DNA from: Amphirosellinia nigrospora
Taxonomy: Eukaryota; Ascomycota; Sordariomycetes; Xylariales; Xylariaceae
Assembly (NCBI GenBank): GCA_004123355.1
Contig: SCHM01000001.1
Coordinates: 6,768,193 to 6,832,192 of the forward strand
DNA: 64,000 nt
Direction: 5' to 3'
In this document: positions 1 through 64,000 of the stretch, piece after piece
How the letters are laid out: each line of letters opens with the position of its first letter
Position numbering within the stretch: position 1 is the first letter of the stretch
Notes under the pieces: generated by a model
Databases searched by the model: none
Seen by the model: the letters and a program-made list of their open reading frames with translations, nothing else
What the model was told of the DNA's origin: nothing
Made by a program: the position numbers and the translations under genes

Positions 1-2104
1 GTCTTGGAACACAACTGGCACTGTGAGTCGTCTTTATCGTGCTCAATGTACTCGGGAGTTGAGCATAATCTCAAGACGAACAGACCTACACGTTCGATCT
101 GCCGCTGCCTTTTATTTCTCTTAGTTGGATTCGAGCTATTCCCCCTTAAAGTTGGCTGCCTAGGTACCTAGGTAGGTAGCCGGCGCACGTGGAGATAGTA
201 GATATTCGCTGACCTAGGTATTTAATATTGATCTGGTGCATTAAAACAGATAGCTGTTAGCAGTTTTGTGAGAGTGGCAATTCTTGACCAACTTTGCGCG
301 ACGTGGCCTAAGACTGTGGTGGGTTGCTCCAGTGGAGAGATGAGCTAAGATCTTATCTAAGGCATGGGAATGGGAGTTTGGAATGGGATATTCTGCTTCT
401 TCTGGGATAATTCTTACTAGACCAGGACTAAAGAAGCCGTGGTGATGTATGACCTAAAGCCGATTTTCAATAGATTGAGGGAGTTGAGGGTTATAGGGGT
501 GTTGTTGACGATTCGTATATTTGTTCCACCGTTTAAGAAGTTATGATAAAGATTGGCAAAGGTTGATGAATGACGATTGGAGTGAATAGCTGCGGGTGAC
601 GTAGCGGCAAATTAGATAGTGCCAAACTCGCCATTCTCCTTACCTACATCTTGGTGCTGTGGGGTTGGTGAGTAGGCACAAGATTATGGAGATTGGGATG
701 ATGGTATTTAGGTGGTAATGGTGATCATCGGAGACATGCCCGCATTATAAAGCACATATTGAGCATATTTATTATAAGCACACTTGTCTAGCCATGCGCT
801 TGGGATAGTACACTTATTTGGAGCATTTAGCGGGAAGAATCACCGCCGCCATTGGTGACGGTCTGGTACTTATATCAGGTAATAGACTGGTAGCTACTCG
901 GGAAAGGGAGACCAAGAAGTACCTACCTACTGTAAGCCAAAGAGCCAAGAGCCCCAACTTTGGGGCCGGCAAGTGGCAAGGTCATACCCCAAGCGGCCTG
1001 CTTTCCGTAGGGCTGAATCTGGATTGCGAGGTTGGAACGCGATTTTAGTCGACACCCCACCATTTCGTCAATATTCGAGATGCGCACAGCTTTTGATTGG
1101 CGCGCACAAGTGTCCAATTCCTGCTCGAGTTTACCACCCCAGCTTGGCTCTACGCCAGCCAAACTAAGTAGTTATTATATGCAAGGGGGAGACAAGCACA
1201 CATAGTACAACGAAACCCTGGGTCCGGTTCACACGTTGAACGTGTTTAAATTGTCAAGTCCGATTAAACATATGCTACAAGATTGTAGTACTTTTACGTA
1301 GATATCTAACAAAGGTCTATTTTAAATAAAAACATACTGGGAATTTCTGGCGTAATACGAATGCATGCCTATTATAGCTAATTGTAAAGAAATTCGATAC
1401 CGTTTTAATAAGAAACAATATAAAGTCGACACATATAGATGGAATATATTCGAGACGACTAGACTGGCTTAGGTAGTATGAGCAAGGCATTTCAAGCCAG
1501 CAATTAAAGTGCTTATGGTGGCTATAAGAACCATGGGAGAATTTCCCTGTCATCTGGTACCTGCATTGGCGGGTGATTGAATGAGATACTTACAAGGCCG
1601 TTTGGGTACCGTAATCAACGATGAGAGCAGGATGCACATGTCACTTAACGTTAGCACATTCCAGCTGCAGCGGTAGTACCACCCGGGCGCCTGGGTCTCC
1701 GGGGCTGGGGCTGGCTGGCGGCTGGCCCAGTCTCCAGAAAAGCGGAGATGTTATCGATTGGGTAAGTGGGGCCGGAGATTACCTAACTCACATAGCACCT
1801 GCCGTGGCTGTTCCAACACCCATCGTAACTACATCACGTCTGCAACACCGCGTCCAAGTTGCCATTTCCACACTTCACCACTAGCATCAGCACGAATGAC
1901 CGGCACAGGCCGCGCCCACTTCTCATCTATCCCGCATGCTTTCTCTGGAACCCTGATATTTGCCTTGTCAAATGCCTTTTTGCCACCATCCGCCGCATCT
2001 CGAGCCCCTCGCACACTTCCTTGCGACGCGCTGATTACGTCCTTCTCAAACTCTAATCTGCTCCTCTGTCGCTCGCCCACAGCAGCCCGAACAGCAGCGG
2101 CATC
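1..2104. other. Intergenic region upstream of the Nto1 gene
   Basis: No gene is supported here; open frames are short and share no family motif. A cluster of the palindromic word TAGGTACC/CCTAGGTA lies at about 159-182. The last 400 bases become CT- and GC-rich, as in a proximal fungal promoter or 5' leader for the gene starting at 2105. Confidence 0.6.
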
Positions 2105-5100
2105 ATGGCACCTAGTCCGAGGACGCCACGGATAGCCTCATCCGCGCGCCAGCGCACTCGCCAGCCAGACACAGCCAGCACCGCGCGACGCGCCCGGACC
2201 AATAGCATCGTGGCTGCTACGGAGCCTCCTTTGAAACGGCGTCGATACATCCCCGGTGGCCCCGGCGGCGGCGGCAGGTTTCTCGACAAGAACGAGGATG
2301 ACATGATCGATCCCCCAGCAACAACCGGTGGCCGCTCCCGGACCCGCACCAACATCCCCAACACTCCAGCCTCCCCCTCCCTCTACCCCCCTCGACGTGA
2401 ACGAAGCACCCGCATCCGGACCTCGACGCGCATAGAGCAAGATGACGAGATGCAGATAAGTTCTGCAGCCGCCGTCGCTGCCGCTGTTGTGCAGAGCGAA
2501 GGTTATAAGCCCCGGGAAGAACGAGGCTGGGAGGAATTTCACCCTAATCTCGATATCGAAGGCACCTTTATGCTATTCCATGCCGACGATGTTGATGGGA
2601 CCGCCAAGCCTATACCCGAGACACCTTCAGGAAAACCATTGTACGGGAATTCCAATGATGTTGGCAGTCCTTCCAAAGACCAAATACATGCTTCCCCCAA
2701 CACCCAAGCAAACGGTGTCATATTCACCTCTCAGAGCCTCGTGGCAACCACTCCTACGCGGCGACGTGGCGCGCGCCAGTCACTGTACGCTGTACGTGGT
2801 GACTCAACACTAGTACCGAACACCCCTACTCCACTACCCATCCATGGCCAGAACAATAAAGAGAAACTTGATCTCAAACAACCCCTCTATCGTAAGACGG
2901 ATCGCATCTTGCTTTTTGAGAGCAAGACATTCGGTCAGGCACGTTATGTTGACAAAGCTATGATGAATATCGGCTATCAGGAAAGCGACAATTATATCCG
3001 GCCAGAGCGTCGACTAATTAAAGCCACTGATGGGAGTGTCGAAGATGATCAAGATCTTTCGACTGTTTCTAAGGTCGATGGTGAGGTGTTGCATCAACCC
3101 ACAAACATTCTGGGCCGTGTAGAATACGACATGGATGAACAGGATGATATGTGGTTGGAGGCGTACAATACTCATCGCAAGAGCCAGGGTTGGAACCCAG
3201 TCACTCGCGAGGTCTTTGAAATAACAGTTACGAAGATCGAGAAGGAATGGCACGCCTTGGAGAAGAGGATACCGAAACCAAACCCAAAACCGCCGCAGAC
3301 TCATAGACCTCGATCAAGTTCGGCGGCGGCCGTTAGTGGCGACCCTCAGCCAGGCGAAGAACAAGATAGTAAATGCGCAATCTGCGATGACGGCGATTGC
3401 GAGAATACTAACGCCATCGTGTTTTGTGACGGGTGTGACCTAGCAGTCCATCAGGAATGTTATGGGGTTCCGTTTATTCCAGAGGGTCAATGGCTTTGCC
3501 GGAAATGCCAGTTGATTGGGCGTGGCGTACCTGTTAGTCACAAATACCCCTACCTATCATACATACATAGTTCATGCTAACCATCTCTAGACGTGCATAT
3601 TCTGCCCCAATTCCGACGGTGCTTTCAAACAAACAAACTCGTCAAAATGGGCCCATCTCCTTTGCGCCATGTGGATACCTGAGGTCACTCTCGGCAATCA
3701 TACCTTCATGGAACCTGTCATGGACGTCGACAAAGTGCCCAAGAGTCGATGGAAGTTGACATGCTACATCTGCAATCAGCAGATGGGCGCATGCATTCAG
3801 TGCGGCAACAAGGCTTGTTACCAAGCTTTCCATGTCACTTGTGCCCGCCGTGCCCGCCTGTTTTTACGAATGAAGAACAGTTCCGGTGCGTTGGATGTTC
3901 TTGACAGCAGCACCAATTTGAAGGCCTTGTGTGATAAGCATTGCCCATCTGAGTATTCCAAAGAGAATGACGTAGTTCAGGCGACCAGAAGAGCAAAAAA
4001 GTTCTATAAGAAGACTATGCGAGATCGTCTCTGGGCTACCAATCAAGCGTCCGCCCTGGCATTAGCAGCTTCGCATCGTCATTCAATAACCGACCACCCG
4101 CCAGATGAATCACAAATAACGGGAGCTAAGCTCTCGGCTGTCCTCGGGGACAAAAAGGGTCAGCAGGGGAAATCTATATGGAAACTTCCCTCCGGAGCGC
4201 CCGTGATTCCCCAGGCAGTTTTTGACATTGTCGAGGCGTCCTTGCAACGATTCAATTTCCTTAAGCGAAAGGAATTTGTCAGTGATGCCTGCCGTTACTG
4301 GACTTTAAAACGGGAGATGCGGCGGGGAGCTGCCCTTTTGAAGCGTTTACAGCTCCAGATGGAAGCTTTCTCGTCAATGGAACTCACTCGTCGCAATTTT
4401 GCAGCAATGGGATCCAGTGGCAAGGCGAGATTAACAAGGAGAATTGAATTTGCCGAGATGCTTTTGAGAGACCTCGAACAACTGAAGTCATTATCTCAAG
4501 AGATAGTGGACAGAGAGCAAAGTAAACTAGAAGCTGCTGAAATGGAGCGCAATTTTGTGGACACTTGCTACTTTCCCATTCACAAACTTTTGCCGCCGGT
4601 CATTGAGAAGGCTATTGCGTAAGTTTCAAGACGCTTTTTTTAGGATCTAGGGCTAACGACAGAACAGACTTGATAAGAACCTCTTTTACGACGGCTTATC
4701 GCCTATCTCATCTAGAATCGATCAACGGCACTACACGACGACTCTAACACTCGCCCATGACCTCTGCGACGTCATACATACTGGAATAAATACTGAACCT
4801 GGTACCTCACATGAAACATCTTCAAATCCAGCACTTGGTCTCGCAATATCCACAAAAACCGACTACACTGACTATCGAGATCGGAAAAAGCTTGGTAAGC
4901 GGATACTTAAGGCTGTCCAACCACAACTAGAGATGGCGCTACGGCTAGAGGCAGAAGCCAACCATCGGTCGTTTGAGAGCCTCAAGCGAGAACTAGAAGC
5001 CATGATTGAATTGAGCCTTGAATACCGGCCAAAGGCCATCACCGTAGGAACCGACGGTGAAGGCGAACAGAGCCAGGATGTTATTATGGTGGATTCGTCT

Positions 5101-5751
5101 GCAACAGTTATCGCCGTTGGCGGATTGAATCACCAGAGTATAACTACTGTGGATGGAAATGGAGATACCATGATGGTAGACGCTGACAATCAAGTTCCAT
5201 CCACAGATGGCAATATTGAAGTTGACACATCCGCTGTTGCAACGGATATGAAAGTCGAAGGCGCGCAGGTAGCAACTGATGATGTACCCGCGCCAAATTC
5301 TGAAGCAATGGACACCAAGCCTGATGGGAGCAGTAAGAGTGATGTAACTTCTATAAATACACCACCAGCAACAAACGGCTACGTCGTGGTACCGCCCAAC
5401 TCTCAGCCCGCTCCCCCTACACCGCCACAATCCAATGGCAGCTTAGGACGGCAACCGATGGACCCCCTCACAGATGGTGGGGTTCTTTGGTACCTACAAG
5501 AATTCGAACCAGAGGGGACATCTGCCGCCCAAGAACAGTGGAACGAAAGAAACGCAGTGCGAAGCCTTAGTGAAGAGCTTACGGAGATTGATGATGATGA
5601 GCTTAAAGGACTCGGCGTCGAAATCAACGAGGAAAGCATCACAGCTTCTCCAGCAGATACTACCCCTCTTGTCGATGGGGCCAACTACGCAAGTCCTACG
5701 AAGAAGCCGTCAAAGGCTAAGAGGCGTAAGACGACCTACCGAAGACGCTGA
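2105..5751 (+). CDS. nto1: Nto1-like PHD-finger subunit of the NuA3 histone acetyltransferase complex (BRPF/Jade family)
   Basis: Three exons, 2105-3532, 3591-4618 and 4668-5751, give 1179 residues. Introns of 58 and 49 bases start GTTAGT and GTAAGT, have a branch-like TGCTAAC or GGCTAAC, and keep the frame. In order: a disordered basic N-terminus; an EPL1-like region (about 295-370, YIRPERRLIK and later a WLEAYN segment); a C4HC3 PHD finger (about 423-466, CAICDDGDCEN to WLCRKC); then directly an extended PHD of C2HC plus PHD (about 478-590, CIFCPNSDGAF, CYICNQQMGACIQCG, CYQAFHVTCARR). The PHD/zinc-knuckle/PHD block is diagnostic of BRPF/Jade/Nto1 proteins, which scaffold MYST acetyltransferases and read the H3 tail in the nucleus. 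I see no convincing bromodomain after the PHD block, only a helical region (about 650-830) and an acidic tail ending in a basic cluster. Nto1 identity is by family; function is inferred. Confidence 0.88.
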
Positions 5752-8700
5752 TGACGAGTGTGACAGTATATTGGGTTGAGTTCTGTTTTGTATTATATTG
5801 CTTAGGAAGCCCCGCCTCTTCCTCCGCTTTGTATTGTCTTAGTTGCCAGCTTCTTAAAGCTGGTTTCATTTGGAGCAATCCACAATGCTTTAATTAGGGT
5901 AAAGGGAGTAATTCGGAAAGGCGTTAGAGAAGGTTCTAAGACAGGTACGAATCAGGCCTTTATTATACCTAGTAGGCAGGGTTTTCGGGTACTGGCGTTT
6001 ATTGGTCGCAATGATGGTATGGATGATCTTAGAGAGCCTAAATGTAGGCCTTCAACCGAGTGGTGTTTCCAGTGCGAATATAACAATCATGCTCAAAGCC
6101 GTAGTGTATGTCGAAGGTTCTAACCAGCTTAAGTGCTCATGTCTATGTCCATGATATGTATGTTTGCACATGTTTTAAACTTCTTAGCAACCATGGGGAC
6201 ATGATCGATAGTACATGAACGTAGTTCTGCTGCTATGTATATAATTGGATCCTGGGTGACTAAGGCCCTAGATTGGAGATAGTCTAGAAAGTACCCTTCC
6301 ACAACAGGTCTCGGTCACGTAGATATTTGGGGAATCTGTTGATCGAATAAAACGCAGTATATCAATAAGAAGAAAAATATCGAAAGCTCCGAAGCGTGTA
6401 GCTAAGTGTGAAAGCGAAATACAATAAGGAAATTTGGTGTTTTCACACGACAGTACCCCCCTACCAATTACCCCTAATTTTCTTAACCTCATTTGCCTCC
6501 TTATACACACACAGGCATTACTTCAATCGTAGAATAGGGCAAAAAGTAAAGTGAGAATAAGGAACATACAACATCAGGGATTCGCTAATTATCACCGACC
6601 CAATTGCTAATCTGGCGGCCATAGAAATGATATGCTAAAGCTATATTGGTTTAAGAATTGCTATTATTGTAGTTAAAACCTGCTGTTCCATGTAGTAAAA
6701 AGTATAGAATCTAATCATTCACAAGTACTTATGCTCAAAATATACTCAAAACTATGAACTAAACGCTGTTTTACATTAATAACGTACCTAGTTACCAAAC
6801 TGTTTAAACACTATGAACTATATCTAGAACATTATGAAGGTCGTTTCTCATTCATAAGAATAAGCACTTTGGCGGAGTGGTCAACGTGCAGAACTCCTTT
6901 ATCCCGTCCCTTCGGATGTTAGGGGTGAGGTTGGAACTGTCCATTTTCAAGATGCCTAGTAAAACGCTAATACGCAATCTTATACTTATTAGTTACTATC
7001 ATTGTGATATTAACGCTTAGCCGTGGCTTCTCTCTTGCGATAAAATACTAATAGTACCATCAACATGCGGTACTAAAGAATGGTTAGTGTTAACAATAAC
7101 CGAGCTCTAAACCACCTCAGATGTTAAGGAATAGATCCTCGATAGATGTAAGTTATTAGATAGGCAAGCAGATAGCGTAGCCTCTAATTAGAGTACTATG
7201 TGGGCTTAGGTAATGTTGATACTCATATGTCTACATCTTGCAGATGAGCTGACGTTGGGACAAGTACAGTGCATGAGCGGTCGTACCAAGCGGCCGTGGG
7301 AGTCTTAAACTATTCGGCTTAGCTTCTGACCCACCTTTGCTAATATAGTATTTATTTATATGTATTGTCCTACTGTAGGTACTCCTTCGTCCTGCCTATA
7401 ACCAGTTATATGAAGTCATTAGGTACAGACATCTGCAGAAACTAGTTGTCGGCAACAAGATTTACGAAAGCCCAAGGTTTTATTGCGGCTCTTTTTCTTG
7501 TTTCCAGCTGGATTCCAATGTGAGGGTTGCGTATCCCGGCATATCTCGAGCGAACAGCTCACAGTTTGCAGTGTTTCCGCTATATCCGAGTGCGGCGATG
7601 GGACTAGGATATACCATGGACATATATCGAGCGGGAGGGAAATGGCGTCCACTACTGCCAAAGGCGAATGTGTGAGGGAACACATGTGAGTCTAGCAAAT
7701 GGTGTCTTCTGGACGAAGTGACCCTCTAGGTATGAATCAGCCATGTGAAAATTGAGTAGTTGAAGGTTTGGTCTGACGTTGTGGTGGAGAGATGACTTAT
7801 CGGGTCCGTTATCGCCTCCCTTGGTGCGATCAATAACTGCCCGGATCCGGATGGGGCGGAGGTATGCGGAGAGCAGGGGCAGTGGCGCTTTGGTCCCGAG
7901 GGGATGGTTGATGTGTCGACTCATTAGTGTGAACTTTATCTCGCCTTGCCGAAGGTCTAACCGAGGAGGAATCCCCCCCCCTGAAAGTTGAGGTAGCTGC
8001 TGAACATGCTAACGTAGGCCGTGCAACTGTAGGGTGCGACCTCGATGTAAGACATGGCTCCAATGGGGTCTCATGTTACGAGACTCGTGACCTCACTCCT
8101 TAGATGAGTTGGGCTTCCTAATATTGAGCAAGTAATCGGCGATGTCAATGGGGTATAGCTGCAATGTCTCGTATCGGAAGGTTGATCATGTGATGATCTG
8201 ATATCATAACAATGGATAAAACATGAGAGGAGTCACAGCTAGTCTAGACTACTGATCAGTATAGAGGCCGAGGTTTAAGTGGTGGTGTCTGACGTTAGTC
8301 AAAGGGATGTGTCATTTTTGTCACACAAAGCAGCTCACCCACGTACGTCACCTAGTACAAAAACACTCAGCTCGAGTCGGAAATCTTGTTATAATAACGA
8401 GGTGCACAAGCGGTGACGAGCGCGAGAACGTCTGATGAATTGTTTCACTTGTTGCACCAGTACTGTCCTTCCTATGGGGTGCCTCCCCGTTCCTAACAAT
8501 CCCGAGTCTTCATGTCTGATGGCGGGGGCACGCGTGACTCTGCAGTTAGGCGGCCAATGAGTATATGCACATTCGATGCGACGAGAATTATAGCCAAAGG
8601 GTATATTTCTGAGACTGTTTGAAAAAATTGATCGACCCTGATGAGAACTCCCACCGAGTCCTCGGGGATTGTAAAGACTAGATGACTCAAGCTAAGTGAA

Positions 8701-11700
8701 GCACTTGAGCCTTATATATATGTCAGAGTAGTGATTCGAGTTAACCGTATAGTTCTTGTTTGCCTTTAAAGTAGTATGTCATCAATCGAATTGCTATGAA
8801 CCAGTCATCTTGAGTTCAGGGAAGGCTACTTGGAGCTCAGATATAATATTGATATCGGCCAAATTTTCAATCTTAGAGAGTAGATCTCGGTTAAGGATTG
8901 CCGATCACCAACCCCTGGCGAGCTTAAGGTATATCGATTGCCTGCCCAGAGAGTCGGATCGAACTAGCATATGAATCCAGGTTCCTCTAGTGGTGACAAG
9001 CTAATAAACATGTCGGGAACGCGCAGGCCGTCAACGAGTGCCACGTGAACGCTCATATGGAAAACGCCACGGTGTAGCATAGCAAGAGCAGTAAGTTGGT
9101 GGGCTCGGACATCTAGCAGAGCCGCCTCCAGAACCCCAAGATTCTGCCTGACGCCTTGGATACATATGTCAAAGAAATTTGGTATACAACAGCCCTTGTC
9201 GATGCCCTGTCAACTTGAGATACCAGGGGCTTCGATAATGCTCAGGTGTGGCTAGTGTAGGTAGTTAGCATTTCTAAAGAGGACTCACTTCCGAGACTGA
9301 GCCATGCCGCTTTTAGCCTGAGCAAGACTTAAGCAAGACTGTGTATTATGTAAGTAGCCGTGCATAGGTCCAAATTTACCGTTTTCACAAACCCAATTTA
9401 AAACTGGTCTTGGCACTTGTGGTGTACAGAATACAACCTGGAAGAAAAGCCGAAGACAGCATAAATAAAGTTGGTACATAGTACCAGCAACAGGCATGCC
9501 CAAGACTATCTCAAGAGAAGGATACAGGGCGTTCTATGATCTTCGTTTTGGATTAATAGGCAATAAAATCGAAGTCCGTTGGCCTTTGCACTTTGTACAA
9601 CTAGTGCCATTTACGGATTCAGTTGCGTAATGCCACTTTTGAAGCTAGGTACTAAATTATGTGACATTGATCTTTGCGCCATAATGGGGATTTACTCCAG
9701 AAGCAGATTGCTCCCGGGTTAAACTGGCCGTCCTGGTTAGCATACTGGCATGATCTAGGAGCCAGCGGATCTGGCTAAAAAAAACGATGGGGATAATTGC
9801 TGAATTATAGCCAGGCCTTAATAAAGAACAAGTTTACTTACTTATATAGTGTCTAGTGATATATGTTAAGCTTTTTGCGAGATATTATCTTAACAAAGTT
9901 AGCTATAATGCTGAATATAAGTGGCTTATAGAGCAACAATTTATATAGTTAGCTTTTAAAGTTTGCATGACTTTGTTATCACTTATAATGAGTTAATAGT
10001 TTTTATTTTTACAAGATAAACATAGGCATTGAATAGCTAGCACACGAGAGCCCTGGATGGTTGCAACAACCTAGGCGCATTAAGAAGTGCTATTAATTGT
10101 ACCTACAATTTACTCAATTAATCGAGTCTATACAAGCCATGGATAACTAAATCATCCAGGGTTAGGTACTATTAAGTTCGGAATCGGGCTCGAGTATTAA
10201 TGTTCTTAGGGTTAAATTACTCCCTGGGCAAACGGGGGAAAAGAAACTCTTATCGTGTGAGTGGCGTTATTATGCCTCACACGACGGCAGGATACAAACT
10301 GAACAATGTCCGCACAGAACGTTATAAGCTGGATATGTGATGCCCAGTGACTTTCAATATAACACTTTGAACTTTAGTAGTCGAAGAGGCACACGAAGCG
10401 GTTCAACATGATGACGATGCCACTGGGGATGTTGGAGATGCTGATGATAACGATGAGCGGGTGTTAGTAGGGGATGAGGAGAGGAAGACGAGAGAATGGA
10501 AACAATATCTTAAGGTACGACGGTACTAGTCGCCGTTTTGCAATTGCTCCCTGAACTTAAGTCAACCAAACTCATCGTACGGGCAACCTTTATAATTTAT
10601 AAGAGGGATTAACATTCAAGAAGAAGATAAACTATATTATACATCAACTTCCGATCTAGGAATACTTGTATAGCTAACACACAAGCCTCTCTACTTATTA
10701 TGTAATCGGTAGCTTGTTATTCTCTTCTTTACTGCATAGTTTGGTGATTTGAAGTGTGAAAGCGAAGCATGATAGGAGAGTGACTTAAAAGGGGCGAGTT
10801 CCCAGTAACCCATGTCATAACCTCACTATTAGGGTATGGGGTGTATATTGATATTTGTTGTTGCGCGGAGAGTCTAGGAGAGTCTCTGGGGGCTAGTCCC
10901 TGGCTATATACATCCAGGTCTTTTGTTCTTATGGCTGTAAGTCCCACGGAGTCTATGTGAGGCTTGGGAAGGCGAGGGTTTTGGTGTGCTAGGCAAGGTA
11001 TCGTGAGATCAGAAGATGCCTTGTGACAAATCATCTCGTCTTCTGATTGAGCGCACACTTTTGACCTTTCTTTGCCATTTATACACTGGGAGTTCTCATG
11101 TTCTTCTCAGTTAGGATGAATGGTTTAGTCTACAATGGAGCCAACAAGCACTTTCGCTGTCTCTCCGGAAGCATACGACCCCTCAATCTTTTATTCGCCG
11201 GCGGTTCTATTTTGATTTTAAGATTTATCCTACGTCGAGCAAGATGCCATCTCTTCCTCCGGTTGAGTAGCGTTGTAGACGATTTTCTGCTTTTCCGGAA
11301 TAAAATCTATAATTTCCCGGCATACGTATCAAAACTTAGTATCAGCTTTATCTGCGGGAAACCTGTATTCCCGTTCTGATTAAAAAGGTGAAAGATATTG
11401 CGGGGGCGGAATATTAGTATAGAACTAATATAAACAAATAAACACTCGATCTTGTTAAAAATGCTTTACAACCCGCTACAATTTAAAAACTGTCTAGTTA
11501 GTAGAAGGCCCGACTTTCCCCTAAAGGGCCTGCTGGGTAAGAGCAACCTATAACTTCAAACTTGTTAATTGTATTAACTGTGAATAGAGGCGGACAATTA
11601 GCTTCAAAGTGTTGTTTGGGCTTGCTAGAGCGAGTATTTAAGTTGAATTACGGCGACCAAAAAATGGGTCCTAGAACCGTTTTGCATAAATTATGTGACC

Positions 11701-12600
11701 TAACCTACGACCTGAGCAGAAGCAAAAGCGGCGAGTACTAGCCACGCTAAGCCTGATCTGCTGCGCGCCACAAGAAACGGCAAACCCAAAATTTGTAGGT
11801 AATAGCACGGTAATTCTACAACATACCAACCTACCTAAGCGCTTGGGTAGGTATTCTCGCCTATTGTGATACAGCTTGATGACCAACGAACAAAGGGTAT
11901 AGGGTAGACGGTATCATGCTCAATGTAGGGAGTACGTAAAAGTGTAAGAAAAAGAAAAACATGAGCGGCAACTGTTGTTTTGTTGTGTTAGTCAAGTTAG
12001 GTACCTAAGTACTGTTGGGAGTCTATAAGGAAATCTCACGAACAATGGGTTACATCTCTACCTATTCTTAGACTTTATACATACCTACCCCTGACCCCGG
12101 ACTTTGGTGCATCCAATGCACGTTCAAGTATGTAAATTGCGAATTACTTGCACACAGAGAGAGGCAATTTGGGGTCGCCTGTTGAATACGGGACCATCGT
12201 AGGGGATATTTTGCTTCCTTCCAAGATTTGAACTTCGCCCAGGCGCATCCTTTCAAAACCCGCCGCTAGGGGTTGTCTTAAAGTGGGGGTTGAAAGGCTA
12301 GGTACTAGCTGTAGGTACCTACCCAGGTACAGCAGATACTTTTGTAGCCACGGGAGATTTGCTAGGCCTTGTCTTGAATACGGGCACGCGACGTCGCTAT
12401 AAGCAAATCTCCAGGCAGACCTAAGCCTTTGAGCAGCGCTCACGGCACCTACTTTGCCAACTATAACCTTGGCTAAGGTAGGGTACCCAGCTATGTACCT
12501 ACACTATCGGGCTTTTTCTGACGTCTCCATCTACCTACCCAAGAAGTGCCTAGGTAAGTAGACAGGTAGTGGCAGCAAGTAGCAAGCAACAATCGGGTCC
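5752..12600. other. Long gene-poor, AT-rich region
   Basis: Nearly 7 kb without a supportable gene. Long stretches (about 6540-7100, 9800-10250, 11390-11660) are AT-rich with frequent stops in all frames, as expected for old or mutated transposon DNA. A short acidic open segment (about 10381-10530, many Asp/Glu codons) has no start and no relatives I recognise. From about 11820 to 12570 the TAGGTACC/CCTACC word recurs, with a small hairpin at 11826-11850. Confidence 0.5.
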
Positions 12601-12819
12601 TGTCCCTTTTCCCTCGCTCTTCACCCATCGGTCGTTTTTGCCTTGGCTACCTACCTAGTAGTCTTTTCTCCCCCTTCGACTTGACACCCCGCGAAACACT
12701 CCGGCGATACGTTACAGGATCCTCCTATCCAGCCCCGTCTGTCTGTCCTGTCTTGTTCTGCGCATCTCCATTTTTACCGTGATAAGCAAGCATCTGTTGG
12801 CATCATTTTCCCACCTTGC

Positions 12820-12872
12820 ACGCCTGCGTCTGCATCTCTGCATCTCTGCGTCTCTGCGTCTCTGCGTCTGTA
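12820..12872. repeat. Imperfect CT-rich microsatellite (unit near tctgcgtc)
   Basis: The words ctgcatct and ctgcgtct repeat in tandem about six times in the pyrimidine-rich leader region upstream of the PP1 gene. It is a simple-sequence tract; no coding role is evident. Confidence 0.6.
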
Positions 12873-13616
12873 CTGCCGCCCGTCGACCTTGACTGTGGAA
12901 CACGTCTGAAAGAAGTTTTTATCCATTGTTTTGAAGCGCCCCGAGCACATTTGCTGCTTCTGCTACACCGCATCCGCGTGCCCTCAACTCTCAGCTCCCA
13001 GCTCCCAGCTCTCAGCTCCAGCCGGCATTCGACCAGCACGCTCCCTGTGCCCATCCGACGAACACGGACACGACGACGACGACCGCGCCCGCGCGACCAC
13101 GACAGCGACGACTCTCACCCGTTTGCCCACTCTCCTGCCCGTCGTAATCTTGTAGAAGTTTAACGTACGTATTGTGCGCGACCGAGCGACTTTTCCTTGG
13201 TTAGCATTCCTTCCCCTTCCCCTACCTAGCCGCCTATACTGCATCCTTTATCCCTGCTTCGTTGCCTCCACGACTCCGACGTCAGCTGTCGCTGCCATTT
13301 GGTCGAGTTGGGCTCAAGATACGAACCATCATCTTAACACCACGACGTCGTAGGTTGATCGCTATCGCGGTGCTACATCACGGCGAGTTACTCCCCACCA
13401 TCTGTCCCGCTCGCCTCAACCGCATCGCGAGGTTTCCGACGGCCGACCCGGCATCACACGACCCGGCGACGATTCATTGTGCACATAATTCACCAGAGAC
13501 GGCCCAGCTCACCCGCTTGACCTTCAAGTAGCCGTCCCGACTCTCTGGGTGGGTGGCATAATTGAGGCATCAGCTTTCTCCCCGAAAGCTCCGGCCGTGG
13601 CTGAGATCGCTTCATT

Positions 13617-13817
13617 GTGAGTTTTTTCATCACCCATCGCCCTTGATCCGTTCGCCCCTCTTCCCCACCCGTCCTGTCGTCTGCTACCACTCCCCCCCAA
13701 AAACCAACCTCAACACTTGCATAATTTATGCGGCGGCACCGCAAATTTGCTGGTGATGGCCCGATAATTTTGTCAATCCGTTCGTCGTGTGCATGCTAAC
13801 GCTTGTTGTCGTTGCAG
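13617..13817 (+). other. Probable 5' UTR intron of the PP1 gene
   Basis: A GTGAGT donor at 13617, a TGCTAAC branch site near 13795 and a pyrimidine-rich GTTGCAG acceptor ending at 13817 form a well-shaped 201-base intron 142 bases ahead of the PP1 start codon. The surrounding leader (about 12600-13959) is strongly pyrimidine-rich and has no credible coding frame. RNA reads would settle it. Confidence 0.5.
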
Positions 13818-13959
13818 CCCAAGAAGTGCATCATATTCTAGTATTGGGCTCCACCACCGTTTTCGCTCGACCCCGATCTTCCCCCTCATCCTCGTCGTCT
13901 TAATATCTTAATATTCGTTCTCCTCGTGGGCCTACTGCCTGGTAGGACACCACCTTACG

Positions 13960-15190
<1,231 letters not shown>

Positions 15191-16515
15191 GCTCATCCCC
15201 AGCTCCCAATCCGCACTTGAGTCCCGCTCCCAGCCAATTGGATCAATCGGCAGGTTGTTCCTCGACGATGGGCAATCGAGCCGCCCATGTTCGAAGTCTA
15301 GGTTGCGACGCGCCCCGGTTTATCCGACTCCCCGCCTCGTCAACAGAAGGCCGGCGATCTATGTAGATGGCTGTATTGATGGTGAATGTTGTTATTACAC
15401 GAAAAGAAATAAAATCAGGTTTTCCAGCTGGAAGGTCAAGGTTACTACGTGTTTATGGGCTTACTGGTGTGCCCATACTCATGGTGGTCAAACGTGGAGA
15501 TGTCTAGAAGGTTAATTGTTTCCCACCGCCCAAGTACATGCGGATTCTACGAATCCTACCCAAATGACTTGTTATTCAAGGTCTTACCCACATCTCGCCC
15601 TTGACTAAGTTGTGATAAGACGTCCTTCCAAGTCTATCGTCTCCCCGAACTTGCCGCGTTGCTTTGCTAACAAACGCTTACTTTATTTACCCTCGTATAA
15701 CATGCCGGGTTGTAGTGATCTTTTGCCATGTAGCTATAAGCGTAAATGCGCGGGGCCCGTATCATTTGAAAATATTGTCTCGTAGCGTATACGCTCTTGA
15801 GCCGAATTAGGATGGTTTACCTGGTTATGCCTCGATATCGCCGTCGTTACTTCTGTTCCCGTCTCTATTAATCTTGATTGGCTTACCGAGCGTCACACAG
15901 GGGCCAGGCAGGAATTGGCGAGCGAAATATGTGGAGGGTAGATATGAAGGATGAAAGGATGGACGATTCCTAGTATATTGTGTTTTGTGTAAAGGACTAT
16001 GTCTATTCGCTTCATCTTGCCTTGCCCTGCCCTGCCTCTTTCAAGCTGTGTTATAGATTGGAGTGACATGCAGGTTTGCCCTGTTGTCTAAGATATAAAA
16101 ACCTATCGTCTACCTACCTGATGATGCTTGAATCCTAGGTCTAGATAGATTGTGCTCACTGCTAAGGCTGGAGTGGTCCCATTGCTTACTGCTTACTGCT
16201 GACCGATGGCTTGTGCTACGATAGTTTGACATGTTCTATTTCCGACAAGCTGAACTTTTAGGACGCTTTTTTTTTTTTTTTGGTAGGATGCTGCGTTAGG
16301 TATGTTCACGATACCAGCGAGTGGGGCTTATACTGACTAATAGGTGGCGGCTTGCGCATACGAAAGCTTTGGGTACTTGAACCTGTCACTCTTAAAGTGA
16401 TAGTTTTAGCCCAGGGGCCGCGGGTTTGTTTTTACGGCTGTGTTTACGTGGCTGTGCGCCTGGGGCAAACTGTATTTGCTATGTGATATGCATAGAAGCG
16501 TAAATCTGCTCTATA
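15191..16515. other. Intergenic region between PP1 and the Rdx gene
   Basis: This holds the PP1 3' UTR and the 3' flank of the oppositely oriented Rdx gene. A poly-T run lies at about 16267-16282. No coding signal is seen. Confidence 0.6.
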
Positions 16516-17300
16516 TCACTGGCAGTCCCCGCATTCTTCCCGGGATTTCTGTGTTCGAGGAGGAACTTGCGACGGAGGATCCTGGGTATTCGACGCGGAA
16601 TCGCGGGTTACTGCAGGGACTGCAGGCGTCTGGGGGTCGTCGTGGGCGGGACCGTTTGCATCCGGAGTCTTCTTCTGTCTCGCGCCTTCGTCCGTCTGCT
16701 GTTGCTGCCGTGGATAGTCGCGGTCAACGTGGCCCAAGTTCCGGCCCGGCTCGATGACGTCGCGCACACGCCGCTTGAGCTCCTTGGTCTCGGGAAAGCC
16801 CCCGTCGAGCTTCCGATCCCAGAGGACGAGGCGCTGGATCGTCATGTCTGCGTCTGGGACCGCTTGCGCGCTTGGATCCGTGGGTGCGTGGAATATCTCG
16901 ACGACGAAGATGCCGCCCGTGGCCGGCTGTAGCGCTACCTCGCCCAGGGACGTCGAGAATGTAGACAGGAGTTCTTGGGCAAACTGCGGTTGTGCACCAT
17001 TTACTTAGCAAGAAACCAGGACGGCGGCCTATCGAGCTGGCATGAATATGCTGGTAGGTAGGGAAGATTGCGAGACCATAATGGGCCTGTTTGGAGTATT
17101 TCATGGGAGATATAAGGTAAGAGGGATGCAATTCTGACGGCATTAGTCCTTACATAGGCAGCCCTTAACATCCACTTGCATTGCGTGCAGAAACGAATCG
17201 TGACACGGGGCAGAGGTGTTGGCGAGCCCTTTATCTGAGATGTAGATGCATTCGCGGGTGCGGGGTGTTGGTCTGGAATGGAGGGGATGCTGTCGGCCAT
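16516..17300 (-). CDS. Rdx-family (SelW/SelT/SelH-like) thioredoxin-fold protein
   Basis: Two exons on the minus strand, 17300-17154 and 16983-16516, give 204 residues. The 170-base intron has a GTAAGG donor, a TGCTAAG branch and a CGCAG acceptor. The Rdx domain covers about residues 33-125: a beta strand RVTIRFC, the redox motif CTQC (the CxxC counterpart of CxxU in selenoprotein W), the helix FAQELLSTF, then GGIFVVEIF and LVLWDRKLDGGFPETKELKR. Family members are small thiol-redox proteins whose substrates in fungi are not established. The tail after about residue 130 is low-complexity and probably disordered. Cysteine replaces selenocysteine, as expected for fungi. Exon 1 alone looks like a short unrelated frame, so the gene is easy to miss. 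Confidence 0.88.
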
Positions 17301-18671
17301 TGGGATGGCGTATCACTTATGGCATAAGAGTTTTAGAGTAAGAAATGTCACCCTCTAGATGTAACGACGAAGTATTGCGAGGAGACAAGGTTGCGTGTAT
17401 CTTGAATGTGATGTGGTGATGCGCAATAGGTATGAAGCTTCGTGCTTAGAGGGTAGATCCTCTAACAAGGCAAGTAGGTACCTAGCTACCTCGGTAGGTA
17501 GCTTTAGGTAGGTAGAATGGTGGGGCTAGAGCTTCCAAGGCTCGTTTGTTCCGGTTAGCCTAAGTACCTAACAACTGGGAATTTCCCAGCTTTTCTTGTT
17601 CTCCTTCCGTTGAAATAAGTTGAGAGTATCAAAACAAAACGTGACAGAAAATTCGATAGCAATAAATAGCTTCCTTTCCTTAAAATACGCATACCTAAAA
17701 AAAAATAATAATGATAAAAACTTTAAACAATAAACAATCTGCCTCACTTACAGTTTAGATCTCATCAAACAGCAGTGCAAGAAAAGAGAAAATACCATTA
17801 CGTACGGCTTTGGGGCAAATGGACAAACATATTTCTTGCCTCGACTGCCGAGCGCATGCAGCCAGGCACGCAGCATCCACGGCCATGGCGGCAGGCAGCG
17901 TCCTAGACCGCTATTTGACCTGGTCGTTGAGGGGAGGGGAGAGAGGCGCATGTATGCGAGGGGCAGCGGCAGTCTTGTGACGATGAATGACTGGCGCTGT
18001 GTATTCCTCGGGCTATGTCAGACTGGGCCTAGATTCAACCTGACTTGCTCGCTGCACCTGTCATGGTACGAAGGAGATGATCCAGATCGGAATAGTCGAT
18101 ACTGCATGTCTCATATGTAAGCTGTGAATAAGGACGAGCGTCGGCGCCGTCTAGGCGGCACATAGTACAAAATTGATGCTCGATATTGGAAATCTATGCA
18201 CATTTCATCGAGTACGGTATCCGACAAAGAAAAACGAGGACAAAGTACAGGTCATAAGCAAATAAGTATTACATGCTGAAGAGCTCTCCAACACCGCGTC
18301 TTGACCTTGTGGCCGTCCAATTCTGGCAGCCACCTTGAGCATAAAACATGAAAAGTATGCCGTTGATTATCGTAAATGACGCCCCAATATCTCCTCCAAC
18401 CTCGGCGTCTCGCCTTTTGGTTTCGGTGCTCTTCCGTTCCGCTCCTCTCCTCTCACTCCCTTTGTAGCCTGGTTTTTCTTCCGGCATATTCGAACATGGC
18501 GTTTAAGCATGAGGGAAAACAGAGCCAAGTGGCCGTGGTCGCACATCGGCGAAGCTCAAACCGCCAGCCCGCTCGCCCGTGAACATTGTCATAACAATGT
18601 ACACCCCCAGAGGCTGCTTGCCCTTGGAACCCCCCCAATCCATCGTACTAGCCCAGCAAAATCCCTACGGC
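17301..18671. other. Intergenic region between Rdx and G-gamma genes
   Basis: Contains the Rdx promoter and the G-gamma 3' UTR. A TAGGTACC-type cluster lies at about 17466-17515 and an A-rich tract at about 17695-17730. No gene is supported. Confidence 0.55.
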
Positions 18672-19027
18672 CTACATGACCAAGCAGCACCCACCGGTTT
18701 GCTGGGGTGCATATGGGTCTTCACCTTTGGGTACGGGACCCCATACCGAGGGTACCATGTAATCTCGTGTGCTGTTACAATACGCGATTATACTGTTGTC
18801 ACAGATTGTTTAGTAATCAAGACCGGTCAAGATGTCACCAATATCAACATTGGTAGGTCGTCTCACCTCTTGGCAGCCTGTGACACTGGAATCCGTTCCC
18901 GTTCCAAATCCTCCCGTAGCCTGCTGTTCAGCTCAGTCAAGCGCCGCAGCTTCAGATCTGCCATAGATTGCTTGTTCTTTTTAATTTGCGACGGGTCGCC
19001 GACCTCTCTAGATGTGTATGCAGGCAT
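18672..19027 (-). CDS. gng1: Heterotrimeric G-protein gamma subunit
   Basis: Two short exons, 19027-18867 and 18792-18672, give 93 residues, the normal size for fungal G-gamma. The 74-base intron has a GTGAGA donor and an ACAACAG acceptor and joins the frame through a Ser codon. The N-terminal half carries the typical SMADLKLRRLTELN and LREDLERERIPVS helices that pair with the G-beta coiled coil; the C-terminal half has AYCNSTRDYMVPSVWGP, then GEDPY and a CCLVM end. The last four residues form a CaaX prenylation box, with the preceding Cys likely palmitoylated, so the protein is expected at the plasma membrane. It acts with G-beta in pheromone, nutrient and development signalling. Each exon is too short to stand out alone; I recognised it from the family sequence. 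A GAT-rich microsatellite lies just upstream. Confidence 0.93.
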
Positions 19028-19029
19028 GA

Positions 19030-19063
19030 TGGCGGTGATGATGATGATGATGATGATGGTGAT
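19030..19063. repeat. GAT/ATG trinucleotide microsatellite
   Basis: About ten near-perfect copies of gat/gtg trinucleotides lie immediately upstream of the G-gamma start codon (on the opposite strand), within its presumed leader. Confidence 0.7.
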
Positions 19064-20837
19064 GAACGACGCGACGGAGTCGGATGTTGAGAGATGATGA
19101 TGCGGAAAGCGTGATCAACAATAACAACAGCAAGGGTCGATGGCTCGGTCCGTCGCCTTCGCCTGTTTCTGATAACGTAAAATTGCGCGTCCCTGAATGA
19201 TAGATGCGGAACCGGTTAGCGATTTATTCGGGTCTCGTGTGTTGGTTTTGTTGGTACGTGGAGAGTCGTGATGTGCTGCGTACCCTTTGTTCGTCGACAA
19301 CAAAAGAGCGAAGAAATAGGGTGTGTCGAAGGCGATCGGGTGGGTTGGCTTCAATTGATGATGATGAGATCCGAGTCACTCACAGCTAGCTAATCAGGGG
19401 AGTCGCCATACGATCCGGGGAATGACGTCTGGAGGCAAGGCTCGAAGGGAAGCGACGAGGCGGCACCGTGGTTTGAGGAGGTCCAAATACTGTCGTCGAT
19501 AGGCGGCGGCAACGTGAAAGGGAGGAGAGCGAATGAATGAACACGGGCAAGACACGGGCAAGTAGGTAGAGACAGACAGGCTGCTGGAGATGGGGCTGGA
19601 GAGGAGCGTTCGGGGGGGATTAGGGGTGACTAGGGCCGAGGTGGAGGTACCTACCCTTAGAGAGACAGAGGTAGGTACCTGTAGGTATCCATCCTTCACT
19701 ACCTAGGTAGACCTAGCGCTGTCCTCGCAGAGCGCACGGCAAAGGTATAGCGTTGATATGCTGTAGAAGAGCCTGGCAACGCTCCGGCACTAAGGAGAAT
19801 TAGGACTGCGGCTTGGGTGTTTTAATGCTTGCGATTGGCCTAGGTCTAAGGGGGCGGGGCATGTCGTGCAGGCTGGGAAATTGGCGGCTCCAGTTTCTAT
19901 GGTGGCTTGTGCGCTGTTTCCTGAAGCGTACAGTAATATCCTGTATCGCGCACATTAGGTAGTGTAGTGTAGATCCGCGAGGGGCTGCCAATGCTCAAGC
20001 AAGCTTTCTTAAAAGTCATGTACCTAGCCGTAATTAAAAATTAAAAATCAACCAAAATGAGACCAAGGTTGCCGGTTTCAAACGGCTTACTTCTTCTTTA
20101 AGCAGCACCCAGACGCCCTTAACAAGGCTGATAGTTGCCTACCTAGGACTCAAGTACCTTCAGCCACTACAAAATGTCCGTTCTTGTTTTTAACAGTTAC
20201 AACAAAATAACAAAGTACATAACGTATACTATGAACCCCATGTCTGGATCTCCCGGGATCTCCAAGGATCCCACGTCCTGTCATGTCATTTTGCAAGGCG
20301 CGGAAAAGTCCTGTGATTAGCGCGCCGACATTGAAACGAGGAGTCGGCAGACGGGAATAAAACAACAAACAGATGTTGCGACGCTCGGAGACAGCCCTGC
20401 GCCGCTACAACGGGCGGTACTTATTTGAAATACCCATGTAGACAGTATGGGAATCTTCCAAGATGAGGTACTTTGGCCACTGGAGGAGCGCTATTCCAAT
20501 TTCATGACATCGTGTCTGGAAGTAGCATCCATACCTTTGGTTCGAAACCTGAGGACCGATGGAAGATGGAACTTAGGAAATGGTGAATAAAATGTTTGCT
20601 TTTTACAGCACAACGACAATGGGGTACAGCCCCGGCGATTAAGGACCTGGCCTTAACGACGAAGCGCCCGCCAGCTGGGATCACGTGACGCAAGCACCCG
20701 AAGCCCGTCCGTGCCCCGCCTCGACACACAACAGCGAAAATCTTCTTATCCGTGCCTCTAACTCTCCCACCACACGTCACGTCGCTCCGGCCGCATCCAT
20801 CGCCTTTGATTCTCTGTCATCACAGAGATCGCCTAAG
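19064..20837. other. Divergent intergenic region between G-gamma and eIF3a
   Basis: The two flanking genes diverge from this region, so it should hold both promoters. TAGGTACC-type words cluster at about 19645-19715 (also at 20140). An in-frame stretch runs 51 codons upstream of the eIF3a start chosen here, but its sequence is low-complexity and unlike the conserved N-terminus. Confidence 0.55.
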
Positions 20838-23800
20838 ATGCCGCCGCCTCCGCATCAGAAGCCGGAGAACGTGCTGAAGCGTGCGCACGAGCTGATCGGT
20901 GTCAACCAGGCTCCCGCCGCCCTCACGCTCCTCCACGACCACATCACCTCCAAACGTTCGCGAAATGTCCCCATCGTCTCCCTGGAGCCCGTGATGCTCC
21001 TCCTGGTCGAGCTGTCAGTCGAGCAGAAGAAGGGCAAGCTCGCCAAGGATGCACTCTACTCCTACAAGAATATTGCCCAGAACACCAACATCGCCACCAT
21101 CGAGCTGGTTCTCAAGAAGTTCATCGAGTTGGCCGCCGAGAAGGTCACTGCTGCCCAGAAGAAGGCTGACGAGGTACAAGAGAGCCTGGATGCTACTGCA
21201 ACCGCCAATGTAGAGGATCTTGAGGCCACCGAAACCCCAGAGTCTATCCTGCTCGCCACCGTATCTGGCGAGCAGTCGAGGGACCGCACCGAGCGCGCCG
21301 TCGTAACCCCCTGGCTCAAGTTCCTCTGGGAGGCCTACCGAACTGTTCTCGATATTCTGCGCAACAATGCTAGACTCGAACTTCTCTACCAGAGCACTGC
21401 TCTGCAAGCCTTCGACTTCTGTCTCAAGTACCAGCGCAAGACCGAGTTCCGTCGCCTCTGTGAGCTACTCCGCAACCATGTTCAGACTGCCGCCAAATAT
21501 TCCAGTCAGATGCATGCTATTAACCTGAATGACCCGGATACACTACAGAGGCATTTGGAGACGCGTTTCCAGCAGCTGAATGTTGCCGTGGAATTGGAGT
21601 TGTGGCAAGAAGCTTTCCGAAGTGTTGAGGACATCCACACACTTCTGAATCTTAGCAAGCGCCCACCTAAAAACGTCATGATGGCCAACTATTACGAAAA
21701 GCTGACTCGCATCTTTCTCGTCGGTGAAAACTACCTCTTCCATGCCGCTGCGTGGTCGAGATATTACAACCTCCTCCGGCAGTCTGCCGCCCTTGTTGCT
21801 TCTGGCCAAGGCAAAAAGGTTGATAATCCATCGACAAGTGAGGCGGATCTACAGAAGGTTGCATCATTTGTCCTCCTATCTGCTCTATCCATTCCTGTCA
21901 TTAGCACCACGAGATCGCGAGGTGCGATGGTGGACTTCGACGAAGCACGGAAGAACAAGAATTCACGTCTGACTCACCTGTTGGGGATGTCAGTCGCCCC
22001 TACTCGCGCTGTCCTCTTCCGTGATGCCCTGTCCAAATCTCTGTTAAAACGTGCTCGTCCTGAGATTCGTGACCTGTACAATATCCTGGAGGTTGACTTC
22101 CACCCGCTCTCCATCTGTAAGAAGATTTCTCCTATTCTTACACAGATCGGTACCGATTCTGAGATGGAGAAGTATATCCTCCCACTCCAACAAGTTATCC
22201 TCACTCGCCTCTTTCAGCAGCTATCACAAGTATATGAGAGCGTTGATCTTTCTTTTGTTGAAAGCCTCGCCGACTTCCCCGACCCCTTCCAAATCTCACG
22301 TGGTACTATTGAGAAGTTTATCATGAACGGAAACAAGAAGGGCGATCTCTCTATCCGCATGGATCATGCAACAGGAGTGCTCAAGTTCGATAAGGATGTA
22401 TTTGCTTCTTCTAAACCTGTTCATGCTGGCTCCTCTGCAGGTTCCGCGGACAGCCAAACTGGCACCGTTCAGAGACTCCAAAGTACGCCCTCGGAGATTG
22501 TGCGCTCGCAACTATCTCGCCTTTCAAATGCTCTCTATACTACTTGCTTCTACACCGATTCCACTTTCAGGCAGAATCAAGTCGACGCCCGCAACGCTGC
22601 GCTCGCACGCACTAAAGCGGGCGCTGAAAAGGAGCACCATGACACTCTTGCTCGTAAAGAGATCATTCAAAAGCGAAAGGAAGAGGCTTCTGAATTACAA
22701 GCAAAGCGAGAGAAAGAAAAGGCCAGACAAAAACGTCTCCAAGAGCAGGCTCTCGCCGAAGCCGAGGAACGTCGTCTGGCTCAAGAACAGAAGGACCGGG
22801 AGGAGAAGCGCCTCAAAGACGAACGAGACCGTGTTCGCAAAGAGGAGCTGAAGAAGCAGATTGCCGACTTGAAGCTAGGCGCTAATGCTATGGAGATCGA
22901 CGTTGAGAACTTGAATGATATTGACATTCGAGCTATGAAACTTGCTCAGCTTGAGCGAGAGAAGAATGACGTCAAGGAAAGGCTCCGCATCACGGGCAAG
23001 CGCATTGATCACCTTGAACGCGCTTTCAGGAAAGAGGAAGCTACTAAACTTCATGAGGACTACGACAAACAGAGAGAGCGTGATTTAGCTGCGTATGAGC
23101 AAGTGAAGGAAGAGACTTTGCGAGAGGCCGAGGCAAAACATAAAGAGAGTGTTGCACTCAAGCATCGTCTCCAACGACTCATGCCATATTATGAGCCCTT
23201 CCGGAAATCATTGCATGATCGCCGGCGCGACGAGTTTGAGAAACGTCAACGTGATGCCGAGCGTGAGTTGGAGAAGCAGATCAACGCGAGAAAGAAGGAG
23301 TATAAAGAGCGCAAGCTTCGAGAGAAGCGGGAGAGAGAGGAGAAAGAGAGGGCTCTCAGGGAGGCCGAAGAGCGCGCCGCAAAGGAGAAGGAAGAACAGG
23401 AGAAACGCCAGGAGCAGAAGCGAGCCGAAATGGCCAGGATCAAAGAACAGCGAGAAAAGGAGCGTCAAGAATCTTTGGAAAAGGCTGCTTTGCAAGCCAG
23501 GAGAGAAGAAGAAGCCATGGCGAGGCGGCAGGCTGAGAAGGAGACTACGCGTCTTCCACCACGCCGCGAGCCGGCGACCATGGAACGTACCGACTCTCGC
23601 GACCGGCCATCCGGCGCACCCCGCTTGCAACTTGCGAGCAATACCAGCAAGCCATCATGGCGTGATCGGGACGCTTCCCGAAATGTGGCTCCTCCGAGCG
23701 ACTCAAACGGACCTCCACGTGCTGCCCTTTCACGCGATGCCCCTTCACGCGATGTCTCTTCACGCGATGTCCCTTCACGCGATGCCCCTTCACGCGATGC

Positions 23801-24077
23801 CCCTTCACGCGACGCCCCTTCACGTGATGCCCCTCCACCGATTGAACGAACAGGTTCCAACAGTCGTGCCGGAGGGCCTCCGCGTCTCAATCTACAAGGC
23901 CAAGGTGGTAAGCCATCATGGCGCGAGCGGGAAGCCGCAAAGAATAGCAGCGGTGGCAGTGCGCCCCCGGAACCCGCAGGTGGTGCACGTAGTGAGGCTC
24001 CGCCATCTTCTGGAGAATCTTTGAAGCCCTCGGGGGGTCCCGGGAAGTGGGTACCCCGGCATTTGCGTGAAAAGTAG
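20838..24077 (+). CDS. tif32: Eukaryotic translation initiation factor 3 subunit A (eIF3a/Tif32)
   Basis: One uninterrupted exon of 1079 residues, near the usual length for ascomycete eIF3a. The start at 20838 ([16 protein letters not shown]) was chosen because it matches the conserved family N-terminus; an ATG-free extension upstream is open but unlike the family. The N-terminal helical repeats and PCI domain span about residues 10-530 (for example [19 protein letters not shown] near 450-475). From about 600 to 960 there is a very charged Glu/Lys/Arg coiled coil, the spectrin-like region that binds eIF3b and eIF3i. The C-terminus (960-1079) is Ser/Arg/Pro-rich with a run of SRDAP pentapeptides. 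eIF3a is the scaffold of eIF3 on the 40S ribosomal subunit. No frame disruption is present. Confidence 0.97.
23726..23832 (+). repeat. 15-base tandem repeat coding SRDAP units in eIF3a
   Basis: About seven copies of a 15-base unit (near tcacgcgatgcccct) encode Ser-Arg-Asp-Ala-Pro, with Val replacing Ala-Pro positions in two units. Because the unit is a multiple of three, copy-number change keeps the frame. Such units are likely to vary among strains. Confidence 0.85.
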
Positions 24078-25333
24078 GGTTCTTAAGCATTGCAAGGACG
24101 GGCGTTTGGGGTTTGGGATTACCAACTTTGTTTGTAATTTAGGCTCACGAAAAGAAGCAATATCGCTTTTGAGACTAGTGGTCAGGTTGAAAACACAAAA
24201 ATGATGAATGTTAATATCGTGTTCCCGTTCTCCGTAGCCTCATTATTCTAGATGTCCCTCGTCAAAGTCTATTAACACAAGAAGGACACATTTAGAACTC
24301 TAACCTATATTAGTTGGTTTAATCTCTGGTTTCATTTTCCTCTGGCCTTGATATACAGCATCCAGTCTACACGTAGAGCCTCTACGTCCTAACGGATTAT
24401 ATTGAATATAGCCGACTACATATTTATACACGCATCCTATCAAGAGCGCGGAGGCTTACTATAATCTGCACCCCAGACGTTTGAACATGTGCTCCCACGC
24501 GCTGAAACGACCATCTTTATACATTTTACTATTATATCTTACTGCCGAAGGAGCACTGACCCAGGAAATGCTCGAGTGCCGGGTAGTCTAGGATTCCCAG
24601 GGCTCAGACGAGTGACGGGGAATGCTTGATAAGCACTATTGGCACTTCCTAACATGGGGGTAATCTACCTCGTATAGGTTTACAAAATAAGACACCAATA
24701 GTATATCAACAATCGTTTATAACTGAGGACGGATGATGCGCTAGCAGGATGGCTGTGAGCCTGTCTCTTAATTAACATACCATACACCTACCGCCAGCCT
24801 TGCCCTCATTCATGAAGACTGAAAATTTGCGCAACACTGAGAGGGTTGCAAGTGTGACCCCAGCTACCGCTTTGGACGACAGATCTGCGTCGATGCGGCG
24901 CGAATCGGGGCAACCCTTGACACGCGCAGTCCCTTCTCCGCTCGTTTCCTCTTGGTAGGCGATTGCAACCATGCTCCATATAATCGGTGCCGAACCAATA
25001 CAACCAATACATTACACAGCGTACTCCCAAGGATCCCTCAGGCAGCCCTGCTTGCAGTGAACCATTAAAATCAAGCGCACGCCTGTCTAAGGTGCGCCGT
25101 GGCGTTATGTCGTACTCCCCTCCTCCTCTCGTTGCTATTATGTCTCTCAATATAAGCAAGCGACGCCAAGGTCATAGATCAGTTGAGTAATTTGGCTTCG
25201 ATGCTCCGTGCGAGGTCAATATTGTGAGCAAGCCGTGTACCCCAAGAAGCGAGAAACGAGGGGAAAGGGAAAAGAAAAAAAAAGAAACTGAAAAGAAAGG
25301 CCAATTGGAGCGAACGTAATAGAGACTCGCACG
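24078..25333. other. Intergenic region between eIF3a and CFEM gene 1
   Basis: Includes the eIF3a 3' UTR. A purine-rich tract (about 25255-25300) precedes the CFEM gene start. No coding signal is recognised. Confidence 0.55.
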
Positions 25334-26353
25334 ATGCGTTTCCCTCTTGTGCTCGCGGGGGTCTCCTTCGCCATCCTCGCCCAAGCACAGAATTTCTCGT
25401 CATACGTCCCCACATGCGCGCCGCCGTGTGTCGAGCAGGCGTTGAACAGCACCAAGGCCTGCACCGGTCTCGACGATAACAAATGCCTCTGCACGAATTT
25501 CTCGGAAATCATATTCCCCGCGAGGATATGTTTTGTGCAAACCTGCAATAACACCAACATAGCCGAATTAAGGTGTACGTATAAGATGGATTCCTTGTCT
25601 GTTACTACCCTCGAGTCCAAGGGATAGGCTGGCGGTGGATTTCCTTATCTTCTAGGTGCTAGGAATTACCAGCATATCGTAGAATTGAGGTATCTTCTGA
25701 AAAAGAATCCTAATCACAGAGGTTAACACACACTCGCAGCGGAAATCACATCCGGCTGGCAAAAATTCTGCAACGACTCCGGAACGCCGGTGAATTTGTC
25801 GTCGGGTTGGAATCCCGGAGGCCCAGAGTTTCCGGTACCGAGTTCATCCTCAACCAGTTTAACCTCGTCGTCCCCATCACCCACTTCCTCGCCGACGTCG
25901 TCCTCCTCACCAGCGCCCAGCGACACCGCCCCCGCCAAATCTTCAGGTCTGACTACGGGAGCAAAGGCTGGGATCGGCGTGGGTGCTGGGATTGGGTCTC
26001 TGGCAGTGATTGGCGGGCTCTTGTTCCTAGGATTTCGCCTCGGGCAGCAGAAGAGAAAGGAACGAGACGAACCAGACGGCACCTCGCCTTCCAACGAAGG
26101 GGCACAGGCCGAAGACGGCCGCGGTACCGCTGGGACGGCTGCGGAAGACGGAGGGGAACATTGGGCTTATAAGGTGCAGCCGGAGGGCATCCCGCTCGCG
26201 GAATTGCCTTCTCCACACGTGGAATTACCCGCGGATAATGTGAGGAGGGAGTTGCCGGCCCATGAGCGCCCAGCTGAGCTGTGGCATGGCGTCATGCCTC
26301 ATGAGCTAGACTCAGATGCGGAAGTGCCCCGTGATCATCGCGCGGCACGATAA
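25334..26353 (+). CDS. CFEM-domain single-pass membrane protein
   Basis: Two exons, 25334-25574 and 25740-26353, give 284 residues; the 165-base intron begins GTACGT, ends CGCAG and splits a Ser codon. A signal peptide (about 1-18, MRFPLVLAGVSFAILAQA) is followed by a CFEM domain with eight cysteines (TCAPPC, KAC, NKCLC, RICFVQTC, KFC), the last one on exon 2, which supports the splice. Then come a Ser/Thr/Pro-rich stalk (about 105-145), a Gly-rich transmembrane helix (about 157-180), a basic stop-transfer RLGQQKRKER and an acidic cytoplasmic tail. CFEM proteins of fungi sit at the cell surface and act in haem or iron capture, wall integrity or host contact; which applies here is not shown. 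The architecture matches the gene at 50433-51436. Confidence 0.85.
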
Positions 26354-27610
26354 TGAGATAATGAGATAATGAAATAGTAATGATAATAATATAGTGTATT
26401 TGGCAATGCCTTTGCGTGAGACACGTGATGCGGTGCTTTAGAAGTGTGGTGTATCAACTGCGGCCCATTGATATAAAGATCTGACTGTAATGTCTTGCAC
26501 AAGGACTTTAGTTGGTGGTAAGGAGTTTTGGTTGGGAAGTTCCTAGGGCATAGTCATATTTCAAGGCAGAACACAGCCTCCCCAAGAAGGACCGGACGTG
26601 AGATGGGGCAAGTCCGGTGAGTTACGAGTGAGGTAGTATTGGCATAGAATTGGTGATACCGTGGTCCCGAGCTCCCGTACGTACCGAGGATGCGACGCGT
26701 GTATTGAGTCAGCTTGCATTCGATCAAGGCAACCTAATCACACTCGTAACTACATAGGTAACTAATCAATCTTCGATGAAAGAAATCATTATCTCGCTAA
26801 GGCAACTCGTTGTCAAAGAAACACCATATGCACATCGAAGCGACTATGACACCCCTTAATGGTGACCTTTATTTTACACAGGAGATCGTTAACGTTCTCG
26901 ATTAGTACCGCTAAAACATGCGGTGTCTCTTTAAGAACAGTCTACTATCGAGCTCATACGACAGCCACTAAGAATAGAAGACCCGGCGACCGGCTCAATT
27001 TTTTATCTAACCTCCAACTAAGTAGTGAGAAGCGAGACTCCGTTCAATAAGCAGGGGTCATATATGCTCTAGGTGTGTCTTATTGACATTGGAGCTGAAA
27101 AGGTGCGCATTTCCCCTCAGCCGCTAAGATGGTATACGGCAGGAAACGAGGCATTGATAGAGTTGAAGAATTTCCAAGGCATAGGTATTAGTACTTCATC
27201 ATGCCTCGCCCCCATTTTATTATCGATTTGCAGTTTTACTAACGAGTTCAGCTTGATTATCTCGATCGAATCGGTCAATATAGTTGCGAACTGTCACACG
27301 GACCCTGGTCAGTGCGCAATACAGTGCCCCACACGGAGTTCGCTAGATACTACCCTACGAGGCTGTGGCAGTCGTACGAGGTTATCGTGAGTCTCAGAAG
27401 CAGATACCGAGCTGAACTCGAACACCGAGACACTCGCCTCACCGGTTACAAAGGTCTTTCCTTTCGGTCTTGTAGAGGTCGACGAAGCTATAGGAAAGGA
27501 AAGGAAAGGAAAAGGACTCTGAACATAAAAGGCAGCGATTCCTCCCTTCAAACAGAGGAAGGAACTTAGATCTATATGGCCCCTTTGGCACCATAGTTGC
27601 TTATTACTCA
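26354..27610. other. Gene-poor intergenic region
   Basis: No supportable gene. A short ggaaa repeat tract lies at about 27494-27512. The small open frames share no recognisable motifs. Confidence 0.5.
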
Positions 27611-27611
27611 A

Positions 27612-27836
27612 TCTGAACACCTTCCAAGCCCTCTATCTGAGCCCTTGTGACACGAACAGCCGTTTCTTCGATAGGTTTCAGCTTTAGATTCGCTGCTGGT
27701 GGCCGATTGGCGCCGCGGCCTGCTCGGCGATTCCAAGGCCCGTTCGCGTGATGCCGTATTGTCGTGCTACTGTAGTTAATTTCGCCGTGGGATAGTGGTC
27801 TAGGTATTTGAGGGCGCTCTGAACGGTCTCCTCCAT
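27612..27836 (-). pseudogene. Broken pogo/Fot1-like transposase N-terminal fragment
   Basis: On the minus strand from ATG at 27836 the translation reads SALKYLDHYPTAKLTTVARQYGI, a helix-turn-helix (psq/CENP-B-type) start that I recognise from fungal Tc1/mariner pogo-class transposases. After about 35 codons the frame is lost; a different frame then gives NRPPAANLKLKPIEETA, which fits the next part of the same family. Nothing resembling the DDE catalytic core follows. It is a short degenerate remnant; terminal repeats were not identified. Confidence 0.6.
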
Positions 27837-29335
27837 TTTGAGACTTCGAATCAACGGCGTGGGTGAGTATTTTGATAATTCGTGGTGGTTTAATTTGGTA
27901 TAACAGACGAAATAGTCGTCACAAACTATGTGAACAGCTTCATAAGTGCATAAAGTTACAGCTTGTGTCTCCCTCCCGTATTAGTTCATGAACATAAGAC
28001 AAACAGGGTTTGCCCCGCTTGCTACCACGTCGGATTTACCCTTGATGATTCGTTGCCATATTCGTGAGTTCGCAGAGTAGACTTCTCAGCTGCGAGAGTT
28101 CTCCTCCTCCCCCTATATAGTCAAGACAGCAACTGTGTTTGAGAGGAATTACGCTAGGGAGCTATATCGTTTTGACATTCATGTCCTCGGAGGCCTCTAG
28201 ACAGTTTACCCCGCAAGAGCAATGCACAAGTATGAATCTTTGCGTAGCTACGGCGACCAGGTCGAACTTCGCATCTCTAGCGTAGGAGAAACTAAGGCTG
28301 TGTTAATTCATGTCGGTGAAAATAGCCTCAAATTTGATCAGTTGTATTGCTTATGAGGAGGGTATGTCGATTTAGCTGAAGAAGCAAATTGTTGTTGAAT
28401 GGGTTAGGCTTGAGGCTTGCGTATTGACTAGCCGGGCTCGATACGTGACAACGGTATTGTATATCTGTAATTAATAAGGGGATCGAGAATAGAATGGTGA
28501 TAGTGTTGAGCATCGCAAGCATATCATGAGGATGGTGGCGCCTCTAATAGTTTGGTTGCCACGAATACTGAGATAAGGGATATTCCAAATGTTCTTGAGC
28601 AAGGCGCTAATTAGACAAAGTTCATAGGACGATGGAGTGCCGTATGACTATCGTGTGTGTGCTGCTACTAAAAACTTGAGAACCCATTGTTCAAAGTTAA
28701 GTCAAGGTTGAGAGAAACAATACCATTTCAAGCTGACCAGGCGCAGGATACGAGTTGGTGGTAGGGTAGCTTTCAGCCACAAAACGATATTGGCGTAGTG
28801 TACACAATAAAGTCTCCAATAAGAGGTCGGTCGGAAGGATCGGGCATGGGAAGATTGCGGAGCTGAAGACGGGAAGAACATACTAACCCTGTTGCTGATT
28901 GGGATAGCAGTAGAACGTATAGAGAAGAATTTAGCCTCATGACGAATTTGTAAGAATACGTACCTACACTAGGTTAGTGTCCTCTTAGTCGGCTGTAGTT
29001 CCCGGATCGACCGTGCCGTACCTAGTTCACGCGCTTAGCATCATTGTGCCAATGACAAACAATTGCTGACATTTTGATATCAACAAAGAACAATATTCTG
29101 TGTCTTTACTTGTCTTCGTAAGACATCAACCCACAACGATTCTAGACTCACCCAGTTCGAGCCAGTTATTCTTCTGACTTGTTAAAAAAGGGGTTAAACT
29201 GTACCCTTGGCAGTTTGGCGGCTGGGCTCAATCTCCACTGCCGCCGAACACTGTCACATCGGTGTGTGCATTATTGGAATCCTTCCCATGTGTTGTCCGT
29301 GCCGGCTCCATCCGACGATGAAAAAATGTCTTACT
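27837..29335. other. Gene-poor region around transposon remnants
   Basis: No gene is supported. The DNA is stop-rich in all frames and probably derives from decayed repeats. Confidence 0.45.
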
Positions 29336-29698
29336 TACGGAGGTCTGTGCCAAAATTGACGATCATCCTTGGCAATGGTGTAAAGTGCAAATGGGGGAGC
29401 TTATATACGGTGTAACGGCTTGGCAAGCAGTGTTTCGGGCCGGCAGTAGTCTATAAAGTCATAGACCACTAACTACGCTATACCGTTAGTACAGATGGGG
29501 CATATCAATCGCTAGCTAGAGCGGAGTTCAGGGCTTAGCCTAGTAGGGTAGATACCCAGCCAGCTTTCTGTTGAGACTGTCGGGCTGCAAGCGGCCCGAT
29601 GAACTGGTTGCCAAGCCGTTACACCGTATATAAGCTCCCCCATTTGCACTTTACACCATTGCCAAGGATGATCGTCAATTTTGGCACAGACCTCCGTA
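29336..29698. repeat. Perfect 91-base inverted repeat with 181-base spacer
   Basis: The left arm, 29336-29426, and right arm, 29608-29698, are exact reverse complements over 91 bases (the left arm starts tacggaggtctgtgcc and ends cggcttggcaa). Beyond the inner ends a weaker match continues for about 20 bases. The spacer (29427-29607) has no open frame. I see no clear target-site duplication. It could be a non-autonomous fold-back or MITE-like element, or a hairpin-RNA source. The arms are shorter than the size usually needed for repeat-induced point mutation, which may explain their identity in otherwise decayed DNA. Confidence 0.85.
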
Positions 29699-31315
29699 CA
29701 TCAACCCTAAGACGCTATTAAGTGGGCGGCGTGCGGATGAAACCGAAACTGTCTAATTACAGTAAATATATAGTCGAACTGTTGCTTGTTTGCCGATCTA
29801 GCCTAGACTCTCGCTTCTCGTTTCTAAAAAGGCAAATGTACCTGAAGATCCGGGGATGTCTTGCTCTAGGATGTCGCATTGCAGTTCTACACCTCCATGT
29901 TTGGCATCCATAGGCGGTCGTGAAGCTCGTGTCGTGGCGTAATAATACCTGCAACGTTCGATCACAGCTCGGTTCGACCTTCGATGCATCCTTGGCGACC
30001 CTGCAGATCTACATGGAAGTATTGGCGTCATGCATGTTAGCGACCAGTCGAGACCATCGCCTAATGCCCATAGGACCGTTCCAAAAAAACAAAAAAAAAA
30101 CCACGGACTCTCGGTGTGGACAAATAACTTTTTTATACATTTTGCCATTTATCTGGTATATGGTATAACATTACGTTCTACGAGCGGCTTTGCCTCGTAG
30201 AATGAGGGTAGGGGTTTTCCCCTTCGTCTTTCTCTACTACTTCGGCGCCGGCTGATATATGATAGCAAATCCAAGCTCCAAGTATAAGCAAGACCTGACG
30301 CGGCTATTATGTTCGTATACCGAATCGTTCAGGTGAGACCTCAGCGTCATACTGTACGGCATAACGGTATGGGCTAATGCACCTATGCGGGCTCTTAGAA
30401 CCACACTATCGACTGCGCAAATCGTCAAAACTAACAACTCAAAGCTCAGCAAGCAAGGCCATACGGGGTCGGTCCTTTTGTTCTTAGTGTAATCGATAAT
30501 GAACAAGACTATTCGAAAGCGCCTTAAGAAGAGTATGTGTAAACAAAATACATATCATAACTGTTGCTGCGATAAACACAAATTTTATCGTGTTGTCGTC
30601 GATGAACCGCAAGTAAAGGGAGATCAATTGGCGCCGCCTTGGCTGAACGTGGCTAGGTTTCGCTTCGTCTACCGAAAGTGTCTAATAATGTAGGCACATG
30701 TACCCTTGTCATCCCGTTTTGTTTGCCGACTAATCTAGAGCGTGCCCACTAGCGTCGACTAAGTAGACGACCGACTACTTGGCTACCTTGAATTCCATTT
30801 CTAGCACAATAGATCCTAAAACGTATTTTCCCCTTGCCTACTTTGGTAGGGTTGCATGTCCATAGAAGCCTCACCCGGATGTGGCATCGTATGGGCTGTG
30901 AGCATAAGCAACATTGCGACTAGGTTTTATCAGGGTCTCTCCACAAGAAGCTGAAATGCAAGTGAGCCTGAACCGATCAAACGCCGTCGTATTATTCAAC
31001 GTCGACCTGGTACTGCAGTCATCAGTCTCTGCTCCTACAGCGTACAGGTACTATTTTCGACATGTGTTCTAGTTCAATGTCTCTCGCTACGCGAGAATCC
31101 TTGCAAAGGACCCAGAGGCAGCTTGAGGGTAGAAAGCTTCCAGGGTCTATATGTCCCCAGAGGTTTACCACTCGATTGAATATATAAGGCCTGTCCCCCA
31201 TCGTTGCCAGTCCAGATTAGAATGTTGTCATCGGCAGGACACGAGATCTCCTAGGTTATCACCTTCTCCAAAGAGTGCTACTTTTCACTCGGGCCGGAAG
31301 TCCTCGACTGACACC
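29699..31315. other. Gene-poor region upstream of the WSC gene
   Basis: No supported gene. An A-rich tract occurs at about 30083-30102. A 64-codon frame at 30499-30693 is basic and Cys-containing but is not recognised. The last 200 bases are the probable promoter and leader of the WSC gene. Confidence 0.45.
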
Positions 31316-33639
31316 ATGGTTGCGATCAAGTCGGTAGCTGCCGTTGCGGCACTCTCGCTCTTCAACACAGCTCAGGCTTGGTACAACGACCTACCTTCGT
31401 GCCTCTCGCCTTTCGAACCATTCGTTTACACAGGATGTTACGACAATGGGCAGCCTGGGCAAAAGGAAGCCCTGAGTCTTCGTAGCGATCTTGATTCACA
31501 GAACATGACTGTTGAGATCTGTGTTGCTCATTGCAAGGGTGAGTAACTCGTTAGCAATTTAGAGGGCGAAGCTTACTTAGCCGTTAGGCAACGACTATCG
31601 GCTGGCTGGTCTGTCGTATTACGGAGTTTGCTACTGCGGGGAGACAGTTTCGACAGCTTTGCTCGCAGAGGATCAGTGCTCGTTTCCTTGCTCTGGTAAC
31701 AGTTCTGAAACTTGTGGCGGAGATTCAGAAATCAACATCTGGATGGACCCGACGTTCCCGCCGCTTAAAGACCAGACAGACACTAGCGAATATGCTTCGG
31801 TTGGATGTTGGACAGATGACTCCAGCGATGGCAAGGCCCTGTTCTACCGGCAGGATAACCTTGACTCTTCCACATTGACGACTGAGAAATGCTTACAGTC
31901 TTGCCTCACTGGCGGTTTCCCATTCGCCGGAACTGAGTATGGTACGTAATTCCGAAGTCACCTGAAAAGACCCTCAAGCTCACCATGTAAACAGGCGGGG
32001 AGTGCTATTGCGGTGTAGTCGTTGGTAATGGCACTAACCTGGCCACCGACTCGTCAACTTGCAACATGCCCTGCAATGGCAATTCCACCCAGACGTGCGG
32101 TGGTCCATCCAGACTTAGTCTTTACGTTGCTAAGGACTTGCAATCCCTTGAGCCATGTGGCACACCCCCTAATACGTCGAGCACCATCACCACGTCCTCT
32201 GTGACCTCGACCACGTCCTCCGTAACCTCGATTACATACCCCGTGTCTTCAACCACGTCCTCCGTGATTTCGACAACATCTTCCACGACTTCGATCACGT
32301 ACCCTGTATCTTCGTCCACATCCTCCGTAACATCGACCAAGTATCCTGTGTCTTCAACTACGTACCCTGTATCCTCGACTACGTCTTCCGTGACTTCGGC
32401 CACGTATCCAGTCTCTTCGACTACGTCAAGCACCATTACCACATCCTCAGTGTCTTCAACTAAGACTCCTGTGACTTCGGCCACGTATCCAGTCTCTTCG
32501 ACTACGTCAAGCACCATTACCACATCCTCAGTGTCTTCAACTAAGACTCCTGTGACTTCGGCCACGTACCCCGTCTCTTCGACTACATCGAGCACCACCA
32601 CCACCACATCATCCGTGTCGTCAACCAAGACTTCTGCGACTTCGGCCACGTATCCCGTATCTTCGACCACGTCCTCCGTGTCTTCAACCAAGACTCCTGT
32701 GACTTCAATCACGTACCCTGTGTCTTCGACTACGTCTTCTGTGACTTCGACTAAGTCTTCCGTCACTTCTGCCACATACCCTGTATCTACGACCAAGTAC
32801 CCTGTATCTTCAACTACAACCACGAGCGCCCCTGTTTGTACAACCACAACTGTGACGCCGCCAACATGTGAATACAAAGTTGGCAAATGGTGCTCGAATC
32901 CCATCCCCGACTGGCATGATAATAAGGGCTGCCTCCAATCCTGGTCCCAGTGTACACTCCAAAGTACCAGTTGCTTCCTGAACGCCGGGTTCCCTGATTC
33001 ATTGCAGTGCTTGGACTATTCGGGCTGGTGCTCTAATCTTAACCTTTATTGTCTCACAAGTTGCTTGTTAGGCTCATGCGACGGCAAGTCCGCATTCATT
33101 AAGAAGTCCCCTCCCAAGAGCGGTGGTTATCCCACCACCCAGACTTCTACATACCCATGCCCAACCACTATCAAAACCACTACGACGAAGACCACGACCA
33201 CGACAACAGCCGGATATCCGACATCCAGCTGCCCCGTCGCAACGCCTACGGGAATCTGCGTCCAGCCCACCAACTGGCAGTACGGATACGCCCCCGGCAA
33301 GCCAGTGGGAGGAATCGATCTCCCCATCGTGACGTGCAACAACATCAAGGACGACTACAACTCGGGCAATGTCTTCAAGCTGTACACTGACCAGGATAGC
33401 AACAAGTGCCCATCGTACCCCCGGCCCCAGTGCCCCAACGCCTGCCAGGACGCCTGCAAGACGCAATATCAGCAAGCGAGTCGGTCTACGCCGAGGGTTG
33501 CAGGAGCGGTAGCTTCAATCAGCGTTACGGCGATGCTGATGCGGCATGCAAGGCCCAGTACAATGACTGTTTGACTGTCAACAAGAACGTCAAGGGTAAC
33601 GGGCAGTGCACCACCTGGTCTGACGGCTGCTCGTACTAA
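31316..33639 (+). CDS. Secreted WSC-domain protein with Ser/Thr-rich repeats (one apparent frameshift)
   Basis: Exons 31316-31538, 31588-31941 and 31995-33639; introns of 49 and 53 bases (GTGAGT, GTACGT) both join phase-1 Gly codons. With one base added near 33475 the product is 740 residues. The start was chosen for the signal peptide (MVAIKSVAAVAALSLFNTAQA). Two WSC domains follow (about 35-130 and 150-255), each with the typical spacing ending in YCG and CxGNSSxTCGG-like segments. WSC domains bind wall polysaccharides. A Ser/Thr/Val-rich region (about 265-500) with 27-residue repeats is surely O-mannosylated in life if secreted. The C-terminus is Cys-rich (WCSNPIPDW, ACKTQYQQ, then YAEGC, CTTWSDGCSY). 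No transmembrane helix is seen, so secretion or wall attachment is inferred. The frame change loses a Cys-containing repeat unless corrected. Confidence 0.82.
32190..32830 (+). repeat. Ser/Thr-coding tandem repeats in the WSC protein
   Basis: Imperfect repeats of words such as tcctccgtgtcttcaac encode TSSVSST and ATYPVSSTT units. One 81-base (27-codon) period is nearly exact: copies begin at about 32401 and 32482 and start a third time at about 32563. The period keeps the reading frame. Confidence 0.85.
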
Positions 33640-34293
33640 TTTCGGACGGAGCTTAGTTCTAGTGTTACAGCTAGGAGGTGTATGCCTTGGGTGCAAGAAG
33701 AAGTGAGTTTCAGCAAGGTGTTGGTGGAGATTAAAATCTGGCTTATGGATGATGATGAGTAATCATAATGTAAAGGTAGAAGGGAAGGGCTTTTGTTCAA
33801 ATCCTCTACATTGACGAACTAAAGCTATGCGGTTATGACGAGGGTTACGCTGTATTGTTTGCTTATGTGTATATCTATTTATAACAGATATAAACTACAA
33901 TATGAGATTAATGCTCAGCAATTTCAATCGATTTCTTTTACATGATATGGATACCTACCTCCTAATGTTTCGGGTGAACATAACAGCAATAACTGCCTAC
34001 TTACTAGTCGGGTCAACTTCGACGCGCAAGCCATTCTTTTACCCCACAGAACGGTTCCTCCGCAAAAAGGGGCCCTGCCTTCGCGGTCGAAAAATGAACA
34101 AGGTTTAACTGATCCTGTAAGCGGAGCAAGAAGTATGCGCATGTTTGAGCAATTTACATAGCGTTGTCTGTAGTGGGGGCTTGGCGGTGTTTGTAGATTT
34201 TCTAAACCAGAGCATGGTCGTTTGTTTTGTTTATCAAGAAAACTTCCCCTCTCATCAGCTTTTGAGCGAGGCCTTAGGTAGACGGAATCAGTA
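33640..34293. other. Intergenic region
   Basis: Holds the WSC gene 3' flank and the promoter of the ATG22-family gene. AT-rich around 33860-33960; nothing else is seen. Confidence 0.55.
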
Positions 34294-35852
34294 ATGATGA
34301 ATACTAAGCCTGCAAAAGAGGGAGTCGAGCTCCTGGATTTGGGGGATGCGATCGGCGGCGGCCCGCAAGCCTCAATACTTTCACGGAAGCAATTACGGCG
34401 TTACGAAACAGGATACTTCATGTCAACTTTTGCAATTGGCCCTCCGTTTGCGTCTTTCGTGACATATGTCGGCTTCCAACTTCAAAATATCGGTTACGTG
34501 GTAGGGCACGCTCCGGGGGAAGCGCCTCGCTCGGGATGCCTTCCCACGGCGACGTCTTGCCGGGTACCGTTTGCTGGATCGGGAGATGTTAATCTCACTT
34601 CCTATGTCCTCTACTTAAACGCGATTATCTATGCCTTGAGCGGAGGTCTTACGCTAATCATATCTGGCATTGGAGATTACCTCAACTACCAACGTGAACA
34701 ATACATTGTTCAGTTGATCATATATGGGGTCCTATGTTTACCAATCGCCAGTCTAAGGGCAGTGATTTGATGACTTTCAATACATTATCGGCGCTATACG
34801 TGGTCTTTAACGTCATAGGATTCATAGCTGGCGCATGGATGAATATTTTCATACCGTTCGTGATGCACAAGTCGGAAGAGGCGGAATCTCCATCACCCCA
34901 ACAGGCCTCTAACAGCGACGAAGATCTTGCGAGGAAATCTATTGAGGATGGCATGAGAATGGGAGTTTGGGGCTCTAATGGTCTAAGCGCAGGCCAAATT
35001 GTTCTATATATCATTTCCCTCGGTCTGACATTTGTCTCTGCGTCGTACGCTGGACTTTATACGACAACGGCGGCGGGCGCGCTCTGTATTGTGATTTCTC
35101 TCCTAGCCTGGCGCTTGTTACCTGCCCCGAAGCCCAAGAGTGAGCAAAGGAGTAAGACTAGTCGAGACTGGCTAATGCTTCCATTGACGACTTTCTCGCT
35201 CCTATTTCGGCAAATCTGGGAGTATCCAGAGTCCTTTAAGTATCTCCTGGCTTATACGGTGTACACCGATACGGTATTTGCTTTCAGTACGGTCACTGCT
35301 CAGTTATTCAACCTCAACATCCGCCCGAGCTTGCGTGAGTTCACCTACTACTCGCTCGTTCAGCCAGGTGCTGCAATAATCAGCGCCACAGTCTTCCTGT
35401 ACGCCCGGCCAACGGTGAAGAATTATCTCGGGATGACACTGCGGCACTGGACAATCATCTGCTACGCAGTTACCTGCTTCTGCACTCTCTGGTGTGCCAT
35501 CGGAATCTCGCCTTCGGTCAGCATCGGGTTCAAGCACCGCTGGGAATTCTACTTCTTCCAATCTCTGCAGTCGATCGCCGCAAGTATAGCCGGCGTCGCT
35601 TTCAGGGTTCTTTTCTCGAGGCTTTTCCCGCAGGGCAAGGAGATCCAGTTCTTCGGATTCCAGCTTGTCCTCTCCCTCGGTACGGTATGGATCCCTCAAA
35701 TCGTAAACGGGCCGATCGTCGATGCGACAAATAACCTCCGGTTGCCTGCTGCGATAAGCTCAGTACTTCTATTATTCTGCGTTGCTATCACGATGACAGT
35801 CGATGAGCGGAAAGGTATGCAGCAAGCGGGGTATGAAAGTTTTGGCGATTGA
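34294..35852 (+). CDS. ATG22-family vacuolar transporter (one apparent frameshift)
   Basis: An intronless gene whose frame changes once near 34757. With one base added the product is 519 residues, within the usual ATG22-family range. Several hydrophobic membrane segments are visible, with conserved blocks LTLIISGIGDY, TLSALYVVFNVIGFIAGAW, MGVWGSNGLSAGQIV and FKYLLAYTVYTDTVFAF. ATG22 proteins are MFS-type permeases of the vacuole that export amino acids released by autophagy; fungi often carry paralogues, so this need not be the canonical Atg22. The break separates the first four membrane segments from the rest, which would destroy the protein if real. No GT-AG pair around the break restores the frame, so an intron does not explain it. 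Confidence 0.8.
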
Positions 35853-36431
35853 AACCTTAACGCAAGGTATACATATTCTTGTATTTATAAAATGGCTGAT
35901 AGAATTTTTGAACGATAGTGTCCCCCCTTACTCCTTTTGTCGGTTGTATGAAATCTGTCACTGAAAATTGGGGTTTGAGGAACTCTCATTTCAGTGACTT
36001 CCTCGGTATCTCGTTTCAAATAACTTCTTTACTCACAATCCTCCACATCTACCGGGTCCTAGAGCCTCTCAAATAGCTCGAAATGACACAGTATCTCTTA
36101 ATAGGAAGGGAATACTGTACGATACAAATGATTAGAGTAAATCGTCATGCAACGGTTTGATTATACAATGAGAGAAACCTCGCAACGGTCTTCAAAAGAC
36201 AAGGCGTCTCCCACAGTAGTGGAAGTTGAGTTGGAAATAGTGCCGGATGGGCTGTAAACTATAACGCTTGATTGACCGCCCAATAAACTTACAATATGAA
36301 AGTAATGGCCTGCAATAAGAACAGTTGAATTAAAGACCACGATTCGGTGCCTCATCTTTTCGGCGACTGAAAATGGAGACCTGCTACATAAACTCTTCCC
36401 TCTGGCTTTTCGGATTTCAGTCTTGTCGTAT
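35853..36431. other. Intergenic region between convergent genes
   Basis: The ATG22-like and 2EXR genes converge here. No coding signal is seen. Confidence 0.55.
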
Positions 36432-37640
36432 TTAGGATAAGGCCCCAGTGGGTAAGTGGACGAGTCCAAGCTCAGGCCAGTAATCTGATAGATTCCAAGG
36501 ATCTATAGTGTTATGAGGATGCCTCGATTTGGTGTTCTGGGTGAAAGCGTCAGTTGGGAACATCCAAAACCCAAAGGCAACGCTATCTGTCCTCTCTTGT
36601 GCTTCCTGCCCTTCGACTGTCAAGTGGATGTCTGGCGCTAGGGATGACGGCGACGCCTGGTGGAGCACACGGTTGGTACCAGGGGCGCGCAATCGCTGTT
36701 GGTCTGGGTCGTCGTAGGATGTATCCTCAGTCGGCAGACAAGGGTTTAGGTCGGTGTACATGAAGAGAATGCGAGATTCCACCTGCGAAGGGTCGAGGCC
36801 CCATTCCTCTAGCATCAGCCTCCAGTCAGAGATACCTCGCACGATATTGTTGAAGCCCAGGAACAATCGTACGAGATCACGTTCGATAGGACGTGGGTCA
36901 CGGGGTAGCAGATCGAAAGCTGGAAAGCTAGACATCAATGGGCAGAATTCTTGCGTCATTCGCGGCCCGCCTTCAGCATCAGAATGGGAAACGAAGTCAT
37001 TATATCGCTCCCTCCGTGCCTTCACATGATAAGAATTGGTTTCTGTTATAAGGTAGAATTCGCGGATATTATTTATAGCCTGGATGAATTTAGGACACTG
37101 AACATTCGGTTCGCTGAAATGTGGTTCGGTGTTGGTCAACCAGATCGCTATATTACACAACCCGATGCGGCGATGGTCGTGCTCGGCGACAGCAGAAAAG
37201 AAGTCGGGCAGCTGGTAAGCGTCTTGAAACCAGAGAATATCGTGTTCCGGGTTGAAGGGAAAGACACCAAAGTGACTAGTTTTATCGTCCAGGCCCCGAG
37301 GTGACAGCGCGCAGTGAAGACGCACTCGATAGAATTCAAGAGCGGCATTTCGAGCCTCAGAGTTAACCCTCAGTAGTTTGCTCAAGAGATGGAAGCCGCT
37401 GACACGCAAGAAGGGCCGTCCGTATCGAATTTGTTTCGATTCTTGTTCGGTCATACCTCTGGGTGGGTGCTCCCTCAGACTCACTCGGATCAGCCGCCTC
37501 TGCTGCAATGCAAACTTCCATATTTGGTTGCGAAGTTCCCAGGGCAACAGCACGAATTGCGGAAAGCTGTACTTTTCCTTGTACTCCTTGTTGAGCACTC
37601 TCGTAGATTGGTCGCTAGACACTAGATATGGCGCCATCAT
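36432..37640 (-). CDS. 2EXR-domain protein (fungal, function unknown)
   Basis: A single intact exon of 402 residues. The N-terminal part has the 2EXR pattern: FPQFVLLPWELRNQIWKFAL at about 27-46, then RRLIRVSL, and a HLLSKLLRVNSEARNAALEFY block (about 82-102). 2EXR proteins are abundant in Pezizomycotina and F-box-like at the start, but no biochemical role is established. The C-terminal half is not recognised. It lies between surface-protein and transporter genes with no obvious functional link. The start at 37640 is the first ATG of the open frame; a second Met follows directly. Confidence 0.8.
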   Translation of the reverse strand: MMAPYLVSSDQSTRVLNKEYKEKYSFPQFVLLPWELRNQIWKFALQQRRLIRVSLREHPPRGMTEQESKQIRYGRPFLRVSGFHLLSKLLRVNSEARNAALEFYRVRLHCALSPRGLDDKTSHFGVFPFNPEHDILWFQDAYQLPDFFSAVAEHDHRRIGLCNIAIWLTNTEPHFSEPNVQCPKFIQAINNIREFYLITETNSYHVKARRERYNDFVSHSDAEGGPRMTQEFCPLMSSFPAFDLLPRDPRPIERDLVRLFLGFNNIVRGISDWRLMLEEWGLDPSQVESRILFMYTDLNPCLPTEDTSYDDPDQQRLRAPGTNRVLHQASPSSLAPDIHLTVEGQEAQERTDSVAFGFWMFPTDAFTQNTKSRHPHNTIDPWNLSDYWPELGLVHLPTGALS

Positions 37641-38366
37641 AAAGAGGGTCGCAACAAGTTGAATTCGATGATATTTTCATGGAACTAGCAATCGTGACCG
37701 CTGTACTGGGTAATTCTATGGTGAATTTTATAATTTATGGCGGGGTTGTAGAAGTGAGATGAGGGGTATGGAGGGGCTCTGTTTCCTATCCCTCTCTAAA
37801 ATGTAACCTTGCCCCTTGCCCTCAATTTAGAGCCCCTTTCGGTAGGACTTATTGAAATTATCTTAGAGCAAGGGCCCGCCACTTGGCCAAGTGTTAATGT
37901 CAGGCGTCGAAAAACTGTCACAATGCAAACAGATAGAGTTTCTTTTTCTCTTCTCTTTTTCATACGCTCCCTTAAACTTTTATTTCAGTAGTGGCCATTC
38001 AAGAGCAGGGTAAGAGGTAATTGCTTGGAGTTTTGCCACGTACGAATACGGTCCCGAACCAAACGCTTAGGATGTCAGAGATCCTTAAACTATAAAATTT
38101 GACCAAAGTTTAATAAGTCTAGTGATTAATACGAGAGCCTCGTACATCGTCGTCGCTCATATAAATATCGTGCAGTGTCAAACCCCCTCTCTCTAGGCTC
38201 CAACTTTCCAATTACCGCGAAAGCACCCGACCCATGAGTGTTACTCCAATGCCTGATATATTCAGAGAAAGTATAGTTTGGAGTTTGGCAACCGCAAAAC
38301 GGGCAGATGCCAAACGAGTATCCTAGGCGTAGCTTGCCTGGCGACATGCCATCTCGACACATGTTT
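37641..38366. other. Intergenic region, with a weak zinc-finger-like frame
   Basis: A minus-strand frame at 38362-38126 (78 codons) contains CPFCGCQ followed by HWSNTHG, a C2H2-like pattern. It starts directly downstream of the Gln-rich gene on the same strand and overlaps its likely 3' UTR, so a separate gene is doubtful. Confidence 0.3.
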
Positions 38367-38780
38367 TTACGCGTCCCTAAAGCTGTAGTTAGTACAATTT
38401 ACACCGGAAATACTTGACTACAGCGAAAAAGACATAGCCAACACTTACAAGAGAGACAGTGTCAGATCTCCGTGTAGTCGAGCCTTCAATGTGACCTCGA
38501 CTTCAATATTTAGATCAAGTCGTAGTTTGAGCGTGTCACTCTTGCCATCATCGCCTCCTTGTGATTGCTGCTGCTGCATCATCATCTGCTGTTGTTGCGC
38601 CATCTGCATCTGTTGCTGCTGTTGCCAGACTTGGTTCGGGTCTTCCATCTGCTGCACGGCATTCTGCTGACCCTTGTTCTTGCGCCCACGACGACGACGG
38701 TTCGGTGAACGAGAAGGGGAGACAGAACTCTCTGTTGCGCTCTCGGCGTAGGGCGCTGGCTTGGCTTCGGTTTCAGACAT
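38367..38780 (-). CDS. Small Gln-rich protein with conserved C-terminal block
   Basis: Two exons, 38780-38449 and 38376-38367, give 113 residues; the 72-base intron has a GTAAGT donor, a TACTAAC branch site and a CTTTAG acceptor, leaving only ten coding bases in exon 2. The middle has a basic patch (SPNRRRRGRKNKG) and a Gln/Met-rich tract; the end has a conserved-looking block, LKLRLDLNIEVEVTLKARLHGDLTL. Similar short proteins are common in filamentous ascomycetes but I know no function for them. If the intron is not used the protein ends at LSLL, with the same conserved block. Confidence 0.7.
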
Positions 38781-39504
38781 CGTGACGACCCGAGGGGATG
38801 AGTTGTAAGCGCCGATTCAATGGATTTGGTTAATTCAACAGTGCCAAGCAGCAGAAGGCTAGGCGGATTAGTATTCAGGATTAAATCACTTCTCAGGGCA
38901 GCGGGTGCTACGTGGATAATATAATGGGAGCATAAGGGTGCAGTCGCCCCGGAGACCCTTTACATAAGGCATCCAGCACTCTAGGATATAAGGTGACCTC
39001 TGCCATATAGGCTCGTTCACGTCACTAAAAGCCGCATATTTAGGCCAAGAAACTTGATTTCTAGAACTGCAGAGAGGCGTGTAATCGAGATTGTGGAGGG
39101 TTGACGTCGATAGTTCCAATGTACTGTGGCTGATTCGGGGGGCTGACATCATTGATGTGTGTCTGGTGGCTGATCCTACGTCAGGGAACCTTGGACGGTT
39201 TCAATCTCTCTGGACTCCCTCTACGTAGTATATCGCCGTTGTTGGCGTCGAATTTGTTGTAAGATCGCCAGTCGTAACGCTTAAGCAGATAAGGAGTTCA
39301 ACCATCTATACTACAGTATTATGGGCGTTCGTCAAGAGGCTATATTGAAGACGTTTGTATTATGTCATTGGAGGAGAAGGGGTAAAATAGTTGATCAAGC
39401 CTAACCTAATGAGTTCCGTCCTTCGCCCCACAGTGCCCGCAATCGTAATATTACTGTATTATTACTGTAATAACCAAGGACAGATGAAGCAGCCTTGCTA
39501 CTTA
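38781..39504. other. Intergenic region
   Basis: Promoter side of the Gln-rich gene and 3' flank of the beta-helix gene. No other feature is seen. Confidence 0.55.
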
Positions 39505-41222
39505 TTAAGCAGAAGGGAACTCGTTCATTGTCTGTCGCATTGCTGATTCAGGAGTATTTGCAAAGACGCAACCTCCCGTCCCATTGACTATATGAGTGAT
39601 CTCGCTGCCGGCTGTCCCGGTCAACCACACAGTCGTCATGTGTCGCAATCTGACGCCGTCAGGGGCTTCAGGAACTTCAATCGCGTTCTCAAGCTTCGTG
39701 GGCGAGTCGCGGAAATACGAGTAGATACCTAACCCCCAAGCTTCATGATTCGTCACTGTATCGGCGACCTTATACGAGGCGAACCCATTAGTCGAGCCGC
39801 ACATCCACGACGTTTGGTCGGTGGGTCGTAAGGGAGCTCAGACTGATAAAAGTATACTCTGCCGCCGTTCCCATTCCAGAGAGTTTGGTATTCTTTATGA
39901 TGCTCGTTGAATAACCCGTATATTGTTACGTCGTTCCCGCTAACCACGATTCCGTTTTTCGTTGGGTTAGAGTCCCATGCTGCTCCGTCCCCGTGGTCGG
40001 CACGCCACAACCATAACTGGTCTCCAATGACATTGTGGCTATTGACTGTGATGCCAACATCATTCTTACAGTGGCCAGCCGTACGGACAGTCAGGTCATA
40101 GAGAACCGTGGGGTTAGCGCCATGGTTGGCGGAGCTATCTCGAGGTCCAATCTCAACAAGAGTTGGCGATGTGATCTCGTCAGCATCAATGATCAGGCCC
40201 GCTATCGTTACCCCATCCACGTCGGCCACAGAAATCGCCGGACCTCCATGGATGGGAATAAGTGACGGCTGGCCTAACCCAAGCAAAATAGTATCTGGAT
40301 TACCTACTTGCAAGGTGTTGTTGAGCTTGTAGATACCAGGCGTGAAGAGAATATGCTTTTTTGTTTCCAAAGCCGCGTTGATGACAGCGCTCGCGTCTGT
40401 CGGATGCGCTATATAGAAGTCACCAATCGGGATAGACTTACCGGGCGTGGCGTTACCGTCGACCCAGCTCGGCCCCTGAGTATTTTGCTGCAGGCTAGGG
40501 ACGAAGATCTCATACTGGTCTTGGTCATTGACACATAAAAATGGCTTTTCTCGAATCTGTGGCGTCCAGCTTATGGTGGTGTAGGGCTTTGTTGGAAAGT
40601 CATCCTGTGACGGGGCATTCGAATCTCCAACAAATACCATGTTCCATACACCGTTAGCCCAGCTACCGTACTTGTTGTTTCGCGATAGCCACTGCTGCTG
40701 CGAGCCCGGCAGCACCACGTTATCAACGACCGAATCGGCCATGAAGCCGCCCGAAGCCCAACCTCCGGCCCCGGTCTCCGGATCAACCTGGAATAGCCAG
40801 AGACCACCGGAGCTCTTGACATGCATGCGTCGAATTGGAGCTGCCTGGGACACCGCTATTGTAGTTGTCTTGTTGGTAACAGAGGAAGCATTAATTGAGA
40901 AATTCTCGAGAGTACGCCAGAAGTTGCATGTGGCATTGCGGTGGGACATCCAATACGCGGGAACATTGACACCACCGTCAATGAGCACGTCGTCCGGGTT
41001 CCGGCCCAGGCCCGCAACCTGCGTATAGAAGCCAACATCGAAGAGGATGCTGTAGGTCCCTGGCTTGAATAACAATGCGTAACGTTCTGTGCCAAATTCG
41101 TTGGCCTCCATCTGTTTGAAGATGGCTGTCACCTTGTCTTGTATGGTTGCCATCGGCATGCCGGGATCAAACACATAAACATTTGAACCGAATATTGTGC
41201 TGTTCGCCATCGAGATCTGCAC
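39505..41222 (-). CDS. Parallel beta-helix carbohydrate-active protein (pectate-lyase/GH55-like fold; one apparent frameshift)
   Basis: Read from 41222 down to 39505 with one base added near 39814, the product is 572 residues. The sequence has the look of a secreted beta-helix enzyme: TERYALLFKPGTYS, DVGFYTQVAGLGRNPDDV, QQQWLSRNNKYGSW, ILFTPGIYKLNNTLQ and a series of short strands (VDGVTIAGLIID, NDVGITVNSHNVIGDQLWLW). Relatives that I recall are fungal and actinobacterial and are often loosely annotated; the substrate is unknown to me. The start at 41222 is provisional: no signal peptide is visible, and an in-frame stop lies shortly upstream, so an upstream exon encoding a secretion signal is likely (acceptor-like TGTCAG and CTCAG occur just before). 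The gene has no introns in the part read. Confidence 0.68.
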
Positions 41223-41768
41223 CTGCTGAGTTTTGGTATTGGCCTCTCACTGACATAAAATGGTATCAAATTAATATTATACGCGCTTAACTTGCACTTG
41301 GAAACATAGAAAGGCGTCATTGAATCAGTACGAACGAAGGACCTATATTACTACCCCGCCAATTAATAGCACTGTGTAGGTATCTTACCCACCATTCTAT
41401 CGACTACAACTACAACTCGCAATTTATCGACGGTTTCATGCTATAAGATGATAATGATTGCAGAGGTTAAGGTTTCGAATTTGGAACAATTTTCATTGAA
41501 ATTCTATATTTAAGTAATGAAATATTTAATGGCCATACACTTGTAAGAAACTTATTCTACGCGCTGCCTGGTCTAAGTAGATGGGTAATCAGCCTTGCCC
41601 GGATGTATGAGGTTTGGCTTACGCGGAGCTTTGATAAGGTAGCCTAACTGTAAGACAACAATTTCTCGGTGCTAGCTATGACGGACCCCAGATCTCTCGG
41701 TTGTTTCGTCACGACTTGGGCATATGGCAAACTATCTCTTGCGGGTGGTTACGATTGCGAAGAGAACA
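41223..41768. other. Intergenic region
   Basis: May contain the missing first exon of the beta-helix gene near its left end; AT-rich from 41450 to 41540. Nothing else is seen. Confidence 0.45.
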
Positions 41769-42491
41769 TTAGTCATAGTAATTCAACGAGGAAACTGGCT
41801 TTCCTACGGTGGATTCCAGTTCTGAAACCAAAGCTTTGAATGCCTCGTCGATGGTCATCGTGGCATCATTTGTGAAACGGACGATCTTACCGTGGCCTGC
41901 CATAAGTTCTATGAATTTTGAAAGAACTTTGTCTGTTAGTTCCATCCTGTGTTCAAACGTTGCTTCGTTTTCAGTAGGCATCCTCGCTCGCTCAATATAA
42001 CGCTGCTTGGCAACTTCCCTAGGGCTGTCGATAACGATGGTGTAGCCCCCGTACCTCGATTTATAGTGTTCAACAACCTCTTCTGAAACATTTCCGGTTG
42101 TTAAAGGGTGACCGTCAATAATGAATCCGTGGTACGTACCTTCTACTCGTTCTATAGTGCTCGCACGAGTCATTACCTCGTCTAACATAGAACACGCGAG
42201 GTTAGTAGACCACCCATGGCGACCCCGTACCCTGCGGTTATAATACAGTAAAATAACGGGTGTATGTTCGTATTTATCCAACAGATCACTAGGAATAACT
42301 TCGCGGTTGTTAATATGTTGTCTGATGGGCTTGGGCATCCAAGGAACACCAGCCATAATAGAGGTGTCATAATCACGTCTCACATCTCCCAAAGATATAT
42401 GATAAAGGTTCCATTCCCGAGCCAAACGTTTGCCAAGAGTCGATTTTCCGCATGCTGTAGCGCCAGTAATGTAAATGATTGGAAGTGACAT
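41769..42491 (-). CDS. P-loop nucleoside/nucleotide kinase-like protein (AAA_17/AAA_33 type)
   Basis: One intact exon of 240 residues. A Walker A motif GATACGKST sits at residues 10-18 directly after a beta strand LPIIYIT. Further on, GFIIDGHP (about 122-129) resembles the nucleotide-monophosphate kinase DGxP segment, and the Arg-rich QRYIERARMPTENEATFEHR (about 167-186) resembles the lid region. The family includes adenylate, UMP-CMP and shikimate kinases; the true substrate cannot be told from sequence. The region is more AT-rich than nearby genes. A small accessory kinase of unknown role is the safe reading. Confidence 0.72.
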   Translation of the reverse strand: MSLPIIYITGATACGKSTLGKRLAREWNLYHISLGDVRRDYDTSIMAGVPWMPKPIRQHINNREVIPSDLLDKYEHTPVILLYYNRRVRGRHGWSTNLACSMLDEVMTRASTIERVEGTYHGFIIDGHPLTTGNVSEEVVEHYKSRYGGYTIVIDSPREVAKQRYIERARMPTENEATFEHRMELTDKVLSKFIELMAGHGKIVRFTNDATMTIDEAFKALVSELESTVGKPVSSLNYYD

Positions 42492-43367
42492 ATTGTAAAA
42501 TTTTGAATGATGATTAGGTTATGATTATCGAGAACTTGAGCTTCGAGCTTGAGGTAAAATAGTCGTTCTGGAGGCATCTATCTATTCTAAGGTAAAGGAA
42601 TTGTTCAATCCATATTGAATCGTCTTTGTAGCTTGAAAGGGGTTTGTTTTAAAGTCGCCAACACCTTGTTGAATCACATCTTTGTTCTTAAAGTTTCTTT
42701 AAGCATTATTCGAGATGCCTAGTCAATTACTATTGAATCATAATTTAATGCTAAGGGTTTTCTATTCATGTATGAATCTTATTGACAGGGCCCCAAACTG
42801 CGGATGGCTTCCTAGCGGTCTTCTATAATTAGAACATGTTGAGTCGCTCTCTATATGATCATGATGTATGGAATGATAATCGTAAATCCCGTGAATGAAG
42901 AAGAATTACCTTGCACATTGGTGTGATATCCATGTAAGACATTGATCTGCCTCATAGAAGCGGCGATAGGGTATTTACACCAATATCCCTCCTGTGACAC
43001 TCATGTAGGACGTGCTAGTGGCGGATGATTGTGGGTAATCCGCTCACGCAGACAATGCAAATCTCCGTATTGATTTATAATTAAGGTTAAATCTACAGAA
43101 TATGATTCTTGTTATAGATTAGTCTACTTACCAATAGCTGTTGTGTTATGGGTGTATGGAGGAAGCGGATGCAAATGAGGCGGAAGCAAAATATGTGGGT
43201 CTAACCACTTCCACTTCTCAGCTGACTAATTTGGATAGGTATTGCCATGACACAAAAACCTCCGCTGTTTGCTTCCACGATTCATTACCAGTAGTCACAA
43301 AATAGCGAGGAATTTAGGTTCCGCCATATATCAGTCGTCTAGTTTGTTGCCCACTTCGGGCATAGAG
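42492..43367. other. AT-rich intergenic region
   Basis: No gene is supported; the sequence has frequent stops and many short AT-rich words. Confidence 0.5.
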
Positions 43368-44393
43368 ATGGTGAAGCCAAGTACCGAAACCCCCTCAAGG
43401 GTATTCATAGTAAGTGCAACGAACCCGCCGAAAGGCGCAAGCTTCAAGTTCCCTGACCAGTTATAGGCGTGCAGCCGCTGCAAGGCTCGCAAACGGAAAT
43501 GTAACGGCCAAACGCCCAGATGTTCGAACTGTGTTTTGCACAATGCCGAATGCATATACGCAGCTGAACGGAGGACGAGGGGACCAGGAAAAAAGTATAG
43601 CCATATATTCTCAATCATCGGAGCTAAACAACTAAAATGACAACAGATTGGAAAGTGATGAAAGGGGGGGAATGCGCCATATGGTACGAATCAAACGCTC
43701 CACGATGTGAGCCTGGCTATTACGGATGCTGCAGGCCTACGCCCAACAAACAAACCTCCACTGGCGTGTTTGCCCTTGATACATATGAATCAAAAACCCC
43801 TAACTATATTCCCACTACTCTCAGAAGTTAACCCTCAAAATATCGGGGTATTCAAAACAAAAATCGACGATGCTATTTCCAGAGGAGGTTACTCCCCACT
43901 CATGCCTCTGCAATTTTCAAGGCACCTGGTGCAGGAGTCTTTCACAGAGATCATACCAGATACTCAGTTCATCAGTCTCGAAAGCGTCATAGAACTCCTC
44001 GAGTCCCAGTATGCCGATGACATGACGGGCCCGGGCCAAAACGCTGCGAGGTGGGCAGTAGTCAATTGCGTTATCGCCCTAGCTGGGCGGTTCAAGACCG
44101 CGGCCGGGTCCGAAGCCTACATGTCACCCATTACGCTGAGTTTTTACAGAAATGCATCTCTTGTTATTAGTCAACTTATTTTGGATAAGCCTAGTGTGCT
44201 GTCGGTCCAAGCGTTTCTATGTATGGCTATCTTTGCCCGCGGGATACCTGACATGGACGCGTTCCTCATGTTAGCGAGCAATGCTTGCAACCAGCTTGAA
44301 ATACTTCGGCGAGCATGGATATCAGGGCACTCGGCGATGCCTCTGTTGGATAATGAGGAATTTGGCGGGTTTGCTGGTTTGCGAGTCAGCTGA
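43368..44393 (+). pseudogene. Zn2Cys6 transcription factor, fragmented or incompletely modelled
   Basis: A short first exon (43368-43409) joins through a 57-base GTAAGT...TTATAG intron to an exon at 43467 that encodes a fungal binuclear zinc cluster, ACSRCKARKRKCNGQTPRC followed by SNC and AEC (CX2CX6CX6CX2CX6C). That frame stops near 43637. A second open stretch (about 43760-44393) reads like the start of the fungal-trans (MHR) domain, with AARWAVVNCVIALAGRFKT and LSVQAFLCMAIFARGIPD. I could not find an intron that joins the two parts cleanly, and a run of seven G at 43663-43669 lies between them. The usual second half of the MHR domain is absent after 44393. Either it is decayed, or indels hide a longer gene. 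Zn2Cys6 factors are DNA-binding regulators. Confidence 0.6.
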
Positions 44394-45957
44394 GCCTGGA
44401 GGCCCGCCATGTGATGCTGCCATGCATCTAGGCAGACCTTGACGCCATGTAGGCTATGTATTTTCCCCTGTTGAAACATTTCTTGTACGTATATCATGTC
44501 TTATAGATGTAAAGCCTTGCTTAAAAACTATACAATTACCCCATCACCTATTAAACAGCAAATTCGATTATTATGAGGTGAAAGGTTCCGAGTTATACTT
44601 AAAGGTTCATGCCCTATATCGCTGTTCTGCCGAGAACCTAATGTTTTACCATACTACAATACACAGCACTTGATGCTCTATAAGTATAGGCAAACTTAAT
44701 AGATATATCTCCATATTAGTGTTTGTGTTGCCCCCTTGAGGCTTTACTATATGTCGATGAGTTATTGCGGACAATATTAGCACGTGTCGGCCTATTTTAC
44801 GGCTAAAATCACTCAACAATAAGTGTTTTCAACATCAATTATAGCCTTGCACAATTCAACGAGCTAACGCACCCGCGGGCAAACTTCGTATGACAATTAA
44901 GCAGCGAACGAACAGGAATGACCTCTGGTGATGATATGCAGACCAAGTGAATTATTGTCATGTGGTACCTCGGAGATATATCTTCTCCTGTCGCACCCAA
45001 GAATCTCCAATCAACTACGACAATAAACTTCCCCAAGTCTATGAGCGACCTCAAATAGACATTGAATGTTTCCAACAAATGATGTCTGTGACTCCGAGTG
45101 GTAGGGACGCTGGGCTCGCTCATAACGACGAAGCCTCAGTATCAGTTAATATCACCGCAATCTATATTTATGCTACTAGTAGAGTAGCTACCAAAATATC
45201 CGCGAACTTGAAATGAAACGCGGTCTTTACACGATCTAGTCATGTGCCCTTTTAAGGATGATACCATTGTATAGCACTCTCTTTTTTTTTTTTTTTCGCA
45301 TGTGGGGACTGGATTATACACAACTCGAGCAAAAATCACACACAAGGGAAAGTATCTATCAGTCACGTAGGTCTTTATGAACAATTCTTCCTCACGTAAA
45401 TTAGCGGTTGCTATTGTGAGTACACCTCTCCTAATGAAGGATGGTTGGACGGGACAATTGAGGCGATGCACACCAGTGTCTAATTCCGGTACACCGAGGA
45501 ATGCAACACGACACAGTTTCAGGGGAAACCACACGATCTCTCTCCTTAATATACATCAAGCTTTGGCGCTACGGCCAGGTAATTATTTGTGTCGGTGGGT
45601 AGAGGATAACGGGATCTGGTTGAATGAAACAGTGTGCTAGCCCTAGTTGAGAAGCAAACAGAGGAACTGTGTGACCAAGCTCTAACAGCCTTCAACATCG
45701 TGTCCATATTCTCTAACATAAATTCCAAATATCTCTCTACCTCGAACCCGAATGTTGGTCCGTACCACCAAGATCAAGGTTACGTCTATATCGGATAGAT
45801 TGCTGCGATATCATCAACTATGACAATAGTTTCGCCTGGTGCTTATATATTGGCCCAAGTTTCCCATTCTTTCCCTTGAAGGTCAAAGGTTCTTCGTCAA
45901 ACATTTCACTTCGCCAGTTACTAGGCTCGCTTCCCACCTCTGTGAGGTCTTGTCATT
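44394..45957. other. Intergenic region with poly-T tract
   Basis: No gene is supported. A poly-T run lies at about 45281-45296. A TATA-like tatatattgg at about 45844 could serve the chitinase gene starting at 45958. Confidence 0.5.
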
Positions 45958-47447
45958 ATGCATTTCCCAACACGCTCGGCCTGGGCCACCACATTGGCCT
46001 GCATCACTCTCGTTAGTCATACCTTGGCCTTCCGCAATGTCATGTATATCGATGAGCAAGTCACCCTGCTGTCCTTATGGTGTTACTAACCTGAGCTAAC
46101 GTGTGTTCCTTAGATGGCACCCTGACATACCAGCCAACGCTAACATGACCACCGGTATCACGCACGTCACAGTAGCTTTTGTCGATCCGATGAATTTCTC
46201 CGCAACGGCTCAGCTTCCTACCCCTCCTCTCATGTCAGTCAGCGAGCTGCGCAAACACTTCAACAACGGCACGAAGGTCGGTATTGCCCTTGGTGGTTGG
46301 GGGCCATTTTCAACCAGCTTCAGCTCGGTATCAACGGTAGAGAATCGAACCGCATTTGCGATCAACCTGGCGACCTGGGTAGATAAGCAGGGATATGACT
46401 ATGTTGGTAAGTGATATTCAATGCGCCCAAGGGCCAAGCCTGTCACCTTTCAACCCCCATCTCCCTACTGCACCTTGATTATACCATTAGTCTGACTCCG
46501 TACTTAGATATCGACTGGAGTACCCAGGCGGAAACGGGGCTGAAAAGTCAATGAACGCGACGGCAGAGGTTGAAAATTTCCCTCTACTTTGGCGCAATGA
46601 GGAAGGAGCTCAAACACCAAGCCATCAGTCTCGCCGTAGCCGGCACGCCGGTTGGAATGGAAGCGTTCAAGTCTGCCGAACAGACGAAACCCATCTGGGA
46701 CAACGTCGACTTCGTTACCATCATGGCGTACGACTTTATCAATCGCGCCAGTAATGCCACCGGGCATCACACAGATGTCGCGTCCGCACGCGTAGCGGTG
46801 CAGAGATATATTGACCTCGGCCTGCCCGCCGAGAAGATCAACCTCGGTTTCGCATTCTACGCCAAGTACTTCGAGGTGAATGAGACTTGTAGTCGGTGTA
46901 TGCTTCCAAGTGGATGCCCTATCCTGCCCGCTCAAGATAGCTTCGGCAAGGATACATACACGAGCGGCGTTCTCACCTTTGAATCGAAGAATATGGCACG
47001 CCCAGCTGTGCCGTCTACGCTGCAGGAAAGCACCAATGGAATGTGTGGTTTCAACAACGGTACGCTCACTTCTAAATGCCCAGGGTCTTATTGCTGTAGC
47101 GAGGCCGGGTGGTGCGGCGACGAAAAGGCACACTGCGTTCCAGACTGCCAGGTCGGATACGGTCGCTGTGACGGCCCAGATGTCATAGCATCCTTCCAAA
47201 GGGCACGGGCGAATCCCATCTTTGATCGTAAAAATGGCGGCGTGTGGTATTTCGACGAAACCACTAGCCCGAAGCTTTTCTGGACCTGGGAGACGACGGA
47301 CACCATGACAAGAAAGTTTCACGAGATCGTCTACTCTCCAACACAAAAGCTGGGAGGCGTATCGGCTGGTCGCTGGGAGAAAATAGTGGCGGGTGGGAAT
47401 ATGTCCAACACGTGCAGAAACTCATCCGCGCTTCTGGGTGTTCATGA
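45958..47447 (+). CDS. Secreted GH18 chitinase with chitin-binding module (three apparent indels)
   Basis: Exons 45958-46055, 46114-46406 and 46508-47447. The first intron (58 bases) is GC-AG with donor GCAAGT; the second (101 bases) is GTAAGT-CTTAG. With corrections near 46518 (one base missing), about 46580 (one extra) and 47367 (one missing) the product is 443 residues. A signal peptide (about 1-24) precedes FRNVMYIDEWHPDIP; VGIALGGWG and the catalytic motif DYVDIDWE (DxxDxDxE) follow, then FVTIMAYDF and LGFAFYAKYF. A hevein-type chitin-binding module, CPGSYCCSEAGWCGDEKAHC, lies in the C-terminal third, and the corrected end gives GVSAWSLGENSGGW, typical of the GH18 barrel. It hydrolyses beta-1,4 chitin outside the cell. 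The first indel falls just before the catalytic Glu. Uncorrected, the last frame would run on to 47529. Confidence 0.85.
46056..46113 (+). other. GC-AG intron in the chitinase gene
   Basis: The donor is GCAAGT, the strict consensus for GC donors; CTAAC branch-like words occur at 46085-46100 and the acceptor is CCTTAG. Splicing yields MYIDEWHPDIP, the expected family sequence. The only nearby GT donors either shift the frame or delete the conserved YIDE segment. Confidence 0.8.
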
Positions 47448-48998
47448 TGGAAGGCCACCACTGGTATACTACGGGGCGACGATTGATGGCTTATACACCT
47501 ACCATCCAGACTGTGCTGTCGCGTGCTAACGTTTACACATGCTTAAGCTATTACTAAACTGCCTAGGACGCGCTCTGGAGTATTAGATGGATCTAGACTG
47601 AACTGTACATTACGTGTATTACTTCATCGACTTTGGGGAATGAAGCGGCTGGTCCGCGCTGACATCAATCGTGGACATACGAGAGGCTAATGTGCGGGTG
47701 AGCTCATTCTAAGACATGCATGATTCTGCTTGTAGCCTTAGGCTATGAATGTATTCTATTATATTTGTCCCATCTGTCCCATTTGTGATTGATTTTGAAG
47801 CTCTTGCAATTCCTTCCTTTCTATCTCTCGCTCTCTCTCTCATAAAATAAAGTAAAATGGAAAAATAATGGCTTATGCATTTGTCGATATCCTCTCTAGC
47901 ACGTCACGAGGATCAGGAGCTTTGAAAGGGGATTACACGAGAGTAGATGATTGACAGCCAAGAGCGGTATGCCTCCTCAACACTTACCCCGGCTCCCGCT
48001 CCCCACGACATCTCAAAGGGCCTCCGCATGAAGCTGTTTACCGGACCAATCAAGCTGCTTCAATGTTTGAGGCCTACGGGGTCCGTTCGCGCCAAGTATT
48101 CAAAACGTGACCGAGTATATCCCTTATTAACTGATACTAAGATGTGGATGGCTAGGCATACTCCGAGACAGCCAATCTTGGGTGTGCGCGAGCCATGGGG
48201 AGAAGTGAAGTAAGCCGGGGTGGGAGGCAGGCTTAGATATCATGCAATATGACTAGAAGACTGAGGCGGAACATTCTCATAAAATCTTGACGTGGTTCGT
48301 GGAAAAGCAAGGGAAAGTGAGATTTTCATCATATTGCAGATCTCACCGCATGAGAAGCACACTGCCACACAGATGCAGCATTATAGCCCCCAACCTGTTC
48401 TAGGCAGCGCCGGCATATCTGGTCGCGCGACGGTGCGATAACCTATGCTTGTCAGATATTGAGGCTAGACACTATACCACGTACGAGACTGATGTCACGA
48501 AAAAACGGCCCCCAAATACATGCAATAGGGCTGGTTGTCCCACCACCGGCATGTAATGTTGGTGCCCAGAAGCAGGATATGCAGTTGTATTGGACGACAT
48601 GCATCCGTTGTTGTATGTATGGCTCGACGAAGTGCGCTCCGCTCCAATCAGTCACGATGCAGCCGATACACCAACTCTCGTAAGTTTTACGGCACATACC
48701 CCGCAGGAAAGAGACGGAGCGGACAGGGAAGCCAGTGAGAGACGGCCAACGAGAATGTTCTTCATTCGTGCCTCAAAGACGGCACCGACACGCTAGTGAT
48801 GCGGTGACGCTTACCACGCATCTCCTCCCTGGCCTAGAACTCCTGCCGTTGGCTCTGGCAGGATGAAGGCCGAATATTTATCTCGCTGGGATTCCACGCA
48901 TAGGAACCCAGCCGTCTCTCTTCTATAGTCGATAAAACCTTGCGGGACGAAACCGGACCTATAGCAAGCCCCTGCCCTTCTGTTCACACCACGCTACA
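47448..48998. other. Intergenic region
   Basis: Chitinase 3' flank and upstream region of the 306-residue protein. Short CT repeats lie at about 47820-47842. The small open frames show no recognisable motifs. Confidence 0.5.
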
Positions 48999-49919
48999 AT
49001 GGAAGACACACTGAAGCCCGGCATGTTGGACCCAATCGACAAAGAGATGTCGAAGCCGTCTACCAACAAGGAAGCTCAGGCTTACTGTGCGACGGTCATC
49101 GCCAATCTGGTAGGTTGGAAGGGCTGGGCCCTCCCCAGCACGAAACAGCGTAGGGCAACGACAATCTCCCAGCTCGACCAGCGCGTCCGCCATCTCGAGA
49201 ACATAGAGGGCGTCAACCCGCCCCCGCCAATGGACGTGCCGTCGTGGGACTCCCTCATGTGGCGTGTGGCGCGGCTTCACCGCAAGATGCCGCAGGTGGG
49301 GATGGGGATGAACAAGCTCTTCGCGACGCCACCACACATCACACCAACCCTAGACCTGCTCCGGAGCACGGTGGCCGCGATCGGGGGCGTGGGGCCGCAG
49401 TCGTGGGCCGTGTTCATCCAAAAGGAGAGAGAGGAGGAGCTGGAAGGAGACGACTTGATCGAGGCCGCGGCGCAGTTCCTCTGCTACCTCGCGGGGAGGC
49501 GCGGGTACAAGATCATCGGCTCGTTCAAACTCGAGGCCAACTGCACACTGGCGCTGGACCTGTCACTTGACGCCGACGCGAACGCGGCTTTCTATTCGGG
49601 CAGTTACTACCACATCGGCGGGCCGAAGCCGAGGCGAGCCTTGGGCCCGCCGCTGCCGCCGGTCATAATACCCACACACCAAAAGTCATGCTGTAATTGC
49701 TGTGCCTGCAACTGTCATAAAAACTCGAAGCCGAAGCGTGGGGTCCTGTCCTGGATGACGGGTAAGTATTACGAGGAGAAAGAAGCTCGTCGCAACGGTT
49801 TCAAGGCGCGGATGGCCAGGGCGTTTGGGAAACTCGCATTTTGGAGGCGACGGGATGATGACGACTCAGATAGTGATGCGTCTTCGACTACGACGAGGTC
49901 TTCATCAACGTTCGCATAG
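48999..49919 (+). CDS. Hypothetical protein with Cys cluster and basic/acidic tail
   Basis: One intact exon of 306 residues, more GC-rich than its flanks, with the first ATG at 48999. I do not recognise the family. The N-terminal two thirds look globular (WALPSTKQRRATTISQLDQR, WDSLMWRVARLHRKMPQVG, FLCYLAGRRGYKIIGSFKLE). At about 228-240 there is a striking cluster, CCNCCACNCHK, which could bind metal or be lipidated. The tail holds a basic segment (ARRNGFKARMARAF, FWRRR) and then an acidic DDDDSDSD and Ser/Thr-rich end. No signal peptide or membrane helix is seen. Codon use and length support a real gene rather than chance. Confidence 0.6.
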   Translation: MEDTLKPGMLDPIDKEMSKPSTNKEAQAYCATVIANLVGWKGWALPSTKQRRATTISQLDQRVRHLENIEGVNPPPPMDVPSWDSLMWRVARLHRKMPQVGMGMNKLFATPPHITPTLDLLRSTVAAIGGVGPQSWAVFIQKEREEELEGDDLIEAAAQFLCYLAGRRGYKIIGSFKLEANCTLALDLSLDADANAAFYSGSYYHIGGPKPRRALGPPLPPVIIPTHQKSCCNCCACNCHKNSKPKRGVLSWMTGKYYEEKEARRNGFKARMARAFGKLAFWRRRDDDDSDSDASSTTTRSSSTFA

Positions 49920-50432
49920 AGCTCATTTCGTATTGTTTCTGGTTGGGGATTGTGTTGGTTGCGCATCTCTAGGTATGCGATCGTATGATGACTATGACGA
50001 GAATTGTTTCCCAATTTTGAACCGTTTTGCAACATGAAAGTGATCCCACGCTGGTGACATAGGGCCGACTGATGCTACTGAAACATGCTGACATAGTCCA
50101 AATGTGGAAGGTCGTACTGTTTCGCCGGCATAGAGTGAAATCCTAGAGAGTAAATCTAATTATAGTGTTCGGCGGTTCCTAAGGTTGCAGCTTGGTTGTA
50201 GGAACGAAATAAATATAAGTGTCTAACCCTCCTCAAAGATAAAAAGAGTTTATTATGCTGCTGAAGTGCCGAGACCCTGCCGCCAATATCGTTCGCATTA
50301 GTATATACAATAAACACTATGGTGTAGTTTATGCCGACCATTCCGGGTTGCCTTTTCATCTAATATTATTCCCTGCCTTTTATCGTTTCCCTTTATATAT
50401 CGCAACCACAAGGTCGCGCCCTATTCAAAAAT
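49920..50432. other. Intergenic region between convergent genes
   Basis: Shared 3' flanks of the hypothetical protein and the second CFEM-like gene. No other feature is seen. Confidence 0.55.
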
Positions 50433-51436
50433 TCATCTATATGTTCCGGCCTCAGAAGACCGAGAAGGGGTGAATTGTGATAAATCACTTCTGTACGTGG
50501 CTGGGGAAATCATCTCGGGCGTGACGGACCGTCCTGGACTCAGGCTTTGTCCGTGAGCTTGATCGGAATACCCCAGGTAAGTTGTGCTAGCGGGAAGTTC
50601 GACAGCCGTCTGCCGCGTGTCAGATTCGTTTCCCAGCTCTGCCAGCAGCGGCATGCCGGTTCCGTCCTTCTTATCCTGGTTGATGGCGGTATAGCCCGGC
50701 GCCGCATACCCGGCATGTGGTTTCCAGGCAGGAGCTAACTCAGCTGGCGCTTGTTGCGTATTGTCCTGTGCATATTCGTGACGTGGCTGGGTTGGTATGG
50801 CAATACCACCCTCGCCGCCGTATGCGGACCCAGGCCCTCCACCGGATGTGTCGTTGCTATGGACTGACTGTGCAAAGCGTCGCTTCCTTTGGTACGCCCA
50901 TATAAACCATGCTGCGAGCGCGACTACAACGACGCCGAATCCCACGCCCACGCCTATGCCAATCTTAGTGCCGGTGCTCAGACCATCGTCTGATGTTTGG
51001 CCTGAGTTTGTGGGTGTTGGGGAAGTGGATGAATCTGTTTTCGTCGGGGTCGAAGTCGAGGTCGGAGTCCAGGTCGAGGTAGTTTGGGTGGCCGCCGTCG
51101 CTGCTGCTAGGAAAGCGTCCATTGACACGGAGAGCGTCACACCCGTCCCCGCGCAATTGGATGACAACATCTGGTAGACTGCGGTGACATCCTTGGGGCT
51201 TTGCTTTGCGACACAACTTGCTGTATTATAAACAAAGTTGTTTCGATTTTTGCACAGACATTGATTGAGATCGGCCCCAGAATCGGCCGAGCTGCAGCCA
51301 GCTTTGTCTGCTTCATCGTACAAGCATGACTGGGAACCCTGGGGTAGCCCGAGAAATCGTTACCTATGGCCAACGAGGAACCAGTTTGGAGAAGTAGGAT
51401 GAGGAGTAGAGGTGTAGGAAGAAGGAGTGTCTTCAT
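50433..51436 (-). CDS. CFEM-like Cys-rich membrane protein (one apparent frameshift)
   Basis: Read from 51436 to 50433 with one base added in the GGGG run at 51341-51344 the product is 334 residues. A signal peptide (about 1-23, Leu-rich MKTLLLPTPLLLILLLQ) starts in one frame; the Cys-rich domain follows in the next (SQSCLYDEADKAGC, NQCLC, TASCVAKQSP, SNCAG). A Thr/Ser/Pro-rich stalk, a transmembrane helix (about 170-192, VGVGFGVVVVALAAWFIWAY) and a basic QRKRR precede a cytoplasmic tail. The first cysteine of the usual CFEM CxxxC start is replaced by Gly in the corrected reading. The layout is that of the gene at 25334-26353. Likely a cell-surface sensor or wall-linked protein. Without correction the signal peptide would not be joined to the domain. 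Confidence 0.75.
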
Positions 51437-53476
51437 GGTTTGTTTAAAGCTGTGGTCGTCCAGTCCGGTCCGGCCTGCTACTCTCTATCCTACGATCTGG
51501 GGACTGTTCACTAGCCAACGGTATTACACGGGTATTACGCGATGCCCATAAGATATCAAGCTGGTTCTGGTTTCGTGTGGCACGTTGCGTTGCGTTTCTT
51601 GGAGGGGGTTGTCGCGTGAGGATGGTGTCGTAATTCTAGAATAAGTCGATATCTGTGTCGGTACTCGTGCCAGTCTACATGAAATAATGGTGTTGTAATG
51701 GGGGCAACAGTGTCTCAATCACGTCAGGGTTTGGAAGAAGAGACGGAGGGAATGAATACACTGTAAGTTGCAAGTTGGTTAGTGCACTCCACAATCTTGA
51801 GATGGCCGGGTTTCTGCCCCATAATTCGGGTACTAGTGTGCGCTAGCACGTCGTATATGTGGTGGGTTCCGTTCATCATCTCCCGGAAATCTCCTTCCCC
51901 ATTTATTAATTGCCCTGCCGCATATCTCAGCTGAGCCAGACCAGACCAGACCAGACCACAAGTGCCTGTCCGTCCGTCCTTAGACAACGACAACAACGAC
52001 AACAACGACAACAACAAAAGGCCTGCTCAGCCACCTCTGCTCAACCAAAAAATCAGGACTTGACCTAGTGACGGACACCTACCTATATCTTGGGCACTGC
52101 AGGCTATAGCTGTAGGCTGTGAAACGAATAGACCAGCCAGGACCAGCCATAAATGAGATTCAGACGACACATCCGATAGCAGCCCGTCTCCACGTCGCAA
52201 CAGCCCGGCTGCAATCCTTCCACCTATTTAAAGCAACGAGGTAGCTGATTCGCTTGCGGCTCTGCAAGCTCATTGCGATATGCAAGCTAATCCCTGTGGC
52301 CAGGCAAGCCTCCAAAAGTCCTACCTCCTCTTTTCGTAGTCTAGGCCTATTGTGGCACACCATCACCATCAGCTTTTCCCTCTGCCTTTTCACTAAACCA
52401 GCCCAGCCAAGTAAGTGCTGTAAGTGGTCCGAGTTCGCCTATGCGTTATCTAGGCCGGTAGTACAAGACCTGTAATGATGATGACAGCCATCGTCATCAT
52501 GCCCTTGAACGCGTACTATAAGGATACTAAGTACATTGTGCAGACATAGTAATTGTTCTATGATTAGTCTATGTTGATTTGATACTATTTCTGAGACAAG
52601 GCGCTCTTGTAGCACAATATACCCTACTTTTCGCCGTTACTTCGAATAATAGTATAGCTGATTTCGCAGTTGATTCAAACACGCAAATAAAAACCTTGAA
52701 AATTAGGGAGAAGACAGAAAATTGCTATTTTGGTATTATAAATTATAGAAATAGATTTCAATTTATTTCTTTTGTTGTATTCGACTGTGTTATTCGATTA
52801 CAGAGTAGTAGCATTCAAGAGGGCCGGGGTACATACAAGCGTGGTGTTTTGTTGCGCCCTACCTACAAGGCAAATATCCTTGTCGGGCTATCCCCATTTC
52901 GCCAGCGTCGGATATACGAGATCCCTTCTTATTGGGCGGGCTGAAAACTTGTTGGTTGTAGCACAACAGCAGTGTGATGCATCATCTCGTTCGGAGGAGT
53001 AGTATGATAGATACATGGGTATGGACAATGTTGGATCAAAGTCTTCTAGGGTTAAAACAAGTATGTACTTGCATGAATATCTAATGTACTGTTGGTCCGC
53101 AGCCTGACCTACTTCCAGACCATTTCTAGACTCGTCGTGACATAACATTGACATATACGCTGACATTAGAGAGCACGAGGGTGGGCCCCCAATCCAAGGA
53201 TGAGAGCCGTAAGCAGCCAATCAAAAGCCAAAAAAACTCCATCCATGAAGCCAGATGAATGGTGTATGTGGGTGGTAGTCACTCGTAGATCAGTGACAAC
53301 AAAAGAAACCCAGCCCAAGGGCAGAAACCTCATTCCAGACAGAACGTGCAGTCATTATTGACGCTGAATTCGGATATCATACATAAGGAGGACGGTCATT
53401 GAGGTGTAGAGTGCATCGCGTTTGGGGGCATGAGAAATTCAACAGCAGGATTCGTTAGATCCGGCGGATGCATGAG
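51437..53476. other. Intergenic region with two microsatellites
   Basis: Upstream of the CFEM-like gene and downstream of the Hos4-like gene. Simple repeats occur at 51937-51957 (agacc units) and 51985-52016 (cgacaacaa units). The part from 52560 to 52800 is AT-rich. No gene is supported. Confidence 0.55.
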
Positions 53477-56400
53477 TTAGTGGTCGTTGTCGCCGGTTAT
53501 TCCATTGGGTAACGTGCCTGGCGACCCCAAGTTTCTGCGGAATCCGTTCACGAGATATGTATGGGGAGACACGCTTGTTGGAGAAAGATTTTCCCCAGCA
53601 TACTCTGTAGGTTCGTTCGAGGCCATACTTTTTGGTGTCAAATGAGACCCATTCAAGACCGATTGTTTTTGTTGTTCCGTCAAAAGATAAGCCAGGTTTT
53701 GTTCGATGCAAAGACGTGCGTAATCAGGTTCATCTGGAGTGACTGCCACTAATCCATTCCTCCTGGGTACTCTGTGTTCAGGGAAAGGCTCTCGGCTCAG
53801 CCTGTATTTCCCCGGTTTCTCCTCGCCAACGAGTTGCCCGTTGATGTAATATTTGTTCCTCGGTGCGAAGGATCCTCGGCTGGCCGCGTCTGGATCTTGT
53901 TTCCATTTACTCGGACCAGTGAAGGTAGAGAGGTCCGATTCGTTCTCTGGAAGTTCGCGGTAGCAGATGGCAATTCTGACATCGGAAAGGTGAGGAATCG
54001 ATGGTATGATACGGAGGAAGTCAGTTTCCTTCAACACGGTCAGCACAGGAACACGATGATGCAGAGCAGTGGCAGAACCAGAACTTACTTTGACGAAGAA
54101 CATTTCCGTCTCAAGGAAACGATTTGCTGCCTCGCCACGGATTTGTTCAAGCTTTCGGTAACCAACAGTACGTGGATCTCCACCGTAAAAGTTCGGGAGT
54201 TGTTCTCCTAGATGGTAGAGTTTGCCTTCTGTTAAAGCATATCGATCCTGCTCTAAACGCCATATAACCCTTTTTGCGATGCTGGACACAGAGATCCGTT
54301 CCCAGGAGGCATCTACGTTTCATTCAGTCAGTCGGTGTCTAGTACAAGTAAAATCGATGTAGCCACTTACATTGTGCTAATGAAAGGTCCTTCTCCCCTA
54401 GAAGAAGAGCTACTTGGGTATTAAGAAGCCATTGGTCGCGCCCGCCTGGCTTGCTGGTCGCCGATGGATCGATAGTGTCATATCGAACCCCTTGCGCTTT
54501 AGCGAAGAGCTCCGCAGTTTCTCTTTGTCTAGGATTTGGACAGCCATCGAGCCAACGCAAAAGGGGCGGCAGTTTTGAGACACGAATTCGCTCTTGCTCT
54601 GCTTGTCGAGCTCGTTGCAACTCAGCCTCACGCGCAGCCTGTTCGGCCCGCTCACGTTCCTTCTCCTGGCGCTCTTGTTCTTCTCGGATGCGACGAGCTT
54701 CTTCCGCTGCCTCTTTTTCTCGTTGAATTCTTTCTTCTTCCTCACGTTCCCTCCGCTCTTGCTCCTCCCTCTGCTTTCGTTCGTCTTCCTCCCGCTGCTT
54801 GCGCTCTTCTTCTTCCCGTCGTTTGCGTTCTTCCTCTTCTCTTAGCCTCTGTTCCTCTTCCAACCGGGCCTTTTCCGCCAATTCCTTACGTTTTATTTCT
54901 TCATGTTCAAGGCGGACGCGTTCTTCGGCTTCCAGACGTTTTTTCTCAGCTTCCAGCTCCTTTTGTTTGACCTCTTCCTCTTGTTTCCTTCTCTCCCGTT
55001 CCTGTAGCTCGCGTTCAGCATCCTTCCTCCGAGCTTCATCATGGGCAGAAGAATCCAACAGGGCCTTTCTTCGGTACTTCTTAGCGTCTTCTTTCTCAGA
55101 ATCAGCTTGTATCTCACCTTCCTCCTCAGATACTTGAATTGTATCCCGCATCTCTACATCAAGTTCCTCCGAAGCAACAGTGATGCTTTTATCAGAGTTA
55201 GGTAGCTTCTCTGATTCTCTATGATCACGATTTTTTTACTTAATTTTGGTGCCTCCTCACGATCATTATCATGGGGCGTTGACGTTGAGTAGGGTCGCGA
55301 GACAGTTCCCGTTTTGTATGGCGACGTTCTGGTGACGGAGGTTCCAAGTACCGTCTGTCTTTAGCATCGGAGTCAAGCTTTCGTCGCTTCAGGGGTGCAC
55401 CGTTTTCTTCCTTTTCACCAGCTCCACGCCTGGAGGGGCTTGTACTAGAACGATGTCTTTTCCCCGGAAGATCAGTACTGGGGAGCCGGTCAGTTGACTC
55501 CTCGCGTCTGAGGGCCTTTGTCCGGCTAAGATGCTTGTCGCGGTCGCCTCTAGACTTTTCTGACTCGTCATTTTTAGACTCTGGACGGTCGATTCCTGAA
55601 ATGTTCGACGCCATGCTTTCACGACGCTGTTTCTCCCGTTGGCCTTTCAGATCCTTTCCTGAGATTAGCTTACGTCGCGGTTTTATAGCTTCACCATCAG
55701 AAGACCCCGCTACTTCCGGTTCGATCAATTTTGGCATGGCGGGATTTTTCGACCGTACAGGTGAAATTTCGCGATCTGATGATGCAGTGTTTGAGCCTCG
55801 TTCATCTCGTCTAGGGCGACCGGGTCCACGTTTAGAAGTCTGCTCATCCTGAGTACTGAGAGAGAGTGAGCGGCGTTTCTCCCGAGGGCTTTTTGTAGAC
55901 TTGGCGGGGTTAAGTTTCTTTCTAGGTTCGGGGTCACGGGACGGGCTAACTGAAGTCCGTCGCTTCTGCGACCGAGATACGTCAGGGGTGGGTTCGTTCC
56001 GGGTGGCCCGTCTTGAGTCCGTGTCGAGTTCCCGTTCCCGTTCTCGCCGGCTAGGAGAAGGTTTCGTCTTCGACGAGCCCTTAGAATTTCGATTATAATG
56101 GTCATAAGCTTCTTTCAATAAATGCTCCTCTTCTTTCCAGTTCGGACCCTCTCGACGACGAGCGATTTCATAATACGTCTGTCCCTTAAAAAGACGTGTT
56201 GGATTAAACTTAGTAGCATTCAGAAGCAGCTTAATAACTTCAATATTTTCCTGTCCAATTGCTGCAAGCATCGGGGTCGAGTGTTCTCCTGGAAGACTGG
56301 ATACTGGTCGAGGATCGGGGTTCGCACCGCCTAAAGCTAGAAGAAGCTCCACAACTAGATTATGACCTCCTCGTGCTGCATTCACCAAAGCCTCGGGGTC

Positions 56401-58140
56401 ATCGCAACGCTCCTTGACCTGTAACACGCGCGTAACGGTTTCATTGTCACCGCGAGCCGCGGCCTGCCGGAGAGTTTTGTCATCGAGGTTCATGTAAAGC
56501 AAATGATTACTGGTCTTCGTCGAGCGCACAGTTCCGCCGCGACGCTTCTCTGCGAGGAGACTGCCTATAGGAGCAGCCGGGGAATCGCGCGGGCTATCAG
56601 GTCCATGAGACGAGAGAGTATCATGTATATCCTGAAGTTGGTGATCTTCAGAGGCACGATGCAGTTCGCCTACACGTTCCTTCGCCTCCTGGAGAGCTGC
56701 GCGGATTTCCTCTGCGTTATCTAGATCGTCCGGAACTTTCTCTAGAGGTTCGTGCCCTTCTGCATCTGCCTTTCGGGGATTGACACCAGCTTTCAGCAAC
56801 AGTTTGACTACAGCTAGATGGCCATTTTCTACCGCGTCTAAAAGGGAGTTTCCTTGTCACTGTTGCGGCAGTCCAGGTTGCAGCCTGCCTCAATCAACAG
56901 CTGGACGATTTTCTCATGGCCGTTCAAAGATGCGACCTGCAAAGGGGTGTTCCTGCATAATCCGCAAAATTCAAATCCTCCGGCCTTTCAGCAAGACGTT
57001 TCCTGGCGGTTTCATACTCGCCCTTCGCACAAGCCTTCGCAAAGAGTGTCTGCTGCCATGATTATCAACATGTTTCTTATGAGCCGGCATCCTGGCAGGC
57101 GATATGGTTGATTCGCCCGTAAGTGGGGTAGCGATACTTTTCAATTTAGAACTCCTGGGGTGCGGGCTACCACTTGCCGAGGAGTCATCTGATTGATACT
57201 CGGTGGATTGGAGGGGAGCAGGGATACGTCGCTTTTTATTGCTTAAGCCATTCGAAGATTGGGAGGGCAGCTGCGTAGAGATGCTACGGCGGTGTATGCG
57301 ACCAGGTGGTGAAGCGGATCGATTCCTTGCGGCGGATTGCCTATCTGCGTGCCTCCCGACCAACATTCTGTGATCTCTCTCTCGGGCGCCAATCAACGCA
57401 TCAATACCAGCATCCGAGGCGCGTGAGCGCCGAGCCTTGCGCACCTCGCCATCGTCTTCCGACTCCGTCTTAACTGCCTTTCTTTTACCGGAAAGAAGCC
57501 TCTCTACTGACTTGGCCTTATCCTTGCGTGATATCTTATGCGACCGCGACTTGGACGATTCGGACTCAGACTCGGAATGAACATCGCCAGATTTGCGACG
57601 CCTGTGCAAAGAGACGTTGGCGCGATTATGAATTGGTGGAGAGGTAGGGGCGGAACCAGGCGCACCGGAATTATTGTTGACTCGTTGGCTTTCTTTTTCG
57701 GCATGTCGCTTCTTTTTTGCCCCGAAAGAAATTGAGGTGGCATCATCAGAGTGACCACCATTGCGATCTGTATCTTTCGTGGTTTTCAAGAGCTTCCTGG
57801 GTCGTGGAATACTATTTATCTCATCGTCACTCTTGTCCTCATGTTTGATGACTTTTCGGGGCTTCGACGGAGATATGCCATCCTTTCCGGGTAAGACGAT
57901 CGTCTCCGCATCGGAGTTCTGATCAAGCGCAGCATCGTCTTCTAGCGTGGCAGATACGACTGTCACAGGCCGGGCATCCTTGATTGAAGGTGGAAACTTG
58001 GCGTTCGTTGGTGATTTGAGCGTGTTCGTAGCGGGAGCAGAGGTCGGCTTCGGCTTGAGGGTGTCAGAGCCTGTGTCTCCTCCCTTGGGGGAAGCGAGCT
58101 GCTTCGTACTTGAGGACTCGGCAGCATTCTGCGCATCCAT
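53477..58140 (-). CDS. hos4: Hos4-like ankyrin-repeat subunit of the Set3 histone deacetylase complex (five apparent frameshifts)
   Basis: One gene read from 58140 to 53477 with a 58-base intron (54313-54370, GTAAGT...CGTAG). Five single-base additions near 57055, 56950, 56843, 55274 and 55234 give exactly 1537 codons (1536 residues). The N-terminus (1-355) is Ser/Lys-rich and disordered. Ankyrin block 1 (about 358-470) restores NTPLQVASLNGHEKIV and ETPLLDAVENGHLAVVKLLL; block 2 (about 548-665) has LRQAAARGDNETVTRVL and STPMLAAIGQENIEVIKLLL. A disordered basic region, a Glu/Arg coiled coil (about 1000-1185) and a conserved C-terminal region beginning LPPLLRWLDGCPNPRQ follow. Hos4 is the ankyrin subunit of Set3C, which represses or delays transcription in the nucleus. 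The family assignment rests on the ankyrin block and overall layout. Read literally the gene appears as four unrelated frames. Confidence 0.78.
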
Positions 58141-59913
58141 AGCATTTAATTTATATACCAGGCTCTCATACAGTACACCATGGTGGCCACTCGTCGACGA
58201 CGTTGGCTAGTATTCGCGACGACGGGGGAGGGCCTGGGGCAAATGGTTCTACACCGTCGCTGACGTCTCGTGCTGTCGGTGTCAGGCCAAACAAGTCGGT
58301 GCAGTCGGTCGCGAGTCAAGATAGAGCAGTCGAAGGCCAGGGAACGAGAACAACGGTGGCGGCCGCCGGGCGAAAGATTGGCTGGAGTTAGCACTACGGT
58401 CGGGCAAACGTGTACTAAGACAAGGCGTTATTGCTGTTGAGCCTTGATATCACTGGAAAATAGGTAGATAGGTAACGAGAGCGGATTGGAGAATGGTATT
58501 TTGTGGTAGGTGAGAAGAGAATTGAGAGAGTGCTAGGAAAAGAGAAGGATGCACAAGACCACCAGAAGAGAAGAGCGGGAGCACGGTTTGCAGATACATA
58601 GGTAGGTAGGTACCACGCAGTAGGTTAGAGACGGACCGCTGCACCAGCCGCGATTGTGCCTCTGCACAGGGGAATTACAGGGACCGCAATTAGGTAGTGT
58701 AAGGTCTAAGGCAGAGCTTGAACAGAGGGGAGGGGCGGTGATTGCCTACCTACAGGTACCTCCTTAGGTACCTCTTACCTCTGACCTCTACCTGAGCATC
58801 GTACATGTACATGGTGGACATGTGTCCGGCACCACTTTCAGCACCACTTTGAAGGCAGGGTACCCACCAGGCTCCTTCAAAAGAGGCGCGGCCATTCCTG
58901 TTACGGCCTAGAGCCTGGGCTACGAGTGGTGGGCTAGGCCGTGCTAGTCGGCTTTCTGCTAGCCCATGTCACTGCACCAGGGCGTCCAAGCAGCGCTCTG
59001 CAATTCGATGCACCTTGGTCTTGGTGTTGCTGGATGCTGGATGCTGCCTGGAGATTGGTGATTGGCCAGCCTGCATACAAAGGCCGGTATTGCCGCAAAA
59101 TTGCACTTTGTCGCCCACTTTGTCGCCCCCTGTGTAGCCTGTCCAAGACCCAAGCAGGCCCAAGGTCCAAGTTAAAAAAGGATGGCGAGATGGGGCCCGC
59201 CTCCTCTTTCCTTCACCCGGCCCTGTCTCCTGTCCTGTTCAGTCCTGTCCCTCAACTTTCTTACGGTGCATTATCTTCCAACAACTGACTCCTCGTTCCA
59301 TGAAATCCAGGCAGTCAGGCAGTCCGGCATTTCCTTCGTGCTGTCTGTGTGTACTATTTTGTCTGCTGAGTATCTGATGAGTATCTGATGATGGCCGAAA
59401 TCCCGGGTTGACAAATTTGGCTGTGCTCACGAAGGGCCACTCGACGCTACACTAGGCGCATCGCGCTACGGAGGCGATCATCAGGCCAACTCAACAAACT
59501 GATCCTCGCCCCCACCTTGGTTGTTGGTTTATCTTTCTATTGATTTCTAGGATCGAGGATCGAGCATAGGTGTCACATACGTACGCAGTCCATCTGCGAG
59601 CCTTGTGCAACGCAACGATCACTCTCTCTCAACTGCGTACTCGAGGTTCCCTGTCGATTGACAAGTTCGAGATCAAATTTCCAGTTCTCTAACGTCGGGA
59701 ACAGCAGCCACTCTTCCAGACCCTCATCCCATTTACCGCCACCCACCTCGTAGGAAACCAAGTCAACCCCAGACAACTACCTTCGTGAGCGACTTCACTG
59801 ATAGAGCCAGTCCTCGTCGAACCTTTGTACACCGTTACGATACCTCCCCTAGGACAAAGTACATGTGTGCATAGCGCCAGAGATCAGCCTATGACCGTGA
59901 TTTACCCTTATAC
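58141..59913. other. Divergent intergenic region between Hos4-like and AlkB-like genes
   Basis: Holds both promoters. TAGGTACC-type words cluster at about 58590-58615 and 58745-58795. Short direct repeats, such as caccactttcagcaccactttg near 58835 and tgctggatgctggatgctg near 59029, are seen. No gene is supported. Confidence 0.55.
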
Positions 59914-60714
59914 TTGACCCCTATCTATGAGATCTTTGCCATAGATAACAATGGACACACCAAGCAAACCCTCACTACCCCATCCCTTAATCATGCACGA
60001 GTGCTGCAGTTACCCTCCTCCGCTTTCTACATATCCGAGTTCATTACCGAAGACGAAGAAAAGTCCATACTTGAGAAGATAGCCTCGGCGCCGAAGCCAC
60101 AATGGAAGCAGCTACGTCGACGCCGATTGCAGACCTGGCCATCGGATCTTATCAATAACAAGGTGGTAGACGCACCCCTACCATCATGGCTTGAGGAGCC
60201 CATTGTTACGCGACTGCTTTCGCTCCGTCTAGATGCAGATGCAGACTTGCATTCCCACATTTTCTCCGACAGTCCTCACAAACGCCCAAATCACGTACTC
60301 ATCAATGAATATTCACCGGGTACTGGTATAATGGCCCACAAAGACGGCGCTGCTTATCATGCAGTCGTCTGTACAGTCAGCCTCGGTGCTAGCATCTGTC
60401 TAAATATTCACGAGATGAAGGAGAATGGCGCGCTCAACAACAATCCGATTTGGAGAATCTTACAAGAACCTAGAAGTCTTCTAATCACAACTGCAGACCT
60501 CTACACCGATTATCTCCACGGCATCGACGACATTATGAAAGACATCAACTTATCAGAAGAGACAGTTGCGAATTGGTCCTTGTTGAGACCCAGTTCGATA
60601 TTTCACAACAGCCAGAACTTACGCCAAACGCGAACTAGTCTAACCTACCGAGACGTGCTAAATGTCTCCAGGCTAGGAAACAAACTCGGTATTCTATTCA
60701 ACCAGCCAAAGTGA
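59914..60714 (+). CDS. AlkB-like 2-oxoglutarate/Fe(II) dioxygenase (ALKBH6-type); 5' end unresolved
   Basis: An open frame of about 266 codons up to the TGA at 60712-60714. The fold signature of the AlkB superfamily is present: AFYISEFITEDEEKSIL, WKQLRRRRLQTWP, RPNHVLINEYSPGTGIMAHKDG with the iron-binding HxD, VCTVSLGASICLNIHE, a later DYLHGI supplying the second His, and an Arg in LTYRDV for 2-oxoglutarate. This order resembles ALKBH6. Substrates of that subgroup are not well established. No ATG occurs in frame before the conserved part: the frame is open back to about 59875, and ATGs at 59891 and 59927 are out of frame. The true start is either in an upstream exon or hidden by an indel. The gene converges with the reductase at 60740, stop codons 25 bases apart. 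Confidence 0.82.
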   Translation: MTPIYEIFAIDNNGHTKQTLTTPSLNHARVLQLPSSAFYISEFITEDEEKSILEKIASAPKPQWKQLRRRRLQTWPSDLINNKVVDAPLPSWLEEPIVTRLLSLRLDADADLHSHIFSDSPHKRPNHVLINEYSPGTGIMAHKDGAAYHAVVCTVSLGASICLNIHEMKENGALNNNPIWRILQEPRSLLITTADLYTDYLHGIDDIMKDINLSEETVANWSLLRPSSIFHNSQNLRQTRTSLTYRDVLNVSRLGNKLGILFNQPK

Positions 60715-60739
60715 CATGATTCGCCTAGACAAGCCGAAT

Positions 60740-61771
60740 TCAAAACACAACTGGTATCATCTTCCATTTCCCTTGAACCTTGTTGCCAAACTTCTCGTTA
60801 TACCATATTTTGGTTCCGTTGGCAGTGACACCAAGATTGACCGAAACGAACAAGCATGCGCAAGCGAGAGTCCGGTTGTATAACTGACCTTGAGGAGCCG
60901 CCAATACCGCCATTGAGAGGTAGAGCAAGCATTCGCAGGTATAGTGCGGGGACGAAGTACCGAAACAATCCCTCGTCTGGAAGCGAGTATTTTTTTAGTC
61001 CAGCAAGATACCGGTGGCACCGATATTGCGTGGACCATGCCATCAGAAATACGAAGCTTGCAATGACTGATTTCAAAGGCGGAAACTCGATACCTGGACA
61101 GCTCTGGCCAGAACAATGTATCGCCCCTATGTCTTCAGTCAATACAAGGTGAGACCTCACGTAGGCGAGCATTGCAACATACCGGATCCTTCAACCCAGA
61201 TCGATACACTGGTACATAAGTAAAAGCCATTTCCCAACAGCCAATGGATAATCCACATGCTAGAAGATGACGGTCGTAAGACAGCCAAGTACTCGTACAG
61301 CCGTCTCGCTCCCTGTAAGCCCATCAGAAACCAGGCCAGAGCAACTTGGCTCATGGTCATGGATGATGTACATTTGTCCAACTGATGCCTAACGATGAGT
61401 TCCAACACGGCTCCGTTGATCCCGAATTGGATGACCCAGAATATTGTGCAGGATACAGAGAGGATATAAAAGTGAATGAACCAGGAATGCGGGATTTGGC
61501 CCACAGATGTAAGGCAAGAAATGAGATGAAAGAGAGGTCCTGGGTTGCTGCTGTCAAGTTCTCGGCCAGTAGTTTTGCGGCCTGGAGGGGAAGCCGAAGC
61601 TGAGGTGTTACGAGAGTTTCTTGCACCATAATGTGTCAGTAGCCGCTGTGTTGTATCTGGCACTGCCGCGACTCCCAGCACGGCTGCCGCGCTCAGTACA
61701 TAGAAGAGTTGACAGATTTGTGCCGGACTTTGGTCTGTGATTATATCACAGATATAGGCCACTATCTTCAT
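60740..61771 (-). CDS. dfg10: Polyprenol/polyprenal reductase, steroid 5-alpha-reductase family (Dfg10/SRD5A3; one apparent frameshift)
   Basis: Exons 61771-61183 and 61093-60740; the 89-base intron begins GTATGT and ends GTCCAG. Removing one base in the CCCC run (60948-60951 on the plus strand) gives 313 residues, a normal length. Conserved blocks: IPHSWFIHFYILS, MSQVALAWFLMGLQGARRLYE, then after the intron QYRCHRYLAGLKKYSLPDEG, and after correction VPHYTCECLLYLS, then FVSVNLGVTANGTKIWYNEKF and the conserved tail KWKMIPVVF. Several hydrophobic helices are consistent with an ER membrane enzyme. The family works in the last step of dolichol formation, needed for N-glycosylation and GPI anchors. 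Uncorrected, the frame ends about 50 codons early with an unrelated tail. Confidence 0.88.
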
Positions 61772-64000
61772 TGTGTTTTCAGCAACGCGAACAATCAGAT
61801 ATCACTCGTGTTTGGATTCGCTGGTTGTTTGAGCCGCGCCGGGTTTGTGTGGCTTAGATCCATTCTTGGGGCAAAGATGATTAAGAAATTGGAAGGTTCT
61901 TCTATTCATTGTTGCGGCAGGATGTATGTACCAATCACATATATCTAGCTATTCGATTAGACGGCTTTATTAGATTAACACATGCACCTAATCGATCTGG
62001 TATTTGAGAATTTAGAAAGTACTTCCAACAGAAAACTTCAAAAACGTCTCAGGTTTCTGTCTAGGCCGGAAATATTGTCTTTGAAGTATAAAGGCTTGTC
62101 CATTTCACTCTTTACGATATACTAATCCCGGACTGCAGCATAACAGATTTATCCCGAAGACTATTTCACTGAATTAAATGTCTATCCAAGTCCTAACCGA
62201 TGCTTACTTATATTGACTAATCTAGTCATGTTATAATAGGAAGATGACAGTCATCTCATCATATATGCTATAATGCTGCATTTGTAAAAAGGAGCGTCGC
62301 GTAATCCTTGCAAGTCAAACTGAGAATCCTTTACCAAGGTTAAGATCTTCCCCTGATAAATACGTTGCTTAATGTTATAGTTTAATCCACGAATGTGTAC
62401 ACAAAGACAGAAGCTAATGTGGCGTGATAATGTGGCTGTGTGGCTGAGGGCCCACGTACCCCACCCCAGTAGATAGGCTATATGGGCTTCGCCCACTTGC
62501 AGATTTAGCTAGTTCTCCATCCAATCCAGATCACATTTTTCTGCCCTCTCAAGCCAAAGATCCATCACACACAGGTTCACTAAATTCTGCCGCGTCAACA
62601 GCATTCCTTCGTATTCTGGACTGTGGCTTTGCCCTCTCTTATGCATTAGGCTAGAGTTAGGTTACTCGCTTGCTTACAACATAGTCGTTATATAAGAATC
62701 GCTTGACAAATGTAGGTGACATATTAACGTCCCATTAAAACTTCTCTTGAATATGAGCTTATCTAAGCTGGTATTATGTACTTCAACCTGTAATTCGATC
62801 ATCTCCACTACAAAGGAGCAAGGAGAAGCACAAAACATTGAGAAGTGGAAGTCAACCTCCAATTACAGTTTATCGTGGCTTTTACTCCTATTTAACTTAT
62901 AATTTGTAGCTGCAATCCTTTCCGTATTAAGGATTACAGTTCACCTCCTTAGTCTACCCTGAATAAATTGATAGGTAGCAATGTGTGATATAACTATCCC
63001 TATGGTAGAGAGACGTAGAATATGCCTACAAATATTAATAACATAGTATGGAAGCCCTGGACTCGGGTTTGGGGTTCCAAAATTGAAGATTCTCTTTAAA
63101 GGTATTGTACGAATACTTTCTAAGGGAATTCTGGGTTCTAAACCGCTTATTCATTATCGCTCTCTCCCTACTCGATACCGCATCAGCCTTGGGTCCTCAG
63201 TCTAGGAGGTGATCCGGCCACTAAGTACAGGCTTATTCGCTCATACAGATGGGGAGATGTGTGATCAGGACTCAATGCAATCAATTCAAAAAACCCCGAA
63301 ACCCGATGCTATGGTGATAAGCTAAGTATGTGAAAGCATATTAGAGAGTTGCTATCTGGGTAGTTGTAGTGTTTCTAACCCCCTAAGTCTGCCCCCTTAG
63401 TACATGCAATCATGCTTTGGCTCTTATTGATTTATCTTGCCCTATGCAGCTCGCACTAGTTCACTACTTAGCCAAGTATCTACTTAGGTGAATCTTAACT
63501 TCTCTTTTTGCTTTACCGATAGCCAACAGCATTTACCGACCAGTCACAGACCAGCTTAACATTTGAAATGATACGTAAGAGACTAGCTCAAAACTACAGT
63601 GATGAGAAAACTCTAAACATATGGAGAGAATATATCTGCTTTGATAAATGCCGTGAAATTAATTGTTGCTGGCCTTACATGGAGGTGGAATGCCGTAACA
63701 GCCTACGGTGGACTGGTCTTCAAGATAACTTTATCTCTAAAAATGAGAACACCATAGGTATTGCAGATGATACGAAAGTTTCACGAGGGCAAGTCAGAGG
63801 TTTTGATGAAAAGCGGGAGCAGGTAGGTCTGGCCAGTCTGGATGAGTGAAGATTATACTGTAATATTATAGGTTAAAATAGGAGACGAGTTTGATTGTTT
63901 TGGGCCTTCTCGAATCGCAACCCTCTTTCCAATACAAGTGTCACGAGGCACATAGATCGAAGCTGCACAGCCTCCAGACACGCAGACCCAGATCACTTTG
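61772..64000. other. AT-rich gene-poor end of the window
   Basis: No gene is supported. A 93-codon frame at 63568-63849 has no recognised motif. The sequence from 61960 to 63500 is AT-rich with many stops, similar to the 5.8-12 kb block. Confidence 0.5.

What the first reader, a model, noticed from the sequence alone, without database searches (positions are those of the whole stretch)
31316..61771. Thirteen one-base frame disruptions confined to the right half of the window
Seven genes between 31 and 61 kb need one-base corrections (WSC 1, ATG22-like 1, beta-helix 1, chitinase 3, CFEM-like 1, Hos4-like 5, Dfg10 1), while six conserved genes in 0-26 kb need none. Eleven are missing bases and two are extra; many lie in or beside runs of 2-7 identical bases. 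Corrected models have whole codon counts and recover family motifs. The simplest reading is indel error in sequencing or assembly that varies along the contig; genuine decay of Hos4, Dfg10 and surface genes together is less likely.
Basis: partly seen in the sequence, partly recalled or inferred. Interest (0 to 1): 0.7.

Follow-up and report, generated by a model that had tools for sequence, protein, structure and literature searches.

The report
One-base assembly errors break genes
Single-base gaps and insertions that break several genes in this fungal-type DNA stretch also break genes that a cell can hardly live without elsewhere in the same genome assembly, so they are almost certainly sequencing mistakes and not biology.

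Summary
The breaks are in the sequence as deposited. I located 12 of 13; the third chitinase break was not found. Three are fixed by profile or structure matches on both sides with no room for an intron (Atg22-like, GH55-like, one in the Hos4-like gene) and two by a match on one side (Dfg10-like, CFEM); seven rest on frame and stop analysis and reading by eye. They are confined to the right half only within this window. Across the same 48-Mb assembly, seven conserved families carry 27 such breaks in 58.2 kb aligned, in 17 of 54 loci on six contigs, 22 missing-type to 5 extra-type. A cell could hardly live with these genes broken, so residual indel error of the assembly is by far the best explanation. 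Non-coding MITE copies show the same deletion bias, 12 to 2. The rate seems to vary locally: 4 ab initio calls in 31.3 kb of coding on the left against 31-37 in about 40 kb on the right, though the 54 conserved loci are not significantly overdispersed. Its cause is untested. Ordinary artefact.

The parts
31316..33640 (+). WSC-domain gene; one frame change near its 3' end (zone about 33460-33515)
   Evidence: WSC domains; frame scan; ab initio call at 33513 at both settings
34297..35852 (+). Atg22-like gene; frame change between 34755 and 34776
   Evidence: PF11700 positions 7-122 and 127-481 in two frames
39508..41246 (-).
   Evidence: 4pew match 20-466 in one frame, 464-549 in another
45958..47529 (+). 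GH18 chitinase with chitin-binding domain; two frame changes located (zones about 46516-46525 and 46577-46594); the third claimed one not located
   Evidence: PF00704 and PF00187; sequence; frame scan; ab initio call at 46584
50433..51442 (-). CFEM-domain gene; frame change between the signal-peptide stretch and the CFEM domain (zone about 51335-51375)
   Evidence: PF05730; sequence; frame scan
53480..58206 (-). Hos4-like ankyrin gene with DUF7593, found once in the assembly; five frame changes (zones about 57030-57060, 56940-56965, 56838-56862, 55262-55290, 55225-55250)
   Evidence: Ank repeats in two frames; PF24513 matched only here; sequence; frame scan
60739..61771 (-). Dfg10-like gene; frame change near 60955-60970
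   Evidence: PF02544 positions 86-150 from base 60955; upstream frame by eye
20643..24077 (+). eIF3a gene, one open frame; left-half control
1500..5760 (+). EPL1/PHD gene, frame change fits an intron; left-half control
13946..15362 (+). PP1-type phosphatase gene, frame changes fit introns; left-half control

Best explanation
The breaks are residual single-base insertion/deletion errors, mostly lost bases, in the consensus of an assembly that was not fully corrected, most likely one built from long reads. Shown here: they are one-base-type frame changes without room for introns where both sides could be matched; they occur on six contigs in conserved families; and the same deletion bias appears in non-coding repeat copies. 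Inferred: the error arises in base calling or consensus and was left by incomplete polishing, and the local change of rate reflects uneven coverage or polishing.
For: Seven families in the own genome: 27 breaks in 58.2 kb aligned, in 17 of 54 loci, on C1 and C4-C8; 17 of the 27 have a DNA excess of exactly -1 over the profile; 22 missing-type, 5 extra-type. Hit are 2 of 3 RNA_pol_Rpb2_6 loci, 5 of 10 Cpn60_TCP1 loci, 4 of 10 HSP70 loci and an Rse1-like gene 24 kb past the window end. 25 MITE copies (about 9.1 kb): 12 private one-base deletions, 2 private insertions, 47 private substitutions. Break zones have somewhat longer homopolymers than random coding zones: mean 3.58 against 3.07, P 0.003; runs of five or more in 5 of 26 zones against 1.7 expected, P 0.025. 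Published precedent in a fungus assembled from nanopore reads (PMC7500977, passages read).
Against: No reads, transcripts or second assembly could be examined. The homopolymer association is weak: 15 of 26 zones have no run longer than three. MITE deletions could be true mutations, and substitutions outnumber indels. tRNA-synt_1 showed 0 breaks in 8.0 kb. One of the 27 counted junctions overlaps by 284 bases with stops inside and is weak. No error-free fungal genome was put through the same rule as a negative control. Essentiality is recalled, not tested.
Confidence: 0.96

Rival explanations
1. Genuine decay: the seven window genes are pseudogenes in this strain.
For: The broken window genes are of kinds that are usually dispensable (recalled), while eIF3a and the PP1-type gene in the window are unbroken.
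Against: The same kind of break occurs in conserved, mostly essential families elsewhere in the assembly. The Hos4-like gene keeps strong profile matches around its breaks and DUF7593 was matched nowhere else.
Confidence: 0.02
2. Missed introns or wrong gene models only.
For: 32 of 69 profile junctions in the seven families look intron-like, and my first count took some short-gap introns for breaks.
Against: The 27 counted junctions overlap or are at most 11 bases apart; in the window the Atg22, GH55 and one Hos4 junction leave at most 20 bases.
Confidence: 0.01
3. Programmed ribosomal frameshifting used widely by this organism.
For: Breaks are frequent and occur in conserved families.
Against: Both directions occur, 22 to 5, and 37 of the 54 loci of the same families show no break; run lengths at the sites differ; non-coding MITE copies show the same deletion bias. 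A shared shift motif was not searched for.
Confidence: 0.005

Closest known systems
Residual indel error in long-read-only assemblies, e.g. nanopore-only Drechmeria coniospora (PMC7500977, passages read)
   Same: Fungal assembly; small indels shift frames in conserved genes; error rates differed between genes without a clear pattern; short-read polishing brought the genes back.
   Different: There the errors were mainly in homopolymers and polishing brought more insertions than deletions; here missing bases dominate and the homopolymer link is weak. The paper says the concern does not apply to PacBio-only fungal genomes. The platform of this assembly is unknown.
Gene-fragmenting errors in long-read assemblies of small genomes (Kastor, PMC12007338; start of abstract seen in a search listing)
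   Same: Apparent pseudogenes created by indel error.
   Different: That tool compares draft assemblies with curated references; no relative of this genome was available here.

Membership tests
Consensus indel artefact of a long-read assembly | Single-base-type frame changes with no room for an intron | tested here: met
Consensus indel artefact of a long-read assembly | Spread over the assembly, including genes that must work | tested here: met
   27 breaks, 17 of 54 loci, six contigs; essentiality recalled
Consensus indel artefact of a long-read assembly | Also in non-coding DNA with the same bias | tested here: met
   12 deletions to 2 insertions private to single MITE copies; true mutation not excluded there
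Consensus indel artefact of a long-read assembly | Enrichment in homopolymers | tested here: inconclusive
   mean longest run 3.58 against 3.07, P 0.003; runs of four or more 11 of 26 against 7.0 expected, P 0.054; five or more 5 against 1.7, P 0.025
Consensus indel artefact of a long-read assembly | Breaks absent from reads or transcripts | not testable with these tools
   no reads held
Pseudogene decay | Restricted to dispensable genes | tested here: not met
   chaperonin, HSP70, RNA polymerase and Rse1-like loci broken; essentiality recalled
Programmed frameshifting | One direction of shift | tested here: not met
   22 missing-type and 5 extra-type
Programmed frameshifting | A recurring shift motif | not tested
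   only run lengths were compared

The most novel reading that the evidence does not exclude
The organism really carries about one frame change per two kilobases of conserved coding DNA, in essential genes too, and decodes them by pervasive ribosomal frameshifting or transcript editing, with block-wise differences along its chromosomes.
Probability: 0.004. Interest if true: 0.95.

Novelty: not a real feature. Interest (0 to 1): 0.1.

Why it matters
Gene-loss or pseudogene claims drawn from this assembly (chitinase, CFEM, WSC, Hos4, Dfg10) would be unsafe, and automatic annotation will split or truncate many of its proteins. If the breaks in essential genes were genuine, it would change how this organism is thought to read its genes, but nothing here favours that.

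Tried and rejected
Ab initio scan for frame changes: the first version chained false introns and was dropped. The second was calibrated on synthetic genes: 0 and 2 false calls in 60.1 kb, and 32 of 40 and 39 of 40 planted changes found, at the strict and lax settings. On the real window it does much worse: of the 12 located breaks the strict setting found 2, and the lax one 3 inside their zones and 2 more within about 60 bases. So I use it only to compare regions. Its lax right-side count also holds a call at 38378 that is not among the located breaks, and its left-side count holds calls at 13020 and 13505 where no family was matched. Six right-side calls lie in a Tc5-like transposase relic in L013 that may really be decayed; numbers are given with and without it.

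Second copies as a cause of failed polishing: a 10-kb piece found only matches of at most 69 bases elsewhere, but that search did not list the window itself, so it is weak. DUF7593 of the Hos4-like gene has no second copy.

First junction count took short-gap introns for breaks; the rule replaced it and left 10 of 69 junctions unclassified, among them a chaperonin locus (C4:2.61 Mb) whose pieces overlap in different frames; its zone is still one of the 26. One search failed for Dfg10; one search settled it. Solved-structure searches of the Dfg10 pieces gave nothing useful. NCBIfam gave nothing useful, Rfam no match, ARAGORN no tRNA.

Full report
What was claimed. Thirteen one-base frame disruptions in seven genes in 31-61 kb, none in six conserved genes in 0-26 kb, read as sequencing or assembly indel error.

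Setting. The window lies at C1:6768193-6832192 of a 48.1-Mb, 11-contig assembly with fungal-type genes. No relatives of it are held and it gives no file, so the tests use the assembly itself, profile libraries and solved structures.

Check of the breaks. Broken genes were scanned in three frames with X at stops. The Atg22 profile changes frame between bases 34755 and 34776. The 'beta-helix' gene matches the solved chain 4pew (E 3.5e-133) in one frame up to chain residue 466 and in another from 464 on, meeting at bases 39813/39822 (the name GH55 is recalled; no Pfam family was matched at E up to 5). In the Hos4-like gene, ankyrin repeats lie in two frames 14 bases apart, and DUF7593 is split by what looks like an ordinary intron. 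These three breaks have matches on both sides. For the Dfg10-like gene the C-terminal Steroid_dh part lies in one frame from 60955 (E 3.7e-5), and the upstream frame was read by eye. The CFEM domain lies in a different frame from its signal-peptide stretch, read by eye. The remaining seven located breaks (WSC 1, chitinase 2, Hos4-like 4) rest on reading by eye and on the frame/stop scan. That scan found different frames before and after 11 of the 12 located breaks, 10 missing-type and 1 extra-type, with a negative coding score on one side in 4 of the 11, and failed for Dfg10. The third chitinase break was not found.

Left half. eIF3a is one open frame of 1144 codons; an EPL1/PHD gene, a PP1-type phosphatase and an Rdx gene change frame only where introns fit. 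Under a uniform rate over 10.2 and 16.3 kb of predicted coding, all 13 on the right has a chance of 0.0018, but the boundary was chosen after looking.

Is it confined? No. In L014, 20-30 kb beyond the window, the CPSF_A domain of an Rse1-like gene is split between two frames whose DNA ranges overlap by 19 bases. I then searched the whole assembly for seven families: Cpn60_TCP1, HSP70, tRNA-synt_1, CPSF_A, Adaptin_N, Proteasome and RNA_pol_Rpb2_6. A break was counted only where consecutive profile pieces lie in different frames, at most 20 bases apart (11 in practice), with a DNA excess of -12 to +9 over the profile. Of 69 junctions, 27 are breaks, 32 intron-like and 10 unclassified. 17 of 54 loci are broken; 58.2 kb aligned; 0.46 per kb; C1 10, C6 7, C8 4, C4 3, C7 2, C5 1; 22 missing-type, 5 extra-type; 17 with an excess of exactly -1. 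By family: Cpn60_TCP1 7 in 14.2 kb, HSP70 6 in 11.7, tRNA-synt_1 0 in 8.0, CPSF_A 2 in 3.0, Adaptin_N 4 in 11.4, Proteasome 2 in 6.5, RNA_pol_Rpb2_6 6 in 3.4. One of the 27 (C1:6115918) has pieces that overlap by 284 bases with stops inside and is weak. That most of these families are essential, and that most of the loci found are single-copy members, is recalled knowledge. A cell with so many of them broken could hardly live, so the breaks belong to the sequence record, not to the organism. No clean fungal genome was available as a negative control for this rule.

Selection-free check. A 363-base MITE at 29336-29698 has 40 scored full-length or nearly full-length places in the assembly, the window's own included. 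I aligned 25 of the 40 (the window's and the 24 best others, one shortened copy among them and the more diverged ones left out), in two identity groups. Changes private to one copy: 12 one-base deletions, 2 insertions, 47 substitutions. Shared minority states: 80 substitution cells and 6 deletion cells. The deletion bias matches that in genes, but true mutation is not excluded there.

Sequence context. In 26 break zones (15 outside and 11 inside the window, two Hos4 breaks sharing one zone) the mean longest homopolymer is 3.58 against 3.07 for random coding zones (P 0.003); runs of four or more in 11 against 7.0 expected (P 0.054); five or more in 5 against 1.7 (P 0.025). The link is real but weak; 15 of 26 zones have no run longer than three. 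I do not name a platform.

Local variation. With the lax setting, the left side (L022, L020, L008-L011 and window 1-31000) has 4 calls in 31.3 kb of predicted coding; the right side (window 31001-64000, L012-L015, L021, L023) has 37 in 40.9 kb, or 31 in about 39.4 kb without a transposase relic; P 4e-6 and 5e-5. Eight loci elsewhere (L002-L007, L016, L017) gave 18 calls in 33.5 kb at the strict setting. The scan finds only a part of the real breaks in the window, so rates are rough. Against strong variation: over the 54 conserved loci the breaks are not significantly overdispersed (P 0.094). At the genome-wide rate of the families, zero in 10.2 kb has P 0.009 and 12 or more in 16.3 kb has P 0.083. 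So local variation is likely, its scale unknown, and the left half is best described as a clean patch in an error-bearing assembly.

Precedent. PMC7500977 (passages read) describes nanopore-only assemblies of a fungus in which most errors were homopolymer indels altering reading frames, with error rates differing between genes without clear pattern, and in which short reads brought the genes back; it exempts PacBio-only fungal genomes from this concern. PMC12007338 (start of abstract in the listing) treats gene-fragmenting errors of this kind in small genomes.

Verdict.

Noticed in passing
window 29336-29698: A 363-base MITE with 107-nt terminal inverted repeats (96% complementary); 40 scored places in the assembly, in identity classes of about 98-99%, 89-91% and 76-81%, with one at 85%.
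   Followed up: partly
L013:1150-3000: Tc5-type transposase DNA-binding domain in a coding relic with many frame-change calls, possibly truly decayed.
   Followed up: no
window 39508-41246: The GH55-like gene matches the solved chain 4pew at E 3.5e-133 while no Pfam family was matched at E up to 5.
   Followed up: no
window 46056-46133: By eye the first chitinase intron could start with GC at 46056; the ab initio scan instead puts a GT donor at 46082.
   Followed up: no
window 32170-32850: Thr/Ser-rich repeated linker in the WSC gene (read by eye).
   Followed up: no
L016:6100-8000 and L003:4450-7150: HET-domain genes; in L016 the domain may change frame, but the second piece is weak (E 0.037).
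   Followed up: no
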